Virus record (IMG/VR): IMGVR_UViG_3300042562_000746
Span: 1-64,000 of that record
Strand: one strand, 5' to 3'
Source: a virus
DNA length: 64,000 nt
The notes under the pieces were generated by a model. It was not told where the DNA came from and made no database searches. It saw only the letters and a program-made list of their open reading frames with translations. The translations under genes were made by a program, and so were the position numbers. This document shows positions 1-64,000 of the stretch, piece after piece. Numbering within the stretch: the first letter of the stretch is position 1; each line of letters opens with the position of its first letter.

Positions 1-72
1 TATAAGATTATACCCAATTGATTCAAAATATTTAAAGTCTAAACCATAAATAGAATCGTAATAAAATGTCAT
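1..72 (-). CDS. Hypothetical protein, N-terminal fragment
   Basis: An ATG at 72-70 opens a frame that stays open to the window edge, giving 24 residues that begin MTFYYDSIYGLDFKYF. The start lies one base after the stop of the gene at 74-271, the junction style used throughout this strand. The rest lies outside the window and I recognise no family. Confidence 0.6.
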   Translation of the reverse strand, partial: MTFYYDSIYGLDFKYFESIGYNLI

Positions 73-73
73 T

Positions 74-271
74 TTATATTTTTAAATCTTTAATCGTATC
101 AACTATATCTGCTTCATCTTTATATATTTCATATACCTTATCCAATGCGTCATTATAGGCCACTTCTGCTATTTTATGTGCATCATCTAATTTAATATAC
201 GAAAATGTATCACCATCTTTGTTTTTAAGCGAAAGGAAGCCAGTTGCTTTTAATTTGTTTTCCCATTTCAT
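74..271 (-). CDS. Small hypothetical protein (65 aa)
   Basis: Soluble, charged protein of 65 residues with no signal peptide or membrane segment. The N-terminus (MKWENKLKATGFLSLKN) is followed by acidic, probably helical sequence (DDAHKIAEVAYNDALDKVYEIYKDEAD). It sits in a tight leftward operon between a 56-aa gene and a gene cut by the window edge. I do not recognise the family. Confidence 0.65.
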   Translation of the reverse strand: MKWENKLKATGFLSLKNKDGDTFSYIKLDDAHKIAEVAYNDALDKVYEIYKDEADIVDTIKDLKI

Positions 272-276
272 ATGTA

Positions 277-447
277 CTACTTTTTTGAATAAGTATCATC
301 CTTTGTAAGTTTCCGTAATAAATCTTGCTGACCCTTTGTAAAATTACCCTTCTCAGTAAGATGTTTATCTAACGATTCTAATAATTTAAGTTTGCGAGTA
401 AAGTAATCTCTCGCTTGTTCTAATAGTAATCTATCGTATCTACTCAT
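277..447 (-). CDS. Small hypothetical protein (56 aa), charged helix
   Basis: A 56-residue frame (MSRYDRLLLEQARDYFTRKL...) fills the space between two larger genes. Its ATG follows the stop of the lipoprotein gene at 450-1655 after two bases, and its stop precedes the next start by a few bases. The sequence is lysine, leucine and aspartate rich and probably mostly helical. Function unknown; the packing supports a real gene. Confidence 0.6.
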   Translation of the reverse strand: MSRYDRLLLEQARDYFTRKLKLLESLDKHLTEKGNFTKGQQDLLRKLTKDDTYSKK

Positions 448-449
448 AG

Positions 450-1655
450 TTATTCAAATGTATTTGTTACTAAATTATATTTCCATCGGTGCACTTTACC
501 ATTTACAATTATACCATCTAAATAATAAACATTATCTTTCTGATATAAATTTAATTTAAACATCCATGCTTTTGAATTGGTTTGATAGGTTGTGATATTG
601 GTTTCTTTGAACGTTTTATAGTTATCAGTTGTTTTATAAACATTTAATTGAAATCCATTATACCAATTAGTGCCACTATCAATTGTTCTATTTAATAGAA
701 TTTCCGTTGTACCATCATTATCAATATCCGCTGCTACAATATCCAATACTAATGCCCATCCATTTGAATTAGGTTCACAAATAATTGTATTGTTACTAAA
801 CTCATTATTGTTATTCCAAAATATAGTAGATTTAGAATATCTATTTGAATTTGGAAATCCCTCAAATCCAGTCATTATAATATCGGGTTGTGTATCTTTA
901 TTTACATCCAATATTTCAATTGTTATATAACCAGAAGTTCCATTATATTTCCAATCAGTTGCATTAAAACTACCATCACCACTACCATATAAAACTTTAA
1001 TATAATTACCTGCGGTTACAACAATATCAATGTTTCCATCTTTATTTAGGTCACCACTTGCACCACCATGCCAAAACTTTTTGCCAATATCAGGTAATGT
1101 TCCTAATTTATATTTGCCTGTTTTTTTGTCACTCAATAACAATGTGTTTGTTTCACCTGGCCAATAATTATTATCTTCAAATCCATGATTGATTAAAAAT
1201 AAATCCGGCAAGCTATCATTATTAAAATCACCTACAATTGTTTTACGGGTGTTTTGATTACCATTATACTCTAATGGAAGCATACTATTATCTTTTGTAT
1301 AAGAGTTGCCATTATTAATAAACACATCCGGTTTTGTATTAAATTCACCATCTGAACTATATGGATAAAATATGTCTTCTCTACCATCGTTATTCATATC
1401 CACATATACAAATCCCAAATTATTAGTTCCATTATATCTACCTATATTTTTAATGCCAAATGTATTTCTAAGTGAATCAATACTAATAAATTTATTAGTA
1501 TTTTTTAATTCATATGAGGTTTTGCCATAATATACAATTTTAGGTAATTCCGTTGGTATTATTGGTGTAACTACAATTGGTTTAACGATTATTGGTGCAG
1601 TTTTAGAACATCCAAATAAGGTCACTACGATTAATGCTAATATAATTTTTTTCAT
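450..1655 (-). CDS. FG-GAP/VCBS-repeat lipoprotein
   Basis: 401 residues. The N-terminus MKKIILALIVVTLFGC is a lipoprotein signal with the lipobox LFGC, so the mature protein should be anchored to a membrane by Cys16. The body holds at least five repeats with aspartate/asparagine loops (VYVDMNNDGREDIFY, VGDFNNDSLPDLFLI, GDLNKDGNIDIVV, DVNKDTQPDIIM, ADIDNDGTTEILLN), the calcium-loop pattern of FG-GAP/VCBS beta-propellers. Such propellers usually bind proteins or glycans at the surface. A phage-encoded exported lipoprotein suggests host-envelope modification during infection or a role in lysis or exclusion, but the function is not shown by the sequence. It lies at the opposite end of the window from the main envelope island. 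Confidence 0.85.
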   Translation of the reverse strand: MKKIILALIVVTLFGCSKTAPIIVKPIVVTPIIPTELPKIVYYGKTSYELKNTNKFISIDSLRNTFGIKNIGRYNGTNNLGFVYVDMNNDGREDIFYPYSSDGEFNTKPDVFINNGNSYTKDNSMLPLEYNGNQNTRKTIVGDFNNDSLPDLFLINHGFEDNNYWPGETNTLLLSDKKTGKYKLGTLPDIGKKFWHGGASGDLNKDGNIDIVVTAGNYIKVLYGSGDGSFNATDWKYNGTSGYITIEILDVNKDTQPDIIMTGFEGFPNSNRYSKSTIFWNNNNEFSNNTIICEPNSNGWALVLDIVAADIDNDGTTEILLNRTIDSGTNWYNGFQLNVYKTTDNYKTFKETNITTYQTNSKAWMFKLNLYQKDNVYYLDGIIVNGKVHRWKYNLVTNTFE

Positions 1656-1658
1656 ATT

Positions 1659-2009
1659 TTAATTTTTAACAAATAACTGAATACCTACTATTATAAATCC
1701 CAATGCTAAACACAATCCATTCTTTAAACTTAATGGCTCTTTGAATAGATAGTGTGACATCAATGTAAATATAATTACACCGATACCAAATCCTAACAAA
1801 CGGGAAGGCCATATCTGCCCACCAAACCCAGCTATGAATGAGTTTACACTTTGTATGTAAACCCATCCTAGTGGTAATGATGCTAATATAACCAACCATT
1901 GATACTTCTCATACCAACCATATTTGTAACTACCTTGTAATTGTAAGAATGTACCAATCTGTCCTAAGATACCAAATAAGATACCTATGATTATTTTATT
2001 ATAATTCAT
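1659..2009 (-). CDS. Small four-helix membrane protein (paralogue of 30447-30791)
   Basis: 116 residues with four hydrophobic segments (about 5-24, 36-53, 62-88, 96-114) separated by short polar loops, the size and topology of small multidrug-resistance/DMT half-transporters. A central motif (FIAGFGGQIWPSRLLGF) reappears as VAGFAGSMWSNRFLFF in the protein at 30447-30791, so the phage has two divergent copies. Transport, holin-like or exclusion functions are all possible. It overlaps the end of the gene at 1999-2628 by 11 bases. Confidence 0.75.
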   Translation of the reverse strand: MNYNKIIIGILFGILGQIGTFLQLQGSYKYGWYEKYQWLVILASLPLGWVYIQSVNSFIAGFGGQIWPSRLLGFGIGVIIFTLMSHYLFKEPLSLKNGLCLALGFIIVGIQLFVKN

Positions 2010-2628
2010 TTGTTATATATTTTCTTTTCAAAATACATTCGTAATAATCCACAACCTCATCTTTGCCATCTTTACTACGAACCCATTTTTGTCCAAATTC
2101 TTTTTTACATTGTTCTATTCTCTCTCTCTTTGATTTGGTTTTATCGGTATGATTTTTATAATATAACCAACTTGTCCAATAGTGGTCGTGGTAAGGACTA
2201 TAAATTGTTATTGCTATTTGATAACCAAAGAATACAAATGATAAAACAGGATTCCATTCAAATCTATAATCCTTATCATTCCATTTTGTTTTCCAGCCCA
2301 ACCCACAATAACTGAAGCCTACTTTAAGTGGTACTGCAAAGTTATAGTTTTTCTTTTCTTCAAATAACTCCTCAAAAGATTTTATCTTACGTGCATATTG
2401 AGGATTTAATGCATTGTATTTCTTTTGTGCTGCTATTTCCGATGTAACGGCTGCAGTTATCAGTTTATTATTTCCTTTAACCCATTTTCTAGGAAAGAAA
2501 TAAGGAACACCTATTGCTATTTTACCGGCATAGAAACCAACTTTAAATGGTTTGAATGGTGCGTTTAATATTCCCAACCAACTGAAACGATTTATTAAGT
2601 ATTTTAATTCAAATTTTAACTTATTCAT
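1999..2628 (-). CDS. Conserved-looking phage protein of unknown function (209 aa)
   Basis: 209 residues rich in tryptophan, tyrosine and lysine. An aromatic core (KVGFSYCGLGWKTKWNDKDY, then FEWNPVLSFVFFGYQIAI) looks like a compact beta-rich domain. The N-terminus (NRFSWLGILNAPFKPFKVGFYAGKIAIG) is basic and hydrophobic but is not a clear signal peptide. It overlaps the downstream membrane-protein gene. I can give no function. Confidence 0.7.
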   Translation of the reverse strand: MNKLKFELKYLINRFSWLGILNAPFKPFKVGFYAGKIAIGVPYFFPRKWVKGNNKLITAAVTSEIAAQKKYNALNPQYARKIKSFEELFEEKKNYNFAVPLKVGFSYCGLGWKTKWNDKDYRFEWNPVLSFVFFGYQIAITIYSPYHDHYWTSWLYYKNHTDKTKSKRERIEQCKKEFGQKWVRSKDGKDEVVDYYECILKRKYITNEL

Positions 2629-2629
2629 A

Positions 2630-3154
2630 TTACCTATTTAATTTTGTTATACATTCATCAATCTTATTTCTTAACTTACCTTTGAATTGCATTTCACCAT
2701 TTACTTTTACGTGTCTCCATTGTGGGATATTCATAAACTTAAAGTGTAATGCTACATTCAAATCATCAATTGCTATCCAATTACTAATCTTATTATCTTT
2801 AACCCACTTTGCTATTTGTGCCGCTCGCATATAATCATTTGAACATCTACTCATCTTATACCACAGGTATTGATATGTTGTTGTATCAATTAAGTGTGAA
2901 CGATGTATTCCGTAGTGTTGAAAGATTGCTCCCATCTGGTCAAATGAAAAATGATTTCTCCAATCTGAGCTTAATACTAATTTTGCATTTGTTTCATCTA
3001 ATATAGTTTTCAATGCTTCACATTCCGGTATATCCCAAGCGTATGGTATTGTAAACGGCTTAACTATTCCTTCATCAATAGTAACAATTCCATCACCCCA
3101 ACTTCCCCAAGATAAAGGTCCATCTACATCTATGAATATTATTTTTTGTCTCAT
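2630..3154 (-). CDS. HAD-superfamily phosphatase-like protein
   Basis: 174 residues with the HAD signatures in order: motif I IIFIDVDGPL near the N-terminus (nucleophile and acid/base aspartates), motif II KLVLSSDWRNHF around residue 80, and motif IV NWIAIDDLNVAL around residue 130. The SSDWR form of motif II is typical of the HAD_SAK-type branch, sometimes linked to RNA or nucleotide end repair. Substrate cannot be read from the sequence. The start ATG sits in the common TAAGTTATG junction. Confidence 0.75.
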   Translation of the reverse strand: MRQKIIFIDVDGPLSWGSWGDGIVTIDEGIVKPFTIPYAWDIPECEALKTILDETNAKLVLSSDWRNHFSFDQMGAIFQHYGIHRSHLIDTTTYQYLWYKMSRCSNDYMRAAQIAKWVKDNKISNWIAIDDLNVALHFKFMNIPQWRHVKVNGEMQFKGKLRNKIDECITKLNR

Positions 3155-3157
3155 AAC

Positions 3158-3463
3158 TTATTTGTTTGTTATTATATCGTAATCGTACACTATTTCATTT
3201 AAGAATTTAATAAAACTAAATGGGTCAACCAATGTTTTAGAATCTATATCATATCTAATTGATTTACCACCATCTACTGCTAATCGTCCTTTAAATTTGT
3301 TTTTATCAAATTCATCTCTATCAAGTGTATATGAACAATCATTATCATAATTTTCATGTACAAAATTAAATCTATAAAAATCAGGTTCAGTTTGTATTTT
3401 CTTTATCTCAACCTGCATTGCATTGATTGGATATAACTTATCTATGTTTTTTATTGTTAGCAT
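3158..3463 (-). CDS. MLTIKNI-family small protein A
   Basis: 101 residues beginning MLTIKNIDKL, an N-terminus shared with several neighbours (starts at 3758, 5368, 5645, 6314, 7579). The middle is a series of predicted beta-strands (FYRFNFVHENY, CSYTLDRDEF, IRYDID) and the C-terminus a helix (DPFSFIKFLNEIVYDYD). The same plan recurs in the siblings. Function unknown; they are probably fast-evolving duplicates of one accessory gene. Confidence 0.75.
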   Translation of the reverse strand: MLTIKNIDKLYPINAMQVEIKKIQTEPDFYRFNFVHENYDNDCSYTLDRDEFDKNKFKGRLAVDGGKSIRYDIDSKTLVDPFSFIKFLNEIVYDYDIITNK

Positions 3464-3464
3464 A

Positions 3465-3758
3465 TTATCTTACTTTTATTGGTTTTCTATATTTTTCTAT
3501 TAAATAAATTATATCCGATATCAGTATTGATTTATTTTCCACAATAGTATTGGAAATCTTAAAGTATTTTGTTGGACTATATCTTATACTATATTTACCC
3601 CCATCACGTTCTTTCATCAAGTCAATTCGGAAATATCTATTAATATCCGTATCTAAAACTGCAAATGAATATGAATTGGTAAAATCCTTAACTGAATGTA
3701 TTTTATATTTGCCCAGTACTTCACCTATTACTTTATCTATATTGTGTATCTTTAGCAT
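3465..3758 (-). CDS. MLTIKNI-family small protein B
   Basis: I place the start at the internal MLKIHNIDKV (3758), immediately after the ligase stop at 3760, because this matches the N-terminus of the sibling genes; an upstream ATG would add eight residues inside the ligase gene. 97 residues: beta-rich core (SYSFAVLDTDINRYFRIDLM, GGKYSIRYSP) and a C-terminal helix (ILISDIIYLIEKYRKP). Function unknown. Confidence 0.72.
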   Translation of the reverse strand: MLKIHNIDKVIGEVLGKYKIHSVKDFTNSYSFAVLDTDINRYFRIDLMKERDGGKYSIRYSPTKYFKISNTIVENKSILISDIIYLIEKYRKPIKVR

Positions 3759-3759
3759 A

Positions 3760-4869
3760 TTATTCGTATTCGTTTCTGTCAATATTAATTACATATGGAA
3801 AACGGGGTATACCATCAGGTGTTAAATTAAAATACTTAATCGTTGCTTGCTTACCGATTAGTTTCTTTTTACTCTTTAACATCTCAGCCGTTTCATCCCA
3901 AGTTCCTTTTACATTTGATTTGAAAGGTTTACCATCAATCGTTTCAAATACCATATAACCAGCAGTTCCAGTTCTATTACCTTCACCCTCTACGATATCT
4001 AAAATAGTATATTCATCATCAACAAACGATTTATGTTTTAATAAGTTCTTACTTCGTTTGTTTTCATACTTACCATTCGTTCTTAACATCTGACCTTCGT
4101 AACCTTTCTCTACATACCCACCATATAATTCCATAACTTCATCTTCATTATCAACTTTATATGTTTGTACTATTCTACAATACTTACCTACTTGTGAAAA
4201 TGTTTCAAATAGTATTCCTAAATCATACATTCTTTTTACAAAGTTATTATCTGAACTAGGTAAATCGTATATGTGATACTCTATACTTTTTTCACTTTCA
4301 ATTAAATCCTCTTTAGTTGGTTTTGTTTTTTTAACCAAAGATACAATCTTATTGAAATCATTAGCGAACTTATCGGCATATAACTCACCATCTAATATCA
4401 AATCAGGATTCATTACAAATACATGCCATAAGCTATACATGATATGTTGCGCTGAAAGAATAGGTTTACCATTTCTGCTAAACATACCATCTTTTGTCAC
4501 TATACAACGAATACCATCTAACTTAGCTTGCGAATAAATTGGATATGTAACCTTATCTTTACTATCTTCCCATTTAGCGGCTAACATTGGTTCAAAGTAT
4601 TGTGTTTTGTTTATGTGTTTGATATTCTCAAAGTAACCACTCTCTAACTTCTTTGTTCGTTTAGCTACCGCCTCTGCCATCGTTTGTTCTTTATCCGTAG
4701 TTTCATTTGCTCTACCAATATTCTTACCATAACAAATTGTCCACTCATTCGTAGTAATAGCACCGCCAACTTGTCCACTATGGGTTCGGTATTTATTACC
4801 TACTACTTCAATTGTCCATTCTTGCGTTGCACCGGTCTTTGTTTTTTTGTAAATAGTTTCTAATTTCAT
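3760..4869 (-). CDS. ATP-dependent DNA ligase with WGR-like N-terminal domain
   Basis: Seals nicks in DNA. From the start at 4869 the protein has 369 residues. Residues 1-80 look like a WGR-type domain (EWTIEVVGNKYRTHSGQVGG, then GKNIGRANETTDKEQT). The nucleotidyltransferase core follows, with motif I AKLDGIRC (adenylated lysine about residue 116), LDGELY, a motif IV-like GYEGQMLR, and motif V LLKHK, then an OB-fold-like C-terminus. An in-frame ATG at 4899 would add MTPNITKIYN, but that stretch belongs to a leader sequence also present before the gene at 13602-13757, so I prefer 4869. It has its own promoter at 4917-4946. Confidence 0.92.
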   Translation of the reverse strand: MKLETIYKKTKTGATQEWTIEVVGNKYRTHSGQVGGAITTNEWTICYGKNIGRANETTDKEQTMAEAVAKRTKKLESGYFENIKHINKTQYFEPMLAAKWEDSKDKVTYPIYSQAKLDGIRCIVTKDGMFSRNGKPILSAQHIMYSLWHVFVMNPDLILDGELYADKFANDFNKIVSLVKKTKPTKEDLIESEKSIEYHIYDLPSSDNNFVKRMYDLGILFETFSQVGKYCRIVQTYKVDNEDEVMELYGGYVEKGYEGQMLRTNGKYENKRSKNLLKHKSFVDDEYTILDIVEGEGNRTGTAGYMVFETIDGKPFKSNVKGTWDETAEMLKSKKKLIGKQATIKYFNLTPDGIPRFPYVINIDRNEYE

Positions 4870-4939
4870 ATTATAAATTTTTGTTATATTAGGAGTCATT
4901 CTCTCGACTCAATACATAAAGATACGACTTTATATTGGA
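4867..4939 (-). repeat. Duplicated 73-nt promoter/leader cassette, copy 1
   Basis: These 73 bases, from the ligase start codon back past its -7 box, match 13755-13827 at 70 positions. The differences are one base in the -7 box (TATCTTTA here, TACCTTTA there) and two bases in the leader. The flanking genes are unrelated, so what is duplicated is the regulatory module, not a gene. Confidence 0.85.
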
Positions 4940-4946
4940 TTGGCAA
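4917..4946 (-). promoter_or_regulatory. Promoter for the ligase transcription unit
   Basis: On the minus strand the -7 box TATCTTTA is at 4924-4917 and TTG is at 4946-4944, 19 nt apart, close to the Bacteroidota TTTG/TAnnTTTG pattern. Start codon 4869 lies about 48 nt downstream of the box. One 20-bp regulatory element (4979-4998) lies further upstream. Confidence 0.65.
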
Positions 4947-4978
4947 TGCCCTAAGTGAACTAATTTTGAAAGTTTTTA

Positions 4979-4998
4979 TTGGGAATCAACGAGTTACG
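4979..4998 (-). promoter_or_regulatory. 20-bp upstream element, copy 1
   Basis: Plus-strand TTGGGAATCAACGAGTTACG, a variant of the recurring element TTGATAATCAATTAGTTA. It lies between the stop of 5045-5368 and the ligase promoter, about 55 bases upstream of the -7 box. The rest of the 175-bp intergenic region 4870-5044 holds only the promoter and leader. Confidence 0.6.
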
Positions 4999-5044
4999 CC
5001 AATATAACCCTAACATATTAGGTATTTTTAATATATGATACCTA

Positions 5045-5368
5045 TTATTTAAAATTATAGTTATCCAATTTTGCCAAACATTTAGTTATCATAACTGCCA
5101 AATCGGCTGCACTTCTAACATCTGAATTATCTATTTCGACTTCGGTAGCTGCTGCCCATCCCATAACATATAGTTTATAATTACCTTGTGGTTTTTTATC
5201 TCTGTCTAAATAAACTTCACAATCCGGTTTGCCCGCACCATCATCTTTAAATACAAATACATAAGAATCATAATTCATTCTTTGATTATGTAGATTATAA
5301 AATTCTTTTATGGTTCGGCTATTACACGTATAACCAACCATTTTTTCTATGTTTTTTATTGTTAGCAT
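5045..5368 (-). CDS. MLTIKNI-family small protein C
   Basis: 107 residues beginning MLTIKNIEKMVGYTC. Predicted strands (YDSYVFVFKDDG, CEVYLDRDKKPQGNYKLYVMG) are followed by a C-terminal helix (SAADLAVMITKCLAKLDNY). It shares N-terminus and overall plan with its neighbours but little sequence in between. Last gene before a regulatory intergenic region. Function unknown. Confidence 0.75.
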   Translation of the reverse strand: MLTIKNIEKMVGYTCNSRTIKEFYNLHNQRMNYDSYVFVFKDDGAGKPDCEVYLDRDKKPQGNYKLYVMGWAAATEVEIDNSDVRSAADLAVMITKCLAKLDNYNFK

Positions 5369-5369
5369 G

Positions 5370-5645
5370 TTATATTAATTCATCTATTAAAAATCGGATA
5401 AAGATATCTCTATCCCCTATACTCTCTATTGGTAGGTAGTGTCTATTACCTGTCTCTTGGCAATACATAAGATAATCACCATTGGATGTCTTAACCCTAC
5501 CAATGCTAAAGTTAAACATATCAAAGGGTGAGCCATTATGTACTACTTTAATAAGATAGTTATCCTTCGACTTAGTCACATAGTGTATCTTCCAATGGCC
5601 AACGTATGTCCCCGTAAGAGAATCTATGTTTTTTATTGTAAGCAT
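5370..5645 (-). CDS. MLTIKNI-family small protein D
   Basis: The start at 5645 (MLTIKNIDSLTG) gives 91 residues and follows the stop of the upstream gene (5647) by one base, matching the family N-terminus better than the longer in-frame alternative. Strands (DNYLIKVVHNGSP, MFNFSIGRVK, GDYLMYCQE) and a C-terminal helix (DIFIRFLIDELI) repeat the family plan. Function unknown. Confidence 0.72.
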   Translation of the reverse strand: MLTIKNIDSLTGTYVGHWKIHYVTKSKDNYLIKVVHNGSPFDMFNFSIGRVKTSNGDYLMYCQETGNRHYLPIESIGDRDIFIRFLIDELI

Positions 5646-5646
5646 A

Positions 5647-5910
5647 TTATAATTTTTCAAGTTTAGCAATTACATCCATTACATCTTCGGGTCTTAAATA
5701 ACCAAGTACATCATTCGTAATCGGCGTATCGTAACATATTTCACCATCTTTGAAAATAGCTAATTCATACAATCCGATATCACCACCATACGAGTGCGGA
5801 CTTTGTACTACTGATACTTCATATCCATTATCTAATTTAGTTCTACTTACAATACCAAAATCAGCACCCATAGGGTTTGTTTTAAATTCAATATCTTTAA
5901 ATGTTTTCAT
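5647..5910 (-). CDS. Conserved small phage protein with SYGGDIGLYELA motif
   Basis: 87 residues. The central motif SYGGDIGLYELAIFKDG followed by ICYDTPITNDVLGYL is, from memory, a recurrent small-protein family in tailed phages; no function is known to me. Overall plan (beta core, C-terminal helix EDVMDVIAKLEKL) resembles the MLTIKNI-type neighbours. It is the first gene after the promoter at 5931-5962. Confidence 0.8.
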   Translation of the reverse strand: MKTFKDIEFKTNPMGADFGIVSRTKLDNGYEVSVVQSPHSYGGDIGLYELAIFKDGEICYDTPITNDVLGYLRPEDVMDVIAKLEKL

Positions 5911-5930
5911 AATTTGTTTTATTTAATCTA

Positions 5931-5962
5931 TAAAGGTAGTTAATTTTTCTGATACTACCAAA
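5931..5962 (-). promoter_or_regulatory. Promoter, 20-nt spacing, for the 5910 gene and downstream operon
   Basis: Minus strand: TTTG at 5962-5959, exactly 20 nt, then TACCTTTA at 5938-5931, 21 bases before the start codon at 5910. The -33 box lies over the last bases of the preceding gene region, separating the 5964-and-up operon from the downstream one. Confidence 0.75.
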
Positions 5963-5963
5963 T

Positions 5964-6314
5964 CTATTTATATGCTTTAATAGGTTTAATTTTCATTTGC
6001 CAATTATTGTTACCCGCCATTTGGCATATCATATAACCAAACCAATCTTTGTTTTTAATACAATTCAAAGTCACTTCGGTTCTTAAATGAGATGCGTGTG
6101 TTTGATACATAACATAGTTACCACTATATTTTGCACTACTATCCCTTAATAAAGTAAATCCAATATAATCTTGTATTGTTCCATTTCCTTTTGTCAATGA
6201 AACTGTTATTGCATACTTTTCCGTACCTTCGTTTATATCCTCAATAGATAATGTATAACCATCACATTCAATATAATCACCTTTAAGTTCATTATAGTTT
6301 TTAATATTTAACAT
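5964..6314 (-). CDS. MLTIKNI-family small protein E
   Basis: 116 residues beginning MLNIKNYNELKGDY. Beta-strand-like segments (KYAITVSLTKGNGTIQDYIG, KYSGNYVMYQTH) precede a C-terminal region with WFGYMICQMAGNNNW and a basic tail. It ends a long leftward operon just before the 5931-5962 promoter. Function unknown. Confidence 0.72.
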   Translation of the reverse strand: MLNIKNYNELKGDYIECDGYTLSIEDINEGTEKYAITVSLTKGNGTIQDYIGFTLLRDSSAKYSGNYVMYQTHASHLRTEVTLNCIKNKDWFGYMICQMAGNNNWQMKIKPIKAYK

Positions 6315-6317
6315 ACA

Positions 6318-6845
6318 CTATGGTTTAAGTAGTTTAATATGTTTACACGTTTGTGGTGTTTCTTTACTATATTGGTATGCAGGACAAGTACAACTCCAGT
6401 CACTCGTACCCAATACATTTTCTGTCACTTGATATAATAAATTAGGACCTGATTGACTTGCTACACTATGTATAATTTCGGTTAATGTCATATCAGTCAT
6501 GCCCATTGTATCAGGTTGTACCACTTCTAAATTAACTTTATTTGCCACATCATACATACTATCGATAACAAATTCCTTAAATCGTTCTATTGTTAGAATT
6601 GAATCTTTTACGATAGGTATATTTTCATGTATATACCAACCATCCATACCATCACCGATTGCACATATTTTAACATTATATTGGTTTTTATCCCAATTCA
6701 TTTCAAACAATACACAATTACTCCAACTTCCGTCGTGTACTTGTTGAACAAAGAATCCCTCTTTACATACATCAATTTCAATTTCAGTATTTCCAAATTT
6801 AATTTTTTCGTTATCTACTTTGTGAAAGTTTTCTGGCTTTTTCAT
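6318..6845 (-). CDS. SWIM zinc-finger protein 1
   Basis: 175 residues. The C-terminus carries a SWIM-type zinc finger, CxC...CxH: WSCTCPAYQYSKETPQTCKH (residues about 151-170). The first 110 residues have the beta core and helix plan of the MLTIKNI-type neighbours (NVKICAIGDGMDGWYIHENI, then RFKEFVIDSMYDVANKV), so this looks like a fusion of that domain to a SWIM finger. SWIM fingers bind DNA or proteins; a second SWIM protein is at 9011-9349. Role in the phage unknown. Confidence 0.8.
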   Translation of the reverse strand: MKKPENFHKVDNEKIKFGNTEIEIDVCKEGFFVQQVHDGSWSNCVLFEMNWDKNQYNVKICAIGDGMDGWYIHENIPIVKDSILTIERFKEFVIDSMYDVANKVNLEVVQPDTMGMTDMTLTEIIHSVASQSGPNLLYQVTENVLGTSDWSCTCPAYQYSKETPQTCKHIKLLKP

Positions 6846-7246
6846 ATTTTATAAATTTTAATTTTTGTTAATTTAGTTTGTTTATCGTTTGCTCCAATTA
6901 ATATATCAATTCGTTTCTTATATCGTTTGTTCATTACATCGTGAACTCTATATGTACCATCATATTTACCGGCACCAACAATTCTAATCTTTTGTCCAAA
7001 CTTATATTTCTTTTTTAAATCTCTACTAACTGCAATAATTCTATGTTTCTTTGGATTAGTAATCTTAAATCCACTCGCAGTTATATTTGGTGTACTATCC
7101 GTTTCGGCTGCATTTGCTTTATATGTGGTTAGTGTCACTATTTCGGGAGTAATCGTTTCAATCATTGTGTTGATTCTTAATTCCTCTCGTTCCATTTCGT
7201 AAGGTAAACATACCATTGCGATTGCTAGTATTATATTGTAATTCAT
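6842..7246 (-). CDS. 3D-domain (double-psi beta-barrel) protein, possible peptidoglycan-active enzyme
   Basis: 134 residues. Residues about 36-120 follow the 3D-domain pattern: TTYKANAAETDSTPNITASG, IIAVSRDL, KFGQKIRIVG, YDGTYRVHDVMNKRY and RIDILI, with the three conserved aspartates (TDS, HDV, IDI). This fold is shared with MltA and RlpA and often cleaves peptidoglycan glycans. The N-terminus (MNYNIILAIAMVCLPYEM) is hydrophobic and may be an export signal or anchor. A lysis or DNA-entry role is plausible. It overlaps the next gene by an ATGA junction. Confidence 0.78.
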   Translation of the reverse strand: MNYNIILAIAMVCLPYEMEREELRINTMIETITPEIVTLTTYKANAAETDSTPNITASGFKITNPKKHRIIAVSRDLKKKYKFGQKIRIVGAGKYDGTYRVHDVMNKRYKKRIDILIGANDKQTKLTKIKIYKI

Positions 7247-7249
7247 AAC

Positions 7250-7579
7250 TTATAATAATTTAGGTGTCCATTCATCCGTTAGTAATTTAAGTTTGTCCAT
7301 TAGACTATCCATATTGACAATATCTTCATGCTTTATCCAATAGGGATATCTTACACAATATGCTTCATTACTCCATTTTCCAATTGTATAATAACCATCC
7401 GATATAGCTGATGGGTTAAGTTCTACCGGCCTTCTATTTAATATAATGATATGTCTCATATTACCTCGCCATACATTAATTCTATATTCATCTCTCCTTT
7501 CATCAATATCCTCAATGTAGTTTTTATCATCCCATTCTTTACGGAATAGTTTTTCAAAGTTCTTAATTGTTAGTTTCAT
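7250..7579 (-). CDS. MLTIKNI-family small protein F
   Basis: The start at 7579 gives MKLTIKNFEKLFRKEW, matching the siblings; this overlaps the end of 7563-7940 by 17 bases. 109 residues with charged strands (DEYRINVWRGNMRHIIILNR, GYYTIGKWSNEAYCVRY) and a C-terminal helix (DSLMDKLKLLTDEW). Function unknown. Confidence 0.72.
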   Translation of the reverse strand: MKLTIKNFEKLFRKEWDDKNYIEDIDERRDEYRINVWRGNMRHIIILNRRPVELNPSAISDGYYTIGKWSNEAYCVRYPYWIKHEDIVNMDSLMDKLKLLTDEWTPKLL

Positions 7580-7940
7580 AATATTTTCTTTTATGTCTTT
7601 CTTCAAATTTATCTTCTACTAATTGTGCTGCTTTATTATATCCTTTATCTTTTAGTAATATGATTGCAAACATATCAGCCGCAACTTCATCACTTTCGTT
7701 TCTATCCTTTGTGTGTTTCAACATTATATGTGCTACTTCATGTGCTTCTACCCACCGCAATTCATCTTTGGTCAATTTCACTTCACCATCTATGAATACA
7801 CAACCCGAACTTGTCTCAGCGAAACCAAAACCACATTGTTCAAATAATGGTTTCATCACTTCATATCGGTAGTCATCTTTGGTTAGTATTGCAACTGCAA
7901 CATCACTTTTGAACTCACTAAAATATGTTTTTGTTTTCAT
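7563..7940 (-). CDS. HExxH metallopeptidase-like protein (ImmA/IrrE-like)
   Basis: 125 residues with a zinc-metallopeptidase motif WVEAHEVAHIMLKH around residues 63-76 and a downstream glutamate in DEVAADMFA, the arrangement of the M78 ImmA/IrrE group. Family members cleave repressors or other regulators, but here the substrate is unknown. The preceding GCVFIDGEVKLTKDELRW forms the usual edge strand. It is compact and lacks an attached helix-turn-helix. Confidence 0.75.
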   Translation of the reverse strand: MKTKTYFSEFKSDVAVAILTKDDYRYEVMKPLFEQCGFGFAETSSGCVFIDGEVKLTKDELRWVEAHEVAHIMLKHTKDRNESDEVAADMFAIILLKDKGYNKAAQLVEDKFEERHKRKYYETNN

Positions 7941-8299
7941 TAACTTTTAATTAAATCGTTAAGCATACTTTGAATATTTACTACCGATGATATTCTTTCC
8001 TTATCATATCCTTTATGGAATAAAGGTAGATATGAACCATTCGGTCGTTTTTCAAATAACTGAACTTCAATGTGATTATTTACATTGTTTAATGTAATAT
8101 CCATTCTCATTATTTCCGGTACTGCAAATGTTGTTGGTAACCAGTTGAAATGAACTCCATATTTTTTATATGTCCCATCATTTCCTAAATCGGTCACTTT
8201 GGTGCATACATATTGTTGTGTATTTGCGGAGAACATACCAATAGTAAATACCTTATCCATCAACATCATTGGTCCTCTTGCCATTTTTTGAATACTCAT
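7940..8299 (-). CDS. Small beta-rich phage protein
   Basis: 119 residues (MSIQKMARGPMMLMDKVFTI...). Predicted strands and the ending VVNIQSMLNDLIKS resemble the beta core plus terminal helix plan of the MLTIKNI group, without the shared N-terminus. Stop and start overlap the upstream gene at 7940. Function unknown. Confidence 0.68.
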   Translation of the reverse strand: MSIQKMARGPMMLMDKVFTIGMFSANTQQYVCTKVTDLGNDGTYKKYGVHFNWLPTTFAVPEIMRMDITLNNVNNHIEVQLFEKRPNGSYLPLFHKGYDKERISSVVNIQSMLNDLIKS

Positions 8300-8317
8300 A
8301 ACTTATTGTTTTTAATT

Positions 8318-8533
8318 TTATCTATATAATGTTACAAACTCACCGAACTCTCTATCAAATACTTCTATTAAATGGTCATAGTTACCCTTCATCATTTCTG
8401 CTTGAATAGCTTTACTATCTAATCCTAATTGTTTAGCTAATCTACTAGCCATACCAATCAATACAAACGCGTTACCATCAGGTCCCGTCAAATCGATTTC
8501 AATTCCTAACTTTTGTTCTTTACTTTTTATCAT
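8318..8533 (-). CDS. Conserved small phage protein (71 aa)
   Basis: Start chosen at 8533 (MIKSKEQKLGIEIDL...), where the upstream bases AAAATTAAAAGTTATG match the initiation context of many genes here; a start at 8569 would add 12 residues and overlap the small frame at 8520-8627. The sequence contains DLTGPDGNAFVLIGMASRLA and HLIEVFDREFGEFVTLYR, a pattern I associate with small proteins of T4-type marine phages. No function known. Confidence 0.75.
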   Translation of the reverse strand: MIKSKEQKLGIEIDLTGPDGNAFVLIGMASRLAKQLGLDSKAIQAEMMKGNYDHLIEVFDREFGEFVTLYR

Positions 8534-8627
8534 AACTTTTAATTTTATTTGTGTGTCTTTCCATTTCATGATGTTGTTTTATCCACTCTCTAAGAATGAA
8601 TAGAACTTTTGTTATTATTGTTTTCAT
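8520..8627 (-). CDS. Possible small protein (35 aa)
   Basis: An ATG at 8627-8625, one base after the stop of the gene at 8629, opens 35 codons (MKTIITKVLFILREWIKQHH...) ending 12 bases inside the next gene. The TAATATG junction is the usual one here, but the frame is short and could be chance. Confidence 0.4.
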   Translation of the reverse strand: MKTIITKVLFILREWIKQHHEMERHTNKIKSYDKK

Positions 8628-8628
8628 A

Positions 8629-9006
8629 TTACCACCAACTTGTGTAATATACTGTCTTACCATTTGCTATTGCTTCCCTTGCTTTAGTAACAAATAACAA
8701 ATCGTTTTCATTTTCTTCATCACCATTAGAACTCTCACCAAAAAAGAAACCGGATGTATCAGGCAAATTACCTTCTCTAATATCCGCTTCTAATGCATCT
8801 AAATCAAAAGTATCTAATACAACACAATCACCATTAAAACTATCCGATGTTCCACCCTTTGTATCATATATAGATTGCATCCATCCATGTAAGTTAGGAT
8901 GTTTTCTCCAATAGTGAACTTCCTCTGGTTTAAAATTCTTAGTTTCAAAGTCTACATCCGTTTTCGGTTTTGCGTTAGTAGAAAACGCGTACATGTCTAA
9001 TCCCAT
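8629..9006 (-). CDS. Conserved phage protein, GLDMY...HYWRKHPNLHGWM family
   Basis: 125 residues starting MGLDMYAFS, with WRKHPNLHGWMQSIYDTKGG, GNLPDTSGFFFGESS and the ending TVYYTSWW. From memory this is a widespread small family in phages and bacteria with no established function; it is acidic in the middle and soluble. Homologues begin at the same MGLDMY, which supports the start. Confidence 0.82.
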   Translation of the reverse strand: MGLDMYAFSTNAKPKTDVDFETKNFKPEEVHYWRKHPNLHGWMQSIYDTKGGTSDSFNGDCVVLDTFDLDALEADIREGNLPDTSGFFFGESSNGDEENENDLLFVTKAREAIANGKTVYYTSWW

Positions 9007-9010
9007 AATT

Positions 9011-9349
9011 TTACTTTTTATTTTTTATTGATACAATATGTTTACAATCTTTACCTCGTCCGAAACCATGTGCCGGACAACTACAACTCCAAAATCCTTC
9101 ATCATTTACTACTTTGTATATGTTACCTTTACTACCCGCCACTTTAAACTCTTTAAGTTTAGTTTTTATTAGTTTAGGTTTTTTACCATACTCAATTTTA
9201 TCCCACATCCTTTCTAATTCATTCCAACTATACCATCTATTTACTTCTATCCACCCGCTGCTTTTTTCACCACCGGTACATACAATCCATGTCTTACCGG
9301 ATAAAGGTGATTCAAAACAAATAGGTGGTAATACTGATTTGATTCTCAT
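9011..9349 (-). CDS. SWIM zinc-finger protein 2
   Basis: 112 residues ending in a SWIM finger, WSCSCPAHGFGRGKDCKH (residues about 88-105, CxC...CxH), preceded by a strand region (KEFKVAGSKGNIYKVVNDEG). The finger closely resembles the one at 6318-6845, but the N-terminal part (KTWIVCTGGEKSSGWIEVNR) is unrelated. Probably a DNA- or protein-binding accessory factor; the target is unknown. Confidence 0.8.
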   Translation of the reverse strand: MRIKSVLPPICFESPLSGKTWIVCTGGEKSSGWIEVNRWYSWNELERMWDKIEYGKKPKLIKTKLKEFKVAGSKGNIYKVVNDEGFWSCSCPAHGFGRGKDCKHIVSIKNKK

Positions 9350-9359
9350 AACTTATTTT

Positions 9360-9695
9360 TTAATATTGATAATCTGCAATCTTTTCAACTGCGGTGTCAA
9401 TCGTGTCAATCAAACTATCAATGTAAACCATATCAAATGTTTTCTTAATTGAACTATCTGCATTAATTAAGTGTACTTCAAATGTATCACTCCAATCTAA
9501 TGTAATTAATACCCATCCTTTGTGATGATGTCCACTAACTTTAAATAATAAACCTTTATTATCTAAACTACTCATTTCACACATTCCCCAACTCCATACA
9601 ACAGGACCAACGGAACGAATATTGGTTAATAACTCTGATACATTAAACTCTCTTTTAAGTAAAGAGAATGAAACTGATTTGATTTTACTTGTCAT
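9360..9695 (-). CDS. Small beta-rich phage protein
   Basis: 111 residues with strands (GLLFKVSGHHHKGWVLITLD, FEVHLINADSSIKKTFDMVY) and a C-terminal helix (IDSLIDTIDTAVEKIADY), the plan of the MLTIKNI-type group. The start overlaps the stop of 9692-9850 as ATGA. Function unknown. Confidence 0.7.
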   Translation of the reverse strand: MTSKIKSVSFSLLKREFNVSELLTNIRSVGPVVWSWGMCEMSSLDNKGLLFKVSGHHHKGWVLITLDWSDTFEVHLINADSSIKKTFDMVYIDSLIDTIDTAVEKIADYQY

Positions 9696-9850
9696 AACTT
9701 ATTTATTTTCTTTGAATACTCTTTGTTTATTATTATTGTTTCTATATCCGTATTAGTGGTCAATTGTGTAATATGTGAATAAGATAATTTGTTTATATTT
9801 ACCCTATCACCTAACTTTGTCACTATGGTTATATCGTAGTATGTTTTCAT
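9692..9850 (-). CDS. Small hypothetical protein (52 aa)
   Basis: A 52-codon frame (MKTYYDITIVTKLGDRVNIN...) exactly fills the gap between two genes: it starts in a TAATG overlap with the gene at 9850-10254 and ends in an ATGA overlap with the gene at 9360-9695. Double coupling strongly suggests a real gene. No family recognised. Confidence 0.68.
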   Translation of the reverse strand: MKTYYDITIVTKLGDRVNINKLSYSHITQLTTNTDIETIIINKEYSKKINKL

Positions 9851-10254
9851 TAGTCTAAATGATTTCTACCACCGGCACCCATTGTACCAAATGATGCCGT
9901 ACTCATAAATGTTTCAATACCATGTCTCTTAAATGGTTTTTCTTTCTTAGGTTTGATACCCATCTTACGATTGTATCTTTGTGTGAATAACAATAACAAA
10001 TCATAGAACCTATCTTTCCAAAACTCTATTGCTTTTGTTTCTACTTTATCGTACCTATCAACACGCTTTGCTCTACCATACTTAGTAACAATAGGCTCAC
10101 CCCAAACAGGTGTATAACATTTCACTTTTGTTTCACCTTCCATATCCTTCTTTGTTAAGTATGTTAAGGCTTCATTACATAAGTCTAAGGCTTCTTTATG
10201 ATAACCTGCTTTGCTCATCCATTTTGATTTCTCAATCGATTCTATTAAGTTCAT
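9850..10254 (-). CDS. Hypothetical phage protein (134 aa), TPR-like N-terminus
   Basis: 134 residues. The N-terminal helices (SIEKSKWMSKAGYHKEALDL, CNEALTYLTKKD) resemble a single tetratricopeptide-like hairpin. The middle is basic (KYGRAKRVDRYDKV) and the C-terminus ends GTMGAGGRNHLD. No signal or membrane segment. Function unknown. Confidence 0.7.
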   Translation of the reverse strand: MNLIESIEKSKWMSKAGYHKEALDLCNEALTYLTKKDMEGETKVKCYTPVWGEPIVTKYGRAKRVDRYDKVETKAIEFWKDRFYDLLLLFTQRYNRKMGIKPKKEKPFKRHGIETFMSTASFGTMGAGGRNHLD

Positions 10255-10255
10255 A

Positions 10256-10471
10256 TTAATTATTTTTAAAGTTTAAGTTAGAATATTTTTTCATATCGTA
10301 TTGTCTCATTAAGTCACCCGCATTTAGTTTCAATGTTGGGTCCTCATATGATTGAGATATATTTAACTCCCGCATCCAATTCTGAAATTCTAAACTGCCC
10401 ATTGTTTCTTCTCGTTGTTCTTCAATTTCTCTCATTTTAAGAAAGAATTTCATTTTAATTGTATCTAACAT
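10256..10471 (-). CDS. Small hypothetical protein (71 aa)
   Basis: 71 residues, highly charged (KMREIEEQREETMGSLEFQN), probably helical, ending LKNAG-type polar sequence (LNAGDLMRQYDMKKYSNLNF). It lies in a run of short genes with one- or two-base gaps. Not recognised. Confidence 0.65.
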   Translation of the reverse strand: MLDTIKMKFFLKMREIEEQREETMGSLEFQNWMRELNISQSYEDPTLKLNAGDLMRQYDMKKYSNLNFKNN

Positions 10472-10472
10472 T

Positions 10473-10667
10473 TTATTTGTTTTTATTTTTAAAAATTGCT
10501 TCTGTAATTATTAAGTAATACCATCTCGGTAAGTAAAATAAACATTTAATGAATACATAAAGATTGTATTTTACATCATGTTCTAATGCTCTACCTTTCA
10601 TTTGTTTTTTAATTGTATATAGTAACGGAAATAACGCTACAAAATATACTATCATAAATGTTCTCAT
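10473..10667 (-). CDS. Small membrane protein (64 aa)
   Basis: 64 residues with an N-terminal hydrophobic helix (FMIVYFVALFPLLYTI) and a second weaker hydrophobic segment (LYVFIKCLFYLPRWYYLIIT), ending in a lysine/asparagine tail. Probably an inner-membrane peptide. Function unknown. Confidence 0.65.
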   Translation of the reverse strand: MRTFMIVYFVALFPLLYTIKKQMKGRALEHDVKYNLYVFIKCLFYLPRWYYLIITEAIFKNKNK

Positions 10668-10668
10668 A

Positions 10669-11355
10669 TTAACATCCCCTCAATGCATACTTGCCGTTTA
10701 ATTGTTTAGCTAAATACCAACCACGCTTTGCTGAATGTTTTGTTAATGATTGATGATGATGAATAAAACTGCCACCATTCAATATCGTTTTGTTACCCCT
10801 AATATCAACATCATAGTACGTTTTCAATTCAGTAAAACTTGCATCAAATCTATTATTCATAAACTGCCATATTTGTTTTGTAATCTGCCCATATGGTTGC
10901 TTAGAACGTGGATGAACTTTTGGTGTGTTTGTCACTACGGCTTTTTGTTTGTTTTGATAATATAAATTCATTATTGTTTGATACACATTACTACCTTTAC
11001 CTTGTATCGTATTGTAATATCCATCTGCTAAACCCAATTTCATATTACCTAACATACGAGCAATAACTACATTATTATCATTCAACTTCATATTCTGTCT
11101 ATGAATACCTTTTGAACTATTGTAGTTTGGATTCTTAGGATGCAAATAGATGTCAATGTATGTTGCTTTACGCCAAGGTACATCATTTTGTTTACCAACA
11201 CTCCAATTTGTTACTACTGATTTTCGGTTATTATGTCTACCTTTCAATACTACCCAACCAAAGATTTGCTCTAATACTTTTTTAATTTCGATAACTTGCT
11301 CCTCACTTTTCATTGGGATAGTTGCGATAAAGGTTTTTGTTCTATTGATACTCAT
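10669..11355 (-). CDS. Hypothetical phage protein (228 aa)
   Basis: 228 residues, basic, with no signal or membrane segment. The N-terminus (INRTKTFIATIPMKSEEQVI) reads like a ferredoxin-like first strand and helix; the C-terminal part is rich in histidine and asparagine (GGSFIHHHQSLTKHSAKRGW). I recognise no domain. Nucleic-acid binding is possible from its charge but not shown. Confidence 0.65.
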   Translation of the reverse strand: MSINRTKTFIATIPMKSEEQVIEIKKVLEQIFGWVVLKGRHNNRKSVVTNWSVGKQNDVPWRKATYIDIYLHPKNPNYNSSKGIHRQNMKLNDNNVVIARMLGNMKLGLADGYYNTIQGKGSNVYQTIMNLYYQNKQKAVVTNTPKVHPRSKQPYGQITKQIWQFMNNRFDASFTELKTYYDVDIRGNKTILNGGSFIHHHQSLTKHSAKRGWYLAKQLNGKYALRGC

Positions 11356-11365
11356 GTTGTTTGTT

Positions 11366-11716
11366 TTATTTTATATAAGAAGGTCCATACTCACCCCATT
11401 GTGCAGTTCCATCTATAATGTTACCACGTGCGTGTTTTGCTGGTGCTTTCCAAGTTGCCGGTTTCAATAAGTCACCTTTCTTAATTGGTGCACCTTTTAA
11501 ATCACCATCAACTCTACTAATGAAACCCCAACAAGTAGTTCCAGTCCATAAACGGATATACTTATTACCAATTTCAACTACTAACTCCTTATATTGTCTA
11601 ACCATATCAGCAGTAGTATAATACTTTAATCGTTTTGCATTCACTTCATCAATAAATGTGGCAACAATAGGATTGCCTTTAAGATACTCTATTGCTTTTG
11701 CATCGGTTGTTCTCAT
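11366..11716 (-). CDS. Conserved-looking small phage protein (116 aa)
   Basis: 116 residues. A central strand-rich segment (KYIRLWTGTTCWGFISRVDG, then LLKPATWKAPAKHARGN) suggests a small beta-barrel, followed by WGEYGPSYIK. This tail pattern is familiar from T4-type phage hypotheticals, but no function is known to me. Confidence 0.7.
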   Translation of the reverse strand: MRTTDAKAIEYLKGNPIVATFIDEVNAKRLKYYTTADMVRQYKELVVEIGNKYIRLWTGTTCWGFISRVDGDLKGAPIKKGDLLKPATWKAPAKHARGNIIDGTAQWGEYGPSYIK

Positions 11717-11717
11717 A

Positions 11718-12206
11718 TTATCTATTTTGGTTTAAGGTAAATAATTTTTTATTGTTATATCTTTGTTCATCTTGTTTTATAGTATCTGCATAATTATTGA
11801 ATGCACTATAATCTCTTTGTTTAGCATCTTCATCCGCATCTTCGTTTGATATTACTCTATACTCACCATTTACTATTCTATCATCTTCGGTAAAACCCGC
11901 ACCATCATATTCAGGTTCAATTTCCTCATCAATAGCATTTTTAAGAATATCACGTTCTCTATCGTATTGTTCAGCATTAAACTTACTTACATACTCTAAT
12001 GCTTCATCTAAGCTTTTACACTCATCATATAAAGCAGTTTGTATTTTATCTCTCAATACTTCGGATTTCTTTAATTCATTAGTAAAGTATTCTATACTAC
12101 TAATATTTGTACCCAACTCTTTTAAGTGAGATTCATTTTGTTCTACTAACTTACTAGTTGCATAATACAACTGATTCAATTCCAATAATGTTAATTCTAA
12201 ATTCAT
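11718..12206 (-). CDS. Hypothetical coiled-coil protein (162 aa)
   Basis: 162 residues. The first 110 form long charged helices (LLELNQLYYATSKLVEQNES, EYFTNELKKSEVLRDKIQTA), likely coiled coil, followed by an acidic, glycine-containing loop (EEIEPEYDGAGFTEDDRIVN) and a charged tail. No recognised family. Confidence 0.68.
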   Translation of the reverse strand: MNLELTLLELNQLYYATSKLVEQNESHLKELGTNISSIEYFTNELKKSEVLRDKIQTALYDECKSLDEALEYVSKFNAEQYDRERDILKNAIDEEIEPEYDGAGFTEDDRIVNGEYRVISNEDADEDAKQRDYSAFNNYADTIKQDEQRYNNKKLFTLNQNR

Positions 12207-12236
12207 ATGTTATAGTTTTTAATTTAATTAATTTAT

Positions 12237-12470
12237 TTAAGCCGCTCTTAACCATTGTTGATAAATTACATCGTAGTCACATCCTTTATTAGATGCCAAC
12301 TTCTCAAACAGGCGTTCTCTTATAATACTATCGTACACCCATAGGTAATCATATACATCACAATAGGTATTTAAGGTTTTCCATAGACCATCAAAGGTAG
12401 CCATTGGATTAATACCTTTACCCATGTCATCGGTTGGGTAATTCTTTAGATAAAATTCTCTAATACTCAT
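12237..12470 (-). CDS. Small hypothetical protein (77 aa)
   Basis: 77 residues, aromatic rich (VYDYLWVYDSIIRERLFEKL), mostly helical by appearance. Spacing to neighbours is short but not overlapping. Not recognised. Confidence 0.65.
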   Translation of the reverse strand: MSIREFYLKNYPTDDMGKGINPMATFDGLWKTLNTYCDVYDYLWVYDSIIRERLFEKLASNKGCDYDVIYQQWLRAA

Positions 12471-12482
12471 ATTTTATAGTTT

Positions 12483-12620
12483 TTATTTATTTTTACGAGC
12501 CCAATTCTTTTGAGCTTTTTTCTTTTTGTTTGGTACTACCTTTGGTTTATACCTACCATCAAACACACCCGCTTCTTTTTGGTCACTTCGTTTGATAGTT
12601 CGTTCATACGCCGTTTTCAT
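12483..12620 (-). CDS. Small basic protein (45 aa)
   Basis: A 45-codon frame (MKTAYERTIKRSDQKEAG...) with a strongly basic C-terminus (PNKKKKAQKNWARKNK). Its start overlaps the stop of the preceding small frame as TAATG, which supports both. The charge suggests nucleic-acid or ribosome contact. Confidence 0.62.
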   Translation of the reverse strand: MKTAYERTIKRSDQKEAGVFDGRYKPKVVPNKKKKAQKNWARKNK

Positions 12621-12727
12621 TATCTATCTTTTAATCTTACAAACACTTCTTTGATTTTTGGTGTTTCTAATCTTTTCAAAAATTTCTCTAATTTTTTATC
12701 TAAGAATTTCTTTTGTTTCTTTGTCAT
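12620..12727 (-). CDS. Small basic protein (35 aa)
   Basis: 35 codons (MTKKQKKFLDKKLEKFLKRL...), lysine rich and amphipathic. It begins just after the stop of the GP88-type gene and ends in a TAATG overlap with 12483-12620. Together the two small frames account for the whole 12471-12728 gap. Confidence 0.58.
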   Translation of the reverse strand: MTKKQKKFLDKKLEKFLKRLETPKIKEVFVRLKDR

Positions 12728-12728
12728 A

Positions 12729-13577
12729 CTATTTTACTTTTACTAATTTACTTTGAGCGGCTTTTGTTATCATTGGATTAACATCATACACACTAAACTT
12801 GCTATCCATAGGGATAATGAATTTGTTATGTGCAGTATCAATCTTAGTTCTAACAAACTTAAACTTCAATCCTACAATTACACCCGTCTCATCTAAGTGT
12901 CTCATATCGTATGCATCACCATCAATTACTTTATAACCCATAAATGATATTGGTAATTGTTTACCTTCAAATACCATAGCAACTCTACCTTTATTATTTT
13001 CTAATAACTCTAATGATTGTAACATATTGTAACCACTAAAAGAATAAGTCAAATCATAGTTAGAATACTTATCTAACAACTTAAAGCGATTAGCAACCTT
13101 AGTATAATCATAAAATGTCACTTCGTTGAATATATCGAAAATCACTTTACCATTGAATTTAAACAATGTTGGCTGAATATCGGATGTGCCATTTAATCTA
13201 ACTGAAAATGTAAAACCTTTAGCAATTGCATCAGCTTTAGCTTTACTAATCTCAGCTACTAACCAACCCATAAAGAACTCTCTATGCTCAAAGAACAATT
13301 TAGTTTTTTTAATACGAGCTTTATTGATTGCGTTTTTCTTAACGTCAATTCTATTGTGTCCACTTTCAGTTAAACACGCTTCTCTACATTCAGCCGTTGA
13401 ACCCGGACAAACATTGTAACCACTTTGTTCAGCAGGAGCAAGATACAATATATAAGTCATTTCATTGTACTTTAAACCTTTAGCAATTTTAGATGAACTT
13501 GCTACACTACCTAAATAAGATAAACCAGTTAACTTTTTAGCATTACCAATTGTTGTAAACTTCATTGTGTTATTCAT
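12729..13577 (-). CDS. GP88-family phage protein
   Basis: 282 residues matching my memory of the phage gene-product-88 family: LTGLSYLGSVASSSKIAKG, EMTYILYLAPAEQSGYNVCP, a cysteine cluster CPGSTAECREAC, GWLVAEISKAKADA and FSVRLNGTSDIQ. The three close cysteines suggest a metal or Fe-S site, but the biochemical role of the family is not established. Homologues occur in many unrelated tailed phages. A second start at residue 5 (MKFTTIG) is possible. Confidence 0.82.
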   Translation of the reverse strand: MNNTMKFTTIGNAKKLTGLSYLGSVASSSKIAKGLKYNEMTYILYLAPAEQSGYNVCPGSTAECREACLTESGHNRIDVKKNAINKARIKKTKLFFEHREFFMGWLVAEISKAKADAIAKGFTFSVRLNGTSDIQPTLFKFNGKVIFDIFNEVTFYDYTKVANRFKLLDKYSNYDLTYSFSGYNMLQSLELLENNKGRVAMVFEGKQLPISFMGYKVIDGDAYDMRHLDETGVIVGLKFKFVRTKIDTAHNKFIIPMDSKFSVYDVNPMITKAAQSKLVKVK

Positions 13578-13601
13578 ATTATTATTTTTAAATTTTAGAA
13601 A

Positions 13602-13757
13602 TTATTTACTATCGTTATGTTTAAATACTATTTCAAACTTTCTATCTTCAATAGAAAAACTATCTAAAACGATTTGTAATTGTTTAGAAAGATTATCTAA
13701 TTTAGACTCATCCGTAAATTCAAACTCAATGTTGAACTGAAATGTTACATTACTCAT
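13602..13757 (-). CDS. Small hypothetical protein (51 aa)
   Basis: From the start at 13757 the protein has 51 residues (MSNVTFQFNIEFEFTDESKL...), a beta-hairpin and helix plan ending EIVFKHNDSK. An in-frame ATG at 13787 would add MSPYITKIYN, encoded by the duplicated leader also found before the ligase, so the shorter start is preferred. First gene after the intergenic region 13758-14047. Function unknown. Confidence 0.62.
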   Translation of the reverse strand: MSNVTFQFNIEFEFTDESKLDNLSKQLQIVLDSFSIEDRKFEIVFKHNDSK

Positions 13758-13827
13758 ATTATAAATTTTTGTTATATAAGGACTCATTCTCTCGACTCAA
13801 TACATAAAGGTACGACTTTATATTGGA
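13755..13827 (-). repeat. Duplicated 73-nt promoter/leader cassette, copy 2
   Basis: Matches 4867-4939 at 70 of 73 positions, from the start codon back to TCCAATATAAAGTCG upstream of the -7 box. It includes the leader TATTGAGTCGAGAGAATGAG and the A/T-rich stretch before ATG. Confidence 0.85.
13805..13812 (-). promoter_or_regulatory. Promoter -7 box for the 13757 transcription unit
   Basis: TACCTTTA on the minus strand, inside the duplicated cassette. I see no TTTG at the standard 20-nt distance, so this copy may depend on the 20-bp elements upstream (13877-13991) or on a phage factor. Confidence 0.5.
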
Positions 13828-13876
13828 CTTTGAACAGTCAAAGGTAACTATTTTTAGGTTTTTCAAAGATTTTTGA

Positions 13877-13896
13877 CTGACTATCAATGAGTTACA
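13877..13896 (-). promoter_or_regulatory. 20-bp upstream element, copy 2
   Basis: Plus-strand CTGACTATCAATGAGTTACA, a variant of TTGATAATCAATTAGTTA. It lies about 65 bases upstream of the -7 box at 13805. Confidence 0.6.
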
Positions 13897-13940
13897 TATA
13901 TGATTTTTTTATATATGGGTAAAAAGGTGTAGACATAGAT

Positions 13941-13988
13941 AACCCATTGAGAATCAATAAGTTATAACTCTTTGATAATCAATGGGTT
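13941..13988. repeat. Inverted repeat around two 20-bp elements
   Basis: AACCCATTGA at 13941-13950 is the reverse complement of TCAATGGGTT at 13979-13988. The arms overlap elements 3 and 4, so the region could pair as a hairpin or bind a symmetric protein. The remaining parts of the 290-bp gene-free stretch 13758-14047 show only A/T-rich sequence. Confidence 0.55.
13947..13966 (-). promoter_or_regulatory. 20-bp upstream element, copy 3
   Basis: Plus-strand TTGAGAATCAATAAGTTATA; 25 bases from copy 4, the closest pair in the window. Confidence 0.62.
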
Positions 13989-13991
13989 AGG
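13972..13991 (-). promoter_or_regulatory. 20-bp upstream element, copy 4
   Basis: Plus-strand TTGATAATCAATGGGTTAGG, with the perfect 11-bp palindromic core TTGATAATCAA. Confidence 0.65.
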
Positions 13992-14047
13992 AATTTGAGT
14001 TATTATATTACATTTTTATATAATATCAACCCTTATTTTATGTATTA

Positions 14048-14452
14048 TTACCAGGAAATTTCCCAATCTTTAAACTCTGCCGCTAAACAATCTATTTTAT
14101 AATCCATTCTGCCACCAACAACTTCCTGAATTTTATTTTTTGCTACATTTCTGATACCATTAATACCATGTGTTAATTCTAAATTGTTTCCCTCTTTAAT
14201 TCCTTTACGATAGTTCGATTCATTCTGCCAAATATGTGCATTGATTTGTGATAATACTACAATTGCTCTAATCGTTTCGCCACTAATTGGCTTGTCACTA
14301 TTATCTAAACACAATTGAATATCATGTACGATATCCGCAATTTCCTGTGCGTATTCTGCTTTGTGTTCAGGAATCTTTACTTCTTTTAATTGAGCTATAC
14401 TCAATCTGTCAATTAACTCCGCTAATGTTGGGAGATATTTTCTTTCACTCAT
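14048..14452 (-). CDS. Conserved phage protein next to glycosyltransferase-like genes (DUF4254-like)
   Basis: 134 residues with LPTLAELIDRLSIAQLKEVK and IPEHKAEYAQEIADIVHDI, a pattern I associate with small proteins beside glycosyltransferase genes in marine phages. The later INAHIWQNESNYRKG and GIRNVAKNKIQEV recall DUF4254. All-helical. It overlaps the next gene by an ATGA junction, so the two are probably used together. Biochemical role unknown. Confidence 0.68.
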   Translation of the reverse strand: MSERKYLPTLAELIDRLSIAQLKEVKIPEHKAEYAQEIADIVHDIQLCLDNSDKPISGETIRAIVVLSQINAHIWQNESNYRKGIKEGNNLELTHGINGIRNVAKNKIQEVVGGRMDYKIDCLAAEFKDWEISW

Positions 14453-15546
14453 AGTTGTATGTTTTTTAAATAACGAATTAATGTATTTCTATTGTGTTCA
14501 AATTCTTCAAAGTTATCATAATAAATACTATGTAAATCGGAGTATGATAAACTAGCAAATTCATTTACCTTAGTATTAAATGCATCTAAATCATATCCCA
14601 TATTATTACAATGATACAAAGGACATTCAAATGAAAATCCAAAGTATTTACTAAATTGTTCCAATGTATTTTCAGGTCCCCAAAAACTAAATGGATTCAT
14701 AAACATTAATGGTTTATAAATCTTTTCTGAATAGTGTAGTATATTACTTCTATCTGCGTATGGATGTACGGGTGTACGTGAACTAAATCCTTCCGTTATA
14801 ATTTCAAAGTAAGTATTATGAAAATGCGTTACGTTTGTATTTTGTGGTTGAAAGTAAACAGGATTTGCTATATGTTTAATATCATTTTCAAATACATAAT
14901 TTGCATTGTTATCACCATCTAATTCTATTGGTAATACTTTATATGCATCTGATTTTAAAATATATTCCATATCCGAATTACTCACATCATACATTCTACT
15001 ATCAAACTTGTCATTAGCCAATGTCCAATTAAAACTAACTAAACCATCATCTAAATTATTATTGTTGTATAATGATTCAAATATTTTGAACCTTTCAGTT
15101 CTCATATGATGATTAAGAAACAAATATTTCTTTAATCGTTTTTTAGTTCTTAATACATCCCATTGTATAAATTTGTTTGATTGTGTAAACCCATCTTTTG
15201 TAAAGTTGTCTGCTAATTGTAAGGCGTGTAATGGAAAAAATACATGCGATTTGAATTGACAATTGAGTATGTTTACCGTCAGTATTTTAAGATTAAACCC
15301 ACTCAACTCTGCTTCTAATCGTTTATAGGTATTTACATCAATATAACTTTCAGTAGAAATAAAATCTAAATATACGTTTTCAATGTTTTGTTTTTTTATG
15401 AATAATCCAATACGTTCAATTTTAGGACGAGATGAATCTTCCATTATACTTAATACTAAACATTCTTTTGTAGGTTTTATATAACCACACGGTAAATGGT
15501 CATATTCTACAAACTCTTTATTCTCATATCTAAAATATTTATTCAA
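14449..15546 (-). CDS. Glycosyltransferase-like protein, EKxxxPxxxxxPF family, copy 1
   Basis: 365 residues. The C-terminal part has HYSEKIYKPLMFMNPFSFWG followed by a GF-containing strand (QFSKYFGFSFECPLYH). This is the signature of a phage and bacterial family resembling the nucleotide-sugar-binding half of GT-B exostosin-like enzymes. Paralogues are at 15539-16795 and 61554-62777. The N-terminal half is variable and includes KKRLKKYLFLNHHMRTERF. Acceptor and sugar are unknown; I infer glycan or virion decoration. Confidence 0.65.
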   Translation of the reverse strand: MNKYFRYENKEFVEYDHLPCGYIKPTKECLVLSIMEDSSRPKIERIGLFIKKQNIENVYLDFISTESYIDVNTYKRLEAELSGFNLKILTVNILNCQFKSHVFFPLHALQLADNFTKDGFTQSNKFIQWDVLRTKKRLKKYLFLNHHMRTERFKIFESLYNNNNLDDGLVSFNWTLANDKFDSRMYDVSNSDMEYILKSDAYKVLPIELDGDNNANYVFENDIKHIANPVYFQPQNTNVTHFHNTYFEIITEGFSSRTPVHPYADRSNILHYSEKIYKPLMFMNPFSFWGPENTLEQFSKYFGFSFECPLYHCNNMGYDLDAFNTKVNEFASLSYSDLHSIYYDNFEEFEHNRNTLIRYLKNIQL

Positions 15547-16795
15547 CTGAAAACAATTTTATAGTATTAATCTTTTCTTTCTCTATTAGTTTAACTAAAA
15601 CATGATAGTTGTACTCACAATTAAAATAAGTTTCATCAACCAGTTCTCTTAACGTTTCTATATCCATACTTGCTAATTCATCCAATATCTTTAAAAATTT
15701 AGCAAACCTTCTTTTATAAAATATAGCCTTTGCGTTATCCTCATGTCTAACTTCATCCATTATCTCATAAAATTCGGTAGTATCATCTAATATACTTGCA
15801 TCATATAATTGTGGGAACAACTTAAATCCATATTCCTCTAATCCTTTATAGATACCCGCACTACCAAATATCAAAAATGGTTTCTTACATACGATAGGTC
15901 TAAATGCCTTCTCAGTTAGTGAACAAAAATCAACCGGGTCACTTAGCGTTTCTATTACTAAATCAATTAATGCGTTATTATTCTTTTCAAAGTTTACCCA
16001 CTTACAATTGTAATAGTGTCCACCTTCTAATTCATTTTGAAATACTCTAACAGGAAATTGAAATGAATCATCTATATCATCCAATAGTTTTTTATTACCA
16101 TCTCGTTCTCTCTCTGAATATGTGATATACTTTTTACCATCATCCCAATGTCTAAAAAAGAAAGTTGCTTCACACTTACTTAACATCCTATTATCTAATA
16201 AGTGTTTGTATAAGTGCATTCTTGCTTCTCTCGGTTGGTTGTTAGTAGTATAGAAATGTTTTTGTGCATTTGAACTATTAACTACAATATTTTCTGCTTC
16301 TATTTTCTCTATATTGTTTTCCAAAAAGTAAGGTAAACATCCTAAGTTATAGATTACATTTATATTTTCCCAATCATGCGACCAATTCTTTGATGCGATA
16401 CTAATAAATACCTTATCAATTTGGTCACCGAAAAAACGATTAAGGTGAAATACCAATTCAGGTACAGGACCACCGACAGTAAGAAAGTCCATATCCTCAC
16501 CATAGAATATGAACTTCTTTATAACACCAGTCCTAAGTTTGTCTAAAATTTCTTTTGATTTCTCTAATTGTAAGAAACCAGGTATTGCAGATGAAATTGA
16601 TTCAGTATAGAACATACAATAAACTTCATCATCCTCTACAAATTTTATATCACCATACTTTTGTACGCTGAATATAAATTGTTTCATATGTCCTTGTCTA
16701 ATATAATTGTTTTGACCTTCCTCTGAATAGAAGTCTAAATCAATAACACCCCAATTGGATTTATATTCTGTAAACTTAATTTTAATCTCTTGCAT
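15539..16795 (-). CDS. Glycosyltransferase-like protein, EKxxxPxxxxxPF family, copy 2
   Basis: 418 residues with FCSLTEKAFRPIVCKKPFLI (about residues 297-316), then GSAGIYKGLEEYGFKLFPQL, the same C-terminal signature as copies 1 and 3. Upstream lies a Rossmann-like segment (KKFIFYGEDMDFLTVGGPVP). It overlaps copy 1 by 8 bases, suggesting tandem duplication and divergence. The exact substrate cannot be inferred. Confidence 0.65.
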   Translation of the reverse strand: MQEIKIKFTEYKSNWGVIDLDFYSEEGQNNYIRQGHMKQFIFSVQKYGDIKFVEDDEVYCMFYTESISSAIPGFLQLEKSKEILDKLRTGVIKKFIFYGEDMDFLTVGGPVPELVFHLNRFFGDQIDKVFISIASKNWSHDWENINVIYNLGCLPYFLENNIEKIEAENIVVNSSNAQKHFYTTNNQPREARMHLYKHLLDNRMLSKCEATFFFRHWDDGKKYITYSERERDGNKKLLDDIDDSFQFPVRVFQNELEGGHYYNCKWVNFEKNNNALIDLVIETLSDPVDFCSLTEKAFRPIVCKKPFLIFGSAGIYKGLEEYGFKLFPQLYDASILDDTTEFYEIMDEVRHEDNAKAIFYKRRFAKFLKILDELASMDIETLRELVDETYFNCEYNYHVLVKLIEKEKINTIKLFSVE

Positions 16796-17198
16796 ATGTC
16801 TTATAATAACTATATAAACTCATTAAATCTCCCCCACATTTTTCAACCGCTTCATCCCAAATATTTAAACCAAAGACGGTTTTAAAATCATGTTCTAATT
16901 TATAAAGTATCTTTTGTTCGTCTTTATGTGCTTCTAATTCTAACTTAATGGCTTTTAATCGTTTCATTCTACTTGCTTCTAATGCCGATTCAACACGATT
17001 CTTTTCATCAGTACCACCATAGTTGTCATATGTTTGTTGATATGCCTGTTTTGCGGTTGCTCGCATTTTATCAGCTTCACCAAACATGAACGAATAATCA
17101 TAATCACCATTTTGTATCTTATCAAATAAAGGTGCTCTATCTGAAAGGGGTTTCTTTCTTTTACCTGTTGCCCACCATCTGAATTTGTTGTATGCCAT
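16782..17198 (-). CDS. Hypothetical helical protein (138 aa)
   Basis: 138 residues with a basic N-terminus (MAYNKFRWWATGKRKKPLSD) and long charged helices (ALEASRMKRLKAIKLELEAH). The C-terminus (GLNIWDEAVEKCGGDLMSLY) is a short helical pair. Not recognised; overlaps the next gene by 14 bases. Confidence 0.65.
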   Translation of the reverse strand: MAYNKFRWWATGKRKKPLSDRAPLFDKIQNGDYDYSFMFGEADKMRATAKQAYQQTYDNYGGTDEKNRVESALEASRMKRLKAIKLELEAHKDEQKILYKLEHDFKTVFGLNIWDEAVEKCGGDLMSLYSYYKTYARD

Positions 17199-17200
17199 AA

Positions 17201-17494
17201 CTAACCATTTAATTGAATATTCATAACTTGTCTTCGTAAGTAGATTTCGTTTAATTTATGTGTAACCTCTGATACTATTCTTTCGTCCTTTATAACTTCT
17301 GCTACCGCACTTTCAACATCAGCGGTACAAAAACGAGTATCATAGTAGGCATTTATCCTATCCATTGTTTCCTCTACTTTAGCTTCCCAATATTGCTCGG
17401 TTAATTTTGATTCAGATGCAAATTGTTCATATAAATAATCTTCATCACCACTTTCATTAATTGGTGTGTTTGTTGGTAGTTGTTGTTTGCTCAT
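17201..17494 (-). CDS. Small acidic helical protein (97 aa)
   Basis: 97 residues, acidic and helical (GDEDYLYEQFASESKLTEQY; DVESAVAEVIKDERIVSEV). It overlaps the following gene's end by 38 bases in another frame, so the true start could be later. Function unknown. Confidence 0.62.
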   Translation of the reverse strand: MSKQQLPTNTPINESGDEDYLYEQFASESKLTEQYWEAKVEETMDRINAYYDTRFCTADVESAVAEVIKDERIVSEVTHKLNEIYLRRQVMNIQLNG

Positions 17495-17654
17495 AATATT
17501 CTTTTAATGTTTTTTCTATAAAGTGTATTCCCTCACTATCACCACTATATGCATCATATGAGGTGTAAAGACGGACAAACTTTTCAATTCCATATGTTTC
17601 TAATTCATATATAACGGAACTAAGGTTTGATATTTGACAATGATTAAATCCCAT
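17457..17654 (-). CDS. Small hypothetical protein (65 aa)
   Basis: 65 residues (MGFNHCQISNLSSVIYELET...). It overlaps both neighbours (38 and 11 bases). The aromatic and acidic middle (RLYTSYDAYSGDSEG) and polar threonine/asparagine tail give no family clue. Confidence 0.58.
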   Translation of the reverse strand: MGFNHCQISNLSSVIYELETYGIEKFVRLYTSYDAYSGDSEGIHFIEKTLKEYYEQTTTTNKHTN

Positions 17655-17931
17655 CTTTTAATCCTCTCTTTTTTATAAGTATATCCATAGATGCACTTTC
17701 GTTTTGTTTTATAATCGGTTTTAAACTATCATACAACCCATCCTTAAACACTTCATCCGTTCCCTTATCACTATTTGCTACTGCCGTAGAAATGTGTGCA
17801 AATCGTTTTAATTTGTACGGAGAGAGTGGTACAATATGTTGTTTGAGACTTAGGGCTTTAGCATCCAGGTACTCGAATAATTCCGAGTCGGTCATTTGTT
17901 TTAGTTCCTCGTCTGTCTTATTAAATTCCAT
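17644..17931 (-). CDS. Small hypothetical protein (95 aa)
   Basis: I start this at 17931 (MEFNKTDEELKQMTDSELFE); the upstream in-frame extension is hydrophobic, runs toward the terminator at 17960-17990 and is likely untranslated. 95 residues, helical, with a C-terminal basic stretch (SMDILIKKRGLKDG). A TATATTTG box lies directly upstream (17942-17935) but has no clear -33 partner. Confidence 0.65.
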   Translation of the reverse strand: MEFNKTDEELKQMTDSELFEYLDAKALSLKQHIVPLSPYKLKRFAHISTAVANSDKGTDEVFKDGLYDSLKPIIKQNESASMDILIKKRGLKDGI

Positions 17932-17959
17932 ACTCAAATATACTAATAAATAATGAATT

Positions 17960-17990
17960 AAAAAAATAAAGGGGAACATTTCTGCTCCCC
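17960..17990 (-). terminator. Intrinsic terminator after the DUF262-like gene
   Basis: Minus-strand hairpin GGGGAGC/GTTCCCC (17990-17971, six-base loop) followed by TTTATTTTTTT. It closes the single-gene unit 18002-19849. Confidence 0.8.
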
Positions 17991-18001
17991 GTTTGTATGT
18001 T

Positions 18002-19849
18002 TTAAACTACATTTTGTGTAGATATATTCATTAATGGATTTTCCAAATCTAAATTATCAATTGTGTTAGTACCACGTTTTGATTTAGATTTAATATGTCC
18101 TTTATGTTTAGTATTCCCAAATAATTCTGCTTTTCTCTTTGAAGCATTTCCAAATGATGGTAAAAACGATGTGTATGAAGGCATAGTAGTTGCATCAGTC
18201 CAATTAATGTCACTAAAGTAACCATCCTCTTGCTTATTTTCCATTTTAGAAATAAAAGCACTTTTCAAATTTTCATTAACTACATTAACAATTGTATCGT
18301 GTTTATCATGCCATCCGGTTACAAAACTATCTCCAATATGTTTGCGAAATGCTTTGTCTATATTATTCTTATCATATTGTGATTCCTTACATTTTGTTTC
18401 AATTGATTTGAAGCTTTTCAAAAAGTTAGAATCATCCATTTCTTCTTTAGAGGTAAAATATCTTCGACTAGATTGGTTTACCTTATCAAGTGTTTGTTTA
18501 CCATCTTCTGTTTCCCAATAATATGTATTGATTGGATGCATTGGATTGTTATAATACTCACATATTGCAATAAAATCAGTAATAACGTTTTCTAAATTAC
18601 TTAATTCTATCTTTGGTTTCCATATTCTACCAGACGAATCCATATATTGAAATACTTTAGTTATATAGTTATATAAAAATATAGATAAAATAAACATTGA
18701 TGGTTTTGATATTATCGCAGTTAACGCTTCATTATTATTTTCGTTACTTCCAATTTTGTTAAAAACTTTAGCAACTTTTAATAAATCTGATTTCATACTC
18801 TTTAAATCCGATTCGCTTATTTCACAATCTTTGCTTAAGATAGATGATAACATTTGTTGTTCATTCTTAAATCCAAATCTTTGTAATTGCTTTATATCAT
18901 AATAACATGTATCTGCTATAACTGATATGAGATATTCAAATCCACCATCTTTCTTTTGAAACTTACCTGTTCCAAATTTTACTGGATTTGCTTTACCATA
19001 TAACATCTCCAATATCCCACCTACTGAACTATCAGTTGTTTCTGATGCAATATTATCTCTAACAAAAATTGTAAATGGATTCTTTGTTAACTTAAACTTA
19101 TGTAGAAATTCTGACCAACTAGTGGATGAATTACTATACCATATAAATTTGGCTATATCTTCAAATGAATCTGCTTCAGTAATTTCAATTATATTGATAG
19201 GGCATTCACTTAAATATTTTAAATATATATTCGTTGTTTCTTCAACTGAAAGTCCTTTGAATTCTTTAATTTGTTTTGAAGGATTTGTTGAGGTACATTT
19301 TGTTTCTAAATCTTTTAAAGATTCAAATTTTATTTCCTTATCATTAACTATAAATGGTGCAAATTGAATTTCAGCATTTGTTTTTGGTAATTTACCAGTC
19401 AAATCACTTATATATTGTGTCATTCTATGTTGCCCATTAACTGAAAAATATTTATCTTTAAATCTCTTTTCAGAAAAATAGTTAATATCATCTTTCAAAT
19501 AAGCAATAGATGTATCATATATTGCCTTTTGCGATAATTCTGCATTTAATTTTGAAATTTCTTTAGTAGCTAATTCACTTTTCAATACTTTGATAATTGT
19601 TTTCGCTGAAATATAATATACCGGCGATGATGTACCAAATCCATTGGTAGCCGCCGTAACCATATTTTTACGAACTGCTTTCTTTAGTTCTTTAATATAT
19701 CTATTGATTCTAGTTGAATTAATAAATTTATCTTTATTTTCAAATATATATCTTAAATCACTACCCAATGCTTCAACTGCAATTCTTAATGATTTTTTGA
19801 TTTCTATTTTCTTTTTTCCATTTGAAATGGTAAAAATTGTTTTTAACAT
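18002..19849 (-). CDS. DUF262/ParB-like protein with HNH-like C-terminal motif
   Basis: 615 residues. Residues 134-146 (YFSVNGQHRMTQY) carry the NGQHR motif of DUF262/DGQHR proteins, a ParB-like nucleotide-binding fold found in GmrSD-type modification-dependent nucleases and phosphorothioate systems. Near the C-terminus, KHKGHIKSKSKRGTNTIDNL resembles the second half of an HNH motif seen in DUF262-linked nucleases. It is a single-gene unit with its own promoter (19872-19903) and terminator. It could degrade host or competitor DNA or act as a phage defence against other phages; nuclease activity is inferred only. Confidence 0.7.
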   Translation of the reverse strand: MLKTIFTISNGKKKIEIKKSLRIAVEALGSDLRYIFENKDKFINSTRINRYIKELKKAVRKNMVTAATNGFGTSSPVYYISAKTIIKVLKSELATKEISKLNAELSQKAIYDTSIAYLKDDINYFSEKRFKDKYFSVNGQHRMTQYISDLTGKLPKTNAEIQFAPFIVNDKEIKFESLKDLETKCTSTNPSKQIKEFKGLSVEETTNIYLKYLSECPINIIEITEADSFEDIAKFIWYSNSSTSWSEFLHKFKLTKNPFTIFVRDNIASETTDSSVGGILEMLYGKANPVKFGTGKFQKKDGGFEYLISVIADTCYYDIKQLQRFGFKNEQQMLSSILSKDCEISESDLKSMKSDLLKVAKVFNKIGSNENNNEALTAIISKPSMFILSIFLYNYITKVFQYMDSSGRIWKPKIELSNLENVITDFIAICEYYNNPMHPINTYYWETEDGKQTLDKVNQSSRRYFTSKEEMDDSNFLKSFKSIETKCKESQYDKNNIDKAFRKHIGDSFVTGWHDKHDTIVNVVNENLKSAFISKMENKQEDGYFSDINWTDATTMPSYTSFLPSFGNASKRKAELFGNTKHKGHIKSKSKRGTNTIDNLDLENPLMNISTQNVV

Positions 19850-19871
19850 ACTTTTAAATTTTAGTGTTTAT

Positions 19872-19903
19872 TAAATATACGAAATATAATTGGATTTACC
19901 AAA
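19872..19903 (-). promoter_or_regulatory. Promoter, 20-nt spacing, for the DUF262-like gene
   Basis: TTTG at 19903-19900, exactly 20 nt, TATATTTA at 19879-19872; start codon 19849 is 23 bases downstream. No 20-bp element is nearby. Confidence 0.78.
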
Positions 19904-20506
19904 TTATATATTTTGTTCTTTGTATAATTTCATATACTTGTCACTCATTTTTTTGTAGTTCATTCTGAAATTAGGGGGCATTGCTTCATAGATAGCTTTA
20001 TTACTATATGGTGCGTTGCCTGGTCTACTCCATCTCTTTGAGTATCTCATCCAATTATAAAACTGAATATATGCATTTGCTTTCTTAATGTAATCGTTAA
20101 GGTCAATTGGTAGTTTCCATTTCTTAATTAACTTTACCGAGCGTTTCTCATTATCCAATTCTAAATCTCTACTCCATTCTATTGCGTTTTTAATGCTACG
20201 AATTTTCTTGCCACCCAACCAATCGTCTAAATGGGTCACTCCGGTCGAACCGGTTTTCCATATGTTAGTGCTCTTATCTTGCCATTGTGTTAAGTGTGCA
20301 TATTCATGTGTTAATATACCTAACCAATCTTTACTTTTACCCGCTACTACTAATCTCATAGTTTCCTCACAAAAGTAACCACTACATCTTATATTACCAC
20401 TCAATACTAAATATTTTACAGGTCGTATTTGGCATCTAATCCCCACTTCCTTACAATGTCCTTTCACATGATTAATGAAAGCTCTTACGTTTTTTGTTAA
20501 TGCCAT
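19904..20506 (-). CDS. Phage metallopeptidase-like protein (HExxH)
   Basis: 200 residues. The motif LGILTHEYAHLTQW (residues about 82-95) is a zinc-binding HExxH helix, and residues 1-75 are basic with four cysteines (HCKEVGIRCQIR, IRCSGYFCEE). The C-terminus is a helical aromatic region (YIQFYNWMRYSKRWSRPGNA). T4-type phages often encode such putative metallopeptidases; no substrate is known. Last gene of the unit that starts with the MoxR-like ATPase upstream, separated from it by a terminator. Confidence 0.72.
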   Translation of the reverse strand: MALTKNVRAFINHVKGHCKEVGIRCQIRPVKYLVLSGNIRCSGYFCEETMRLVVAGKSKDWLGILTHEYAHLTQWQDKSTNIWKTGSTGVTHLDDWLGGKKIRSIKNAIEWSRDLELDNEKRSVKLIKKWKLPIDLNDYIKKANAYIQFYNWMRYSKRWSRPGNAPYSNKAIYEAMPPNFRMNYKKMSDKYMKLYKEQNI

Positions 20507-20524
20507 TTTGTTTTATTATTAATT

Positions 20525-20560
20525 TAAAAAATAAAGGAGGGTACAAATTGTACCCCCCTT
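20525..20560 (-). terminator. Intrinsic terminator after the MoxR-like gene
   Basis: Near-perfect inverted repeat AAGGGGGGTACAA/TTGTACCCTCCTT on the minus strand (20560-20534) followed by a T-rich run. It separates the ATPase gene from 19904-20506; the latter's start at 20506 would then rely on read-through or an unseen promoter. Confidence 0.75.
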
Positions 20561-20615
20561 AGTTATTTAGGTATAGTCGTTATGAGTATGTATAAAACTA
20601 TACCCTCATAACATA

Positions 20616-21848
20616 TTACCAAACAATAGTATCGTCATTCGCATCTTCCTCTTTCACTTCGTTGAATAACTTTTCACCTTCATTCTCATCTACTACGAAT
20701 TTTTGTATAAGTTGCTTAATGTAAGTACGCTCACTATCCATACCACCATCTTGTGAATAGAACGGGAAGATTGCTACCTCAGCTGCTTCTAACAAACTGA
20801 AACCATCATACAACAAACCTGCCATCTCTACTGAAATACGAGTTGATACAGCAGTTGTCAATTTACCCGCCTCACCTTTGATTTGGTCTCTAGTGTGTGC
20901 CGCAATCTCTGCTACTGATTTCAAATTGTAATCATTCGTATCAGGATATAACATCTTTAACAATTCATATTCCTGCTCAGCATTCAATACATCTACCTCA
21001 ATTGTCACGAATCTATCTAACAATGCTCTATCCATTACACGCGTTGCAGTATATTCAGAACCGATGTTTGCAGTTGCAATAAAGGTAACACCTTCTGCCA
21101 CCTTAACAATTGGTGAATTTTCTTGCTCATCTAATCGTAAGTATCTTTGTGTTTGGTCTAACACTGTCATTAGGATATTAGCGGCTTCTGGATGAGCTCT
21201 ACTTAATTCATCTAATAACACAACTGCGTAAGGTGTCTTAATAGCTTTAACGAATGCACTCTCACTAAAATAAGTACCACTTGCTTTGTTAAAGTGTGTG
21301 TTACCAATTAATGCCGCCCTCGGGTCTTGCGTCGCACCTAAGTTAAAGTAATGAAACGGTCTTTTCAATGCCGCAACTAATGCTTTAGCTGCCATTGTCT
21401 TACCACTACCCGCAGGTCCTGTCATCATAATATTTCGCGCTCGAACCGCTGAACGTAATAAATATTTCCACTTCAACTCGTTCATAATTAAGTTAGCAGG
21501 TTTTAACGCCATACCCTCTTTATGAATGAAATCGATAACATCTTTATGCTCCGTTGGATTTTCTACGATAGTTTCAGCGATATCCGTATTCATCGGCTTA
21601 ACCAACATATCCGTATATTCTTGCATTTCTACCATACGATAGCTTTTAGCTCCGTTTTTGTTTACATGCGCACGAATTGCTTTATTTTGTGCTGATGCTT
21701 TTTTTCGTAAAGAACTACCTACTATTGTAGAATCTGAACTACTTAATACATCACCCGCAGTATTAACTAAGTTAAAACGGGATTTAAGATTTTCTACTTT
21801 GTACACTTCATTTGTGTAACCATACTCTTGTGTTGCTTTTTTACTCAT
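20616..21848 (-). CDS. MoxR-like AAA+ ATPase
   Basis: 410 residues. Walker A GPAGSGKTMAAK at 144-155, Walker B VVLLDELSRAHPEA around 209, sensor-like TFIATANIGSEYTATRVMDR and an arginine-finger region ALLDRFVTIEVD. This is the MoxR/CobS branch, which works with VWA-domain partners to remodel or insert metals into proteins. The VWA protein encoded just upstream (22024-24168) is the obvious partner. T4-type cyanophages carry CobS-like ATPases of this kind; their role is unresolved. Own promoter at 21895-21926. Confidence 0.87.
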   Translation of the reverse strand: MSKKATQEYGYTNEVYKVENLKSRFNLVNTAGDVLSSSDSTIVGSSLRKKASAQNKAIRAHVNKNGAKSYRMVEMQEYTDMLVKPMNTDIAETIVENPTEHKDVIDFIHKEGMALKPANLIMNELKWKYLLRSAVRARNIMMTGPAGSGKTMAAKALVAALKRPFHYFNLGATQDPRAALIGNTHFNKASGTYFSESAFVKAIKTPYAVVLLDELSRAHPEAANILMTVLDQTQRYLRLDEQENSPIVKVAEGVTFIATANIGSEYTATRVMDRALLDRFVTIEVDVLNAEQEYELLKMLYPDTNDYNLKSVAEIAAHTRDQIKGEAGKLTTAVSTRISVEMAGLLYDGFSLLEAAEVAIFPFYSQDGGMDSERTYIKQLIQKFVVDENEGEKLFNEVKEEDANDDTIVW

Positions 21849-21894
21849 AACTGAATTTTTAATGTTTATTGTTTAATTATTGTTTGATATATCA

Positions 21895-21926
21895 TAAAGA
21901 TACGAAATTCTGCCCACACTACCAAA
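21895..21926 (-). promoter_or_regulatory. Promoter, 20-nt spacing, for the MoxR-like ATPase
   Basis: TTTG at 21926-21923, exactly 20 nt, TATCTTTA at 21902-21895; start codon at 21848. Two 20-bp elements (21942 and 21991) lie directly upstream. Confidence 0.82.
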
Positions 21927-21941
21927 ACTATTTATAACCTA

Positions 21942-21961
21942 TTGAATATCAACACATTATA
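21942..21961 (-). promoter_or_regulatory. 20-bp upstream element, copy 5
   Basis: Plus-strand TTGAATATCAACACATTATA, 16 bases upstream of the -33 box of the 21895-21926 promoter. Confidence 0.58.
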
Positions 21962-21990
21962 CACATCCATTTAGGGTAATGTATAACACA

Positions 21991-22010
21991 TTGATAATCA
22001 ATTAGTTAAG
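21991..22010 (-). promoter_or_regulatory. 20-bp upstream element, copy 6
   Basis: Plus-strand TTGATAATCAATTAGTTAAG, perfect palindromic core TTGATAATCAA; 49 bases from copy 5. Confidence 0.68.
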
Positions 22011-22023
22011 TTTTAGTGTGTTT

Positions 22024-24168
22024 TTACGCTTTTTTCATAAAAAGCTCATTCATTGTTTTAATGATAGGAACGATTTGTTTAACATCAATAAAACGGCTGT
22101 CACTTCCGTACATTGTTTTAAAGTTGTCAGATGAACTACTATATGAACTGCCACCAACAAAGTAACTCATAACTTGTATACCCATATCTTTGATTTGTCC
22201 TACCATTTTCTTAGTGTGTAACAAAGCGTTTCTACCACTATAAGAACATTGTTGATTTGAGAATGTTGGCTCACCATCACATATGTTTAAGAAATAAGAA
22301 TCCATATCTTTGTTGCTCTCTACAAAATGTTTAAGTATCGCTTGATAACATAAACCTTCAGGTGTTGTACCATTGGCGTGTAATGCAGGAAACAATCTCT
22401 TAACTTTCTCAAACTTATCAAATCTACTATCATACGCAATACATATGTAAGGTTTATCACCCCACGTACCTCTGATAGAAACTTGTACATTTAAGTTACT
22501 TACCATTGATGCTGCTTTACAAATAGCAATTGTTACGGCTAATGTATCATCCCACACACTACCACTCATTGAACCACTACCATCAATAGTAACGTGCAAC
22601 ATTACTTTCTTAAACCTATCTACTTCTTTGGTACTGAATACATTTACATAATCATATCCTAATGCTGCTACCATTCTCTTATCAATTCTACCATTCTTTT
22701 GGCGTGGATTGATTGTTTCTCTTTCCTCACTACGAACTGCAATACGCTTACCTAAGATTGTACCCATTACGATACCTCTTTGTAAAGTATCAGCATTCCA
22801 GTTATTCCATTTATCATTCCAAAAACTAGCGAAAGGGAACGAACTATCTTGCATCAATCCTTCGGTCATTTTCTTAGATACGATACATTGAACCGGTTGA
22901 ATATATCCACCATTCTCTAATTTAGTATCACCTACGGATTGCATTTCAGTTCCACTCTCAGCCATTTGGTCTAAGGTTTCATCCTCTTTCTTAGTTAATC
23001 CTTTCTTTTTGATATTGTTATTAACGAAGTCCTTTTGCTTTTGGATTTGTTTATCCAATTGTTTCTTAGCAGTATCACTCATTAAATCTTTACCATTACC
23101 AGTTTGTGAAGCACCACTCGTAGAGTCACCTTTCTCACCCATCACAGGTGCATCACCACCACTACCACCCATTTCATCGTTTTGTTTATCACCTGCCTCT
23201 GCTCCAGTTTCATTACCTGCTTCGTTTACATCTGCAGGGTCACCATTACCCTTACCTTTACCATCTTTACTTAAATCAACTAAGATATGTTGTAAGATAG
23301 TGTTGGTAATCTTTTCTGCTACCTCTAATGAATCGGTTGTATTTTTTAATCTACTAATATTCTTAAGGTCTAATGTTTCGTAGATTTCTTTCAAACCTTT
23401 CAATTTGTTAAGGTCAGTATTTTGATTTGTGATATTGATAATACGGAACATATACGATTGTAATGTTTCATCCGTATATTCATCACTTATCAATCCTTTG
23501 TCAATAGTCTTATCATAGAAATACTCATCATACAATGCTCTATAATAGTCTCTATAACCTGGACAAGTATTGTAGATATATTGGTCAATCCTTCTATCCT
23601 CTACAAAGTTTACCAATGATTTAACTACATCAAATAATTGTTCTTTGTTTCGATAATGTTGTGTACCATCAAAAGAAGGGTCATTTACATCTAAACCCGC
23701 TGCTTTTGCAAAGTTATTAAACATTTCGGTTGGTGCAGAATAAGCAGGCATTAATTCAAAGTCCGTAAGAACAATGTGTGATGCTTCGTGCAATGCCAAA
23801 CCTACCGCGATATCAAACTTTTCAGGTTTAACCTCAGCTGATAATACTACCGATTTACCATCAGTATAAGAATCACCTTTACGCGAAAACTTTACAGGAA
23901 TGTTTTTGTTTGTAAGAATGTTCACAAAGTTAGCAATTGCTCTCCTATGTGCATTCAACTTAATAAGGTCAGCAGTACTGCTTTCTACCTTATTGTACTC
24001 TTTTGGTTTCCAAGTATCACCACCCCAATATGTAGTAGGTGTGTCATAGGAACTCCATTCATCAGCCCAAAATGAACTCGCTGATTTTTTCTCTTTCTTT
24101 TTACTAGTGTACGAACCTTTAGTTAAATAATCTAAAGTACCCGTCTTAAAACTGTCATACCAACTCAT
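22024..24168 (-). CDS. VWA-domain protein with HEASH motif (CobT-like), partner of MoxR ATPase
   Basis: 714 residues. An N-terminal domain has VGLALHEASHIVL (HExxH at 127-131), a zinc-peptidase-like helix. A low-complexity acidic/glycine linker around 305-365 is followed by a C-terminal von Willebrand A domain with MIDAS motif TIDGSGSMSGS (529-534) and GTTPEGL supplying the distal threonine. This order resembles CobT-type subunits of metal chelatase-like pairs with MoxR/CobS ATPases. The pair may act on virion or host proteins; the HExxH helix raises the possibility of a regulated protease. Target unknown. Confidence 0.83.
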   Translation of the reverse strand: MSWYDSFKTGTLDYLTKGSYTSKKKEKKSASSFWADEWSSYDTPTTYWGGDTWKPKEYNKVESSTADLIKLNAHRRAIANFVNILTNKNIPVKFSRKGDSYTDGKSVVLSAEVKPEKFDIAVGLALHEASHIVLTDFELMPAYSAPTEMFNNFAKAAGLDVNDPSFDGTQHYRNKEQLFDVVKSLVNFVEDRRIDQYIYNTCPGYRDYYRALYDEYFYDKTIDKGLISDEYTDETLQSYMFRIINITNQNTDLNKLKGLKEIYETLDLKNISRLKNTTDSLEVAEKITNTILQHILVDLSKDGKGKGNGDPADVNEAGNETGAEAGDKQNDEMGGSGGDAPVMGEKGDSTSGASQTGNGKDLMSDTAKKQLDKQIQKQKDFVNNNIKKKGLTKKEDETLDQMAESGTEMQSVGDTKLENGGYIQPVQCIVSKKMTEGLMQDSSFPFASFWNDKWNNWNADTLQRGIVMGTILGKRIAVRSEERETINPRQKNGRIDKRMVAALGYDYVNVFSTKEVDRFKKVMLHVTIDGSGSMSGSVWDDTLAVTIAICKAASMVSNLNVQVSIRGTWGDKPYICIAYDSRFDKFEKVKRLFPALHANGTTPEGLCYQAILKHFVESNKDMDSYFLNICDGEPTFSNQQCSYSGRNALLHTKKMVGQIKDMGIQVMSYFVGGSSYSSSSDNFKTMYGSDSRFIDVKQIVPIIKTMNELFMKKA

Positions 24169-24204
24169 ACTCTTTAAGTTTATATGTGAATAAATATTGT
24201 TAGA

Positions 24205-24249
24205 AGATAGTAGGGGAATCGAACCCCTACCATGTTTCCAAAACTATCT
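24205..24249 (-). ncRNA. tRNA-like acceptor/T-arm element (orphan, 45 nt)
   Basis: On the minus strand AGATAGT and ACTATCT form a perfect 7-bp stem (8 with the next A-T pair). Directly 5' of ACTATCT sits AGGGGTTCGATTCCCCT, a 5-bp stem with the T-loop sequence TTCGATT, so the two helices can stack as in the acceptor/T half of a tRNA. Only 14 nt replace the D and anticodon arms and there is no encoded CCA, so it is not a normal tRNA. It lies in the 96-nt gap before the VWA gene. It may be a tRNA remnant, a processing signal or an RNA mimic. Confidence 0.45.
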
Positions 24250-24264
24250 TAGTTTATCTGCGAA

Positions 24265-24435
24265 TTAAGCAGAAATCTTAGCTCTACTAGCTAATTGTTG
24301 TAATCTTTGAGAATAGTACAACGCTCTACTTGTGTAGTAAGTACGCTTTTGCTCACTACTTGTAGTGTTTGCATTTGTTAAAGCTTCTGTCAATTGATTC
24401 GTGATAAATTCGAACTTTGATTTTAAAGTAACCAT
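24265..24435 (-). CDS. Small helical protein (56 aa)
   Basis: A 56-codon frame (MVTLKSKFEFITNQLTEALT...SRAKISA) in the space between the CxxC protein and the VWA gene. Polar, helical, serine/threonine/alanine rich. The size, position and codon use fit its neighbours; no homologue is recognised. Confidence 0.65.
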   Translation of the reverse strand: MVTLKSKFEFITNQLTEALTNANTTSSEQKRTYYTSRALYYSQRLQQLASRAKISA

Positions 24436-24487
24436 TTTGTGTTTTCCAGTTTTTTATGTGGTGGCTCCACGTTTATTAAAAAAATCT

Positions 24488-24733
24488 TTAATTGCTTTTC
24501 ATACCTTTACATACCCCATATCCTTGTCTTTGTGATAATCTATATAATCGTGCAGCATCTGCAGCAGGCATAATTTGTATTTCGTTACCCGTCTTATGAT
24601 TTGCTATTGCAACCCCACCAACTTTTTCTACCGAACTACAATTGATACAATTTCGATATCCGTATTTTTCATATCTAAGTTGCGGCATATCGTTTTTACA
24701 TTTAATACATTTAATCATTAATAACTTACCCAT
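24488..24733 (-). CDS. Two-CxxC zinc protein, DksA/TraR-like
   Basis: From the start at 24733, downstream of the promoter at 24757-24788, the protein has 81 residues (MGKLLMIKCIKCKNDMPQL...). CIKC and CINC, 18 residues apart with MPQLRYEKYGYR between, resemble the zinc finger of DksA/TraR regulators that bind in the RNA polymerase secondary channel. The C-terminal part (NEIQIMPAADAARLYRLSQR) is helical. The family is common in T4-type phages; a transcription role is plausible but unproven. Confidence 0.7.
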   Translation of the reverse strand: MGKLLMIKCIKCKNDMPQLRYEKYGYRNCINCSSVEKVGGVAIANHKTGNEIQIMPAADAARLYRLSQRQGYGVCKGMKSN

Positions 24734-24756
24734 AATTATTATTGTTTGATGAAACA

Positions 24757-24788
24757 TAAAGATACGATAAATATCTGAAACCGCCAAA
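24757..24788 (-). promoter_or_regulatory. Promoter, 20-nt spacing, for the CxxC protein and VWA unit
   Basis: TTTG at 24788-24785, exactly 20 nt, TATCTTTA at 24764-24757; start 24733. Two 20-bp elements lie upstream (24815 and 24866). It likely drives the CxxC protein, the 56-aa gene, the tRNA-like element and the VWA gene. Confidence 0.82.
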
Positions 24789-24814
24789 CATTTTGGAAAG
24801 TATTTTGTAAGGTA

Positions 24815-24834
24815 CTGATATTCAGTTAGTTACA
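24815..24834 (-). promoter_or_regulatory. 20-bp upstream element, copy 7
   Basis: Plus-strand CTGATATTCAGTTAGTTACA; a variant in which the palindrome reads CTGATATTCAG. Confidence 0.58.
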
Positions 24835-24865
24835 CATTAGCGTTTATTCTAATATAGATAAGTCA

Positions 24866-24885
24866 TTGATTATCAATTAGTTAGG
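24866..24885 (-). promoter_or_regulatory. 20-bp upstream element, copy 8
   Basis: Plus-strand TTGATTATCAATTAGTTAGG, perfect palindromic core TTGATTATCAA; 51 bases from copy 7 and overlapping the stop codon of 24881-25318. Confidence 0.66.
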
Positions 24886-25318
24886 TAAATTGGTGTATTT
24901 CGTTGTATCTATTCAATATAGACCTAATGTTTTCAGCACCTACCGGATTTGCTGAATGTATTAAATATGTAGGCATTGGTAAACCATTTTCACTACAATA
25001 TTCAATTAACCATTTTGCACAATCATATCCCGTTTTTTCTTTGAAATCTGCTTTTAATGGGTCAGGTGGATTTTCTCTACCACCATTATCAAAATAGTAG
25101 TTTATATGTTCCTCACCTAAATCGTGGTCAAACGATACAATATTAGGGAGGCCATTAAGTGCGATTGTTCCTATAAATTCACCATAAGACCTAACTACTT
25201 TCCATTTTAAATCTTTATACCTACTATCACCACTTTTTTTAAAGGATGCTTTAGGTTCTCTAATATCATCTAAATATAAATTGTAACTCTCTTGCATATC
25301 ACGTTTCCATTTAATCAT
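24881..25318 (-). CDS. Cyclic-phosphate-processing receiver-like (cREC) protein
   Basis: 145 residues with the receiver-like features LYLDDIREPKA (acidic pair near residue 16), IVSFDHDLGEEH around residue 62 and the C-terminal HSANPVGAENI. The DHDLG and HSANPxGA motifs define a group, found in phages and bacteria, proposed to process 2',3'-cyclic phosphates at RNA ends rather than act in signalling. It might help repair RNAs cut by host defence nucleases. Last gene before the 20-bp element region; start could also be the second methionine. Confidence 0.72.
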   Translation of the reverse strand: MIKWKRDMQESYNLYLDDIREPKASFKKSGDSRYKDLKWKVVRSYGEFIGTIALNGLPNIVSFDHDLGEEHINYYFDNGGRENPPDPLKADFKEKTGYDCAKWLIEYCSENGLPMPTYLIHSANPVGAENIRSILNRYNEIHQFT

Positions 25319-25330
25319 TGGTTACCCCCA

Positions 25331-25364
25331 TAAATAAAAAAGGGGATAATTTCTTATCCCCTTT
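25331..25364 (-). terminator. Intrinsic terminator after the small lipoprotein gene
   Basis: Minus strand AAAGGGGATAA/TTATCCCCTTT hairpin (25364-25340) followed by TTTTTATTTA. It ends the unit 25372-25530 and separates it from 24881-25318. Confidence 0.82.
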
Positions 25365-25371
25365 ATATAAA

Positions 25372-25530
25372 TTACTTAGTAGTAATTGTAGAATCTACTT
25401 TTGTAGAATCCGTAACTACTGATGTTGAATCGGTTTGAACTGACGTTGAATCCGTTTTCACTTCTGTTGTTGTTGCTCCACCACATGCTGTTAAAGATGC
25501 GATAGCAACAATTGCTAACATTTTTTTCAT
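25372..25530 (-). CDS. Small lipoprotein (52 aa) with TDST repeats
   Basis: A 52-codon frame: MKKMLAIVAIASLTACGG is a lipoprotein signal with lipobox LTAC, followed by threonine/serine/aspartate-rich repeats (EVKTDSTSVQTDSTSVVTDS). Its own promoter (25570-25601) and terminator (25331-25364) show it is made strongly as a single-gene message. Small lipoproteins of this style are common in Bacteroidota; a phage copy may be an exclusion or lysis factor. Function unknown. Confidence 0.78.
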   Translation of the reverse strand: MKKMLAIVAIASLTACGGATTTEVKTDSTSVQTDSTSVVTDSTKVDSTITTK

Positions 25531-25569
25531 TTGTTTTGTTTTTGTTATTGTTATTTAATGTTTATATGT

Positions 25570-25601
25570 CTAAGATACTTAATATATTCGAAACTACCAA
25601 A
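25570..25601 (-). promoter_or_regulatory. Promoter, 20-nt spacing, for the small lipoprotein
   Basis: TTTG at 25601-25598, exactly 20 nt, TATCTTAG at 25577-25570; start codon 25530. Confidence 0.78.
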
Positions 25602-25850
25602 TTATTTGGTTGTTTTCTTTTTTGCACTAGTTGTAGGTACTTTAGCCGTTGCTTTTTTAACTTTAGCCTCAACTTCAGCTACTTTAACTTCAGCTACTTT
25701 TTTAACGTTTTTAACTTTGTTCAAATCGCTTCTTAAATTAGTTGCGGTATCTGGTGCTACTTTAGCTACGTCTGATACAAATGAATCTACTTGTTTTTCT
25801 AATTCGGTTGCTTTTGCAAACAATCCTTTAATGAATGTAAATAATCCCAT
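25602..25850 (-). CDS. Lysine/alanine/valine-rich helical protein (82 aa)
   Basis: 82 residues. An N-terminal helix (MGLFTFIKGLFAKATELEKQ) leads to a KVAEVKVAEVEAKVKKATAK-type repetitive basic tail, recalling histone-H1-like or spacer sequences. No signal peptide. Driven by the promoter at 25883-25914. DNA binding is possible given its charge. Confidence 0.7.
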   Translation of the reverse strand: MGLFTFIKGLFAKATELEKQVDSFVSDVAKVAPDTATNLRSDLNKVKNVKKVAEVKVAEVEAKVKKATAKVPTTSAKKKTTK

Positions 25851-25882
25851 AATTTTTGTTTTGTTTAATTATAAATATATCT

Positions 25883-25914
25883 TAAAGATACGAAAGGTTT
25901 ATTGATTTTCCAAA
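25883..25914 (-). promoter_or_regulatory. Promoter, 20-nt spacing, for the 25602-25850 gene
   Basis: TTTG at 25914-25911, exactly 20 nt, TATCTTTA at 25890-25883; start 25850. It lies in the end of the ferredoxin gene, so transcription of the two units is staggered. Confidence 0.8.
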
Positions 25915-26216
25915 TATTTTAACCCAAAAAATGCGTAATTATCGATAACTGATTGACGCTCACCCATTTGTATAGCTATTTCCTCACTAGAAACAATGGC
26001 ATCAACGGGACATTCCGGTAAACAAGCACTACAATCTATACATTCTATTGGATTTATGTATAATTGTTTACCTTTCTTATCCTCATCACTCATTCCAATC
26101 GATTCTAATCCCATTCCTGTCGTATTTATCGGTCCATGTATACAATCCATAGGACAAACTTTTAAACACCCACCATCGATACAACTGATACAACTAGACG
26201 TAATTATAAAACTCAT
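25899..26216 (-). CDS. Bacterial-type ferredoxin, two Fe-S clusters
   Basis: 105 residues. Two cysteine clusters, CISCIDGGCLKVCPMDC near the N-terminus and CIDCSACLPECP around residue 53-64, match 7Fe/8Fe ferredoxins of the FdxA type, which carry electrons at low potential. A spacer (GLESIGMSDEDKKGKQLYI) separates them. Phages more often encode plant-type 2Fe-2S ferredoxins; a bacterial-type copy is unusual. The partner is unknown: nothing in the window is an obvious ferredoxin-dependent enzyme. It overlaps the cupin gene by ATGA. Confidence 0.88.
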   Translation of the reverse strand: MSFIITSSCISCIDGGCLKVCPMDCIHGPINTTGMGLESIGMSDEDKKGKQLYINPIECIDCSACLPECPVDAIVSSEEIAIQMGERQSVIDNYAFFGLKYLENQ

Positions 26217-26575
26217 AATATATCACCTTTGTATATTCTATAACTATCTGAATCAAAATGTTCCGTACTTACTTCAAATACTTCACCATCTTCTAATGCT
26301 ATCAATTGATGTGGTTGTCCTGGATATTGAGTAACTACATCTCCTACCTTTAAAGTAGTTTCTTCGGTAATCCCTCGTTCAGTATCTATCCATTTGTAAA
26401 TAAAACTACCTTTGTTTACATACCAAGTTTCTTGTTTCAACATATGATAATGCATAGAGAACTTACATCCTTCTTTAAACACTAATACTTTTCCACAATA
26501 TTTTTCATCATTGTAGATTATTAATTCATGTCCCCAACCTTTTGGTATTTTACAACACTCCGTTACCTTTGCCAT
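26213..26575 (-). CDS. Cupin protein, sugar-isomerase/epimerase-like
   Basis: 120 residues forming one cupin barrel. CKIPKGWGHELIIYN, GCKFSMHYHMLKQETWYVNKG (histidines and glutamate of cupin motif 1) and YPGQPHQLIALEDGEVFEVS (motif 2) match the C-terminal domain of mannose-6-phosphate isomerase/GDP-mannose enzymes and related cupins. It overlaps the cytidylyltransferase-fold gene, so it likely acts on the same sugar pathway. Confidence 0.78.
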   Translation of the reverse strand: MAKVTECCKIPKGWGHELIIYNDEKYCGKVLVFKEGCKFSMHYHMLKQETWYVNKGSFIYKWIDTERGITEETTLKVGDVVTQYPGQPHQLIALEDGEVFEVSTEHFDSDSYRIYKGDIL

Positions 26576-26966
26576 TATATAATTGATTTATAACATTAGT
26601 AGAACTGAATCCTTCCATTTTAGGAAAATATACAATTTCACCAACATATTCACTTCCTATAATTTTTTTACCTTTGTATTCCTCACCTATAACCATTATT
26701 GCAGGTCTCATGGTTTTGATAAGTGTTTCTAATTGCTCATCTGAATCAAATGCTACAACTCTATCTACATATCTAATAGCCTCTAATAGTGTAATTCTAC
26801 TTACTAAATTATTTATAGGTCTTTGTTCACCTTTTAATTCTTTAACTCGTTTATCACCATCAAGTCCTACGATTAGGAAATCGCCTAAGTCGGCTGCTTT
26901 CTTTAAGAGCTGAACATGTCCTAAATGGACTATATCAAATGTTCCGTTTACCCAAACTTTTATCAT
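26550..26966 (-). CDS. Cytidylyltransferase-fold nucleotidyltransferase (RfaE/HldE C-terminal-like)
   Basis: 138 residues. GTFDIVHLGHVQLLKKA near residue 8 is the HxGH motif that binds nucleotide, and the ending FPKMEGFSSTNVI is the ISSTxxI-type motif of this fold. Closest by eye to the ADP-heptose synthase nucleotidyltransferase domain, which joins a sugar phosphate to ADP; glycerol-3-phosphate cytidylyltransferase is an alternative. Encoded between a HAD phosphatase and a cupin in overlapping genes. Confidence 0.8.
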   Translation of the reverse strand: MIKVWVNGTFDIVHLGHVQLLKKAADLGDFLIVGLDGDKRVKELKGEQRPINNLVSRITLLEAIRYVDRVVAFDSDEQLETLIKTMRPAIMVIGEEYKGKKIIGSEYVGEIVYFPKMEGFSSTNVINQLYNGKGNGVL

Positions 26967-27331
26967 ATTGTAATATTCCCAAAGCCTTCATCTCTTTTTA
27001 CTGAGATTCCAATTGCTCTACTTACATCCGGTGTTAGTTTTTCACTATTATTAATTAAGTATCGTTCTTGTCTACCAATACCCATTAATAATTGATGATA
27101 ACGAATACCAGCGGTTATCATTTGCATTTTAGTTATCAATTCTAAATCCCAAGGACGAGCCGTAGTTAATACAATGTGATGGCCGGCTTCATACCATTCA
27201 TTCATTTTTTCACTAACACCCGGTAGTACAGTCACTACATTTGGGTCTAAATCTTCAAATCTAACTTGCTCTATTAAAGTACCATCTATATCAGAAAAGA
27301 TGGTTTTATAATTATTATCAGTCTTCACCAT
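26963..27331 (-). CDS. HAD phosphatase, sugar-phosphate type
   Basis: 122 residues with IFSDIDGTLIEQ (motif I) near residue 12 and HHIVLTTARPWDLE (motif II) around residue 52. It is short, lacking a cap domain, like GmhB or capsule-linked HAD proteins. Overlap with the nucleotidyltransferase suggests that the two act in one pathway, dephosphorylating and activating a sugar. The distal acidic motif is weak (KRDEGFGN). Confidence 0.72.
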   Translation of the reverse strand: MVKTDNNYKTIFSDIDGTLIEQVRFEDLDPNVVTVLPGVSEKMNEWYEAGHHIVLTTARPWDLELITKMQMITAGIRYHQLLMGIGRQERYLINNSEKLTPDVSRAIGISVKRDEGFGNITI

Positions 27332-27557
27332 ATAATGAGAATGTTTTTATTGGTTCATCGTATTCTTTAACTTCAAACACACTAACTGTCCCATCTCTTG
27401 CATCTATAAAATATTGTGTATCACCATTAACTTGATAATACGCTTCTAATGCATCGGTAAGTGATGGATAAATTGTTGTTTTTCTATCTGCAAATACCCA
27501 TCTATCTCCAGGTGCAATTCTTTTAAGAACTACTATCGGGTTTGTTTCAGTTGCCAT
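27318..27557 (-). CDS. Small hypothetical protein (79 aa)
   Basis: 79 residues (MATETNPIVVLKRIAPGDRW...), predicted beta-alpha-beta with DALEAYYQVNGDTQYFIDAR in the middle. It overlaps the HAD gene by 14 bases. Not recognised. Confidence 0.65.
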   Translation of the reverse strand: MATETNPIVVLKRIAPGDRWVFADRKTTIYPSLTDALEAYYQVNGDTQYFIDARDGTVSVFEVKEYDEPIKTFSLYGED

Positions 27558-27559
27558 AA

Positions 27560-27787
27560 TTATTCAGCGTTTACTACTTCAATAATTTTACTTTCTTTAG
27601 CACCGGTTACTTCATAATCAACGTTAATCGCTGAATCTACGAATAATTTAACTACTCTAGCTTCTGCTTCGGTTACACTCATTGCATCTACTAAATAGTT
27701 TTCTTTTGTTTTCTTAATTTTAGATACACCTTTACCATTATCTACTTCGTGGTGCATCGTTACTTGTACTTCATAATACTTTGCCAT
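27560..27787 (-). CDS. DUF4494-like protein
   Basis: 75 residues. KTKENYLVDAMSVTEAEARV is the signature I remember for DUF4494, a small family of Bacteroidota and their phages of unknown function. The alternating N-terminal strand (KYYEVQVTMHHEVDNGKG) fits a compact alpha/beta fold. First gene after the promoter at 27816-27847. Confidence 0.8.
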   Translation of the reverse strand: MAKYYEVQVTMHHEVDNGKGVSKIKKTKENYLVDAMSVTEAEARVVKLFVDSAINVDYEVTGAKESKIIEVVNAE

Positions 27788-27815
27788 AACTTTTATTTTT
27801 AGTTTGTTTATAAAT

Positions 27816-27847
27816 TAAAGATACATTAAATTTCTGAATCTTCCAAA
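27816..27847 (-). promoter_or_regulatory. Promoter, 20-nt spacing, for the DUF4494/sugar/ferredoxin operon
   Basis: TTTG at 27847-27844, exactly 20 nt, TATCTTTA at 27823-27816; start 27787. The -33 box is inside the end of 27826-28452. It probably drives 25899-27787. Confidence 0.8.
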
Positions 27848-28452
27848 TCTTCTTCTATATTTTCTTCTTCATCCTCATCACCCACTATACCCTGCTCCAC
27901 ATATTGACCATCTTTTGGTATTTTTCTTTTACCTATTAGTAGAAAGAAACAATTATAACATAGAAATCTTAGATTTTCTAATTTATGGTTCTGCCAATTA
28001 CCATCAAAGAAATCTAATAATAGGGGTGCTTTACCATCCGTTACTCTTACTTCCTCAAACCCACAACAGCTACATTGTTCAGGAAACACATCATTTTTAA
28101 TCAATCTCCTCTTTAGCTTATAGATAGGATAGTTCGGATGCATACCTTGTAGAATCTCACTTAAAGGGTATTTACCAACCGTCAGCTTTAATCTACGTTC
28201 AATAGGAACATTCGTAGGGTTATAATCAATTTCAAATATACCATACATCTTTGCATATTTTTTATATGTGTTGTATGATACACCCAATGTCCTTGCCGTA
28301 TCTTTTGCCGAACGAGACCTACCTTGTGCTTCCGTAATTTCGGCTGCTAATAATTGTCTACTACCTAATCCTCTTTTTAATGTTCCCCTAGATGAGTTAT
28401 CTACTTTTTTATATGTTTCATCTAAATTGGGAAAGAAACCTTCATTTTCCAT
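27826..28452 (-). CDS. HNH-fold zinc protein with helix-turn-helix; likely catalytically degenerate
   Basis: 208 residues. Residues about 45-75 (SRSAKDTARTLGVSYNTYKK) read as a helix-turn-helix. Residues about 128-175 have CSCC and CYNC flanking LLLDFFDGNWQNHKLENLRF, the HNH beta-beta-alpha layout, but the usual LDHxDG histidine is replaced (LDFFDG), so nuclease activity is doubtful. A site-specific DNA-binding regulator is a good alternative. The acidic C-terminal tail is about 25 residues. Confidence 0.72.
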   Translation of the reverse strand: MENEGFFPNLDETYKKVDNSSRGTLKRGLGSRQLLAAEITEAQGRSRSAKDTARTLGVSYNTYKKYAKMYGIFEIDYNPTNVPIERRLKLTVGKYPLSEILQGMHPNYPIYKLKRRLIKNDVFPEQCSCCGFEEVRVTDGKAPLLLDFFDGNWQNHKLENLRFLCYNCFFLLIGKRKIPKDGQYVEQGIVGDEDEEENIEEDLEDSEI

Positions 28453-28456
28453 AAAC

Positions 28457-29095
28457 TTATTTAAACTTCAACCCAGTCAATTTTTCTATATCAACTAATT
28501 CAACTTTGTTATTATATATTCCATCGGGTTTAGATTGGTCATTCTCAAATAAGAAAGCCATCCATTCATTTGATTTTTTATAGTAAACCACTTTCCAACA
28601 TTGTTTTGGAACTGATACTTTACCTATCTTTTTTATCTCTCCCACATTACCTGCCCATATATGAACCGAATCATCTTTCACTGCCCACTCTCTAGTCATT
28701 ACTTCTAATGATTTCCAATCTCCTGCATTTAGTCTATGTGTTTGTGCCGACATATTACTCATATAGAACGATTCAATTTGAACACCTGCCGTTTGACATT
28801 GATTGGATGCTGCAGGACTCATATGTCCTCTATCATATCCACTACCTACATAGTCTGCTTTAATATCGGTTTCAAGTATTGCTTGTGGGTCTGGCTGAAA
28901 TGCATCTCTTCTAGGTAATGGATTTGGACAACCAACTTTTGCTTTAGTTTCCCACCACTCTACCATTACTGGATATTTTTTTGACTTACTAAAATGTGAT
29001 GTATAGTTTGTATGTTTCAAAATAACTACATCTTGTGCTCTACCACCTATTGCAAAAAATACACAAATCGTAACAAGTAATACTAATTTTTTCAT
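28457..29095 (-). CDS. Exported DNA/RNA non-specific endonuclease (DRGH family)
   Basis: 212 residues. MKKLVLLVTICVFFAIGGRAQ is a clear signal peptide. The catalytic motif YDRGHMSPAA is at 87-96 (histidine 91), followed by SNQCQTAGVQIESFYMSNMS, where an asparagine ligates the metal, as in Serratia-type beta-beta-alpha-metal nucleases. Export means it acts in the periplasm or outside, for example clearing DNA, salvaging nucleotides or excluding other phages' DNA. It is preceded by A/T-rich TATATTTATATG rather than the 20-nt promoter. Confidence 0.87.
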   Translation of the reverse strand: MKKLVLLVTICVFFAIGGRAQDVVILKHTNYTSHFSKSKKYPVMVEWWETKAKVGCPNPLPRRDAFQPDPQAILETDIKADYVGSGYDRGHMSPAASNQCQTAGVQIESFYMSNMSAQTHRLNAGDWKSLEVMTREWAVKDDSVHIWAGNVGEIKKIGKVSVPKQCWKVVYYKKSNEWMAFLFENDQSKPDGIYNNKVELVDIEKLTGLKFK

Positions 29096-29117
29096 ACATA
29101 TAAATATATACGAATAT

Positions 29118-29147
29118 AAAAAACCCCCACTTTTAAGGTGAGGGTGT
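29118..29147 (-). terminator. Intrinsic terminator after 29152-29334
   Basis: Minus-strand CCCTCAC/GTGGGGG hairpin with loop CTTAAAA followed by TTTTTTAT. It separates the histone-like gene from the nuclease gene. Confidence 0.78.
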
Positions 29148-29151
29148 TTTA

Positions 29152-29334
29152 TTAGTTTGAACTTTTAGTTTCTTCTACCGAAGCTTGTCTATAATCAGTT
29201 ACTAATTTCTTTAAGTCACCGATTGCAGTTCTTGCATTCTTTTGAGATACTTTTGTTGTCTTGTTGTGTTCTTCTTCAAATTTTAGAAACAATGATTTGA
29301 TTGCTTCAAAAATTTCTTCTTTTTTACTTGCCAT
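29152..29334 (-). CDS. Histone H1-like (Hc1-type) small protein
   Basis: 60 residues: an amphipathic helix (EEIFEAIKSLFLKFEEEHNK) then TTKVSQKNARTAIGDLKKLV. This matches my memory of the Hc1-like proteins of Bacteroidota and their phages (helix, then RxxLQDLKxL). Members bind and compact DNA. The C-terminus lacks a long lysine tail, so compaction would be weak. Confidence 0.62.
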   Translation of the reverse strand: MASKKEEIFEAIKSLFLKFEEEHNKTTKVSQKNARTAIGDLKKLVTDYRQASVEETKSSN

Positions 29335-29352
29335 AATTTTTGGTTTTGTTTA

Positions 29353-29643
29353 TTAATTGTTTTTAATATCCCAATACACCTGTCTAACCTTAGCTCCTAA
29401 TTCAGCATCGTTGGGTGTATCTAAAATTGTTCTACTATTTATTGTAATAAGATTTCTATCTTCACCTAAATAACATTCTCTACATAATTGTCCTGCTCCA
29501 TCTACATAACCATATCTAAAATCTACATGTGTTGATTTTAATATTGTAGTTTCTTTACTACACATTATACAATCTTCGTATAATTTATGAACTGAATCAT
29601 AACTGCCACCCATATCTGTTCCTACTGAATTTTGCGTTTCCAT
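29353..29643 (-). CDS. Two-CxxC small protein (96 aa)
   Basis: Start taken at 29643 (METQNSVGTDMGGSYDSVHK) directly after the upstream stop (TAATATG). CIMC and CREC in the first two thirds suggest a zinc ribbon, with strands (HVDFRYGYVDGAGQ) between. Function unknown. Confidence 0.68.
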   Translation of the reverse strand: METQNSVGTDMGGSYDSVHKLYEDCIMCSKETTILKSTHVDFRYGYVDGAGQLCRECYLGEDRNLITINSRTILDTPNDAELGAKVRQVYWDIKNN

Positions 29644-29644
29644 A

Positions 29645-29962
29645 TTATTCTGTTTCATTTGTTAAAAAATCATTGAATTGTTTTGCTGCTTTTGGATTTA
29701 CTTCCTCTAAATTTTGTAAACTTATTTCATATCTACCTAATGTATTATTGGAAATAAATGCCTCATCATGTAATGAATCAATTAAATTTGTTAATGAATC
29801 GATATATTTTGCTTTTTCAATATCACCACCTTCTAAAAAACCAGGTGATATTGTATTTAATTCATTCTTTAATTTTTCATTTTGTTCTCTATATCCATAG
29901 ACGGTATATAGTAATGCTAATAATGTTCCTGCTGTCAATAATGGTCCAAAGAATTTTTTCAT
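29645..29962 (-). CDS. Membrane-anchored coiled-coil protein (105 aa), spanin-like
   Basis: 105 residues. An N-terminal membrane helix (FGPLLTAGTLLALLYTVYGY) is followed by charged helices (REQNEKLKNELN, KYIDSLTNLIDSLHDEA). The topology (N-in, coiled periplasmic domain) fits inner-membrane spanin subunits, but the sequence alone cannot distinguish that from other anchors. An adjacent 47-aa membrane peptide is encoded upstream. Confidence 0.65.
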   Translation of the reverse strand: MKKFFGPLLTAGTLLALLYTVYGYREQNEKLKNELNTISPGFLEGGDIEKAKYIDSLTNLIDSLHDEAFISNNTLGRYEISLQNLEEVNPKAAKQFNDFLTNETE

Positions 29963-29963
29963 A

Positions 29964-30107
29964 TTATTTCTGTTTACGTTTAAATAAATCTTTTAATTTT
30001 TTTGCGGGCATAATTATATTTTCATTTTGGTCTACTAATGGTGCTCTCCAAATTTCAAATGCCATCCATAATGCAGTTCCTATTATACCTATTGCGAAAT
30101 ATTCCAT
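29964..30107 (-). CDS. Small membrane protein (47 aa)
   Basis: A 47-codon frame MEYFAIGIIGTALWMAFEIW then a polar tail (APLVDQNENIIMPAKKLKDL) fills the 29963-30109 gap, with one hydrophobic helix at the N-terminus. It could be a holin/antiholin or spanin accessory, but the evidence is only size and topology. Confidence 0.66.
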   Translation of the reverse strand: MEYFAIGIIGTALWMAFEIWRAPLVDQNENIIMPAKKLKDLFKRKQK

Positions 30108-30109
30108 AA

Positions 30110-30409
30110 TTATATTTTAAATTTCCAAAATTGATACCATTTCTTTTTTGGGGGCGGCGTGCATAAACTAAATGGATTATCCCCAAATGATACTGAATCT
30201 AAATACTTTGTCGATATCATATTTAAAAATACCTCATGGTACTTTTCAGGTATAGTATCAAAGTCTGCTTCAATCTTTATATCTAAACTAATAGCCCCAT
30301 CATTTGGTGTAATTAACTTTAAGCTATTCTGTACACTTACTATACTAGCGGTCTTAATATTAATATTACTACCCCCACCTAAATAAATGTCCGTTTCTTT
30401 TTTACTCAT
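30110..30409 (-). CDS. Hypothetical protein (99 aa)
   Basis: 99 residues, beta-rich (DIYLGGGSNINIKTASIVSV; AISLDIKIEADFDTIPEKYH), ending in KKKWYQFWKFKI, a basic/aromatic tail that might associate with membrane. Driven by the promoter at 30426-30457. Function unknown. Confidence 0.65.
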   Translation of the reverse strand: MSKKETDIYLGGGSNINIKTASIVSVQNSLKLITPNDGAISLDIKIEADFDTIPEKYHEVFLNMISTKYLDSVSFGDNPFSLCTPPPKKKWYQFWKFKI

Positions 30410-30425
30410 AATTCTTAATTATACT

Positions 30426-30457
30426 TAAATATACTACTAAGTTTTGTTATTTCCAAA
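30426..30457 (-). promoter_or_regulatory. Promoter, 20-nt spacing, for 30110-30409 and downstream genes
   Basis: TTTG at 30457-30454, exactly 20 nt, TATATTTA at 30433-30426; start 30409. The -33 box is inside the end of the upstream membrane-protein gene. Confidence 0.76.
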
Positions 30458-30791
30458 AAATACTTACTAAAATTATAGATACGGCTAACATACATTGTAC
30501 CAATACTTTAAGTGTAAATGGTTGATGAAAGTGATATGGATATAATATCATCCCCACAAATACCCCAGTAACAAAGAATAAAAATCTATTACTCCACATA
30601 CTACCGGCAAATCCAGCTACACCATATTCGGATGCTTTAATCCAAAGAAAAGTACATACAACTGCTAATAGATAAGGTATTGGTGATTTAATCCAATTTG
30701 GTGTTTTAAATTGCCAATACATAATATACCAATGTCCAAACCCACCTGCCATAAATAACAGGAATGATTGTAAAATTTTAATTAAATTCAT
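30447..30791 (-). CDS. Small four-helix membrane protein (paralogue of 1659-2009)
   Basis: 114 residues with four hydrophobic segments. GVAGFAGSMWSNRFLFFVTG corresponds to the GFGGQIWPSRLLGFG segment of the 1659-2009 protein, at the same distance from both ends, so the two are diverged copies about 29 kb apart. Dimeric small transporters of the DMT/SMR type are the nearest fold by topology. Function unknown. Confidence 0.75.
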   Translation of the reverse strand: MNLIKILQSFLLFMAGGFGHWYIMYWQFKTPNWIKSPIPYLLAVVCTFLWIKASEYGVAGFAGSMWSNRFLFFVTGVFVGMILYPYHFHQPFTLKVLVQCMLAVSIILVSIFWK

Positions 30792-31595
30792 TTATTTTCT
30801 TTTTATAAATATTGAAATACAATTACCCAATTCCGCATACAAATTAGTTATTTTACTTACTATAAAATCAGAATATTTAAACCCTAATATTTTATTATAA
30901 TATTCAGTATCATTTCCTATTATTGGTTCTAATATTTTCCATTTTTTTTTAAAATCTGTTTTTAATAATTCTGCTATTTGATTTTTCGTATAATATTTTT
31001 CAAATAAATAATTATTTTTATTAAATATTACATCATGCATTCCCAACTCATTCTTAATCAAATCAGATAAACACTCTAATTTAATAAATGTTACTTTATT
31101 AAAAAATTCATAATTTGTTATAAGATTGGTATAAAGCGATTCAAATTTTGGATAATAATGAGAAAACATTCCATTTGTATTTTGTGTATTATTTTTAAAA
31201 TGAATAGGTTTGGCTAAATCGTCTATCATTTTTTTTAGTATATCATATTTTAATATATCTTCTTTTTCTTTAACTCTTATATAAAAATTATTAATTTGTG
31301 TTTTCACTTGATTATCAGGATGTGTATCGGTAAGACCATTATGTTCAGTTAATACGGCAGATAAGAAATGCTGCATAGGTTCTCTGATTATCCAGTATAT
31401 TTTATCTACCTTATTTATGATATCTGAATCTCTATAATCGTATGATATAAATTTAGAAGAATCTGATAAAAATCTACTACCACATTTATTAGATGTTATT
31501 ATTAACGTATTTTCAAATATAAAAAATTTAGTACCCGCTGAATCAAATATTTCCATTATATCAACTAGCTTATTGTCTAAACTATTAGATGCCAT
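30792..31595 (-). CDS. Sulfotransferase-like protein
   Basis: 267 residues. LIITSNKCGSRFLSD near residue 30 fits the 5'-phosphosulfate loop and KIYWIIREPMQHFLSA near residue 65 the 3'-phosphate motif (R, S spacing) of PAPS-dependent sulfotransferases. The remainder is helical and lysine rich. Sulfating a surface sugar would fit its place beside SGNH hydrolases and glycosyltransferases, but the acceptor is unknown. It overlaps the SGNH gene by 11 bases. Confidence 0.65.
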   Translation of the reverse strand: MASNSLDNKLVDIMEIFDSAGTKFFIFENTLIITSNKCGSRFLSDSSKFISYDYRDSDIINKVDKIYWIIREPMQHFLSAVLTEHNGLTDTHPDNQVKTQINNFYIRVKEKEDILKYDILKKMIDDLAKPIHFKNNTQNTNGMFSHYYPKFESLYTNLITNYEFFNKVTFIKLECLSDLIKNELGMHDVIFNKNNYLFEKYYTKNQIAELLKTDFKKKWKILEPIIGNDTEYYNKILGFKYSDFIVSKITNLYAELGNCISIFIKRK

Positions 31596-32433
31596 ACTTG
31601 TTGTTTATATTTTCAATAATTTGTTTAGCAATAAGTCTAGAACCTCTAATTGAATTATGCTCATCCACCTCTACTGAATTTGTATCTTTTGTGATTGTTG
31701 CTTTTTCATAATCTCTGTAATATTCTAACAACGATTTTATATCTGCTTTATCACTATGTGTAAATGTTATAGTATTTGGTAGTATTAATTTGTCAATTAC
31801 ATCTTTAATCTTATTTTCACCTACATATTTTAATGTAGTTTCATTTAATTGTTCTATCGGAAATTCATCTAATAAAATTAAATATTCACCACCATTTTGT
31901 TTAATATAGGATATAACGCCAATCAATGAATGTAAATCTTCTAAAAAAGCTATATCAGATGCAAAGAAGTTTGGTGCAAATTCATTAATTAATACTCTAT
32001 GAATATACGGGTCCATACTATCGTAGTTATCAAAATTTGCCGTATAATTTACATATCGTTTTTGTAATTCAATATACATTTCACGTCTAACTCCAATCGG
32101 CCACTCTAATATGAATAAAGTATCTTTAACTAATTCATTATTATTTAGCATCCAATTCATTGTTTTACGAACTGCTCTTTGTAATGAACCACCATATATC
32201 GATTCATCTATTACATTGATACCATAATGTTCTTTTAATCTACCACCAATGTTAAATTTTTGCCTAACCCAATCGTAATTATTAAATGGTGTTTTTCCGT
32301 TATAATGTACAGGATGTGATGTATCTATATCGTTTGTTTCTTCAAAAAATTGGAATGTATTTGGATTAGAATGTCCCATGCCCCACATAAACGAACAACC
32401 ATTGAGATATATTTGTTTAAATTTAAATGACAT
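31585..32433 (-). CDS. SGNH/GDSL-type hydrolase-like protein 1
   Basis: 282 residues. Block I LNGCSFMWGMG (nucleophile serine), block II glycine in YGGSLQRA, and block V VDEHNSIRGSRLIA with the D-x-x-H pair near the C-terminus. Family members hydrolyse ester or acetyl groups on glycans or lipids. Three such genes lie within 4.5 kb (also 32423-33184 and 34993-35835). No signal peptide, so it may act on cytoplasmic precursors or within the virion. Confidence 0.75.
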   Translation of the reverse strand: MSFKFKQIYLNGCSFMWGMGHSNPNTFQFFEETNDIDTSHPVHYNGKTPFNNYDWVRQKFNIGGRLKEHYGINVIDESIYGGSLQRAVRKTMNWMLNNNELVKDTLFILEWPIGVRREMYIELQKRYVNYTANFDNYDSMDPYIHRVLINEFAPNFFASDIAFLEDLHSLIGVISYIKQNGGEYLILLDEFPIEQLNETTLKYVGENKIKDVIDKLILPNTITFTHSDKADIKSLLEYYRDYEKATITKDTNSVEVDEHNSIRGSRLIAKQIIENINNKYGI

Positions 32434-33184
32434 CGTTTTGTTTTAAGAAATTATACAACTTTTTAGCATATTTTTTATTATGCTCTGCTCCAGCGTGTTT
32501 TATATCTGCCGATTTATCTATGAAATTGTCATAATCACCATCAAATCTATTTTCTTCCTTAATTGTAGTATCATTTAAGAAACTACCATTCCATACCATA
32601 GGAACATTATTTAATTTACAAAAATATGTAATCAATAGATGATTTTTATACCAATTAATTAAATCATTTTCATCTTGTGTAATTTCTAAAAAACCAGCAT
32701 GCTCTTTTTTGCCCAAATCATCCTCTAAAAAATATCCCCAAGGATTAACGTGAAATGGTTCTAAGTCACCAGTACCTGTATAATATTCTTTTCGAGATGG
32801 ATATGTATACATTATATTAACTAATTGTGGTCTTGCTGTTTTAAAGTAAGTTTGTAAACATCTGAAAATATAGTCATTACTTCTACCACCAAATCCAAAA
32901 TTCAAATCTACTGCACCCGGTATAAGTTTACATAATTGATGTGACCATGTTTCCTCATCGTTAACACCAACACCTTCGGTATGTGAATCACCAATACTCA
33001 TAATTCTAAATCCATCTTTGTAAATAGAATCACCTCTATATCCTAATTCATTATAGGTATACCAGCAGTTGCCACTTTGGTCTGAACCACTTCCATTAAA
33101 TTTTTGATTAACTCGTTCGTGTAGTCGCCATTTACAGGTAGCAACATCAAAACCATCTTTTGTCCAAAACTTTATTCCTTTCAT
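32423..33184 (-). CDS. SGNH/GDSL-type hydrolase-like protein 2
   Basis: 253 residues. Canonical GDSHTEGVGV (block I, serine about residue 70), GFGGRSNDYIFRC (block III-like, with Asn) and DIKHAGAEHN (catalytic D-x-x-H). Closest by eye to phage and bacterial sugar O-acetyl esterases or transferases. It has its own promoter (33191-33222) and overlaps the next SGNH gene. Confidence 0.8.
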   Translation of the reverse strand: MKGIKFWTKDGFDVATCKWRLHERVNQKFNGSGSDQSGNCWYTYNELGYRGDSIYKDGFRIMSIGDSHTEGVGVNDEETWSHQLCKLIPGAVDLNFGFGGRSNDYIFRCLQTYFKTARPQLVNIMYTYPSRKEYYTGTGDLEPFHVNPWGYFLEDDLGKKEHAGFLEITQDENDLINWYKNHLLITYFCKLNNVPMVWNGSFLNDTTIKEENRFDGDYDNFIDKSADIKHAGAEHNKKYAKKLYNFLKQNDVI

Positions 33185-33190
33185 ATATAA

Positions 33191-33222
33191 CTAATTTAAT
33201 AAATAAAAACTATATTACCAAA
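33191..33222 (-). promoter_or_regulatory. Promoter, 20-nt spacing, for the SGNH/sulfotransferase unit
   Basis: TTTG at 33222-33219, exactly 20 nt, TAAATTAG at 33198-33191; start 33184. It sits directly after the stop of 33223-34038. Confidence 0.7.
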
Positions 33223-34038
33223 TTAAAGCTTAGCTAATTGTATTCTAAATTTAACGTTTGGATATTTTTTTTCTAATTGTTGTACTGCTGATATATTTTT
33301 TTGGGAATCATCTATAAAGAATATATCATCATATCCCTTTTTAATCATATCCTCAATGTACTTTGCTTTCTTTTGTGGGTCTGCATCACCTAATGCCATT
33401 ACATAGATACTACCCATACCAATATCTTTTAAGTATTGTTTAACAGGTGCATATGCTGAACGAGCAGTTAATATAGTTACTCTACGTTCCCCTTCACTAC
33501 TTACAAATCTTTTAAGTAATTTTGTATAACCCAGTATTTGTTCGGGTTCGTTTACATTGTTGAAATCTGAAAAATCAAATTGGTCACCTTGTTTTGGTGT
33601 ATAAACTGCATATTCCCCAGGACTTAATTTAGATTTTTTTCCACCTCTATGTGTTACAAAAATAAATGATTTTGTTTTTACTAATGTATCATCGAAATCA
33701 AATATTCTTAATTTCTTATCTTCTGCCATTAAATCTCTTAATAACATTGATTCCTTTACATTCAACTTATCATCTTCAATATGTCCATCAACTGGCTCAT
33801 ATCCTCTATTTATTTTATCTTTCTTTTTATCATATGGTTCTTGTACACCAGGTTCATTTGGTTCACCATCATCAGAATCAACCGTGTGTTTTTCTGCCGG
33901 TGCTCCCATATGTTTAGTATAGGTAGATGTAGCGTGATGTTGATTAAAATCACGTTCTGCTTCGGTTTTTTCAGTATCGGAAAGACCTGTATTTAAATGC
34001 TTACCTGTATCTTCTAACAAATCTTTTAACTTTATCAT
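33223..34038 (-). CDS. HAD-like protein with disordered N-terminal region
   Basis: Start taken at MIKLKDLLEDTGKH (34038); 271 residues. The first 100 are polar and proline/glycine/aspartate rich with a histidine-rich run (QHHATSTYTKHMGAPAEKH). The HAD core follows: LRIFDFDDTLVKTK (motif I), RVTILTARSAYAPV (motif II), IFFIDDSQKN (motif IV). The MIKLKDLL start resembles MILLKNLLNE of the adjacent gene, possibly a shared virion-targeting peptide. Phosphatase or polynucleotide-phosphatase activity is inferred. Confidence 0.75.
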   Translation of the reverse strand: MIKLKDLLEDTGKHLNTGLSDTEKTEAERDFNQHHATSTYTKHMGAPAEKHTVDSDDGEPNEPGVQEPYDKKKDKINRGYEPVDGHIEDDKLNVKESMLLRDLMAEDKKLRIFDFDDTLVKTKSFIFVTHRGGKKSKLSPGEYAVYTPKQGDQFDFSDFNNVNEPEQILGYTKLLKRFVSSEGERRVTILTARSAYAPVKQYLKDIGMGSIYVMALGDADPQKKAKYIEDMIKKGYDDIFFIDDSQKNISAVQQLEKKYPNVKFRIQLAKL

Positions 34039-34355
34039 AGTCCACACATTTTTGTAAATTCACCTCTATTATAAATAACATTCTCTTTATTGAATTTTTC
34101 AATCATAGAATGCAATACTTCTTCTCTATTTTTCATATCTCTAATCATATGCACAATTTCTGCAACACCCACTACCATATCTCTATCGTTTTCATGTCCA
34201 TCTTCTTCATTTACTTTTTTATTATCATGTCCACACTTGTGACAAACATAGATATTTTTTCCACCGTCTATAATATCCCAAGACCACTTGCATTTGTCAC
34301 AAATTATTTCTTTATTTGTTACAACTTCATTTAATAAATTTTTCAAAAGTATCAT
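34035..34355 (-). CDS. Zinc-ribbon protein with CDKCKWSW motif
   Basis: 106 residues. IICDKCKWSWDIIDGGKN then YVCHKCGHDN gives two CxxC pairs, a zinc ribbon whose CDKCxWSW form is recurrent in marine T4-type phages. The acidic middle is followed by a helical C-terminus (AEIVHMIRDMKNREEV). The N-terminus MILLKNLLNE resembles its neighbour's. Likely virion-associated, function unknown. Confidence 0.74.
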   Translation of the reverse strand: MILLKNLLNEVVTNKEIICDKCKWSWDIIDGGKNIYVCHKCGHDNKKVNEEDGHENDRDMVVGVAEIVHMIRDMKNREEVLHSMIEKFNKENVIYNRGEFTKMCGL

Positions 34356-34570
34356 TTAGGATGTTTATTTAAATATCGTGTAAGTAATATATAAGATAAC
34401 CAAAAACAACCTGAAATTGAGTAAAAGATAACGTCTGCTCCCCAATACGAACCTGTCAATTCCATCATTAGTTTGAATAGTGCATCGTAACCCAGTGGTA
34501 GAAAGAACATCGCTAACATTAGTGATGTATCTTTTAAAACAGTTATTCTCTTTTTTGTCTGTTTTTCCAT
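34352..34570 (-). CDS. Small membrane protein (72 aa)
   Basis: 72 residues with two hydrophobic segments (LMLAMFFLPLGYDALFKLMM and VIFYSISGCFWLSYILLT) and a basic N-terminus. It could be a holin-type pore or a membrane accessory protein; not recognised. The 34571-34629 gap holds nothing I can support. Confidence 0.66.
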   Translation of the reverse strand: MEKQTKKRITVLKDTSLMLAMFFLPLGYDALFKLMMELTGSYWGADVIFYSISGCFWLSYILLTRYLNKHPK

Positions 34571-34629
34571 TTTTTAGTATTATACTATCACCGTCCATTT
34601 AGGCCCTGATTTCGTTATTAATATTGAAC

Positions 34630-34950
34630 TTATCCATTCAATTGTTTCTTGTCTGATTTAGTTGATGTTTTTGCTAATTTTTCATTTTCTTTTGTAAGAA
34701 ATTCAACTTTAACCGATAGTGCTGCTACTTGTTTAGTTAAATCTAAAATCATCATTCGTAAATCATCTTTTTCTTTACCGGCTGCTTCTAATAATCCTTC
34801 TAATTTAGCAATTCTATCTTTACAATCGTGTCTAATAAAATCTTCATCTCTTTCTTTATGCATTGCTCTTTTTTCATAGAATCTCCATGCAGATGCTCCA
34901 CCTAAAATTGAAATTGCGGTTATTAATACGGTATATGCGTTTTGGTCCAT
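34630..34950 (-). CDS. Membrane-anchored coiled-coil protein (106 aa)
   Basis: 106 residues: N-terminal membrane helix (YTVLITAISILGGASAWRFY), then a long charged coiled coil (IAKLEGLLEAAGKEKDDLRM; LSVKVEFLTKENEKLAK). It resembles inner-membrane spanin or holin-associated proteins in topology. A/T-rich AATATTTATATTATAG lies upstream with no 20-nt promoter. Confidence 0.66.
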   Translation of the reverse strand: MDQNAYTVLITAISILGGASAWRFYEKRAMHKERDEDFIRHDCKDRIAKLEGLLEAAGKEKDDLRMMILDLTKQVAALSVKVEFLTKENEKLAKTSTKSDKKQLNG

Positions 34951-34992
34951 TGTTTTTGTGTATTTAAGGGGGTTAATACTATAATATAAATA

Positions 34993-35835
34993 TTAAATAA
35001 TTGAATGAAATGATGTATAATATCCAGGATCATTTAATATACTATTATATATATTATCCGCTACAATTTCATGTGCTTCAAAATTAGGATGCGAATCATC
35101 TATTCCTAAATCATCTACTACTCTTAATTTATTTATAGTTACAAAATCAAAGATATTAGAAAATGAAATACCATTATGTTGAATTTTTACAAATATATTC
35201 TCATCAAATTTATCCAAATTTTCTTTGTAATCATCTGAATATGATATTACTTTTAATATAACACCTTTACTTTTTAAAATTTTATGTAGTATATTAATCT
35301 TACTTATAAAATATGCACTTTGATTTTTTCTCCAACGTACCTCATCTAATGTAAATAATTCTAATTCTAATTCTAACTTAGTTATAAAATCATTTTTATC
35401 TACAACATCTATATTATCTATTAATTCTTTTTTTGATTTTACAAACCCATCATATGTTTCAAAATCTAATTTATAAATCTTATTTTCGTATATAAAAAAA
35501 TCTCTTGTAACATTTGTAAGTTGTAATATAACTACCTTTGGTTTAAAAAAATTATGGTCAAACTTGTCATCACCCGGTAAGTATATAGAATTAGTTGATT
35601 TTTTTATAATCTCTAATCCTTCAAAAAAATTACTTGAACCTGAACTTGATACGATTTGATTAGGTAAATCTAATTTTTTAGCTAAAATACTAGAGTATGA
35701 GTGTTTATAATTAAAATATAACTCATCAGTTGTAATTGTATTAAAATCTAATGGTAATCCTAGTTGTTTTCTTTTATAAAAGTGTAATGCTAATCCATGT
35801 GTAAATGAAGTGCCCACTGCTAATATCTTATACAT
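34993..35835 (-). CDS. SGNH/GDSL-type hydrolase-like protein 3
   Basis: 280 residues. LAVGTSFTHGLALHFYK (block I, serine about residue 10), SSSGSSNFFEGL (second block, glycine) and DDSHPNFEAHEIVADN (D-x-H pair at the C-terminus). Between lie lysine/asparagine-rich helices. Similar in plan to the two SGNH proteins to the left, but well diverged. Activity on glycan esters is inferred. Confidence 0.7.
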   Translation of the reverse strand: MYKILAVGTSFTHGLALHFYKRKQLGLPLDFNTITTDELYFNYKHSYSSILAKKLDLPNQIVSSSGSSNFFEGLEIIKKSTNSIYLPGDDKFDHNFFKPKVVILQLTNVTRDFFIYENKIYKLDFETYDGFVKSKKELIDNIDVVDKNDFITKLELELELFTLDEVRWRKNQSAYFISKINILHKILKSKGVILKVISYSDDYKENLDKFDENIFVKIQHNGISFSNIFDFVTINKLRVVDDLGIDDSHPNFEAHEIVADNIYNSILNDPGYYTSFHSII

Positions 35836-35838
35836 AAC

Positions 35839-36216
35839 TTATTTTAAAGTTAATAAATACTTAGTTTGATTTAATTTACCTAATAGTTCATCTCTTAGAT
35901 TAAGTAAATCGGTATCTACTTTTGCATCAAGTGAATCTGTTAATTTTGTACACATATCAATTGCACCATCTACTACACTAATAACATTTTCATCTGAAAC
36001 ATTTATGAATGTGTAACTTAATCCCGCTACCTCTATTCTACCATATTTACCCATTGCGATTTCAGTAAATTCATCTATGTTAGCTATAATAGCATCAAAC
36101 AATCCATCTAATGCAATATGTTTAGAATAAATTTTAGTTTGCCAATGAAAGAACTTAACTTGTACTTGTAATTGAACAATATCTTGTATGTATTGTTGTA
36201 AATCTTTATTTTCCAT
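35839..36216 (-). CDS. Dps/ferritin-like helical protein (DUF5856-like)
   Basis: 125 residues, four-helix type. VKFFHWQTKIYSKHIALDGLF, with HW...H, is the signature of DUF5856 and the start of Dps-like bundles; GLFDAIIANIDEFTEIAMGK continues the first ferritin-like helix pair. If metal binding is real it could oxidise or store iron, but several usual carboxylate ligands are not evident. It overlaps the DUF3008 protein gene by 11 bases. Confidence 0.62.
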   Translation of the reverse strand: MENKDLQQYIQDIVQLQVQVKFFHWQTKIYSKHIALDGLFDAIIANIDEFTEIAMGKYGRIEVAGLSYTFINVSDENVISVVDGAIDMCTKLTDSLDAKVDTDLLNLRDELLGKLNQTKYLLTLK

Positions 36217-37879
36217 TTGAATATTGTGTTTGATTTTCAGGTTTTGGAATATTATTTCCTAATTTTTTATCTTCCTGGTCATAATATCCTTTTGATGCTT
36301 GAACAATATAGTTTTCTGCATTTGTGATATGGTCTTGTATCCATCCTGGAATATCTTTCTCTTGGTCACCTAATCTACCCATTAAATCGTTTACTGCTTT
36401 ACCAATACTCACCAATGATGCTTTTGCCATAGAAACTTCGTGGTCTTGTACACCATTACTTGCTACTACATCGCCACCTGGTTCTTGCATATCATCTTCG
36501 TTTAGTGTAGTTTCGTTTACGGATTCACCTAATCTATCAATCATTCCACTTACAACTCTGTTAGTTATTTTATGGTTATTATCATTAAAAGCTTTTAAAA
36601 TCGCTTGATAAACACTATTACTACCTTTATAGTTGAACTTATCTATCTTTAGTTTTCTACCATTTTTTAATGTTACTAAAATATAGTCCGGTTTTACAAA
36701 TTCATCCCAATCTTTGTAGAGGGGTGCCGCTTCGTTTACTATACTTTCACCGAACATACCTACGAAATCACCTTGATATCTATTACCTGGTCTTCCTGAC
36801 ATTGCGGTTGCAAAATCTTTTCTAATTTTTTCTTTCCCTTTAGATATATAGTTAAAAAGTTTTTTAGAATTTAAATTATAATCATCTATAAATTTTTGTA
36901 CTATACTATCACGTGTACCTGTCAATCCAGCAATTTCTTTTGCTTCTCTACCCGTTCCTTCACCCATTCTTCTTTTAACTATTAACTCTTTTGCTTCTTT
37001 TCTAGGTTTGATTTCATTTTTATAGAATTCACTTAGTGTTGTATAAACAGTTTCATCAACATGCTTACCCATTCTCCATCCACCACCTTTCTTTTCATAC
37101 ATCTTAACTCTTTCTGTCATTCCTCTACCTTCACATACTCTACCGGTTGCTTTCCACAAAATATCATTTGTTGGAGTAGGTTTTGTATCTCTCATTGTAC
37201 CCAATGGTCCTTCGTTTTTAGTTTTTTCACTTACACCCGGTATTACTGCTGATGGTAATGCATCTAAATCATTTGATGTTGGTTCTTCTGGTTTAGTTGT
37301 TACACTTCCTTCTTTAATATCATATGCCTTTGCATAATGTTCTAAATCTCTATTAATAGATACTAATGATGATTTATCATTTGGATTTGCTCTTTTCATT
37401 TTATTTATAATACCTTGAAAAAATTTCTTTCTTCCACCTTCTAGTTTATTTACTTTATTTTCAAAATCTTTAACTATTGCTTTAACTTTTTGTGGGTTTA
37501 ATTTTCTACCATCATTCCAATTATTAAATGCATCTTTTGCATCTTTTGCTAATTGTGCAATTCCTAATGCTGATAAAACTGTCACACCGGTTGCACCTAA
37601 TGTTAAAAGCCATGCTAATACATGTAATCCAATTATTTGAAATGAGTTTAATCCCGCATCACTACACGCTTGCATAAATTCTCTAAATACTTCTGGATTT
37701 ATAGATTCATCAATGTGGTCAGGTAATCCTTTATGTTTTGTTGATGCGAAATCTTTAGCTGATTTATCACTCATATTATCGGCTGCTTTTTCTACTTCTT
37801 TACTTGCTGGTGTTTCACCTTTTTGTGCGGCGTGGACCATTCCCATAAATTTTTGTTGTGCTTTACTTACTGCTGGCAT
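36206..37879 (-). CDS. DUF3008-domain virion-associated protein (557 aa)
   Basis: 557 residues. MPAVSKAQQKFMGMVHAAQK, then DKSAKDFASTKHKGLP at about 38-53, is the DUF3008 signature common in T4-type phages. Residues about 84-110 form a membrane-like helix (IIGLHVLAWLLTLGATGVTV), followed by a basic domain and several acidic segments ending in NE or INE, which resemble T4-type prohead protease sites. I infer a head or core protein; a membrane role is the alternative. A ribosome-binding AGAGGA precedes the start. Confidence 0.72.
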   Translation of the reverse strand: MPAVSKAQQKFMGMVHAAQKGETPASKEVEKAADNMSDKSAKDFASTKHKGLPDHIDESINPEVFREFMQACSDAGLNSFQIIGLHVLAWLLTLGATGVTVLSALGIAQLAKDAKDAFNNWNDGRKLNPQKVKAIVKDFENKVNKLEGGRKKFFQGIINKMKRANPNDKSSLVSINRDLEHYAKAYDIKEGSVTTKPEEPTSNDLDALPSAVIPGVSEKTKNEGPLGTMRDTKPTPTNDILWKATGRVCEGRGMTERVKMYEKKGGGWRMGKHVDETVYTTLSEFYKNEIKPRKEAKELIVKRRMGEGTGREAKEIAGLTGTRDSIVQKFIDDYNLNSKKLFNYISKGKEKIRKDFATAMSGRPGNRYQGDFVGMFGESIVNEAAPLYKDWDEFVKPDYILVTLKNGRKLKIDKFNYKGSNSVYQAILKAFNDNNHKITNRVVSGMIDRLGESVNETTLNEDDMQEPGGDVVASNGVQDHEVSMAKASLVSIGKAVNDLMGRLGDQEKDIPGWIQDHITNAENYIVQASKGYYDQEDKKLGNNIPKPENQTQYSNGK

Positions 37880-37910
37880 ATTTGTTTTCCTCTAATATAT
37901 AAATATAAGA

Positions 37911-39029
37911 TTAATTTACTTTAATTAATTCATTTTGATATTCATTGTAGTTTTTTATATATAGATTAAATATATCTATTTTGAATTGCCCAATTTGTGT
38001 ATTTTGTTTTAATACATATGGTACTTTCATTAAAAATTCTATGTTTTCGTTTGTTAGATGTTCTGCATTTATTGTCACAAAACTATCATTGGTAAGTTCA
38101 TCATTAATATCTTTTAACTTACTAACACCCTCAACTTGACCCAAATTATTAGTGTATATAGTTGTAAAGTATGGTTCTAAAAATATAACTAAATCTTGTG
38201 GTGCATTATAAATGATTAACCCAATGTTATATTTTGGCATTGGAATTGGTTTGTGATTTATATCAAAATACCATATACACCCCCATTTTCTAATATATTT
38301 TTTTGTATCGGTATCTATTCTACTTTGATAATCATCTTGTACTTTTTGTAAATCACCACCTTCAAATTTATGCCCTCTTTGTGTAAAATGATAAACTAAT
38401 GCATCTCTACTTTGTATAATATCAAATCCACCAATTACCATTCTATGAAAAATATCAACATCTTCGATTGTTTGAAAATTTGTATCGTGTCCACCTAATA
38501 TATTAATGTACTCATCTTTCAATACAAACCAAGGTGCAAATATACCATTGTTAGTTGTATTTTTTTCTATCGTTTCATAGAACTCATCAAACTTAGATTG
38601 ATTAAACTCATTTGGATATGTACCTGCATCTAATTGATATTTTTCCTTACCTGCTGGATGAATTGGTGGCTCTACACACATACCACATACGATTTTATTT
38701 GTTCCCACATACTTCAAAATATTCTCAAAGAAATTTTTGTGAACTATCATATCTGCGTGCAAAATCCCTATTACAGGTCTACTTGCTATTTGAAATCCAT
38801 AATCGTATAAAACAGGATGTCCAAGTTTTTCACTATATATGTGGGTAATTGTATTTGTATGTTTTAATGATAATAACCATTCATTTGTTCCATCATTACA
38901 CCCATCCCCATATAGTATAACTTCAATATCGTCAGAAATATCTCTAACTGATTTATATACTAATTTTAAATACTCTAAGTTATTATAACTTGGTATTACT
39001 ACTGAAATGTCTTTTAATTCGTAACTCAT
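37911..39029 (-). CDS. Family 2 glycosyltransferase (GT-A)
   Basis: 372 residues. ISVVIPSYNNLEYLKLVYKS begins the GT2 Rossmann domain; ILYGDGCNDGTNEWL is the first aspartate region and GILHADMIVHKNFF the metal-binding DxD equivalent; a later GGHDTNFQTIEDVDIFHRM fits the GT2 ED motif. Soluble. First of six consecutive genes in a sugar-transfer block; it overlaps the next by ATGA. Confidence 0.86.
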   Translation of the reverse strand: MSYELKDISVVIPSYNNLEYLKLVYKSVRDISDDIEVILYGDGCNDGTNEWLLSLKHTNTITHIYSEKLGHPVLYDYGFQIASRPVIGILHADMIVHKNFFENILKYVGTNKIVCGMCVEPPIHPAGKEKYQLDAGTYPNEFNQSKFDEFYETIEKNTTNNGIFAPWFVLKDEYINILGGHDTNFQTIEDVDIFHRMVIGGFDIIQSRDALVYHFTQRGHKFEGGDLQKVQDDYQSRIDTDTKKYIRKWGCIWYFDINHKPIPMPKYNIGLIIYNAPQDLVIFLEPYFTTIYTNNLGQVEGVSKLKDINDELTNDSFVTINAEHLTNENIEFLMKVPYVLKQNTQIGQFKIDIFNLYIKNYNEYQNELIKVN

Positions 39030-39673
39030 TCGCCTACATCTTTTATGTGTCTACCCCACCCAGCATGCTTACAATATCCTTCTGTAAATGCCATAGCAAA
39101 GTATCCTAATGAATAATAATATTTACTTAATTCTAATTCTCTACCTATTGGTTTATACCCATCTTCTGGATAATCTTTCATTTTCTTTAGTGCAGGATTG
39201 AATGTAAATCCGTGCCAATGTCCATCAAATCCCCAACTTACTCTTTGTACTTTATTTCCCATTGGAGTTAAATATACATCAGGTAAAAGTGGATGCCCTA
39301 TATCATTTGGGTCTCTTGTTTGAACACAAATAATCTTATCATCTAAATCTATAATTTCTAAACAAGCTTCTATAAATCCTTCTTTGTAAAATTCCCAATC
39401 TTCTTCCATATGAAAAACATACGGAGTAATTACATATCCATACATTTTATCAATAGTTGCAACCTGCCCTATGTTAGTAGGGTTATACCAAAAACTTACT
39501 GATGGGAATTTTTGTTTTAAATGGTCATTACATCCTACCACACCACTATCATCTATAACATGAAAGTAATCTAATTCAATTGGATATGTGTTATATTTGA
39601 AAAAACTATCTAAGGTTTTCTCTAATAAATCTGGTCTATTACAACTTGTACAAACTACACTTACTTCTTTCAT
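39026..39673 (-). CDS. Glycosyltransferase-like protein (GT-A, short)
   Basis: 215 residues. VSVVCTSCNRPDLLEKTLDS, FHVIDDSG, and VFHMEEDWEFYKEGFIEACL, in which EED takes the DxD position. Short for GT2 and similar to phage and bacterial proteins often listed as glycosyltransferases. It overlaps its neighbours, so probably part of the same pathway. Confidence 0.76.
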   Translation of the reverse strand: MKEVSVVCTSCNRPDLLEKTLDSFFKYNTYPIELDYFHVIDDSGVVGCNDHLKQKFPSVSFWYNPTNIGQVATIDKMYGYVITPYVFHMEEDWEFYKEGFIEACLEIIDLDDKIICVQTRDPNDIGHPLLPDVYLTPMGNKVQRVSWGFDGHWHGFTFNPALKKMKDYPEDGYKPIGRELELSKYYYSLGYFAMAFTEGYCKHAGWGRHIKDVGE

Positions 39674-40152
39674 AATCTTATTATTCTTTGTACCATCGGT
39701 TTGATATTAATTAATGATGGTTCAAAATATTCTTTAAATTCTTTAAAACTTTTAAAACTTTTAAATGTATTTTTTTTATCAACTATTTTTTTTAATTCAT
39801 TATTTTTTTCAATAATGTAATTTGAATTATAATTTGGGTTATGTCTACTTTTAATTTGTATTTTTAATTCTTCTTCTTTCAAATTAATTATTCCAAATTT
39901 AATATTTTTATAATAATGTTTACACTCTAATATAAAGTTTGGTGGAAATATATTTGTTAAATAAATCTGATTATCTTTATTAACCAATTCTAACATAACA
40001 TCTATTAATAATATTTCATTTTCATATTCACCATTTGGTAATGCTTTTATCACATCCCAATCCACTAAATCATAATCTTTTAATTTATTATTGTTTAGTG
40101 AACAAAATGTTGTTTTACCACTACATTCGGTTGTGAAAATTATCCAATTCAT
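39670..40152 (-). CDS. P-loop kinase-like protein (160 aa)
   Basis: 160 residues. IIFTTECSGKTTFCSL is a P-loop variant whose first glycine is replaced (TECSGKTT), followed by KDYDLVDWDVIKALPNG. The remainder is lysine rich. A nucleotide or sugar kinase is likely; whether it is active is uncertain given the altered loop. It couples two glycosyltransferase genes by overlapping stops and starts. Confidence 0.66.
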   Translation of the reverse strand: MNWIIFTTECSGKTTFCSLNNNKLKDYDLVDWDVIKALPNGEYENEILLIDVMLELVNKDNQIYLTNIFPPNFILECKHYYKNIKFGIINLKEEELKIQIKSRHNPNYNSNYIIEKNNELKKIVDKKNTFKSFKSFKEFKEYFEPSLINIKPMVQRIIRL

Positions 40153-40778
40153 TATAACGTTTCGTAAAGAGCATTTTGTTTTTCTTGTCTTTCTATTTCT
40201 TTAATGTGTTTAATACAATATGTTTCATCTTGTGGAAATATTGTATAACTTTCAAATCCCTGTAATTGTTCATGTACTTTACCTGCCCAAAAAATAGATT
40301 GTTTGTTTTGATATAATCTACCTTGAACATCAGGAAAATTTACCCATCCTTTCTCATTTACATTCCATCTCCATTTTTGAATATGTGATTCTGTTAATCC
40401 ATTCACTATATTAATTCTAGGAATAAAAAACATTTCAATAGTATCATTACCTTCTAATATATTTGATAATCCCTGTATTAATATTGGGTCTATTGTTTCG
40501 TCTGCATCTAATTGGAATATCCAGTCACCCGTACAATTTTGTGTAAGATGTTGTTTGTATGTTCCAAAATCTCCATTCAGAGGATATCCAATTGTTTTAT
40601 CAATTTTTTTGTCAAATGTCAAATCATTAAGATATTCAAGTACTTCAACCGTCACTTTTTGATTATCATATTGAACAACAATTTCATCTACTTCTCTTTT
40701 GTTTTCTATTAGTAGTGGTAATAATGTTTGTATTTCTTTTATTTCATTTACAACCGTAATTGCATAACTTATTTTCAT
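40152..40778 (-). CDS. Family 2 glycosyltransferase (short)
   Basis: 208 residues. ISYAITVVNEIKEIQTLLPL, then GDWIFQLDADETIDP with a clear DxD (DADE), and WAGKVHEQLQGFESY, typical of GT2 proteins related to lipopolysaccharide heptosyl/glucosyl transfer (WaaE-like). No membrane segment. Sugar unknown. Confidence 0.82.
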   Translation of the reverse strand: MKISYAITVVNEIKEIQTLLPLLIENKREVDEIVVQYDNQKVTVEVLEYLNDLTFDKKIDKTIGYPLNGDFGTYKQHLTQNCTGDWIFQLDADETIDPILIQGLSNILEGNDTIEMFFIPRINIVNGLTESHIQKWRWNVNEKGWVNFPDVQGRLYQNKQSIFWAGKVHEQLQGFESYTIFPQDETYCIKHIKEIERQEKQNALYETL

Positions 40779-40779
40779 A

Positions 40780-41325
40780 TTATATTATTTCTTGTTCATC
40801 TGTATTAAAATTTTTGAATCCTAATTTTGGTTTTAGTTTAGATACATCAAAATACAACTCTTTAATCATCTTTACATTTTTCTTTTTGTAAGTGCGATAT
40901 ACATCATATTTTTGCAAATCTCTATTATTTTTAACTGATTTTTTATAAAAGGTTCTACCACTTTTATCAATTAAGATTGCTTTCCTACCCGTGTCATATC
41001 CTAAATTTTCATTAAACGTTGCATCTTTATCTTCGATTTCTTTAATTAATTCACGAGTGTATGCTTGGTTTTGAATATCATCATATAATTTTAAAAATCT
41101 AGTTAATGGTAGTTCATTTAATTTTATACAATGTATCAATCCTTTTTGTGAATTTTTACCTAATACCAATAACAATGGGGTTGTTGCGGCACTATATGAT
41201 TCACTTACTCCTGTATCTTCATATTTGTAACCATATAATCTATAAAATCCGCCATTCTTAACTTCATTAATAGAGGTTACTATTTCTTTATAAAAATATT
41301 TTCTATAATGATGTATCTGATTCAT
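40780..41325 (-). CDS. Hypothetical phage protein (181 aa)
   Basis: 181 residues. YKYEDTGVSESYSAATTPLL and LVLGKNSQKGLIHCIKLNEL form the conserved-looking core, a pattern I have seen in proteins of marine T4-type phages without known function; the C-terminus is lysine rich (YRTYKKKNVKMIKELYF). It overlaps the GT4 gene by 23 bases. It may be a virion component rather than an enzyme. Confidence 0.62.
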   Translation of the reverse strand: MNQIHHYRKYFYKEIVTSINEVKNGGFYRLYGYKYEDTGVSESYSAATTPLLLVLGKNSQKGLIHCIKLNELPLTRFLKLYDDIQNQAYTRELIKEIEDKDATFNENLGYDTGRKAILIDKSGRTFYKKSVKNNRDLQKYDVYRTYKKKNVKMIKELYFDVSKLKPKLGFKNFNTDEQEII

Positions 41326-42592
41326 TTATCTTAGTAAGGGTTGGTAAATTCAATGGTATAAATTGTTTTATTGTTGGAACATATTGAGTTAAAATAGTGT
41401 CAAATGATTTAGTCATTTTTTGTAAACTAAAATTTTCGTTATTATACTTACCCAATTTTTTAGATTCAACTTTATATGTGTTGTAGTTCTTATAAATATC
41501 TTTTAACTTATTAATTGCATTAGAATAATTTACATAAAACCATTGACTACCATCTATAATAAATTGATTTTGTGCCGATTTATCTACGGGTTTTAATTCA
41601 CCCTCTAATAATACTGCACCACTTTTTAAGAAATCTAAATGACCACTCCAATTAGATGCAATTACCGGCTTACCCGTCAAACTGAATTCTAATAGAGGTC
41701 TGCCGAATCCCTCACCATGTGTAAATGATACCATTGCTTTTACTTTTGGATGTTCATATAACCCATGCATTTCGGTTTCAGTTAAATCACCATGTAGTAA
41801 ATAGATTGAAGGACACTTATCACCAAATTCATTTGTAAGTGTTTCTATTCTGCCCGCCATATCTTCTCTATCTCTTACACTAAACCCAGCGGATGATGTT
41901 TTTAATACCAATGCTGGTTTTTGTTTTTCATTACTAAAAGCGTGACAAAAACTTTTGATTGTCATTCCAATATCTTTTCTATCATGTCCTAATTGACCTT
42001 GTAACCAGTGCCCGGTAATTAAGAATGCAAACTCTTCTTTGATTGCATCTAATTCCGTAATATATGGAACTTCTGCCGCACCAAATGTTGCATCATTAAA
42101 TCCTTCAAATAGAACTTCAATTGGTTTTGTAATTTTGAAATTATTAATAACTTGTTGTGTTTGATTATTTTTTTCTACATACGATGTTTTTATTAATACA
42201 TCTTTAGAAAATTCAGATGGAACTATAATCAAATCCATTTTATTACAACCATGTATCCAATCAATAGGACAAACCGTTGTTTCTATACCTGCTGAAATAC
42301 CGATATTATATGTTCCTTTTCTTTCAAATTCATTAGGAACTGTAATTTGAATAAACACATCGGGTGTTCTATCAATAGGTAATCCAATTCTATCTATGAT
42401 TTGTTTATCACTATCATTTTTTGCATTTAGACCATTCATAGGAGTACTACCCCATCTCATTGATACAATTCTAATATCGTATTTATCTAAACTAATTAAA
42501 CTTCTAACTAAATCTCTACTATGGTCTCCGTAACCACTTCGCGTTGCTACCGGTCCTTGAACTACTACTAAAGGTTTTTTAATTTCTGCCAT
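41303..42592 (-). CDS. Family 4-type glycosyltransferase (GT-B), 429 aa
   Basis: 429 residues. N-terminal VVQGPVATRSGYGDHSRDLV (glycine-rich acceptor half), then the donor-binding half: KVKAMVSFTHGEGFGRPLLE with the E-x7-E motif (EGFGRPLLE) and FSLTGKPVIASNWSGHLDFL. This is the usual GT4 arrangement. Two GT4 genes adjoin. Donor and acceptor cannot be inferred. Confidence 0.86.
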   Translation of the reverse strand: MAEIKKPLVVVQGPVATRSGYGDHSRDLVRSLISLDKYDIRIVSMRWGSTPMNGLNAKNDSDKQIIDRIGLPIDRTPDVFIQITVPNEFERKGTYNIGISAGIETTVCPIDWIHGCNKMDLIIVPSEFSKDVLIKTSYVEKNNQTQQVINNFKITKPIEVLFEGFNDATFGAAEVPYITELDAIKEEFAFLITGHWLQGQLGHDRKDIGMTIKSFCHAFSNEKQKPALVLKTSSAGFSVRDREDMAGRIETLTNEFGDKCPSIYLLHGDLTETEMHGLYEHPKVKAMVSFTHGEGFGRPLLEFSLTGKPVIASNWSGHLDFLKSGAVLLEGELKPVDKSAQNQFIIDGSQWFYVNYSNAINKLKDIYKNYNTYKVESKKLGKYNNENFSLQKMTKSFDTILTQYVPTIKQFIPLNLPTLTKINESDTSL

Positions 42593-42595
42593 AAC

Positions 42596-43999
42596 TTATT
42601 TTATTTTGAATAATTCGTATTTTTTTCTAGGTTTCCAATTCGTAAATGCACCATCCATTCCATTGATTAAAGTTTGACACATATTTTGTACACTTAATCC
42701 ACCAACTCCTAGTGCAAAATCTCTACCTAATATTCCTTTTTCTTTTCTTTGTTCTCTACTCATATCATACCAATGACGGATTGAATCTGCTACTTCAACA
42801 TAATCAATATGGTCTTCAAATATATAAGGTGTAGGTACTGAACCTGTAAATGAACGAGATGTTGGCCAAACCGGTGTCACCCAATCTCCCCACTTTAATT
42901 TATCTTTCCATAATCTCCAATCATGTAGAGTACCCCACTTAACATAATCCGATGGTCTTGTATAATCCCAATTGCCATGCACATCTTCATTTTGGAATAC
43001 AAATCCACATTGGTCTTGTATACCACCCGTTACATTTACTATAATTGGTGTTCCTGCCATAATAGATTCTGCAGTTGCTAATCCAAATCCTTCGTTAGAT
43101 GCTATATTAATTGTAACATCTGCAATATTATAAAGATAGTTTAATTCAGTTTCATTCCATCTACCTGTATCAAATACTACATTGATTTCAGGTGCACAAT
43201 CTGCAATAACTCTAGGTAAATCTGTACCATTATCATCCACCGGTTGGGTATGCATTAACAATACGGTCTTTTTAGCTTGCTCAGGTGAAAGTGTTGCTAC
43301 AAATTCTTTGAATGCGTATATAACTTCAATCGGTTGTTTTCGTCTGATATTTCTATTACTCCAATACAATACGAAATCATATGTTTTATCCCCAAATATT
43401 TTCTTTTTGAAATCGGCAGGTACATCTGCTACTTTATAATCTTCCGGATTAATACCATGTGGTACATAACTCACTTGCCAATTTTCAGGTTGTTTCCATC
43501 TATCTTTTGAGGTTAAACTCCAAACTCTATTTGTAATACCAAATGTTTGTTTTGAAATAGTACCTATCCAATCACAACTTTCGTAGTAATCTCTATTGTA
43601 CTTAGGGTCTGGTAAATCATCCCAAATGTGGTAAAAGAATATTGGTGTATGTTGTCTGATTTCATGTTCAATATCATATAACCATATCCAATATCTCGGG
43701 TCTGTAAAGTGTAGAATAGCATCAGGTTTTTCAATTTCTAATATTTGTCTTAACTTTTCTGCCGTTCCATACCCTGTTGATGGATAAATTTTTAGATATG
43801 CATCTTCAATTCCGGTTCTACCACGAACATCATCACATAAATCTAAAATTTTACCTTCTTCTGGATGTGTTACTGCTGCACCCAATTGAACCCAATCATA
43901 GTGTTGTAGTGAACCCATTACTAATTGTTTACTCATATTAGCAATACCACTACTCATTCTTAAATCATCTGCCAATAACAGGATTTTCTTTTTTGCCAT
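42596..43999 (-). CDS. Family 4-type glycosyltransferase (GT-B), 467 aa
   Basis: 467 residues. DDLRMSSGIANMSKQLVMGS (N-terminal half), KTYDFVLYWSNRNIRRKQPI (interdomain), and ASNEGFGLATAESIMAGTPI, the GT4 EGFGL...E motif, followed by VNVTGGIQDQCG. Marginally longer than its neighbour 41303-42592, with which it is collinear. The stop-start junction is TAAGTTATG. Confidence 0.86.
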   Translation of the reverse strand: MAKKKILLLADDLRMSSGIANMSKQLVMGSLQHYDWVQLGAAVTHPEEGKILDLCDDVRGRTGIEDAYLKIYPSTGYGTAEKLRQILEIEKPDAILHFTDPRYWIWLYDIEHEIRQHTPIFFYHIWDDLPDPKYNRDYYESCDWIGTISKQTFGITNRVWSLTSKDRWKQPENWQVSYVPHGINPEDYKVADVPADFKKKIFGDKTYDFVLYWSNRNIRRKQPIEVIYAFKEFVATLSPEQAKKTVLLMHTQPVDDNGTDLPRVIADCAPEINVVFDTGRWNETELNYLYNIADVTINIASNEGFGLATAESIMAGTPIIVNVTGGIQDQCGFVFQNEDVHGNWDYTRPSDYVKWGTLHDWRLWKDKLKWGDWVTPVWPTSRSFTGSVPTPYIFEDHIDYVEVADSIRHWYDMSREQRKEKGILGRDFALGVGGLSVQNMCQTLINGMDGAFTNWKPRKKYELFKIK

Positions 44000-44015
44000 A
44001 ACTTATTTTATTTCA

Positions 44016-44213
44016 TTAAAATTGTGAACCACTTACTTGTAACTCTGAATGTTTTGTTAAATTGTCTCTATATGAATTATCTGTCATATATAGGTTTAAA
44101 CTTCTATTAACTAATTTTTGTAACGTAATCCCGTCAGTTATCGTATGAATCTTAAAGGATTTGTATAAATCAGTTAATATTTTTACAGATGTTAATTGTG
44201 TTTTGTCTGCCAT
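44016..44213 (-). CDS. Ribbon-helix-helix-like regulator (65 aa)
   Basis: 65 residues. KTQLTSVKILTDLYKSFKIH and ITLQKLVNRSLNLYM have the strand-helix-helix layout of CopG/Arc-type DNA-binding proteins; the family is common in T4-type phages. A ribosome-binding AGGA precedes the start. It may control the glycosyltransferase block or late genes. Confidence 0.68.
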   Translation of the reverse strand: MADKTQLTSVKILTDLYKSFKIHTITDGITLQKLVNRSLNLYMTDNSYRDNLTKHSELQVSGSQF

Positions 44214-44252
44214 AATATTTTCCTTTTGTTTTATATATGTATATATATATAA

Positions 44253-45125
44253 CTATTTAAATAAAGAACACAATTTTCTCTCTTTAAATTCACACCATCT
44301 ACAATTTTTATTTTTCTCACCGGGAACTGGCTCAAAATTTGCTTGTAAATTATAATTACCATCCTCTAAAAATACTGAATCTACAAACTGCATAAAATCC
44401 TTATATCCTTTTAATGTAGTATTAGTTCCATGCGCAGGTACAAATGCTGACATATGTGGAATTGGAAATTCGTAATCTTTGTTTATCTTTCTTTTGATGA
44501 TATGATATTCTACTTTAATTTTTTCAATATCTATCTTATACTGAATAGATAGGAAATATTTGTAAAGTAATAATTGATTGATTTTGGTTTTATCCTTCTT
44601 CATATCTTTTGTCCAACCACCTCTACTTGTCTTAAAATCTATAATATAATATTCACCACTTTCTTTATGCTTCAAAAGTACATCGATGAATCCCATATAA
44701 CTTACATTCTCTTTTACTTTTAAGTTAAGTGGTTTTTCTACTCCTACTAACTCCCATCCTTTCTTTGAGAACAATCTATCACCATGTTTCCTAAACCAAT
44801 TTAAAATCTCAATACCATCCCCATAGAACTCCTCTAATTCTTCTTTGGTACAAACTACTTCACCATCACTAAACTTCTCTTGTTCCTTCTTAAAATTAGA
44901 TTTAAGAGATTCTAATAACATTAGGTTTAGGTCTAATTGATTTGCTTGTTTTTTACTTACACCATAGAAAACCGTAAGGTAATGTTGTAAAACCTCGTGC
45001 ATGGCCGTCCCAAATACCATATTGATATTTGATTTAGACTCACTTAGTTTATCTATGTATGCTAATTTGTATTGTTGTGGACAATTTGCCCACATTGTGT
45101 ATTGTGAATAACTTACTCTTGCCAT
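44253..45125 (-). CDS. Cas4/RecB-like PD-(D/E)XK nuclease with Fe-S cysteines
   Basis: 290 residues. GFIDVLLKHKESGEYYIIDFKTS around residues 142-164 carries the PD-(D/E)XK signature (D, then DFK). Histidine in MVFGTAMHEVLQHYL fits the RecB-family H motif. The cysteines C15 and the C-terminal CRWCEFKERKLC (CxxCx7C) match the Fe-S cluster of Cas4/AddB. Such nucleases act on DNA ends in recombination or host DNA degradation. It has its own promoter at 45131-45162, immediately before the envelope island. Confidence 0.84.
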   Translation of the reverse strand: MARVSYSQYTMWANCPQQYKLAYIDKLSESKSNINMVFGTAMHEVLQHYLTVFYGVSKKQANQLDLNLMLLESLKSNFKKEQEKFSDGEVVCTKEELEEFYGDGIEILNWFRKHGDRLFSKKGWELVGVEKPLNLKVKENVSYMGFIDVLLKHKESGEYYIIDFKTSRGGWTKDMKKDKTKINQLLLYKYFLSIQYKIDIEKIKVEYHIIKRKINKDYEFPIPHMSAFVPAHGTNTTLKGYKDFMQFVDSVFLEDGNYNLQANFEPVPGEKNKNCRWCEFKERKLCSLFK

Positions 45126-45130
45126 ATACT

Positions 45131-45162
45131 CTAATATACGACTATTTACTTAATAAACCAAA
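45131..45162 (-). promoter_or_regulatory. Promoter, 20-nt spacing, for the Cas4-like nuclease
   Basis: TTTG at 45162-45159, exactly 20 nt, TATATTAG at 45138-45131; start 45125. A degenerate 20-bp-like element (AGAATATCAATTACATATTA) lies about 10 bases upstream at 45171-45190. Confidence 0.78.
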
Positions 45163-45197
45163 AAATTAATAGAATATCAATTACATATTATAAAAAA

Positions 45198-46799
45198 TTA
45201 TAATACCATTCTAGAGCCTATCTGAAAATTACTCAAAAATGCGGAATATGCTTTAGTATTACCACTCATTTTATAGTTAAACGCAAATCCAAATCTCTTA
45301 CTAATTTTATAATCAAATGCGGCGCCTAATAAAAATCCCATATGTCTATTTACCGTTGTTTCACCACTTACACTATTATAACTAATTGGTGAGAACATTG
45401 TAAATACTTGTGGTGATATAGTGAGTTTTTTTGAATACTGATAAGGTTTAGTCCAAAATACAATTGCCGATGTTGCCATATTGTATTCAAACCCACCCGT
45501 CTCATCGTTTTTAAGGAATAGATTGATTACACCCACATTATAACCATATGTTCCTTTTTTTGGTGTTGGTTTAATATAGGTATATCCTAATAAGTTCATA
45601 TAGTTTCCGGCTAAATATGCAAATGCCGTTCCGTATGAGTGTATTGCATCTAATTGTCCATCTTTGGTTAATCCCATTTTTGTTATACCACCGGTCATTA
45701 CAATAGAACTCAAATTACTATTTATCATCAATCCTGCACTATAACTTATATCACCTGCTAAAGATGATTTACTAAGTCCCATTGATATAGCTGCTAAATA
45801 CTGACCTGCACTTGCTTCTGCAACAGTTACATCTGATGCTAATAATGTTGGGTTTGTTACTTCTTGTTTTTTCTTTTTCTCTTCCTCTTTTTTCTTTTCT
45901 TCTTCTTTCTTTTTCTCTTCCTCTTTTTTGGTTTCTTCTTTCTTTTCTTCCTCTTTTTTAGCTTCTTCTTTTTTCTCCTCAGTCTTTTTTTCTTCTGATT
46001 TCTTTTCTTCGGTTTTAGCTTCTTCTTTCTTTTCTTCGGTTTTAGTTTCCGTTTTCTTTTCTTCCGCTTTTTGTTCAGCAGGTTTTGCTTCTGCGGGTTT
46101 TGCTTCTGCGGGTTTTGCTTCCGTTGATGATGAACTACCACCCGATGAACTACTACCACTTGCTGGTGGTGGAGATGATGAACCACCACTTGCTGGCGGT
46201 GGTGTATTGGTAGGAGGTGGTGCTGATGCCGGTGGCGGCGGTGGAACATTTACGGGTGGCGGTGGTGGCGGTGCTATGTTTATTGGTGGTGGTGTTGCTG
46301 CATTTGCTGCCGCTGAACTCGCTGCTCCACTTGCGGCGGATGATGCGGCACCACTGGCCGCTCCACTCGCTGCATTTGCTGCGGCTTTTGCTGCGGCATC
46401 TGCGGCTGCTTTTGCGGCTGCATCTGCGGCTGCTTTTGCTGCGGCATCTGCGGCTGCTTTTGCGGCGGCATCTGCTGCGGCTCTCGCTGCGGCATCTGCG
46501 GCTGCTCTTGCGGCGGCTTCTTGTGCTAATCTTATGTTATCGTTTACCGGACAAGGTGTTGCAAATACACTATTTACCCATTGTTGAAATGAACCATTAT
46601 TCATATCTGCTAATGTTACAATTTTAGATTTACCTCTAATAATTGCAACGGTTTGATTTTGTCCGAATGGAATTACGACAACATATACTTTGTTATCACA
46701 TGGGTCAATGTAAGTTTGGGTAATAGTTTGCCCTTCTGCTTTAAATGCAGTTAAGGTAGTAACAATTAATAATAAAATAATTACTAACCATTTCTTCAT
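45198..46799 (-). CDS. Exported outer-membrane barrel protein with Ala-, Pro- and Lys/Glu-rich spacer
   Basis: 533 residues. Signal peptide to GQT (LLLIVTTLTAFKAEGQ). Residues about 95-155 are (AAADAAAK)n helical repeats, then a proline-rich run (PPPPPPVNVPPPPP), a serine/glycine stretch, and a Lys/Glu-rich coiled stretch up to about residue 305. The last 230 residues are antiparallel strands ending SNFQIGSRMVL, an OmpA-like or channel-type beta-barrel; its end resembles the barrel at 53732-54625. The spacer recalls TolA/TonB-type periplasm-spanning segments. It may anchor to cell wall or protrude outward. Confidence 0.8.
   Translation of the reverse strand: MKKWLVIILLLIVTTLTAFKAEGQTITQTYIDPCDNKVYVVVIPFGQNQTVAIIRGKSKIVTLADMNNGSFQQWVNSVFATPCPVNDNIRLAQEAAARAAADAAARAAADAAAKAAADAAAKAAADAAAKAAADAAAKAAANAASGAASGAASSAASGAASSAAANAATPPPINIAPPPPPPVNVPPPPPASAPPPTNTPPPASGGSSSPPPASGSSSSGGSSSSTEAKPAEAKPAEAKPAEQKAEEKKTETKTEEKKEEAKTEEKKSEEKKTEEKKEEAKKEEEKKEETKKEEEKKKEEEKKKEEEKKKKQEVTNPTLLASDVTVAEASAGQYLAAISMGLSKSSLAGDISYSAGLMINSNLSSIVMTGGITKMGLTKDGQLDAIHSYGTAFAYLAGNYMNLLGYTYIKPTPKKGTYGYNVGVINLFLKNDETGGFEYNMATSAIVFWTKPYQYSKKLTISPQVFTMFSPISYNSVSGETTVNRHMGFLLGAAFDYKISKRFGFAFNYKMSGNTKAYSAFLSNFQIGSRMVL
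45868..46080. repeat. Lys/Glu-coding low-complexity tract
   Basis: Repeated GAA/AAA codons (minus strand) code for (EEKK)n in the 45198-46799 protein. The tract opens spurious reading frames on both strands. Confidence 0.85.
46370..46515. repeat. Ala-rich tandem repeat DNA
   Basis: About 24-bp units coding AAADAAAK (minus strand) are repeated several times; plus-strand bases read as tandem gcggcatctgcggctgctttt-like units. Such tandem repeats change copy number by slippage, so the spacer length of the protein may vary between phage isolates. Confidence 0.85.
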
Positions 46800-47653
46800 T
46801 ACTTATTGTTCAGTCCGATTGAAATTTGAGAATACCCTCTGATTGGGTCTGTGTCTATTTTTAATGTAACAAATTTGAAATCTCTTATTATACCAATTTT
46901 AAATGTAGTAAAGTTTGCATTTGATTTTGGAAATGAGATACCACCTAAGTCATCTTTACCTTGCCATCTGATAATTTCATGTCCAAATCCTATCATACCA
47001 TGTATTCCTAATTTACCAATTCTTTTACCACCACCAACATAGAAAGTTGACTCTTTTTTCCAATCTTCTTTACTAAGTGGAAAGTCAACATTGTTAATTT
47101 GACCATATGGATAATAGCTGTTTTGGTCTATTGCATAAGTCATTACATAATCCACAATAAAATATCCTTTATTACCACCAATCAACCCCCAAAATGCAGT
47201 TTGTTTATTGTTAGTGTGTCCTATACCTGCTGAAAATAATACAGGTGTTGAAGCAATCGTATCTCTCCTACCATTTTCATATATTCTAACTACACTTCTT
47301 TGTCTCCACCCAAAATCATCATACCAAATATAAGGATATGGTTGGTAATATCCATATATTCCATATTGTAAACCATACGGATTGTATGTTGTAGGTCTAT
47401 ATCTTCTTACTAATGGTTGTCCTTCAAAATTATCACCTGGTCTAATTGGTGCAGTTTGTGTTCTCCAACTACTCACATTATTTTGTTGTGGTATGGATGG
47501 TTGAACTCTTGTTTGAGTTGATTGTGATGTTTGTGATGATGCTGGAACACTTCCACCAGTTTGTCTCCAAGTTGATACTTGTGCATTTAACATAATTGCA
47601 CATATTAAGACTAACAATATTGTTAATCCACCAATCAATACTAGTTTTTTCAT
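46799..47653 (-). CDS. Exported proline/glutamine-rich protein with C-terminal beta domain
   Basis: 284 residues. An N-terminal signal or anchor (LVLIGGLTILLVLICAIMLN) is followed by a Ser/Gln/Pro-rich linker to about residue 80 and a tyrosine-rich segment (TYNPYGLQYGIYGYYQPYPY). The C-terminal 160 residues are strands with glycine (TAFWGLIGGNKGYFIVDYVM; GKRIGKLGIHGMIGFGH), a small barrel. The start overlaps the FeoA-domain gene (ATGA). A likely partner of the 45198 barrel. A ribosome-binding AGGAG precedes it. Confidence 0.74.
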   Translation of the reverse strand: MKKLVLIGGLTILLVLICAIMLNAQVSTWRQTGGSVPASSQTSQSTQTRVQPSIPQQNNVSSWRTQTAPIRPGDNFEGQPLVRRYRPTTYNPYGLQYGIYGYYQPYPYIWYDDFGWRQRSVVRIYENGRRDTIASTPVLFSAGIGHTNNKQTAFWGLIGGNKGYFIVDYVMTYAIDQNSYYPYGQINNVDFPLSKEDWKKESTFYVGGGKRIGKLGIHGMIGFGHEIIRWQGKDDLGGISFPKSNANFTTFKIGIIRDFKFVTLKIDTDPIRGYSQISIGLNNK

Positions 47654-47886
47654 ATTATCTCCTTTTTACATATTCTATCCAATTCCTCTGGTCTTAATGC
47701 GAATGTTTGTTCTTGATTTCCATTTTCTGAAATCATGTTAACTATCCATAATCCCAAACGTTTTTCTTCAATCTCTATTTTTTGCCCTTGTATAAATCCC
47801 ATATCCATTAATCGTAATCTTAAACATGGTGTACATTTTTCACAGGGGTCATTTGCAGGTACATCTATGACATCGTAGGTTTTCAC
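47650..47886 (-). CDS. FeoA-domain protein
   Basis: 78 residues, GTG start at 47886 (TAGTG overlap with the preceding small gene). LRLRLMDMGFIQGQKIEIEE and LGLWIVNMISENGNQEQTFA, then LRPEELDRI, match the FeoA SH3-like domain, which regulates the ferrous-iron permease FeoB. A CEKCTPC cysteine cluster precedes it. No FeoB is visible in the window. It could modulate host FeoB, act as a stand-alone SH3-like module, or regulate transcription as in DtxR-type C-terminal domains. Confidence 0.82.
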   Translation of the reverse strand: MKTYDVIDVPANDPCEKCTPCLRLRLMDMGFIQGQKIEIEEKRLGLWIVNMISENGNQEQTFALRPEELDRICKKEII

Positions 47887-47993
47887 TACTTCAATTTTTG
47901 TAAGATAGCTAAGTTCTTTTTTATTTGTTCTGCTGTTTTAACTCCAGAACGTTTACTTCGCATTGCTCTTTTTTTCTTTGGTGCTGTTCCCAT
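47886..47993 (-). CDS. Small basic protein (35 aa)
   Basis: 35 codons (MGTAPKKKRAMRSKRSGVKT...) coupled to the FeoA-domain gene by a TAGTG overlap, which supports that gene's GTG start. Strongly basic; it may bind nucleic acid. Confidence 0.6.
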   Translation of the reverse strand: MGTAPKKKRAMRSKRSGVKTAEQIKKNLAILQKLK

Positions 47994-48004
47994 TTGTATA
48001 AATT

Positions 48005-48724
48005 TTATTTTGTGTAAATACCTTTTTTAATCATTCTACCCAATATTCTTGCACACGCAATATCCAATGCCTTTTTAGTTGCTATTGAAATTGTTGATTG
48101 ATTGAATTTAACTTCATCAATCGTTGCATCTGAAAGAAAAGTTAATTCTCTTTTAGTTGTTGCTTCTCCTAATCCACTTGCTGCAAATATCTCACCTGTT
48201 TCTGCATCGGTAAAACGAACTTGTAAACCAATACGAGTAACCACCATATTTTTAACACCATTACTTAAATTTACTGTCTCATCTTCTGATACTGAATAAT
48301 CATAACATTCTATCTCTACGAAATAATGTGCTAATCTAATTTTACCCCTACCATCGAGCTTATCTTGCGATATACCGCTCTGCGATGCTTGAAACTGCTT
48401 AACCATGCGATTTTTAATTTCAGTTTTATCTTCTGTAAATGTAAATCTATTAAGATTACTAAGATACTCCAATGTAATATTAGCCACACCGAGACCGACA
48501 CGTTTTTCTTTAAGTTCCGGATATTGTTCGTACATTTCTTCACTTATACCACATTTTAAAATTTGAATTGGAATGGTAGGCCCGTCATAATCCATATATT
48601 GGCTTATGTCCACTTTGGTTTCAAAACTTGCTTTGTATTGTTCTGTTTTAGTTGAACCTATATTCTGACTACTTGCAACAAGACTTACCAAACAAAAACT
48701 TAATAAAACGAATAAACTTTTCAT
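48005..48724 (-). CDS. CsgG-like exported protein
   Basis: 239 residues with a signal peptide (LFVLLSFCLVSLVASSQ). GLGVANITLEYLSNLNRFTF, then AHYFVEIECYDYSVSEDETV and LQVRFTDAETGEIFAASGLG, follow the CsgG pattern (TxxLxxxGRF, aLxi... TGEI). CsgG forms the outer-membrane pore for curli and related fibres; here no lipobox cysteine is evident, so lipidation is doubtful. A phage CsgG homologue could help release or secretion; no CsgA-like subunit is visible nearby. Confidence 0.72.
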   Translation of the reverse strand: MKSLFVLLSFCLVSLVASSQNIGSTKTEQYKASFETKVDISQYMDYDGPTIPIQILKCGISEEMYEQYPELKEKRVGLGVANITLEYLSNLNRFTFTEDKTEIKNRMVKQFQASQSGISQDKLDGRGKIRLAHYFVEIECYDYSVSEDETVNLSNGVKNMVVTRIGLQVRFTDAETGEIFAASGLGEATTKRELTFLSDATIDEVKFNQSTISIATKKALDIACARILGRMIKKGIYTK

Positions 48725-48740
48725 ACATTCTTACTTTTTA

Positions 48741-48750
48741 TATAAATATA
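48741..48750 (-). promoter_or_regulatory. Possible TATATTTATA-type promoter before the CsgG-like gene
   Basis: TATATTTATA 17 nt upstream of the start at 48724 resembles the -7 box but no TTTG is at the -33 distance. Similar sequences precede 29095, 34950, 37879 and 59508. A phage-modified polymerase might use it, but this is only a pattern. Confidence 0.35.
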
Positions 48751-48765
48751 GAATTTTATCATTAT

Positions 48766-48798
48766 AAATAAAAAACCCCCACCGATTAAGTGGGGGTT
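48766..48798 (-). terminator. Intrinsic terminator after the beta-helix lipoprotein gene
   Basis: Perfect minus-strand AACCCCCAC/GTGGGGGTT stem with a 7-nt loop (48798-48774) followed by TTTTATT. It marks the end of the unit coding the TonB receptor and lipoprotein. Confidence 0.9.
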
Positions 48799-48815
48799 AT
48801 CATATTATTTTGTTA

Positions 48816-50018
48816 TTAATTACCTTTTGTTGGAAATCTAGTCCAACCACTAATCCATATTGGTTTGGATAATATTTCCATTTCAGCTTTTGTATAAGAT
48901 ACTTGTTTGTTACCTTCTGATAAAGCTTTTGCCTTCATATCAGCTGCAGTAAATACAATTGATGTTGATTTGAAATTTAATAATGGGTCATACGCCTGAA
49001 CCTCATTGTTTTGGAATTTACTTACACCATCTTTATATGCTTGTGCAGTTTCATTACTTTCCATTGAGAATCCCCCTTTTTGATATCCAACAATCTTTGA
49101 GTTAGTAATTGTGAATTGAGTTGCTCTCCTCCATCTTAAACCTAAATTATGGTTTGCTAATGAAGCCACATCAAATGGTCCAACTAAAATCATATTATCT
49201 AATTTAGGATGTGTAAATGGTTGTGCAGATGTACCTGTTCCATCATTATCACATTCTACACCATTTCCAGCATCACCAGCATCTACGAATTGTGGGTCTC
49301 TCTTTGAAACTGAATACGATACTGAACCTCTATATCCAAAATCAAAATCGTAATCATCATCCGCAGTTGCATAAGCGTATAAGTTTTTTGCATTTACAGT
49401 TCCACCAAAAAATTCAAATGCATCATCGTTAGCGTAAATAGTTTGAACATTCTCAATGATTGTCCCACTACCAACTCCACCTAATGTTAGTGCGTTGATT
49501 TCAGAGTTTGGCATTGCTGCGATACCAGCGTATTCAATTCTTACATATTTTAGAACACCACTATTATCCAAATCGTTAGTACCACCATAAGGTCTACCAA
49601 TACCACCTTCAATAGTTGGTTCGGAAGTTCTATTAGTAGTTGCTCTACCTAACAATACAACACCACCCCAATCACCAGGTGTTCTTTCACCAACTGCTTT
49701 ACCTGATGTAAATACAATTGGTTTTGTAGAAGTTCCCTCTGCAATTAGTTGTGCACCTCTTTCAATAATTAGTGCACCTTTCTCTGCAATATCAGAAACA
49801 ATTGTTGTACCCGGTTGGATAATAAGTTTAGCACCATCGGTTACATAAACATATCCTTTTAATGTCCATGTCTTGTCCGATGTTAAAGTTGTTGTTGTGT
49901 TAATGTTTCCACTTAATGTTGTTGTAGTTGGAACATTGATAGGCGTTACATCGCCACCTAATTCTTTTTTGCAGCTGAATAATCCTAATACCAAAATAAG
50001 CCCTAATAATTTTTTCAT
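48816..50018 (-). CDS. Surface lipoprotein with parallel beta-helix
   Basis: 400 residues. MKKLLGLILVLGLFSCKKE is a lipoprotein signal (lipobox LFSC). The body has repeated beta-helix turns (LIIQPGTTIVSDIAEKGALI, then IERGAQLIAEGTSTKPIVFT, GDWGGVVLLGRATTN, GGVGSGTIIENVQTIYANDD). The ending CGWTRFPTKGN-type tail carries no sorting domain. It directly follows, and overlaps, the TonB-dependent receptor, echoing transporter/surface-lipoprotein pairs of Bacteroidota. It probably sits over or beside the receptor at the cell surface; the ligand is unknown. Confidence 0.87.
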   Translation of the reverse strand: MKKLLGLILVLGLFSCKKELGGDVTPINVPTTTTLSGNINTTTTLTSDKTWTLKGYVYVTDGAKLIIQPGTTIVSDIAEKGALIIERGAQLIAEGTSTKPIVFTSGKAVGERTPGDWGGVVLLGRATTNRTSEPTIEGGIGRPYGGTNDLDNSGVLKYVRIEYAGIAAMPNSEINALTLGGVGSGTIIENVQTIYANDDAFEFFGGTVNAKNLYAYATADDDYDFDFGYRGSVSYSVSKRDPQFVDAGDAGNGVECDNDGTGTSAQPFTHPKLDNMILVGPFDVASLANHNLGLRWRRATQFTITNSKIVGYQKGGFSMESNETAQAYKDGVSKFQNNEVQAYDPLLNFKSTSIVFTAADMKAKALSEGNKQVSYTKAEMEILSKPIWISGWTRFPTKGN

Positions 50019-52267
50019 AGATTCAAATTTAATGTTAAAGAAATTGTTCGTTCGTTGTTTGTTTTTATCAAATTTCGGTTTTGTAACTTTTGATAATAGA
50101 TTGATGGTTGACCTAACACATCACCTATTGCCAATTTTATTTCACCTTTATTTAATTTATGTAAAAGGGTAACATCCAATACATCTCTGCTGTTTTCAAA
50201 AATGTCTGGATAACCCTGAAATCCTATTGCTGATATTCTATCTCCTACTCTATTGTAAGTTATGTTAAGTGTGTTTTTCTTTTTATGTATATTCACGCCA
50301 CCATTTAATACATAGTTTGATTGTCCTTGTAATTGTCTTTTAACTCCTTTCACGTTTACTTCCGAATTCATTACCGAAGCGTTTGTATAAAAATCAAACC
50401 ATTCAGTTACCTTTTTACGAAATTCTAATTCAACACCATAAAGATATGCGTTATCAGGATTTGAGTAAGTTAATAATAAGTTTGATGGAACTGAACCATC
50501 AGCTACTACTTGCTCAATTGGTTTTATGAAGTTCTTACCAAATAGGGATACTGAAATATTCTCTCCTACTTTTGGATATAACTCCCATTTCAAATCTAAA
50601 TTATATATGTCAGATTTTTCCAATTTAGGATTACCCAATAATTGTGCGTTTCTTACAAAATCATAATAAGCAAAATTAGCTACTTCTCTAAACTCCGGCC
50701 TTGCTAATGTTTTACTTAATGAAAATCTATACTTCGTTTTTTCTAAATTGTATGAAAGATTTAATGATGGTAATACATCCAAATACTCTCTATTAACTTT
50801 AACTTTACTTCCACTAAAATCTGCGGTAGATACATCAAATAAATTATATTCGGTTCTAACACCCGTATTTAATTTCCATAAACCAAATTCTTTATCCAAC
50901 ATTACATACCCACTACCTAAATCAAAATCAGCAGTGTATTTGTCTGTGTTGTTTGTTATCTCGTCTAACATATCAGTTGAAAGATAACGAAATATTCTTG
51001 CGTTAAATCCTCTAATTTTTTTTAAGTAACCACCACCAATCTTAATATCACCAAATGATTTGTTAATGTTACCACTAAAAGAGTTTTCATCCATCACACT
51101 CCAAAAACGATATGTATCTCTCCATGCGGTAGCATAGGGTTCGTTTACTCCCAATGATTTTGTAATTGGATTAACTCTATAATCAGGTTGCTCTCTAAAG
51201 ATAAAATTGTATCCTAAATTAAAATCCCAAGTTTTAAGTTTACCATCAAATTGAGAATTAACTACAATGTTGTTTATATGGTTAGATGAATTACTATGAA
51301 CATTTTGAACATTATCATAGTTCTCACCATTTCTATTCATATAAGAATCATCAGCTTGATAGTTCACTAATGTTTTCCAACTATATCGGTTCTCACCTAA
51401 ATAAGTTAAATTCAATAAACCATTTGCGGAAAATCTTTTTGTATATAATGTATCTTTATAATCGTATGCTAATTCAGTTGAGGATTGATAATCTATTCTA
51501 TCTATGTAATTTAATCCATATGAGTTTCTAATAGTTGAACTGAATAAAGCATTGAATTTATTTTTCTTTACACCAAATGATAAACCACCATTTAAGTTTG
51601 GAGATGAATTAAATCCATCTACTATTGGATTACTAAATTGCTTTGTATATAATCTTTTATCACCATTACTACTAACTCTATATCCGTATGTAGATGGGAA
51701 TGTGGAAGGGAATTCAGTAGCTTGAACTAACTTAAAATCCTTTAAAGTTGAAACCAAACCCCAACCACTTCCCAATGAGATATTGAAGAAATTATCGGAA
51801 ACTTCTTTTGTTGTAATTTGTACCAAGCCACCACTCCAATCTCCTGGTTGATTTGCTGATGCTGATTTAGCAACTATAATATTATCAATTAAAGCTGTTG
51901 GAATTATATCAAATGAAAATGCTCTCCTATCAGGTTCAGTTGATGGTAGGAGTGTTTTGTTTAGGATAGCCGAATTGTATCTATCTGCTAATCCTCTTAC
52001 TAATACAAACTTATCGTTTTGTATTGTTACACCACTTACTCTTTTAAGTGCATCACCTACATTTCTGTCAGGTGTTTTTTTAATAAATTCTATGGATACA
52101 CCATCAGAAACTACCGATGAATTTCGGATAGTTGTTATTACTGCTACTTCGGTAATTTTCTTACCCGCTGAACGAACTGTAACTGTTGTTAGTTTTTTTG
52201 AAAATAGAGTGTCTTGTGAAAATGATATAAATGGTAAGGATAAAAGGACAAATAAAAATACTCTCAT
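50015..52267 (-). CDS. TonB-dependent outer-membrane receptor
   Basis: About 750 residues. I start at the Met at 52267 (MRVFLFVLLSLPFISFSQ), a good signal peptide; starts 6 or 27 bases upstream also exist. The plug domain follows (VGDALKRVSGVTIQNDKFVL, VRGLADRYNSAILNKTLLPS, GGLVQITTKE), then a long 22-strand-type barrel ending ERTISLTLNLNL. It lacks the carboxypeptidase-regulatory N-terminal domain of SusC/RagA types. Such receptors import iron chelates, vitamins or sugars using TonB. A full-length phage-encoded one is exceptional. The leader carries a hairpin over its start (52255-52312). Confidence 0.9.
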   Translation of the reverse strand: MRVFLFVLLSLPFISFSQDTLFSKKLTTVTVRSAGKKITEVAVITTIRNSSVVSDGVSIEFIKKTPDRNVGDALKRVSGVTIQNDKFVLVRGLADRYNSAILNKTLLPSTEPDRRAFSFDIIPTALIDNIIVAKSASANQPGDWSGGLVQITTKEVSDNFFNISLGSGWGLVSTLKDFKLVQATEFPSTFPSTYGYRVSSNGDKRLYTKQFSNPIVDGFNSSPNLNGGLSFGVKKNKFNALFSSTIRNSYGLNYIDRIDYQSSTELAYDYKDTLYTKRFSANGLLNLTYLGENRYSWKTLVNYQADDSYMNRNGENYDNVQNVHSNSSNHINNIVVNSQFDGKLKTWDFNLGYNFIFREQPDYRVNPITKSLGVNEPYATAWRDTYRFWSVMDENSFSGNINKSFGDIKIGGGYLKKIRGFNARIFRYLSTDMLDEITNNTDKYTADFDLGSGYVMLDKEFGLWKLNTGVRTEYNLFDVSTADFSGSKVKVNREYLDVLPSLNLSYNLEKTKYRFSLSKTLARPEFREVANFAYYDFVRNAQLLGNPKLEKSDIYNLDLKWELYPKVGENISVSLFGKNFIKPIEQVVADGSVPSNLLLTYSNPDNAYLYGVELEFRKKVTEWFDFYTNASVMNSEVNVKGVKRQLQGQSNYVLNGGVNIHKKKNTLNITYNRVGDRISAIGFQGYPDIFENSRDVLDVTLLHKLNKGEIKLAIGDVLGQPSIYYQKLQNRNLIKTNNERTISLTLNLNL

Positions 52268-52312
52268 AAACATATTAGGGTTTGTTTTCCCCAATAACTA
52301 TGAGAGTATTTT
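52255..52312 (-). terminator. Long hairpin overlapping the TonB-receptor start codon
   Basis: A perfect 14-bp inverted repeat: AAAATACTCTCATA (RNA 5' arm, 52312-52299) and TATGAGAGTATTTT (3' arm, 52268-52255), with an inner TTGGGG/CCCTAA stem in the loop, then TATTTG. The ATG at 52267 lies in the 3' arm. It may terminate transcription from 52349 or hide the receptor's start codon, or both (attenuation). Confidence 0.7.
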
Positions 52313-52348
52313 AATTAAATATTAAGTATTAGATTAACTTTATGTTAA

Positions 52349-52612
52349 CTATCCTAATTCTTCTTCCTTCTTAGGTTCTTCTGCTTTTTTACTAGTAAAT
52401 TTATCCAAAGTATCTGCACCCATACCGATAGCAGTAATTACCATTACGGCATTTACTAATTCAGCGGCTGGTTTGAAATGGTCTTCGGAAAATGAATTAG
52501 CCAACATTGTACCACATAAGAATAACGCACCTACGAATGCGATTACTGGTTTTACGGAAATTGAACCCCTTTCATCTTTGAAAATTTCAATTGCCCACTC
52601 TTTAAATGTCAT
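52349..52612 (-). CDS. Holin-like membrane protein (87 aa)
   Basis: 87 residues. SISVKPVIAFVGALFLCGTM (first helix), then VNAVMVITAIGMGADTLDKF (second), with a charged tail (KKAEEPKKEEELG). The pattern of two membrane helices and the GADTLDKFT-type motif resembles phage holins of marine T4-type phages. It may control lysis timing, and the position near the envelope island fits. A GGGAG ribosome-binding site precedes the start. Confidence 0.68.
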   Translation of the reverse strand: MTFKEWAIEIFKDERGSISVKPVIAFVGALFLCGTMLANSFSEDHFKPAAELVNAVMVITAIGMGADTLDKFTSKKAEEPKKEEELG

Positions 52613-52662
52613 AATTACTCCCTTTATTTTTTTGTTATGATTACTTTTTATTTAATACCCTA

Positions 52663-53016
52663 TTACCATTTTGGTGCATCTTCCTTAAACTCATCACCTT
52701 CTTTCTTTTTAGGTTTTGGTGCTGCTGCTGCAGGAGTTGCATTTTTTTCTTTGATAATTACAGTTTTAGTTCCACCACCTGCTGCTTGTTGTTGAGCCGG
52801 TATGTTAATGTTGATTGATTGTGGTTGAACCTGCTTATCACTATCTTTTGGTTTTTGTAAGTAGGACATTAAGAATGTACCACCACCCACTACCAATGTA
52901 CTAACTGTACCTATAAGAGTTTTTTTCAAACCACTCATTGTACCATCATTATGTTTTTCGTTTTTAGCCATTGCAGCTTCTTCCGATGTCTTTGTTGTTT
53001 TTGTTGCCTTTGCCAT
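52663..53016 (-). CDS. Single-pass membrane protein (117 aa)
   Basis: 117 residues: a polar N-terminus, one membrane helix (TLIGTVSTLVVGGGTFLMSY) and a proline/glutamine/alanine-rich tail with a lysine/glutamate end. Topology suits a spanin or periplasmic tether. Function unknown. Confidence 0.66.
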   Translation of the reverse strand: MAKATKTTKTSEEAAMAKNEKHNDGTMSGLKKTLIGTVSTLVVGGGTFLMSYLQKPKDSDKQVQPQSININIPAQQQAAGGGTKTVIIKEKNATPAAAAPKPKKKEGDEFKEDAPKW

Positions 53017-53017
53017 A

Positions 53018-53386
53018 TTATATTTTATTAAAGTCTGTTATTCCTAATTGATTTCCTTTATCATCAAACAATGCAATTCTATATGCAGATGATGGTAATG
53101 CTGATGTATATACTTTTAATATATTGTCACCAACTTTTACTTCACTTGTTGATTTAGATACTACTCTATTTGAGATATCGAATATTTTTATTGTTACCGT
53201 TTGTGCTGTTTCACTTTTAACATTCATTGCTACTTGTGATGTTACAAAGGGTGATTCTAATTTAATACCACTTACACTATTAATTGCCAATTCAGATGGT
53301 ACTTGATTTATTATAGTTGGTATATCTACCTTTCTGCATCCGATAAATGTTATAGCTACCAATGCTATTAAAATTGTTTTTTTCAT
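53018..53386 (-). CDS. Lipoprotein with sorting-domain-like beta fold (122 aa)
   Basis: 122 residues. MKKTILIALVAITFIGCRKV is a lipoprotein signal (lipobox FIGC). The rest is a single beta sandwich: TAQTVTIKIFDISNRVVSKS, then KVYTSALPSSAYRIALFDDK, very like the type 9 secretion-system C-terminal (Por) sorting domain fold. Here it is free standing. Probably a surface or periplasmic component with 53388-53732. Confidence 0.74.
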   Translation of the reverse strand: MKKTILIALVAITFIGCRKVDIPTIINQVPSELAINSVSGIKLESPFVTSQVAMNVKSETAQTVTIKIFDISNRVVSKSTSEVKVGDNILKVYTSALPSSAYRIALFDDKGNQLGITDFNKI

Positions 53387-53387
53387 T

Positions 53388-53732
53388 TTACTTTACTATT
53401 ATTGTTGTTTTACCTACTTTATTTTTACTCTCATCTTCCAATAACAAATATAAATATTTAATTTCTAGTGTATTAGTGTATATTTTCTTTTTATTTATTC
53501 CAATTTGTCCTTTAAATCTTTCTCTTGTCAAAACTTGGTTGGTTGTACTATCACCTATTGTTAGAGTATATACACCATTTTTAGTTAAATCAAATTGTAT
53601 TTCTTGTCCGTTTTCAACACTACTTTGTGCAACACTAAATATTTTTACATTTTCAGGAGGTGGAGTTGGTATAACTTCTACCTTCTTACATGCGGCTAAA
53701 CTTAAACACAATATGAATAATATTTTTTTCAT
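53388..53732 (-). CDS. Small lipoprotein (114 aa)
   Basis: 114 residues. MKKILFILCLSLAACKKVEV is a lipoprotein signal (lipobox LAAC). The following domain is strand rich (SVENGQEIQFDLTKNGVYTL, IKYLYLLLEDESKNKVGKTT), again a small beta sandwich. Overlaps the barrel gene by one base. Function unknown. Confidence 0.74.
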   Translation of the reverse strand: MKKILFILCLSLAACKKVEVIPTPPPENVKIFSVAQSSVENGQEIQFDLTKNGVYTLTIGDSTTNQVLTRERFKGQIGINKKKIYTNTLEIKYLYLLLEDESKNKVGKTTIIVK

Positions 53733-54625
53733 TAAAATTGAAAGTTTGTTCCTACCATAAATAGAATTGGGTTACTCTTTTTATATCCAACCGATTCACT
53801 CAATTTATCCCAAGTTGTGTTATATCTGATGTTAGTATTCAATACAAATCTTTTAGTTATTTTCCAATCAATAGATGTACCATAATATAAGTCCAAATTG
53901 AAATCATCTACATACGCTAAATCCGATTCAGTACCATCTTTAAATACTTTATAAACATCACTCATTGCAAATATTTGTGGTGATACGTTTACTCTTTTTG
54001 TTTTTAGTGTATACGTGTACATCACCATACCTCTATAAGTAAGTTCAGATGATGCTGGCATTTGTGGATATATTAAATCTTTAAAATCACCGTTTTCGTC
54101 CACAGTATATTTTCCTTCCCATTCACCTTGATAAGTTCCCCAAAATGATTTTGATGCTGTTAAACTATAACCAAATGTCCCATATTTTTTTGTTCTAAAC
54201 ACATCTATAAACGATAGTGTAATATCTTTTTGGAAATCAAAATCAGTTGAGTAAAATGTTTGGATTGTAGTTGTTCTTTTTTCTGTGTTTCTACTAAGAC
54301 CATAACCCACACCATAATAATTCCATATAGGATTTATTGATGCTGCAAATGAATGACCCCATTGACCATTTAAAGACGATTTATGGTATCCTAAATTAAG
54401 TGTAGTTGATATTTGCTTTCCAATAATTCCTACTGAAAGGTTTGATGATGAAAGAACATCTTTTGAAAAATTAACATAGGATTGTAATATACCCACATCG
54501 TTCCAATCATCACTTTCTCCAAATAATTCTTTTGGTGATAATTGTAATGTATCGGGTTTTTGTATCTGTGCGTTTGTAACAAATGTTGTCAAAATTAGTG
54601 ACAAAACTAATAGTATTTTTTTCAT
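53732..54625 (-). CDS. Outer-membrane beta-barrel protein
   Basis: 297 residues from MKKILLVLSLILTTFVTNAQ, a signal peptide ending NAQ. The rest consists of alternating strands (SVGIIGKQISTTLNLGYHKS, KRVNVSPQIFAMSDVYKVF, KRFVLNTNIRYNT) ending NPILFMVGTNFQF with terminal aromatic F, the outer-membrane barrel signature. The end resembles the 45198-46799 barrel. It could be a phage-coded porin-like or adhesin scaffold. Confidence 0.78.
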   Translation of the reverse strand: MKKILLVLSLILTTFVTNAQIQKPDTLQLSPKELFGESDDWNDVGILQSYVNFSKDVLSSSNLSVGIIGKQISTTLNLGYHKSSLNGQWGHSFAASINPIWNYYGVGYGLSRNTEKRTTTIQTFYSTDFDFQKDITLSFIDVFRTKKYGTFGYSLTASKSFWGTYQGEWEGKYTVDENGDFKDLIYPQMPASSELTYRGMVMYTYTLKTKRVNVSPQIFAMSDVYKVFKDGTESDLAYVDDFNLDLYYGTSIDWKITKRFVLNTNIRYNTTWDKLSESVGYKKSNPILFMVGTNFQF

Positions 54626-54629
54626 TAGT

Positions 54630-54890
54630 TTAATCATTTAAGTATTGTTTACAAACATCACAACCACATTTTTCTCTTACCTTTTTCCAATCAATATCTC
54701 CACAAACATCTTCAAATCTATGATTTATTTCACGATGGTCGTGAATGTACCTTATTGCTTTATCGGTAAGTCCCATCCACATATCACATCTTGAAGCGTT
54801 GCCATCACCACCAGAACTATACATTCTTACCTCATTTTTATTACAATCTGAACAATGAAATATTATTCCGTCTCCGTTTTTCTTTGGCAT
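54630..54890 (-). CDS. Cysteine-rich zinc-binding protein (86 aa)
   Basis: 86 residues. FHCSDCNKNEVRMYSSGGDG, SRCDMWMG, VCGDIDWKKVREKCGCDVCK: two or more CxxC pairs, likely two zinc sites. No signal peptide, so cytoplasmic, unlike its neighbours. A clear AGGAG ribosome-binding site precedes it. Function unknown. Confidence 0.7.
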   Translation of the reverse strand: MPKKNGDGIIFHCSDCNKNEVRMYSSGGDGNASRCDMWMGLTDKAIRYIHDHREINHRFEDVCGDIDWKKVREKCGCDVCKQYLND

Positions 54891-54903
54891 AATTTTCTCC
54901 TTT

Positions 54904-57198
54904 TTATTTCATTCTAATTTTTAATGTTGTTCCTGCTTTATTAACTGCATCCATAAATCCAACCGAAACCAATCCCAATATATTATCCAATTTTGTTTTA
55001 GTTGTAAATGTAATTTTATATTCCGTTGTATTATTCAAAACACCACCATCGGTAATTAATGAACCAAAATTTACATATGTTCCTTTATCCGTTCCGTAGT
55101 TAGTTGGTGAACCTATTGTTTTATAAGATACATTCATAAACTTTAACAAACTATTATCATAATTTAAGTGTAATTGAGTTCCTACTAATTCTTGTTGTAG
55201 TGGGTCTATTGTAATATATGCATAAACACTATCACCCATTATTTCAGTTATGATTGATGCGTTGATTTCGTTTGATATTGATAAACTCATTGTTTTAATA
55301 CCCATACTTCTAACCGAATTGCTTGCGGTTGTATTAATCACAGGTATTGCTGAATGTGAAAGGTTTACATCACCTCTCCAACTTACACTAACATTATATG
55401 TGTTATTAAGTGTTCCAGTATTTAAACTGAATGGATATAAACTTCTCGTTGAATTGAATTGTGTATTCCAATTTGATTTTGTAATCCCATCATATTCCGA
55501 TTTACCATATAGTTTCATCAAATATGTTAGGGTTGAATATTGTGTAAGTGATTCTACACCTGTTAAGTGTTGTAATAATTTATATGTATCTGCTTCATTA
55601 AATAAACCATCACCCGTTACATCTGCGTTCATATACTGAATACCATATCCAAATTCATTACCTGTTTCATTGCCAAATAATCCACGATTTGATAATTCTT
55701 TAAATGCCAAATATACATCTGCAACACCAACGATACTACTATACAATGTGTTTAAATCCGTTTGATTAGTATATGATAAATCAATTCCATGTTGTTTGAA
55801 TGCCAATATTGGTGAGAAAGTAAATTCGGCTCTAGTTCCATACCAACCATCTTGTAATCTTAATTGAGCTTGAAATGTTGATGAAGTTATTTTGGTTGTT
55901 AAATTACCAGGCATTACATATGTTTTCCACCAACCACTTACACTATAAACACTAACAGGCCCATCGTATATATCAAATAATTTAATTGATGTTATATCGT
56001 TTGGAGATACTCCTGTTCCATCAAATTCTCTTTCATCTATTAATAATTGATGCCCACCTAAATTTGCATCATATGGATTTATTATTGCCCATTCAACTTG
56101 TCCGGCCGCCGTTGTTGCTTTAATACCACCACCACTCACCTTTAAGGTATCTAAATCATTTGTAATATCCGTTTTACCTAATCCACTTATTGCTCTCAAT
56201 GTATTAGTTGTTACACCCCATACATTGTTTACATATGTGTTTGCTTTTGCTGAAAATTTTGTTTCATCTACATTACCACCAAAGTCAAAATTGAATCGTG
56301 CAGTTAGGACTTCTCCGTTTGAGTGAGTTACTGAATTTGTATAAAACTCCGTAAAGGTTGCATCATCGGGGTTAGACCAAGTTCCATATTCAATTACATA
56401 AGCACAACTAAAATGATTTGGTAAGTCATTCCATTGAGAACCACCACCCCATTTAGTTACTGCGTAATCTTCATTACCACTATTATTTGGTTCACCACCT
56501 GCCCAATTATTATATTGACCAGGAATGTTTCCGTTTGTTTGTCCGTTATTTATTTTGATAAGAGTTCCCTTTTCAGGTCCTGCATCTATCGTCCATCTAG
56601 CTTCCTCTACTTCATCGGTTAGTGCAAACCAAATATTACCTTGAGGAACATTATTAAAAATAAAAGCATCTTCATCGGCAGAAGTGATTGTTACTAAATA
56701 TCCGGTCTGTCCTTTGAATGTAGTTAATAACGATGCTGCTCTTGCATTTGTGTAAGTTGCACCGGTTGTTATTGGTCTATAAAAGTGTCCATTTACTCCA
56801 TTGTAATAATATCCCGTTGGATTTATAGTTGTGGCTACTGATAAAGCAATATTACCCCTTACTGAACCTGTATTTACTTTTAGGGATGCTAATGCCGTAT
56901 TAATATCAGCCATCGTTCCTGTAACCACTAATCGTGTTTTGTTACCACTTAAAGTGAATCCACTTGCGGCAGTTAAACCCGTTGTTGTGTTTAATACGAA
57001 TGTTGTACCTGATGGTGGATTAACTAAACTGATTGATGCTAATAGTGTTGCAGTAGAACTAAATCCACTCAATACAAATCCACTTGCATCTTGTCCGGTA
57101 GTAGATTGTAAAAAAGATTTAGAGTCCGGAGCAGATACACTCTGTCCGAACCCTAAAAATGATATTAAAAGAAATAATGTAACTAATAGATGTTTCAT
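54904..57198 (-). CDS. Exported C-type-lectin-like, dockerin-like and cohesin-like protein
   Basis: 764 residues. Signal peptide (LLVTLFLLISFLGFGQ). Residues about 140-275 fit a C-type lectin fold (NARAASLLTTFKGQTGYLVT; NIWFALTDEVEEARWTID; NWAGGEPNNSGNEDYAVTKW; WNDLPNHFSCAYVIEY), with EPNN and WND calcium/sugar positions. About residues 520-545 have a dockerin-like loop (NADVTGDGLFNEADTYKLLQ). The C-terminus (GTQLHLNYDNSLLKFMNVSY) is cohesin-like, and a WRGDVNLSHS motif is shared with 57198-58853. A surface adhesin or sugar-binding scaffold. Confidence 0.8.
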   Translation of the reverse strand: MKHLLVTLFLLISFLGFGQSVSAPDSKSFLQSTTGQDASGFVLSGFSSTATLLASISLVNPPSGTTFVLNTTTGLTAASGFTLSGNKTRLVVTGTMADINTALASLKVNTGSVRGNIALSVATTINPTGYYYNGVNGHFYRPITTGATYTNARAASLLTTFKGQTGYLVTITSADEDAFIFNNVPQGNIWFALTDEVEEARWTIDAGPEKGTLIKINNGQTNGNIPGQYNNWAGGEPNNSGNEDYAVTKWGGGSQWNDLPNHFSCAYVIEYGTWSNPDDATFTEFYTNSVTHSNGEVLTARFNFDFGGNVDETKFSAKANTYVNNVWGVTTNTLRAISGLGKTDITNDLDTLKVSGGGIKATTAAGQVEWAIINPYDANLGGHQLLIDEREFDGTGVSPNDITSIKLFDIYDGPVSVYSVSGWWKTYVMPGNLTTKITSSTFQAQLRLQDGWYGTRAEFTFSPILAFKQHGIDLSYTNQTDLNTLYSSIVGVADVYLAFKELSNRGLFGNETGNEFGYGIQYMNADVTGDGLFNEADTYKLLQHLTGVESLTQYSTLTYLMKLYGKSEYDGITKSNWNTQFNSTRSLYPFSLNTGTLNNTYNVSVSWRGDVNLSHSAIPVINTTASNSVRSMGIKTMSLSISNEINASIITEIMGDSVYAYITIDPLQQELVGTQLHLNYDNSLLKFMNVSYKTIGSPTNYGTDKGTYVNFGSLITDGGVLNNTTEYKITFTTKTKLDNILGLVSVGFMDAVNKAGTTLKIRMK

Positions 57199-58853
57199 TA
57201 TTCTACTATTAGATTAATTTTTTTACCACTACCATCAACTGCGTCTGCTAGGACTGTATAGAATAAACCTGCCGTATTTGCTAATGTTTCTTTTGGAGTA
57301 AATGTTAATCTATATGGTGTACCTGTTTTAATTCTACCCGTTTTAACCTGGTCCATTGAACCAAATGTTAATCTGCCGGCGTTATTTGTTGAGAAATTTA
57401 CAACATTTGCACCCGCATCAAAAGCAACATTATCAAAAGTTAATTTAGTATTATCATATTGTAAAATTACTTCTAAACCCGCCAATCCTTCTTTTGTTAA
57501 AGTTCCTGTTAATACAACTTTACCATTTGTAATTGTAGAGTTCAAACTTAATTTTGCAGTTTCTATTACTGATGTGTAACTCATATTTGCAACTGAAAAT
57601 GATTTTATTACATTTTCATTACCGATTGAATTTGTATAATTACCCGTACTCACTCTACTTGCAATTGTGTCAGGATGAGATGAATGTGACCAATCCAAAT
57701 CTCCACCCCATGCAAATACTGCATCTACCGCTTGTGTTGAGTTAGTTACATATACTCTATTTTTAGGAGTACCATCTAACCAACTTTGATTTAATAAACC
57801 ACTATACCATCTTACCGATGTTGATGTTGATTTTGGTATCATTGCAATTGAGTCTGCATTTATACCCATTACATGTGCAAATATATTATATGAATCACTT
57901 TCACTAAATGTACTTTTACCTATTGTAATTAAACCAACTTTCTTTTCTAATACAGGTCTTGTAAAGTATGTCCCTGCACCAGTAATATCAGTTTGTGAAA
58001 CACCTAAAAACGCTTTATATGCATCCGATACGGTCACAATGTTATTCATCCAACTCTTTTGAAATGCAGCTCCTACAAATACACCCAAACTATCACCAAC
58101 TTTAATACCTGATGTAAATGTTGCTTCACCACTTGCATCCAATACTTTTTGTTGAATTGGTTGTTGTGTCCAATCTATATCACCACTACCATCTGATTTC
58201 AATTTCATCAATTGTATGCTATGGTCTGTGATTGAGTATCCAGATGGGAATAAAACTCTAACTTTGAATTGAGATGTATTACCACTTACATTTGATAAAG
58301 ACATTGTACCTGGGTCAGTTGTAATTGGAGTAATGTATGCACTTGCTGCATCTACTGAATATGCTAAATCCAATTTATGTATGTTGGTATATTCACCCAA
58401 ATCTTTGATTACATATTTTTGAGTTGCAATATCTCCGTTGATTGATGCATCGGTTCTTTGTATAGTCAATTGTCCTACATTCCAATCCGAATTAGCTGTG
58501 TAAGACCAAGGAGATGCTAGATATTGTGCATATAAATTTGTAGCAATTATGTTATTTGCGGTACTTGCTGTAAATCTATAAGATGTCCAACCGGTATAAT
58601 ATGTTTGAACCGATGTTCCTTGTGAGAATGTGGTTGAAACATATGCCAATGCTTTATTGTTGAATTGATATCTCAACCAAAAATATCTTGGTGTAGTTGT
58701 ACCTCTTGCAACTGTATATTTTACTGAAATTGTGTCACCAACCTTTAAACCTGTTGTAGGTGTTACTGATTGGTTGATTGTTAATTGTGCGTTTACTGTC
58801 AATGTTAATAGGGATAGTATAATTATCCCTAACGTCATAAAGAATTTCTTCAT
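57198..58853 (-). CDS. Exported protein with cohesin-like C-terminus (paralogue of 54904-57198)
   Basis: Start taken at MKKFFMTLGIIILSLLTLTV (58853), just after the upstream stop; 551 residues with signal peptide. N-terminal beta domains (KVGDTISVKYTVARGTTTPR) lead to a dockerin-like but degenerate segment (GKSTFSESDSYNIFAHVMGI) and WGGDLDWSHSS, then a cohesin-like end (LEVILQYDNTKLTFDNVAFD; RLTFTPKETLANTAGL). The parallel order with 54904-57198 shows duplication. Self-assembly through cohesin-dockerin-like contacts is an inference. Confidence 0.76.
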   Translation of the reverse strand: MKKFFMTLGIIILSLLTLTVNAQLTINQSVTPTTGLKVGDTISVKYTVARGTTTPRYFWLRYQFNNKALAYVSTTFSQGTSVQTYYTGWTSYRFTASTANNIIATNLYAQYLASPWSYTANSDWNVGQLTIQRTDASINGDIATQKYVIKDLGEYTNIHKLDLAYSVDAASAYITPITTDPGTMSLSNVSGNTSQFKVRVLFPSGYSITDHSIQLMKLKSDGSGDIDWTQQPIQQKVLDASGEATFTSGIKVGDSLGVFVGAAFQKSWMNNIVTVSDAYKAFLGVSQTDITGAGTYFTRPVLEKKVGLITIGKSTFSESDSYNIFAHVMGINADSIAMIPKSTSTSVRWYSGLLNQSWLDGTPKNRVYVTNSTQAVDAVFAWGGDLDWSHSSHPDTIASRVSTGNYTNSIGNENVIKSFSVANMSYTSVIETAKLSLNSTITNGKVVLTGTLTKEGLAGLEVILQYDNTKLTFDNVAFDAGANVVNFSTNNAGRLTFGSMDQVKTGRIKTGTPYRLTFTPKETLANTAGLFYTVLADAVDGSGKKINLIVE

Positions 58854-58854
58854 T

Positions 58855-59508
58855 TTATTTTTCCTCAAATAGTTTGGTGATTAGTTTGTCACAACCTTTT
58901 TTAAGTGCATTACTTAAACTTGTTTGATTAAAACCACCACCTTCACCGATAATCAATGTACTCATTGATATTTCTGAGGAGGACTCTTCTACTATAACTA
59001 CTTTGTCTTTCTTTCCTTCGGATTTAAGAATGCCACGTAAACGAATTACAACTTCTTCTTCTCCACTATGAAAAACCGATATGTTCTTTTTTGTTGTAAG
59101 AACATCTAAAAATATAATTTGAACTGATACTTTGTTTGGTGCTACCGAAGATAGATTATATCCTTTATCTTGTAGATATTCTTCTAAAATATTCTTAACA
59201 CCAAATTCTAATTTACGATTTCCTGCTAACTTACCGATTTTTACTTCGTTTGTTACTGATTCAATTGTTACTTGCTTATCGGCATCATACCAAATGTTTT
59301 CAGGTGAATTTTTGAATGTACCGTCAATTCTCCATTCAATCCAATTTGCAACATCTCTTGTTATTTCAGTTTTACCTGCTAATTCCAAGTAGGTCATAGT
59401 AGCTGTGAATAACAACGCACATACAACCCATACAAGCGCTAGACTTATAAATCCTAGCGCGATTTTTTCGCCAATAGTTTGGCTTAAGTTTAATAACTTC
59501 GCTTTCAT
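58855..59508 (-). CDS. Membrane-anchored periplasmic protein (217 aa)
   Basis: 217 residues with one N-terminal membrane helix (KIALGFISLALVWVVCALLF). The remainder is an alpha/beta domain (VKIGKLAGNRKLEFGVKNIL; KVSVQIIFLDVLTTKKNISV; EEVVIRLRGILKSEGKKDKV), reminiscent of CsgG/LpoB-like nucleoside-free beta-alpha folds. It may couple the inner membrane to the CsgG-like and barrel proteins. Function not known. First gene of the envelope block. Confidence 0.68.
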   Translation of the reverse strand: MKAKLLNLSQTIGEKIALGFISLALVWVVCALLFTATMTYLELAGKTEITRDVANWIEWRIDGTFKNSPENIWYDADKQVTIESVTNEVKIGKLAGNRKLEFGVKNILEEYLQDKGYNLSSVAPNKVSVQIIFLDVLTTKKNISVFHSGEEEVVIRLRGILKSEGKKDKVVIVEESSSEISMSTLIIGEGGGFNQTSLSNALKKGCDKLITKLFEEK

Positions 59509-59554
59509 ATATTTACCCCTTTATGCTAATAAATATATAAAAGTCTCGTCTAAA

Positions 59555-60040
59555 CTAAATTTTTAATTTTAGTGAGGTTATTAATTTTTTATCAATACCA
59601 TATTTTTCACACATACCTTTAATTTGCTCTTTACCTTCTTTGGTTGTGTATAGAATATCTAAGTATTCATTTGCGTGCTTTGTAGAGCAAGTATATTCTT
59701 TAACTACTAATTCAACTACCCAATCTTCATAATCATTTGCTCTCTTACCTTTAATATATTTTAGATAATACTTCTTTGGTGGAATCATATCACTAAAGAA
59801 TTTATAAAAATATTCATTAGGTAGTGATTGAACATATGGTTGTACTTCTGCTATCCACTCTATCCAATCAGGATTCATAGATATATACCTTTGTATAATA
59901 AAATTACCAAAGGTCTTTTTATCATCATCAGAAATTTTCTTCCAATATTGTGGGTCTTGATACTCAGTCACAGCAGAGATATGGTCGAACAAACCTAATC
60001 TCTTTACTTCTTTATCCGGATTTTTTTTAATTTTTGTCAT
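59555..60040 (-). CDS. 62: Clamp-loader subunit, T4 gp62-like
   Basis: 161 residues. The C-terminal half (PPKKYYLKYIKGKRANDYED then VVELVVKEYTCSTKHANEYL and YTTKEGKEQIKGMCEKYGI) parallels T4 gp62 (PRGKRYGKW..., LIIKLLAKRYQVNTNDAINY, LKELKGL). gp62 is the single non-ATPase subunit that joins four gp44 subunits to load the sliding clamp. Slightly shorter than T4 gp62 (187). It sits two genes downstream of the gp44-like gene. Confidence 0.8.
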   Translation of the reverse strand: MTKIKKNPDKEVKRLGLFDHISAVTEYQDPQYWKKISDDDKKTFGNFIIQRYISMNPDWIEWIAEVQPYVQSLPNEYFYKFFSDMIPPKKYYLKYIKGKRANDYEDWVVELVVKEYTCSTKHANEYLDILYTTKEGKEQIKGMCEKYGIDKKLITSLKLKI

Positions 60041-60281
60041 CTTCGGGTCTTAGTTCTTTTGGTAATAGGTCTTCAAACACTTCACCACATTCAATACATA
60101 GATAAATTTCAACAGGAGTGATTTCTGCTTTACCGGTCGAACTTGCTAATGCACTTGATTTTCTAAAGTGTAATCCTGGTGAGAAAAATTGTCCGCCACA
60201 TTTGCATTCCATTGCAGTTGTTTTACTTAAATCCGGACCTGCCGAACTTTGTCCTAAATTACTTAAATCCATTGGTTGCAT
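60027..60281 (-). CDS. Zinc-ribbon protein (84 aa)
   Basis: 84 residues. MECKCGGQFFSPG and IYLCIECGEVFEDLLPKE supply two cysteine pairs of a zinc ribbon. Located between GroES and the clamp loader and overlapping the gp62-like gene by 14 bases. Its conserved place in replication clusters of such phages suggests a replication/transcription accessory role, unproven. Confidence 0.7.
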   Translation of the reverse strand: MQPMDLSNLGQSSAGPDLSKTTAMECKCGGQFFSPGLHFRKSSALASSTGKAEITPVEIYLCIECGEVFEDLLPKELRPEDDKN

Positions 60282-60292
60282 AACTATTTATT

Positions 60293-60601
60293 TTATCTGA
60301 TTACCATTAATAAATCCATTTCTCTACATAAGAAATAATCTTTATCTCCTAATTTAATTTTTTGTACACTCATTTCACCCATTGGTAATAATACTTTATC
60401 ACCTGGTTTTACTGTCATTGGAATTTTAGCCCCACTATGTGTGTAAACACCATCTCCGGTTGAAACTACAACTGCTATTTTATTATCACCCGTCTTAACT
60501 GAATCTGGGATAATTATTCCACCAATTGTTTTTTCTTTTGATTCAATTGTTACTAATACTCTGTCGCCTAACGGCTTTGCTAATTCAAAATTCTCTGTCA
60601 T
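60293..60601 (-). CDS. groES: GroES-type co-chaperonin
   Basis: 102 residues. KPLGDRVLVTIESKEKTIGG IIIPDSVKTGDN and GDKVLLPMGEMSVQKIKLGD follow true Cpn10, including the mobile-loop GGIIIPD that binds GroEL. T4 uses an unrelated-looking gp31 for major-capsid folding; a GroES-like version is likely the functional counterpart here. No GroEL is visible in the window, so it would use the host's. Confidence 0.9.
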   Translation of the reverse strand: MTENFELAKPLGDRVLVTIESKEKTIGGIIIPDSVKTGDNKIAVVVSTGDGVYTHSGAKIPMTVKPGDKVLLPMGEMSVQKIKLGDKDYFLCREMDLLMVIR

Positions 60602-60606
60602 AATGT

Positions 60607-61554
60607 TTATTTTATAATGTTAATAATTGCGATGATTGTTGCCATAAAACATATTTCTTTATCTATTACTAAGGCATCTCTAAATTGTCCTTGTGCTAAT
60701 TCTAAGATTACATTTGCAGTATTACCCGCTGCATAATCATCTAATCTTTCATATAGTGCCGTATAAAGTTCTGCAAAATCATTCACTTTATTATCACCCA
60801 CTATTTGTCTAATCTGCATATATGCGTTTCTCTTTTCTTCACCACTCGCTAATAAATCTACAATCTTATTTTTAAAATCAGCTTGTAAGATTGTTTGTTT
60901 ATCTACCTTTAACTCACCTTTAGATGATTGTAGTTGGCAGGTATTCATAACCCTTCTAATATCAGGATAGAAACTACTAATAATATCTGCTACATCTTTA
61001 ACATCATATCTAATACCTTCTTTATTTAAGATTTCCGTAACATGAACTGCTACTTCTTTCTTTGATGGTGGATTTACTGCAAAAGTTTGACAACGCGATA
61101 AAATTGGTTCGATAATTTTTTCATGATAGTTACAGGTTAAGATAAAACGAGTATGCCTACTGAATGTTTCCATTAAATTACGAAGGATTGCCTGTGCATT
61201 TGGTGTCATATAATCAAACTCATCTAATATGATAATTTTGAATCCTTTGAACCCTGCTCCACTTGCAAAGTTTTTTACCTTATTTCTTACCGTCTCAACA
61301 TTGTTCTCATCTGATGCATTGATTATCATCATATCACATTCAATTGTTTGTGCTATGATTTTAGCCAATGTAGTTTTGCCTGTCCCAGCTTTACCATATA
61401 AAAGTAAATGCGGAACATCATTATTATCTAAATAGGATTGTACTTTCTCTTTAAGAAGGTCATTACCTATATAATCTTTTAGTGTTTGTGGTCTATATTT
61501 TTCTACCCACAATGTGTTTTCCGTTTTTACGGATTCTTTTTCAAAAAAGCTCAT
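60607..61554 (-). CDS. 44: Clamp-loader ATPase, RFC small-subunit/gp44-like
   Basis: 315 residues. VEKYRPQTLKDYIGNDLL at 17-34 is the RFC start, Walker A LLYGKAGTGKTTL at about 51-63, Walker B IIILDEFDYMT around 107, SRC motif EPILSRCQTFA around 150. It hydrolyses ATP to open the sliding clamp. Works with the gp62-like subunit (59555-60040). The sliding clamp and polymerase are not in the window. Confidence 0.92.
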   Translation of the reverse strand: MSFFEKESVKTENTLWVEKYRPQTLKDYIGNDLLKEKVQSYLDNNDVPHLLLYGKAGTGKTTLAKIIAQTIECDMMIINASDENNVETVRNKVKNFASGAGFKGFKIIILDEFDYMTPNAQAILRNLMETFSRHTRFILTCNYHEKIIEPILSRCQTFAVNPPSKKEVAVHVTEILNKEGIRYDVKDVADIISSFYPDIRRVMNTCQLQSSKGELKVDKQTILQADFKNKIVDLLASGEEKRNAYMQIRQIVGDNKVNDFAELYTALYERLDDYAAGNTANVILELAQGQFRDALVIDKEICFMATIIAIINIIK

Positions 61555-62777
61555 TATTTAAAATTTATTTTGTAATCGTTTATTATATTGTCTAAGATAC
61601 TATTTTCTTCGATATAATCCAAACATTTTTGTCTATTTGTTTCTGCTGCTATTGAACATTTATCTAACATTACATCATATTCATCTTGTTTCATTTCTGA
61701 AATACGGATTATATTCTTTGTTAAATTTCTAACTATAAAATCATGATTTTCCCAAATCTCATCATAATTTATACCTAATTCGGTTTCATATGTTTCAAAT
61801 CCAAAGTGTATTAAAAAATCATATGCCACCTTACTACAAATTATAAATGGTTTACCTATCAATAAATTATCAATTGTTTTTTCAGTAATATTACACCATT
61901 CTTTTTCACTCAATCTATATAATCCATTTTGATTAGATTCAAACATAATTTGTATATCGGATGAAAATGTTACATCTATTAGTTTCATTGCCCCAATATG
62001 TTCTTGTTGACCGGCGACTAATGTAGTAGTTGGTGCTAAACTTTGCTTTAATCTATCTAATAACTTAAATTCATTTTTGTATTGGTCTAACTTATCTGCG
62101 TTATTATATTTTGTTGCAAATTCATACAACTGCTCCATTCTATTTACATAGTAATCGTTTACTCTAAGATTAATATTATCCTTTTGATAATTTTGTAATA
62201 CTTTTAACAACTCAACGCGTTCATCTTTTTGAGGAAAGTTTCTAACTGATAAATCTAATCTATATTCTTTTTTAGTGTTCCTAAAAATTTCATTACATTG
62301 ATAATGCTGTAATACAATTCTATTTGCTATAAATTTTCTTAATATAAATCCAAAATCAAAAAGTTTATTAGGTTCTACAATTCTTAGTGTAGTGTAAAAT
62401 ATACAATTAGGATTACTTCTAATATAATCTATATTATCAAAAATATTATATGGTTCTAAATTCGCGGTATCGAATATATAGTATTTATTATTTGGATTAT
62501 TTTTAATTGCTTCTGCAATTGTAGATTGTAATCCCATCAAATTTGTAGGAATAATATGATAACCAGGGTCTGATACTAATTCAAACTCTCTATCATGAAT
62601 GAAAGCACTATCTATAAAAAACTCACGTTGTTCGGTATGTAAGTTTTTTCTTAGTTCATCTCCAATTTCATGTGATGGTTCTAATACTAAAAATCTATAA
62701 TATAAATCCCACCATTTTGTATTATAAAATAATGCTCTATTAGTTGCACTATCAAATGGACCATGTAAATAAATCAT
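61554..62777 (-). CDS. Glycosyltransferase-like protein, EKxxxPxxxxxPF family, copy 3
   Basis: Start at 62777 (MIYLHGPFDSATNRA) directly after the dUTPase stop (TAATATG); 407 residues. EWCNITEKTIDNLLIGKPFI and SKVAYDFLIHFGFETYETEL match the C-terminal signature of 14449-15546 and 15539-16795. The N-terminal half is distinct. Third copy, about 45 kb away, in the replication block. Substrate unknown. Confidence 0.62.
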   Translation of the reverse strand: MIYLHGPFDSATNRALFYNTKWWDLYYRFLVLEPSHEIGDELRKNLHTEQREFFIDSAFIHDREFELVSDPGYHIIPTNLMGLQSTIAEAIKNNPNNKYYIFDTANLEPYNIFDNIDYIRSNPNCIFYTTLRIVEPNKLFDFGFILRKFIANRIVLQHYQCNEIFRNTKKEYRLDLSVRNFPQKDERVELLKVLQNYQKDNINLRVNDYYVNRMEQLYEFATKYNNADKLDQYKNEFKLLDRLKQSLAPTTTLVAGQQEHIGAMKLIDVTFSSDIQIMFESNQNGLYRLSEKEWCNITEKTIDNLLIGKPFIICSKVAYDFLIHFGFETYETELGINYDEIWENHDFIVRNLTKNIIRISEMKQDEYDVMLDKCSIAAETNRQKCLDYIEENSILDNIINDYKINFK

Positions 62778-62778
62778 A

Positions 62779-63213
62779 TTATTTTCCTGTTGAACCGAAT
62801 CCACCTTCACCTCTTAGTGTATCGGATAATTCTTTTACTTCTAAAAATTGTACTGGTGGATGTGGTATAATCATAAGTTGACAAACTCTATCACCAACTT
62901 TATAATCATTTTTTTGATTTTCAATTGTTGTTATAATTTTGTTGAATGTGGCTTGCAACTCACCTCTATATCCACTATCAATTACCCCAACTGAATTACT
63001 TAATTGCAATCTAGTTTTTCTAATTGATGAACGAGGAAATACTAATCCTACAAATCCTTCGGGTATTTCCAATGCAACGCCCAATCCATATGTTATTTGA
63101 GTATATGTTTCTGATATAACCGATGTTGCTACTAAATCCATTCCAGCATCACCTTCTTTTGCATAGGTTGGTATTACTGCGTTTTCATTTAATTTTTTAA
63201 TTCGTACTTTCAT
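62779..63213 (-). CDS. dut: dUTP diphosphatase (dUTPase)
   Basis: 144 residues with all five trimeric dUTPase motifs: DAGMDLVAT (1), PRSSIRKTRLQLSNSVGVID (2-3), DSGYRGELQATF (3), KVGDRVCQLMIIP (4) and RGEGGFGSTGK (5, flexible P-loop-like tail). Hydrolyses dUTP to dUMP, keeping uracil out of phage DNA. Complete length for the family. Confidence 0.94.
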   Translation of the reverse strand: MKVRIKKLNENAVIPTYAKEGDAGMDLVATSVISETYTQITYGLGVALEIPEGFVGLVFPRSSIRKTRLQLSNSVGVIDSGYRGELQATFNKIITTIENQKNDYKVGDRVCQLMIIPHPPVQFLEVKELSDTLRGEGGFGSTGK

Positions 63214-63215
63214 TA

Positions 63216-64000
63216 CTATGGTTTATAAAATATAAAAATTGGTTCGTATTTATATGATGTTCCTTCTAATTTCATAGAGTTCTTTACACCACTTAAATCT
63301 ACACCAGTCATTGGGCTCATTGTCATTCTAAGTTTACCTTTGTATTCCATACCTAAACTTGTAAGTACATCAATACTATCTTGTTCTAATGTAAACCATT
63401 TATCTTTACCCACCTTAATATCTGCAATATTCCAGCAAATGTATCTATCATTTTTAAGATATTCAAAAGCCGTTGTTAAGGTTGGTTTTAAGAATCCATC
63501 TCTCCAACTTTCATATGAATTAAACTTTTTAAACGATTGAGAATCATCATCTGAATATCTCTCTCTATCAAAGTATGGTGGTGATGTGAATATAAAATCT
63601 AACTTACCTTTATACTTTTGAAAATTTGGGTCTTCCGATATAATCTCCGAACCTGTTGTAAAGATTTCATATGTATTTTGATGTCCCCAAAATGGATTAG
63701 CTACACCCGGTACTTGTGTATTAAAGAACTCTGCTAAGTATTCATAACGAGTCTTACCTATCTCTGGTATTTGGTTTTCAGTATTAGGGTCATTTCCAAT
63801 GTAGTGAATATTTCTATCACCCACACTCAATGCTCCTAATATTCTACCACCCCATCCCGCCGAAGGGTCATAGATATTAATCTTATCTTGTCCTTTAATA
63901 TGTTGAGTAAACCTTTCATATAAATACTTTGCAGTTAATGGTGGAAAATTTACTGCTGGTTGAGAACCCATACCAATTCTAAATGCGGCTGTTGCTTCAG
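63216..64000 (-). CDS. DNA methyltransferase (partial; continues past window)
   Basis: The frame stays open to the right edge; upstream residues before MGSQPAVNF read EATAAFRIG. NIYDPSAGWGGRILGALSVG (SAM-binding motif I, GWGGR) and DFIFTSPPYFDRERYSD (catalytic TSPPY, N4-cytosine or N6-adenine type). The ending YKYEPIFIFYKP fits small phage methyltransferases. Methylation could protect phage DNA from host restriction. At least 261 residues are visible. Confidence 0.86.
   Translation of the reverse strand, partial: EATAAFRIGMGSQPAVNFPPLTAKYLYERFTQHIKGQDKINIYDPSAGWGGRILGALSVGDRNIHYIGNDPNTENQIPEIGKTRYEYLAEFFNTQVPGVANPFWGHQNTYEIFTTGSEIISEDPNFQKYKGKLDFIFTSPPYFDRERYSDDDSQSFKKFNSYESWRDGFLKPTLTTAFEYLKNDRYICWNIADIKVGKDKWFTLEQDSIDVLTSLGMEYKGKLRMTMSPMTGVDLSGVKNSMKLEGTSYKYEPIFIFYKP

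Follow-up and report, generated by a model that had tools for sequence, protein, structure and literature searches.

We think it rather likely, judging from sequence comparison, that a 25-bp palindrome (inverted repeat), TAACnnrTTGAtWaTCAAynnGTTA, is the operator of a dimeric regulator, probably phage-encoded, which most likely activates one set of genes in this phage and in many of its relatives. The operator is the best reading of the palindrome because of its fixed position upstream of promoters, its dyad symmetry, its arrangement in arrays and its recurrence at the same genes. A sequence-specific regulator would bind the palindrome, and one to five dimers would occupy sites that abut or nearly abut, a short way upstream of sigma-A-type promoters. 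Once bound, the dimers would most likely raise transcription through contact with RNA polymerase from about -57 to -90, in a class-I-like manner, and the regulator would switch a set of phage genes on together.

The window is the stretch of DNA analysed, 64 kb at the start of a 126,250-bp record in which almost all genes are on the minus strand. A scan of the window with the 25-bp palindrome gave six full sites, in three pairs, of the form TAACnnATTGATWATCAATnnGTTA (Table 1). The first-pass annotation had described eight copies of a 20-bp element, all in the same orientation and with TTAGTTA flanking the core on one side only. Its copies at 13947, 13972, 21942, 21991, 24815 and 24866 are real and beyond chance, but the unit is 25 bp; the left TAAC arm had been overlooked, and the arms are symmetric. 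The remaining two, at 13877 and 4979, are half-sites that are not outstanding alone. The shared orientation is uninformative for a palindrome, and most copies match on both strands. Nor is a direction-dependent flank a general rule, as copies in relatives with a single intact arm have it on the promoter-distal side in seven cases and the promoter-proximal side in seven. We have rejected the asymmetric-flank model on the symmetry of the arms and on this even split. Intergenic placement upstream of promoters, also proposed earlier, holds for the six strong copies in the window.

Table 1. Palindromic sites, promoter elements and predicted target genes in the window
Feature	Position	Strand	Sequence	Remarks
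ATP-dependent DNA ligase, predicted target operon	3760..4899	-		
-7 box, ligase operon	4917..4924	-	TATCTTTA	assigned by eye; half-site centre 60 bp upstream
Half-site, ligase operon	4972..4996	-	TAACTCGTTGATTCCCAATAAAAAC (minus strand)	score 8.3, weak alone
GP88-family protein (Pfam PF17338), predicted target operon	12729..13577	-		from Pfam
-7 box, GP88 operon	13805..13812	-	TACCTTTA	assigned by eye
Half-site, promoter-proximal, GP88 promoter	13870..13894	-	TAACTCATTGATAGTCAGTCAAAAA (minus strand)	weak score alone; layout kept in G001, G002 and G005
Inverted repeat around A/T tract	13895..13917	none		separates GP88 half-site from full sites; present in similar form in G001, G002 and G005
Full palindrome, GP88 promoter	13940..13964	none	TAACCCATTGAGAATCAATAAGTTA	abuts site at 13965
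Full palindrome	13965..13989	none	TAACTCTTTGATAATCAATGGGTTA	exactly 25 bp from neighbour at 13940
MoxR/CbbQ-type AAA ATPase, predicted target gene	20616..21848	-		
-7 box, MoxR promoter	21895..21902	-	TATCTTTA	-33 TTTG at 21923-21926, spacer 20
Palindrome	21935..21959	none	TAACCTATTGAATATCAACACATTA	centre 21 bp upstream of MoxR -33 box
Palindrome, perfect consensus	21984..22008	none	TAACACATTGATAATCAATTAGTTA	49 bp from partner at 21935
714-aa protein	22024..24168	-		called a VWA protein in the first-pass annotation; matches cobalamin-biosynthesis-type phage proteins weakly
Small CxxC...CxxC protein, predicted target gene	24488..24718	-		listed ORF 24488-24787, start probably 24718
-7 box, CxxC-protein promoter	24757..24764	-	TATCTTTA	-33 TTTG at 24785-24788
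Palindrome	24808..24832	none	TAAGGTACTGATATTCAGTTAGTTA	centre 32 bp upstream of CxxC-promoter -33 box
Palindrome	24859..24883	none	TAAGTCATTGATTATCAATTAGTTA	51 bp from partner at 24808

With regard to chance occurrence, the 18-mer of the first-pass annotation matches the window 12 times when up to 3 mismatches are allowed, against a mean of 1.14 and a maximum of 6 in 100 shuffled sequences. By weight matrix the six full sites score 23-31, and the top score in each of 20 composition-matched simulated genomes was 10-17; since these six sites also supplied the matrix, the independent support comes from the relatives. A ninth copy suggested near 45171 (45163-45187) has a matrix score of 10.1, which is within the chance range. 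The matrix scan also gave a seventh strong copy that had been missed, at 75821 of the record, 84 bp before a tmRNA.

Searching with MoxR as the query protein gave 80 loci of uncultured viruses, of which 78 could be tested for an upstream palindrome. It is present upstream of MoxR in 19 of these, and in several there is another about 3 kb upstream. Absence from related phages had been raised as a possibility, but in a mismatch search 18 of 27 related records carry the site, with up to 24 copies in a 274-kb record, and a reversed control pattern had 0 matches in all 27. In three relatives, of 188-253 kb, not even a low-scoring match was found, so that presence is all-or-none in the genomes compared. 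The site-free relatives retain a MoxR promoter without sites, and two relatives in the positive lineage have neither promoter nor site before MoxR. No site was found in the 100 of 160 kb examined of Flavobacterium phage immuto, the closest isolate with a Bacteroidota host. The host of the phage studied here is probably also a member of the Bacteroidota, going by the promoter type and a distant similarity to the Flavobacterium phage.

The scored viral copies number 251, a count that includes some near-identical loci, and 235 of them (about 94%) fall between genes, in genomes with 90-94% coding sequence; the alternative that copies might be equally common inside genes does not hold, with only 16 so placed. 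The copies recur beyond chance, lie at promoters and not inside genes, and are conserved at orthologous genes, as is to be expected of a regulon.

The dyad is near-perfect, and in the viral copies the palindrome stops at exactly 25 bp, with further extension only at the level of chance. The inner NN positions are often unpaired, and one outer arm is often TAAG opposite GTTA with no compensating change on the other arm, which fits protein-DNA contact and not RNA pairing. From the symmetry we infer that the protein would bind as a dimer, as had been proposed before. These details bear on the suggestion that the palindromes act at the RNA level, as hairpins or as intrinsic terminators for the genes upstream, which would accord with their symmetry and with the 204 of 251 copies that lie between co-directional genes. 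However, the sharp 25-bp limit, the unpaired inner positions and the uncompensated arm changes all go against it, the stems are A+T-rich, only 5 copies lie between convergent genes as against 17 between divergent genes, and there is a sharp mode in the distance to the downstream promoter. A stable hairpin, compensatory pairing and location 3' of genes, by which an intrinsic terminator would be recognised, are not what we find, and we regard this explanation as very improbable.

Repeated palindromes can be initiator sites, and a role in replication or partition (as iterons, an origin or parS-like sites) had been raised for the element. However, the copies are spread over many scattered operons, one to five on the 5' side of each and at a set place relative to the promoters, and are not gathered at one locus in a dense cluster of the kind that iterons form at an origin, so that a replication role is extremely unlikely.

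Genes in the window have Bacteroidota-type promoters before them, TTTG-N20-TATCTTTA, with sigma-A-type boxes at -33 (TTTG) and -7 (TAnnTTTG/A). A consensus promoter is present in 32 of 51 5' regions with a site and in 141 of 495 without (Fisher p = 2e-6). Comparison of copy placement with promoter positions, which had been recommended earlier, shows the sites upstream of the promoters and none overlapping the core: among 63 distinct promoters with a nearby site, 0 have one within the stretch that begins 16 bp before the -33 box and ends 60 bp past it. This is the placement of class-I activator sites, upstream of the -33 region and without overlap. The nearest site is most often centred 32 bp upstream of the -33 box (12 of 53), at about -67, and there are further peaks near 21, 42-43 and 53-54 bp. 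These peaks suggest dependence on the face of the helix, for which phasing is significant only through the 32-bp mode (p of about 1e-3 overall, p = 0.7 once that mode is removed). Between neighbouring sites the commonest spacing is exactly 25 bp (28 cases), followed by 48-50 bp (13) and 37-38 bp (6).

We favour activation because there is no overlap with the core promoter, there is a preferred distance near -67, and there is a class of half-site promoters with a poor -33 box, described below. Repression keeps a place in the discussion because the -33 box is strong at many site-bearing promoters; in many it is perfect, and such promoters in principle need no activator. The sites would then be operators of a phage- or host-encoded repressor, with for example cooperative binding or looping between paired sites, and the paired or arrayed palindromes and the mostly strong promoters would suit this. 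However, the absence of any site over the core in the 63 promoters is unusual for repression, the half-site class with its poor -33 box also speaks against it, and we consider a repressor unlikely.

The half-site class is seen in the GP88 promoters of four phages (that of the window, G001, G002 and G005), all built to one plan. The full sites are followed by a spacer that holds an inverted repeat about an A tract, and then by a half-site, a weak -33 region and the -7 box. G005 has five full sites and the other three phages an abutting pair each, and in the half-site an A-rich tract takes the place of the arm that faces the promoter. In the window, the -7 box of the GP88 operon lacks a good -33 TTTG at the normal distance. 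The distance from half-site centre to -7 box, measured by eye and with the ligase half-site of the window included, is 60, 60, 61, 61 or 70 bp. The ligase operon of the window is preceded by a half-site only, but this has a counterpart at 33723 in G001, where it adjoins two full sites to form a cluster at the ligase operon. A half-site near an A-rich tract together with a poor -33 box would suit an activated promoter. The directional feature proposed earlier survives in this one promoter class, as a conserved promoter-proximal half-site, but not as a general rule.

The proposed operator may be compared with known systems. TTGAT...ATCAA half-sites resemble the FNR box, and CRP/FNR class-I sites are likewise palindromes for a dimer, placed ahead of the promoter at around -60 to -90. 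However, the spacer between TTGAT and ATCAA is 1 bp here and 4 bp there, so that this is not a TTGAT-N4-ATCAA site, the phage palindrome has the additional TAAC/GTTA arms, and no CRP/FNR protein was found. Ogr/Delta of P2/P4 are phage-encoded zinc-finger activators that act at a dyad upstream of a set of late promoters, at about -55. The likeness is in having a dyad element upstream of a phage promoter set, but sequence, position and phage family all differ, and the small zinc protein of the present regulon is found also without a site and in site-free contigs. In the case of T4, the MotA box of middle promoters replaces the -35 element. The palindromes likewise mark one gene class, and the phage too has a T4-like tail sheath, but they are upstream of a -33 box that is usually intact. 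In the open-licence literature we found neither the core sequence as a regulatory motif nor a description of promoter motifs for such phages, which is weak evidence of novelty.

The palindrome is also found in bacterial genomes, mainly of Bacteroidota. A Microscillaceae MAG has 579 copies at up to 1 mismatch, with zero control matches, and most others tested have 1-15. The sites might therefore bind a host regulator that the phage exploits, with the site-free relatives infecting hosts that lack it, a view that is compatible with activation and to which the failure to find a phage-encoded binder, by Pfam on 215 proteins, phyletic profile and four candidate families, also lends weight. However, 126 of 148 genomes of the order to which the MAG belongs have no match, a host regulator with so few chromosomal sites would seldom serve many phages, and the 579 copies resemble dispersed intergenic repeats. 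In having the same 25-bp palindrome hundreds of times the MAG is like bacteria with REP-like elements, the copies being in dispersed intergenic contexts, whereas the phage copies are few and tied to promoters. A host regulator is thus doubtful in our view, and we return to a regulator that is probably encoded by the phage.

No helix-turn-helix transcription factor is among the Pfam families listed for the 215 proteins of a 274-kb relative, two of the three lists giving 25 families each, so that one may have escaped notice. No protein has a phyletic profile of presence in all site-bearing and absence from all site-free phages. The best by profile, a cREC receiver-domain protein and a HAD protein of the RNA-repair type, are in seven other site-bearing genomes. 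Four candidate DNA-binding families were tested and none fits. The RHH-like protein 44016-44213, assigned by eye and with no Pfam match, is also in site-free relatives; the small zinc protein at 24488 turns up in site-free contigs as well and does not always follow a site; the HTH plus HNH-like protein 27826-28452 occurs in almost every genome tested, site-free ones and Flavobacterium phage immuto among them; and a 67-aa HTH protein is in 3 of 3 site-free genomes tested. The 25-bp palindrome could itself be used as bait for the regulator.

The genes that recur behind the sites across relatives are MoxR, VWA, GP88 and tmRNA/tRNA/GOLLD, and this recurrence upstream of the same genes argues for the co-regulated set proposed in the first-pass annotation. 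We tentatively suggest, as something that may or may not prove correct, that a previously undescribed global regulator with a DNA-binding domain outside Pfam recognition governs, through spaced palindrome arrays, a conserved regulon across a lineage of uncultured large Bacteroidota phages, its members being the tmRNA/tRNA/GOLLD RNA, MoxR-VWA, GP88, ligase and RNA-repair-like genes. The sites are at 22-112 kb of 274 kb in G019, and at 5-25 kb and 76 kb in the record studied, and these positions suggest that the site-bearing genes may be of an early or middle class.

Gene regulation in large uncultured Bacteroidota phages is almost uncharted, and an operator of this kind would define a regulon from sequence alone, across phages of up to 289 kb. 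The tmRNA behind the site at 75821 heads an operon with 19 tRNAs and a GOLLD RNA, and the operator would tie this enigmatic operon to a common control signal. Behind the pair at 24808 and 24859 are, in order of transcription, the small CxxC protein and the region of the 714-aa protein, homologues of which are directly downstream of sites in relatives. The palindrome at 24859..24883 shares bases with the stop codon of the cREC gene that lies upstream.

Homologues of the HAD phosphatase occur in seven further phages that carry the operator and in none of three site-free ones, and the same counts hold for the cREC receiver-domain protein. For the ligase and GP88 operons the promoter and 5' leader are almost the same (4880-4935 and 13770-13825 respectively), and the likeness extends into the first codons, with M-T/S-P-x-ITKIYNM as the common start of the proteins. 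The spacers that separate operator copies frequently have an inverted repeat of their own around an A tract, its sequence being variable.

Features discussed, with window coordinates or loci
Feature	Position	Strand	Remark
HAD phosphatase, RNA-repair type	2630-3154	-	type assigned via homologue in G019, a 274-kb site-bearing relative
cREC receiver-domain protein	24881-25318	-	homologue distribution compared
HTH + HNH-like protein	27826-28452	-	domains read by eye
Spacer inverted repeat around A tract	13895-13917		window
Spacer inverted repeat around A tract	L013, L012, L292		between paired sites
Palindrome at contig ends, MAG-914	L089, L091, L107, L124 and others

The full virus record (G000) has 19 tRNAs, a tmRNA and a GOLLD RNA (match of 283 bits) in one operon at 71.3-75.8 kb (L005:7312-11749). 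There are further GOLLD RNAs in locus L256 and in the related virus records G005, G014 and G019, and in three of the GOLLD-bearing set an operator copy is found 84-95 bp upstream of the operon.

In the HTH + HNH-like protein the HTH-like segment lies at the N-terminus, and the zinc domain, which is HNH-like, seems to have lost its catalytic histidines. It may be a domesticated, non-cutting endonuclease, and has homologues in almost all genomes of the set and also in Flavobacterium phage immuto.

The palindrome is also present in bacteria. The 6.8-Mb Microscillaceae MAG Prado074 has 579 copies, which resemble a dispersed repeat, and none of the control pattern; most genomes of its order lack the palindrome. 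In candidate division NPL-UPA2 MAG-914 it is at many contig ends, inside one repeated sequence that is probably a mobile-element end.

Follow-up and report, generated by a model that had tools for sequence, protein, structure and literature searches.

A putative phosphorus-uptake cassette within a block of exported proteins in a T4-like phage genome

Results

A block of exported proteins

The window analyzed here (64,000 nucleotides, positions 1 to 64,000 of the IMG/VR record IMGVR_UViG_3300042562_000746) contains a run of 15 minus-strand genes between positions 45198 and 59508. The first-pass annotation had described this run as a block of exported envelope proteins, and all the open reading frames that it named were recovered on that strand at the same coordinates. 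The features are as follows (gp numbers refer to Flavobacterium phage immuto, see below).

45198-46799, minus strand: exported Ala/Pro/Lys-rich protein, barrel-like towards the C-terminus; corresponds weakly to immuto gp018
46799-47653, minus strand: exported protein, possible small barrel; 38-63% identity in 8 viral loci
47650-47886, minus strand: FeoA-domain protein, not exported (PF04023, E 4e-5)
48005-48724, minus strand: exported protein, well-conserved block member; identity 70-85% across 22 loci and 53% with immuto gp017
48816-50018, minus strand: outer-membrane lipoprotein, predicted right-handed beta-helix (lipobox, AlphaFold2)
50015-52267, minus strand: TonB-dependent receptor, Plug and OMP_b-brl_3 domains, signal peptide (Pfam)
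52309-52348, minus strand: promoter region; two direct repeats, Pho-box-like, with a period of 11 bases (repeat scan)
52349-52612, minus strand: small membrane protein, resembling a holin in shape only
52663-53016, minus strand: small protein, one hydrophobic stretch; identity 39-60% across 17 loci, corresponds to immuto gp016
53018-53386, minus strand: lipoprotein with weak similarity to a T9SS sorting domain (PF18962, E 9e-4, below cut-off)
53388-53732, minus strand: small lipoprotein (lipobox rule)
53732-54637, minus strand: exported probable outer-membrane barrel; 80-92% identity in 7 viral loci
54630-54890, minus strand: small non-exported protein within the block
54904-57198, minus strand: exported protein, C-type lectin domain weakly supported; corresponds in part to immuto gp013
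57198-58868, minus strand: exported protein with a C-terminal cohesin-fold domain (structure match)
58855-59508, minus strand: membrane protein anchored at its N-terminus; matches immuto gp019 weakly

The existence of the block is borne out by the clustering of export signals: by a crude signal-peptide/lipobox rule, these are found in 11 of the 15 block genes versus 5 of the remaining 134 minus-strand genes on the full 126-kb contig of this T4-like phage (Fisher p = 4e-10; matched by none of 20,000 permutations). Two further genes, at 52349 and 52663, encode products that contain a membrane segment or resemble membrane proteins. From these signals it is plausible that the block products reach the host envelope, as had been proposed. 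Individual assignments fared unevenly. Pfam matches confirm the TonB receptor (PF14905, PF07715), and three lipoproteins are indeed present (48816-50018, 53018-53386, 53388-53732), as are, outside the block, the exported nuclease (PF01223) and the FG-GAP lipoprotein. The two proteins described as cohesin-like were retained in part: the C-terminus of 57198-58868 matches cohesins in structure (target TM up to 0.68, in a model of low overall confidence), and 54904-57198 shows instead a marginal C-type lectin domain. A CsgG-like identity of 48005-48724 was dropped, as Pfam and PDB profile searches gave nothing in its favor; the holin-like label of 52349-52612 found no family match; and a curated family search returned no match for the predicted barrels of the block. 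Most block genes stay without an explanation, the explainable part being the cassette at 48816-52348.

Gene order was compared with another Bacteroidota phage, and a counterpart of the exported block was found in the cultured Flavobacterium myovirus immuto (Immutovirus, NC_055915), whose gp012-gp019 likewise cluster signal-bearing nuclease, lectin-type, cohesin, gp017-family and barrel-like proteins. Unlike the block studied here, that of immuto holds no receptor/lipoprotein pair, and a T9SS sorting domain is clearly recognizable in its cohesin protein. We regard the exported block as a conserved trait of this T4-like lineage and the cassette as a probable insertion into it.

The receptor/lipoprotein pair and its exchange among phages

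The cassette consists of a TonB-dependent receptor gene overlapping a beta-helix lipoprotein gene, the start codon of the latter overlapping the receptor stop. The receptor likely starts at the ATG at 52267, with a TTG 9 codons upstream (52294). It lacks, by Pfam, the N-terminal CarbopepD_reg_2 domain (pf13715) present in cellular relatives, and about half of its viral relatives carry an N-terminal extension in place of this domain. Identity ranges from 62 to 93% among 74 viral loci, and dN/dS values of roughly 0.09-0.17 indicate purifying selection, with plug and barrel positions conserved. The lipoprotein (lipobox ending at Cys16; 71-91% identity among 71 viral loci) has no Pfam match, yet its AlphaFold2 model is confident (pLDDT 92); the nearest folds are pectin-lyase-type beta-helices, with weak E-values, and a fold search against viral structures returned generic beta-helices only. 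Since no SusD-type partner (pf07980/pf14322) was found, we rejected membership of the pair in the SusCD/PusCD systems.

The two genes are immediately adjacent in all viral loci that hold both (71/71), and their neighbors in these loci belong to 29 upstream and 31 downstream families. Between phages, the cassette forms an island of high identity (85-94%, versus about 65-81% in the flanks). The viral receptors are monophyletic (SH-aLRT 100) and do not mix with cellular receptors in the tree. The pair has thus moved as one unit between many phages of different kinds, and this suggests that these viruses provide starved hosts with a means of scavenging phosphorus. The uncultured 634-kb phage LR745206 also encodes a receptor next to a related lipoprotein, but these are only 27% and 40% identical, lie in reverse gene order, keep an N-terminal extension and fall outside the viral clade. 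Given the low identity, the reversed order and this position, we consider them a separate acquisition.

Cellular relatives and their phosphate context

The closest cellular receptor is 43% identical, with nothing closer in about 700 sampled Bacteroidota genomes, and viral contigs retrieved with cellular queries reached at most 44%; overall, no cellular relative above ∼44% identity was found. Receptor and lipoprotein are adjacent in 77 of 83 cellular or other loci. A Pit (PF01384) or DUF47 (PF01865) gene lies within about 10 kb of the cellular homologs in 25 of 80 loci, and PhoR/PhoB-like genes occur near 9 further ones, giving a phosphate linkage in 34/80; the other 46 loci, some on short contigs, show no phosphate gene within the stretch examined. 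PhoX is rare in the sampled genomes. One cellular relative (L101) has the same three domains (pf07715, pf13715, pf14905) as Fjoh_0545 of Flavobacterium johnsoniae, a receptor induced by Pi starvation and encoded, within the phoBR operon, beside the lipoprotein Fjoh_0546 (FII, assigned to the pectin-lyase-like superfamily) (PMC8115612). The phage pair resembles this PUSIV pair in architecture, the likeness being one of organization and not of compared sequences: a Plug and OMP_b-brl_3 receptor is followed by a beta-helix/pectin-lyase-like lipoprotein, with a link to phosphate starvation. It differs in lying in phage genomes as a separate virus-only clade, in lacking the N-terminal pf13715 domain, and in having no adjoining phosphate enzymes. 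Our data point to a virus-specific branch of a cellular pair found near phosphate genes in Bacteroidota.

Direct repeats upstream of the pair

Two repeat copies of 11-base period, TTAACATAAAGTTAATC (52332-52348) and TTAATATTTAATTAAAA (52309-52325), lie upstream of the receptor. The motif TTAAYA-N5-TTAAYA (at least 11 of 12 positions matching) occurs in 32 of 61 viral receptor promoters, roughly half of which thus fall short of a score of 11, versus 12 of 295 upstream regions taken as controls. The signal is strongest at period 11, and a version with period 8 is still found in 13/61. The same motif precedes 56 of 75 cellular receptors, compared with 5/20 DUF47 genes and 58/475 other genes of the cellular loci; the promoters in these comparisons share descent in part. 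It also stands ahead of pst-type pstS in 15 of 20 promoters, this set having been chosen post hoc by a GSDTEVNLAV-like motif, after the result for the top-ranked PF12849 proteins (mostly not pst-type, and mostly without the repeat) was in hand; the upstream regions were unseen before that choice, except for two loci (L206 and L211) that overlap 2 of the 20. A scan for three half-sites in one Bacteroidota genome gave four matches, one of them the receptor promoter, versus 3 in a backward control strand set, and thus yields no regulon, the control matches being about as numerous. Pho-box predictions in phage genomes are considered unreliable without binding assays (PMC10976474). With this reserve, the repeats are Pho-box-like and look like a host phosphate-starvation switch to which PhoB might bind.

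Discussion

We propose, as a reasonably probable reading of these sequence comparisons, that the cassette encodes a virus-specific, host-PhoB-controlled outer-membrane phosphorus-uptake system. If the host were phosphate-starved at infection, its activated PhoB would bind the 11-base-period repeats and the pair would be transcribed; receptor and lipoprotein would insert into the host outer membrane, where host TonB would power the import of phosphate or a phosphorus-containing compound that could feed phage DNA synthesis. The ligand, judged from the cellular context only, is most likely phosphate or such a compound. Nutrient uptake, one of several purposes suggested for the block as a whole, thus finds support specifically for this pair. 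The broader statement, that Bacteroidota phages own virus-specific, TonB-powered and host-PhoB-switched phosphorus importers, traded as a two-gene cassette whose N-terminal regulatory domain has repeatedly been changed or lost, we hold a little less firmly, though still as the better bet.

The first-pass annotation had instead seen in the entire block one coordinated program for rebuilding the outer membrane during infection. Such a program would fit the strong clustering of export signals and the fact that sister phages and immuto have kept the block, but we find it unlikely: the pair is missing from the immuto block, moves between phages apart from most of the other block genes and reaches phages that have no such block. 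Tandem starvation-box-like sites lie directly upstream of the pair alone, and no regulatory signal common to the whole block was found.

Iron or glycans are the most frequent substrates of TonB receptors, and the pair might import another such nutrient under a different OmpR-family regulator that recognizes the repeats; the lipoprotein fold resembles that of polysaccharide enzymes, and a FeoA-domain gene lies nearby. This seems to us quite improbable, as the same repeat precedes pst-type pstS, the cellular pairs adjoin Pit, DUF47 or PhoBR-like genes, and induction by Pi depletion is reported for the comparable pair of F. johnsoniae (PMC8115612). We give a similarly poor chance to the pair being a device for receptor exclusion or replacement, in which the phage-encoded protein would occupy TonB or the cell surface and block competing phages that use a related host receptor. 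TonB-dependent receptors are common phage receptors, and the many gene contexts of the pair are as expected for a traded exclusion trait; such a device, however, predicts neither a phosphate-starvation box nor a conserved surface lipoprotein partner, and the receptor is under purifying selection along plug and barrel.

That block or pair is host DNA, through misassembly or wrong viral classification, is hardly credible even though several contigs break within the cassette and TonB receptors are typical cellular genes, since immuto has a counterpart block, sister contigs bearing tail sheath or terminase genes also carry the pair, a 5.7-kb copy in another assembly is 100% identical, and viral and cellular receptors stay separate in the tree. 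No GC breakpoint was seen at the block edges either. Synteny, hallmark genes and the receptor tree thus rule out a host chimera as far as sequence can.

The uptake system proposed here has a parallel in the phosphate-acquisition gene pstS of cyanophages, under the control of the host PhoBR (PMC10976474 and references therein). In both cases a gene for phosphorus uptake lies on a phage genome behind a Pho box for the host regulator, this control being predicted in ours; they differ in that import would here occur by TonB-dependent transport across the outer membrane, rather than through a periplasmic binding protein, and in phages of Bacteroidota rather than of cyanobacteria. Word-match searches of the open literature, with most subscription journals outside their scope, returned no description of a phage cassette of this kind.

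Should the proposal hold, lytic phages would supply starving hosts with an active transporter at the cell surface. Bacteroidota being major degraders of organic matter, this would tie infection to phosphorus cycling, and the compact viral version would make the cellular pair testable.

The exported block and its phage origin

The full virus record is linear and 126,250 bases long, the window being its first 64,000 bases. This contig has genes for the sheath and tube of a contractile tail, for a DnaB-type helicase and for a UvsX recombinase, and a clamp-loader gene adjoins the exported block (45198-59508, minus strand); judging from these genes, the contig is a fragment of a T4-like phage, and it is probably incomplete, since no convincing terminase match was found anywhere on it. 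The phage also encodes a Cpn10 (GroES-like) protein (60293-60601) next to the clamp-loader genes, an AAA ATPase (20616-21848) for which the top PHROG carries the annotation porphyrin biosynthesis, CobS-like, and, on the minus strand of a later stretch of the contig, 19 tRNA genes and a tmRNA gene (L001:7813-12250, contig about 71.3-75.7 kb).

The first-pass annotation had described the block as dominated by exported envelope proteins, and this was borne out: a crude rule detects a signal peptide or lipobox in 11 of its 15 genes versus 5 of 134 elsewhere. There is no shift in base composition at the edges of the block, and much of the gene order is kept in sister metagenomic phages. By tail sheath, the cultured Flavobacterium phage immuto (NC_055915) is one of the closest annotated relatives, at about 42% identity; most proteins of its cluster gp012-gp019 start with a signal peptide. 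Members of this cluster match the window genes 54904-57198, 52663-53016, 48005-48724 (53%) and 45198-46799, and more weakly 53732-54637 and 58855-59508. A further member matches the exported nuclease at 28457-29095, here assigned to the DNA/RNA non-specific endonucleases (PF01223). The exported block is thus a phage property. A receptor like that of the window was not found in immuto by tblastn.

Immuto gp015 (L239:12691-13422) combines a cohesin domain with a T9SS type A sorting domain, scoring above the Pfam cut-off; this suggests that the host's type IX system exports this phage protein and hints that some products may reach the cell surface by this route. The lipoprotein at 53018-53386 shows weak similarity to a T9SS sorting domain.

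A receptor-lipoprotein cassette exchanged between phages

Within the block, two overlapping genes form a cassette preceded by a repeat:

50015-52267, minus strand: TonB-dependent receptor
48816-50018, minus strand: lipoprotein, beta-helix predicted with high confidence
52309-52348: two tandem TTAAYA-N5-TTAAYA sites

Scanning viral contigs yielded 120 relatives of the receptor, of which 80 were kept, and 108 of the lipoprotein, the two sets overlapping; the genes are neighbours in all 71 viral contigs carrying both, amid 29 upstream and 31 downstream gene families. Tail sheath or terminase matches occur in 22 of the 46 larger carrier contigs (the rest may be fragments), and at one locus (L058) sheath and tube genes lie near the pair. 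The annotated phage collection gave receptor matches in only five records: four human faecal contigs, some of them flagged as unverified and probably cellular, and an uncultured 634-kb phage (LR745206) with a distant, separate pair in reversed gene order.

DNA identity between the window and three related loci (L005, L006 or L012) is 85-94% over the cassette versus about 65-81% around it, the aligned piece in L005 also taking in 48005-48724, which indicates that the cassette is exchanged between phages. The receptor is under purifying selection. Many IMG/VR contigs (L240, L241, L251, L269-L271 and others) end inside the cassette, consistent with assembly breaks at sequence common to co-occurring phage populations.

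In a tree built by a quick method, 64 viral receptors form one clade on a long stem (SH-aLRT 100) against 83 cellular or other sequences. The best cellular relative among the matches listed (Paracnuella) is 43% identical, with none closer in about 700 sampled Bacteroidota genomes, and cellular receptors used as queries against viral contigs gave no match above 44%. Cellular receptors have about 930-960 residues, including an N-terminal regulatory domain, versus about 827 or about 750 in viral ones; this N-terminal state requires about four changes on the tree, one of them (L009) a contig-end artefact.

A predicted link to phosphate starvation

The direct repeat TTAAYA-N5-TTAAYA lies upstream of viral receptors, mostly 60-100 bases before the start. 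Matches at 11 or more of the 12 positions occur in 32 of 61 viral receptor promoters; among other upstream regions from these loci the figure is 12 of 295, and among shuffled sequences it is 2%. A period of 11 is most prominent, followed at a distance by 8. Over the entire contig, six intergenic sites matching this well were listed. Cellular receptor promoters (56/75) and pst-type pstS promoters (15/20 genomes) carry the repeat too. Its shape fits the PhoP/PhoB boxes of other bacteria. The cyanobacterial consensus is PyTTAAPyPyT/A, and box prediction in phages requires binding tests (PMC10976474).

Pit or DUF47 genes lie within about 10 kb of the pair in 25 of 80 cellular loci, and PhoR/PhoB-like genes beside it in 9 more. 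Chance nearness is expected at about one percent for a gene with one or two copies in the genome, a rough estimate from typical genome sizes. In Flavobacterium johnsoniae, the phoBR operon encodes a receptor with three domains (pf07715, pf13715, pf14905) that also occur together in a cellular relative, and a lipoprotein from the fold class seen here, both strongly induced by phosphate depletion, which also induces extracellular nucleases (PMC8115612); by analogy, the nuclease at 28457-29095 may feed the same phosphorus economy as the cassette.

Cyanophages are already known to carry phosphorus genes controlled by host PhoB; our literature search found no description of an outer-membrane TonB-dependent form, a virus-only clade or cassette exchange. 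Import of another nutrient, exclusion of other phages by the pair, and the block-wide rebuilding programme initially proposed are all less supported. The best-supported reading is that of a phage-made outer-membrane transporter that takes up phosphorus and is switched on by the starved host: host PhoB would bind the predicted boxes and turn on the cassette under starvation, and its products would then transport phosphorus across the outer membrane.

Follow-up and report, generated by a model that had tools for sequence, protein, structure and literature searches.

Cohesin–dockerin scaffolds have been described in bacteria and archaea, as in the type I/II cellulosome of Clostridium thermocellum. 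T9SS type A sorting-domain proteins, one of them with a PA14 domain, have been described in the Bacteroidota phage 'Cryophage', where the cargo is highly variable between variants (PMC7468147). Curli (CsgG/CsgF) operons occur in pelagimyophages and in methylophage Melnitz, and host-cell capture or lysis control has been proposed for them (PMC7029224, PMC9004378). A literature search on phage cohesins and dockerins gave no description of the system reported here, two proteins of which carry GenBank labels in Flavobacterium phage immuto (gene 13, lectin C-type; gene 15, cohesin).

The locus lies in a 64,000-nucleotide stretch of viral DNA, referred to below as the window (Table 1). As in the cellulosome, its cohesins have a fold that matches dockerin-binding cohesins with Z of 12–14, a dockerin-like loop–helix pair is present, which in the split phage forms stands at the C-terminus of the head protein, and in immuto the anchor, the adaptor and the ligand-bearing subunit are each a protein of their own. 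The phage system differs from the cellulosome in being viral, in having sugar-binding heads and no glycoside hydrolase (no such domain was found in A, B or the variant scaffold proteins), in a dockerin with a degenerate first loop and a following beta/GDxNxSHS element, and in anchoring via a T9SS domain or lipoprotein rather than via S-layer or sortase. 'Cryophage' differs in having separate endoglucanase, GH39 and PA14 proteins, and no cohesin–dockerin chain or conserved cassette is reported for it (PMC7468147). The phage curli clusters are likewise phage-encoded, exported surface clusters but have no sequence link to the window cassette. The same cassette is found in immuto genes 12–19 (MW353177), as CTLD-Doc, Coh-Doc and Coh-CTD proteins with c4, c6, c7 and c2; there B is split in two, a T9SS domain is present and the CTLD protein lacks a cohesin.

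Table 1 Features of the scaffold genes and their cassette in the window
Feature	Position	Strand	Description
c2	58855..59508	minus	N-terminal TM anchor and periplasmic domain; weak Lipoprotein_16
Gene B (P0002)	57198..58853	minus	551 aa; signal peptide, cohesin 1, TTR/X-like, degenerate dockerin, cohesin 2
B cohesin 1	58284..58784	minus	res 24-190; VIA Z 13.8, PF00963 match
B transthyretin/X-like domain	58062..58283	minus	res 191-264; orthologous part of immuto gene 14 matches PF00576 weakly
B degenerate dockerin-like module	57639..58061	minus	res 265-405; GDLDWSHS at 57681-57704
B cohesin 2	57201..57578	minus	res 426-551; fold, PF00963, hhalign
Gene A (P0001)	54904..57198	minus	764 aa; signal peptide, Ig-like, C-type lectin, beta domain, dockerin-like, cohesin
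A signal peptide	57142..57198	minus	res 1-19; Q19 invariant, presumed cleavage region
A C-type lectin domain	56374..56823	minus	res 126-275; EPN 236-238, E243-D244, WND 256-258
A dockerin-like module	55339..55767	minus	res 478-620; Dockerin_1 in 6/48 homologues
A intact calcium loop DVTGDGLFNEAD	55588..55623	minus	res 526-537
A GDVNLSHS motif	55351..55374	minus	res 609-616; C-terminal end of dockerin module
A C-terminal cohesin	54907..55272	minus	res 643-764; Pfam in homologues, Foldseek, PF00963
c8	53732..54637	minus	signal peptide and predicted outer-membrane beta-barrel; fold inferred from sequence
c1, second copy	53388..53732	minus	small lipoprotein, T9SS-CTD-like domain; lipobox in sequence
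c1	53018..53386	minus	small lipoprotein, T9SS-CTD-like domain; Por_Secre_tail below cut-off
c4	52663..53016	minus	small protein, one N-terminal TM segment; orthologue of immuto gene 16
c5	52349..52612	minus	small two-TM protein
c6	48005..48724	minus	exported protein; 53% identity to immuto gene 17
c17	46799..47653	minus	exported protein, occasional cassette member
c7	45198..46799	minus	signal peptide, Ala/Ser/Pro/Lys/Glu-rich linker, predicted OM barrel; orthologue of immuto gene 18

An earlier note on this DNA had reported two tandem reading frames at 54904–58853 with C-type-lectin-like, dockerin-like and cohesin-like modules. Both frames are present there on the minus strand, and the module observation is confirmed as real and far beyond chance: the lectin domain in A, the cohesin-like sheet ending both proteins, the shared GDxxxSHS motif, the calcium loop of one protein and the degenerate loop of the other were all recovered, by the evidence given below. 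It had not listed the N-terminal cohesin of B or the signal peptides, nor the cassette around the pair and the relatives with T9SS tags. PHROGs has no family for either gene.

The AlphaFold model of A matched solved C-type lectins with VIA Z ~16 over 120–130 residues, the lectin filling the match list, and Lectin_C was found in 38 of 48 homologues. The domain has the fold and the EPN/WND ligand set of the calcium/sugar-binding subtype (PF00059), and the EPN, E243 and WND ligands are kept in 61 of 69 homologues. The canonical disulfides are absent, a single Cys being present in the window domain. As the EPN/WND site is intact, the prediction that the head binds sugar is well supported. A lectin diversified by a diversity-generating retroelement was not supported: neither RVT_1 in the 126 kb record (possibly a fragment) nor a template repeat within the window was found.

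The cohesins were identified by fold and by profile. PF00963 matched at 57240–57521 (gene B, E 6.8e-6), at 54991–55236 (gene A, E 2.5e-4) and at 58608–58769, in the N-terminal cohesin of B (E 0.009), each of the three matches being singly under the curated cut-off; cohesin matches were also obtained with Pfam in 20/48 A and 23/67 B homologues. Foldseek retrieved cohesins with both models at E ~1e-6, and residues 22–190 of B, the cohesin that fills its VIA match list, matched with Z 13.8 and an rmsd of 2.1 over 131 residues. In the dockerin-like module of A the ligand positions of the loop DVTGDGLFNEAD are conserved in nearly all 69 homologues, while the first pseudo-loop is a half loop in which the last Asp (D494) is the sole ligand kept; both loops of B are degenerate and without calcium ligands. 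Measured against the two F-hand loops of a type I dockerin (PF00404), A thus has one full loop and B none. The best Dockerin_1 match among the A homologues had E 3.3e-4 (loci L261 and L260 gave ~1e-3). GDxNxSHS closes the module in both proteins; its G is invariant, and SHS is kept in 68/69 A and ~65/67 B homologues.

The C-terminal halves of A and B are homologous (27% identity, E 1e-14). The gap between B and A is at most 8 nt in 100 of 101 distinct pairs, mostly overlapping, and in these 100 the genes are predicted to be translationally coupled. The divergence of the A dockerin was compared with that of the B cohesins as a sign of docking, and no signal was seen (rho 0.09 with cohesin 1, 0.22 with cohesin 2); the strongest dockerin–cohesin correlation, 0.62, was within gene A. 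Docking between A and B, which the modules would suggest, is unproven, as is the polymerisation proposed in the earlier note: A has a single intact calcium loop, B has none and the A-dockerin and B-cohesin distances are uncorrelated.

The pair, which the earlier note had proposed to seek in Bacteroidota phages, is found in immuto as natural split forms: 13 is CTLD-Doc, 14 is Coh-TTR-Doc and 15 is Coh-T9SS CTD (PF00963, E 5.9e-9; TIGR04183, 44.8 bits against a cut-off of 23). As judged from these modules, 13–15 is a putative three-part chain with a host export tag at its end. Gene B corresponds to 14 plus 15 (hhalign 95.8%, E 6.9e-9, and 98.0%, E 2.7e-13). When viral models were searched blind by fold with B, a phage 'Secretion system C-terminal sorting domain' protein came first (E 7.8e-22); then came models 363 and 243 aa long, as 14 and 15 are. 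In loci L060 and L188 the lectin partner ends exactly at the dockerin and adjoins a Coh-Coh-CTD protein. Across relatives the dockerin and cohesin parts are constant and the heads exchangeable (C-type lectin, PA14, LCCL, Laminin_G or GEVED).

The conserved cassette comprises an inner-membrane-anchored protein, B, A, outer membrane barrels, lipoproteins and small membrane proteins. Its most constant members are c2, which directly precedes B in nearly all loci, c4, c6 and c7; c6 is the most conserved, and c7 gave only a weak linker match in PHROGs. The possibility that c6 is a CsgG was not supported: PF03783 was silent on the window's own record, immuto and six related records (HTVC008M control, 180 bits), and hhalign to the HTVC008M CsgG gave a probability of 2%.

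No T9SS sorting domain (TIGR04183/PF18962) was matched in A or B of the window. Such a domain is present on the homologous scaffold proteins immuto 15, L060, L065, L261, L260, L188 and L243, and the lipoprotein c1 gave a match at 53051–53239 (E 8.6e-5; 20.1 bits against a 27-bit cut-off) and a Por_Secre_tail match with E 9e-4, likewise under the cut-off. A CTD HMM matched c1-sized proteins with E down to 6e-12. A T9SS-tagged cohesin occurs in 25 cassettes, the CTD-like c1 in 96 and both in none; because the two are strictly mutually exclusive, the window scaffold is probably anchored through c1.

A and B are proposed to form a self-contained phage scaffold of cohesin–dockerin type, with A binding the ligand and B serving as adaptor; it would be exported, membrane-anchored and displayed on the infected cell, a reading to which we give slightly better than an even chance. 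The Sec signal peptides would take both proteins out of the cytoplasm of an infected cell that probably belongs to the Bacteroidota. The B-type scaffold would be attached to the outer membrane; in some phages its second cohesin is fused to a T9SS type A sorting domain, for which the c1 lipoproteins probably substitute here. The dockerin of the lectin protein may then dock on the adaptor cohesin, and the exposed head, here a calcium-type C-type lectin, would bind glycans of neighbouring cells, host capsule or particles. The most likely use would be a sticky coat on the infected cell, late in infection, that keeps new hosts near the progeny released by lysis; the nearest alternative is that receptors are coated against superinfection. 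If this is true, phages re-equip the infected-cell surface with a modular adhesive, and the 'sibling capture' idea, put forward for pelagimyophages and so far unproven, gains concrete, testable proteins. The dockerin–cohesin pairs would be new and possibly calcium-light.

Phage receptor-binding and decoration proteins commonly contain C-type lectin and Ig-like modules, and the heads are swapped here as in receptor-binding proteins, so A and B might be virion parts (tail-fibre tips, capsid decorations) attaching the phage to host glycans. However, all 68 A homologues (by a simple hydropathy rule) and all 62 B homologues have signal peptides, the cassette includes T9SS sorting domains and lipobox partners, and in immuto it lies a long way from the genes for baseplate, tail and capsid. 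On the grounds of signal peptides and gene location this reading was judged very unlikely. Since the proteins carry signal peptides, lie in such a cassette and have relatives with T9SS tags, display on the infected cell is preferred; the sugar binding proposed in the earlier note is well supported for the lectin head. That note had named only generic Ig-like folds as the outcome that would count against it; instead, the models match cohesins specifically, and the relatives split into dockerin-bearing lectins and cohesin-bearing anchors. Cohesin and dockerin likeness free of docking meaning, in generic Ig-like repeats of secreted phage proteins, would accord with the non-cellulosomal cohesin-like folds of bacteria and archaea (several matched PDB chains among them), with the degenerate calcium loops and with the missing co-divergence. 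We consider it unlikely, as in several architectures a single operon encodes the two as a pair divided between its proteins, with dockerins C-terminal on the head proteins and cohesins on the anchor.

The cassette might also be an envelope-exit (lysis) module, A and B being its outer-membrane- or surface-binding parts and the small membrane and outer membrane proteins breaching the envelope. Of 171 distinct cassettes, 41 have a strong GH19-type endolysin no more than 6 kb away, often adjoining c5, which is a holin candidate because such an endolysin adjoins it in several other phages, and c2 (inner membrane anchor) and c7 (outer membrane barrel with long linker) could bridge the periplasm. Yet immuto has an annotated chitinase/holin pair ~28 kb from the cassette, no part in lysis is evident for the glycan-binding heads, the cohesins or the dockerins, and the holin role of c5 is itself presumptive, which makes this quite improbable. 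It is equally improbable that exported A and B mainly block superinfection or scavenge nutrients, the lectin masking or capturing surface glycans together with a nearby TonB receptor/lipoprotein and nuclease: a TonB-dependent receptor and lipoprotein lie inside the window cassette and about a dozen others, and an exported EndoG-like nuclease adjoins it in immuto, L065 and L188, but most cassettes lack the pair and the nuclease, and no glycan-degrading enzyme is present.

With the displayed scaffold as the preferred reading, a conserved viral version of such systems occurs in more than 100 aquatic phage contigs of IMG/VR, with upstream genes differing between contigs, and in one cultured phage; the carriers are viruses of aquatic Bacteroidota. 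To the one phage described as hijacking T9SS in the literature searched, it would add a further case. A bacterial origin of A and B was rejected, scans of genome contigs having given no relative of B and matches to A confined to its lectin part. It is possible, though short of an even chance, that a cohesin-free host receives the anchor, the adaptor and exchangeable lectin heads from the phage, and that the host's own T9SS or lipoprotein export then serves to build an adhesive coat on the infected cell, which possibly captures neighbouring hosts. The c6 profile, in a search run without a positive control, matched nothing in 80 Flavobacteriaceae genomes. Cohesins were found in 0/80 of these genomes and T9SS cargo in 79/80.

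The earlier note had proposed that two adjacent genes, here called A and B, encode proteins with C-type-lectin-, dockerin- and cohesin-like modules, and both genes were found on the minus strand at the positions tabulated. The two proteins share homology over their C-terminal 270-280 residues (27% identity, E 1e-14). Confident AlphaFold models built from aligned homologues (69 for A, pLDDT 84.5; 67 for B, pLDDT 89.0) bore out both the C-type lectin of A (residues 127-274, VIA Z ~16) and its cohesin (Foldseek E 1.5e-6). B also matched cohesins (Foldseek E 1.2e-6; VIA Z 13.8 for residues 22-190), and thus contains two of them where one had been described. Among 48 A proteins, Pfam profiles detected Lectin_C in 38, Cohesin in 20 and Dockerin_1 in 6; among 67 B proteins, 23 matched Cohesin. 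Of the 69 A sequences, 61 retain the EPN and WND ligands that characterise sugar-binding C-type lectins. Of the dockerin-like loops of A, the alignment of homologues showed 526-537 to be conserved and the first to be cut down to its last Asp; those of B are degenerate, as had been remarked. Signal-peptide-like starts, scored by a simple rule rather than SignalP, were present in all A (68/68) and B (62/62) homologues sampled.

One module recurs across 12 diverse proteins of the cassettes. It consists of a half loop whose last residue is Asp, followed by a DxNxxx loop and a short beta element, and is closed by the motif GD(V/I/A)N or GY(N). The lectin protein of several phages stops exactly at this motif (e.g. 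...LGDINLSHSSN in the related loci L060 and L188). GDxNxSHS therefore closes the dockerin-like module at its C-terminus.

Positions of the features discussed (in the window unless another genome is named)
Feature	Positions	Strand	Description
Gene A	54904-57198	-	764 aa
Gene B	57198-58853	-	551 aa
TonB-dependent receptor, then lipoprotein	48816-52294	-	inside cassette; lipoprotein of 400 aa
c7	45198-46799	-	long linker, tandem Ala-rich (12-nt unit) then Lys/Glu-rich, between signal peptide region and predicted barrel
Glycosyltransferase-like cluster	37911-43999	-	beside PD-(D/E)XK-like nuclease
EndoG-like DNA/RNA nuclease	28457-29095	-	exported, signal peptide
Direct repeat	4866-4967 and 13754-13855		102 nt, copies 85% identical, 8.9 kb apart
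HTVC008M locus	6701-10345		exported protein of 228 aa, curlin-like repeats (IxQxGxxN), adjoining CsgG

The finding is real and exceeds the original claim: A and B are part of a widespread, modular, exported cassette. Its gene order is conserved (c2, B, A, (c8), c1, c1, c4, c3, c5, c6, (c17), c7), while the genes upstream differ widely between loci; the window cassette is without c3. A lies no more than 8 nt after B in 100 of 101 distinct pairs, usually with an overlap of 1 or 8 nt. The best-conserved member is c6, whose profile gave at least 574 confirmed stretches in IMG/VR. A strict lipobox is present in 184 of 208 distinct proteins of c1, a small lipoprotein with a T9SS-CTD-like domain. The TonB-dependent receptor (Plug E 8e-8, OMP_b-brl_3 E 5e-26, TIGR01782 E 2e-54) occurs in ~12 related loci, or 14 if some fragments and the window are counted; the lipoprotein following it occurs in eight.

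Among annotated phages the closest relative is immuto, a Flavobacterium phage of 160 kb that carries contractile-tail genes and was isolated on Flavobacterium sp. LMO8; because of this relative and the lipoprotein and T9SS-type sequences, we infer a Bacteroidota host. In immuto, gene 13 combines a C-type lectin with a dockerin, gene 14 a cohesin with a transthyretin-like domain and a dockerin, and gene 15 a cohesin with a T9SS type A sorting domain. Profile comparison, using a B alignment that takes in five relatives carrying the sorting domain, aligned B with gene 14 (E 6.9e-9) and its second cohesin with gene 15 (E 2.7e-13). Among all viral structure models the top match to B (E 7.8e-22) was a phage protein whose name refers to a secretion C-terminal sorting domain; the next, of 363 and 243 residues, are equated with the products of genes 14 and 15 by length only. 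Cohesin-(dockerin)-cohesin-T9SS fusions occur in other phages (L060, L065, L188, L260 and L261), and heads are exchanged among relatives: C-type lectin alone or with Ig_7, Laminin_G_3 or LCCL; PA14; GEVED. Domain divergence, within A/B and between A and B, is mostly uncoupled, as would be expected from frequent module exchange. Such natural rearrangements reveal the design of the cassette.

The T9SS-domain cohesin protein was present in 25 distinct cassettes, c1 lipoproteins in 96, both in none and neither in 9; because the loci are related, these counts are no statistical test. The window cassette belongs to the c1 kind. An HMM from the fused T9SS domains matches c1-sized proteins (best E 6e-12). 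Because T9SS-cohesin and c1 never share a cassette, c1 may take the place of the fused tail as membrane anchor. Cohesins were found in 0/80 Flavobacteriaceae genomes at E 1e-3, and T9SS sorting domains in 79/80. If the hosts are such Flavobacteriaceae, both partners of any docking would therefore be phage-supplied, and the phage export tag would correspond to the host's own system. The single precedent found for phage-encoded T9SS cargo is Cryophage (PMC7468147).

Sequences or models show the identity of the modules, the signal peptides and lipoboxes, the T9SS tags of relatives, the conservation of the operon and the exchange of heads. The cassette would likely work as a docked surface scaffold. 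A and B would be exported from the host cell, the scaffold proteins would be anchored to the membrane, dockerin would dock with cohesin and the lectin head would bind sugar, so that infected cells may adhere. Counting against docking are the incomplete calcium loops and the lack of co-divergence between the A dockerin and the B cohesins. Alternatively the cassette could be tied to lysis: 41 of 171 distinct cassettes have a strong GH19-type endolysin no more than 6 kb away, a partial association, but the annotated lysis genes of immuto are ~28 kb away. For phage curli pores 'sibling capture' or lysis control has been proposed (PMC7029224, PMC9004378); c6 as CsgG was not supported by sequence comparison. 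CsgA/CsgB are reported missing from the CsgG operons of such phages, in contrast to the curlin-like-repeat protein of the pelagiphage HTVC008M. No description of a phage cohesin-dockerin-lectin cassette was found in the literature covered, which took in few subscription papers; two immuto genes already carry the GenBank labels lectin and cohesin.

The IMG/VR record totals 126,250 bases, of which the window (1-64000) holds DNA-metabolism genes, chaperonin GroES, glycosyltransferases, numerous exported proteins and the direct repeat. Homologues of the EndoG-like nuclease are encoded next to the cassette in immuto (gene 12), L065 and L188. The glycosyltransferase-like cluster, arranged like immuto genes 87-101, suggests surface glycan remodelling.
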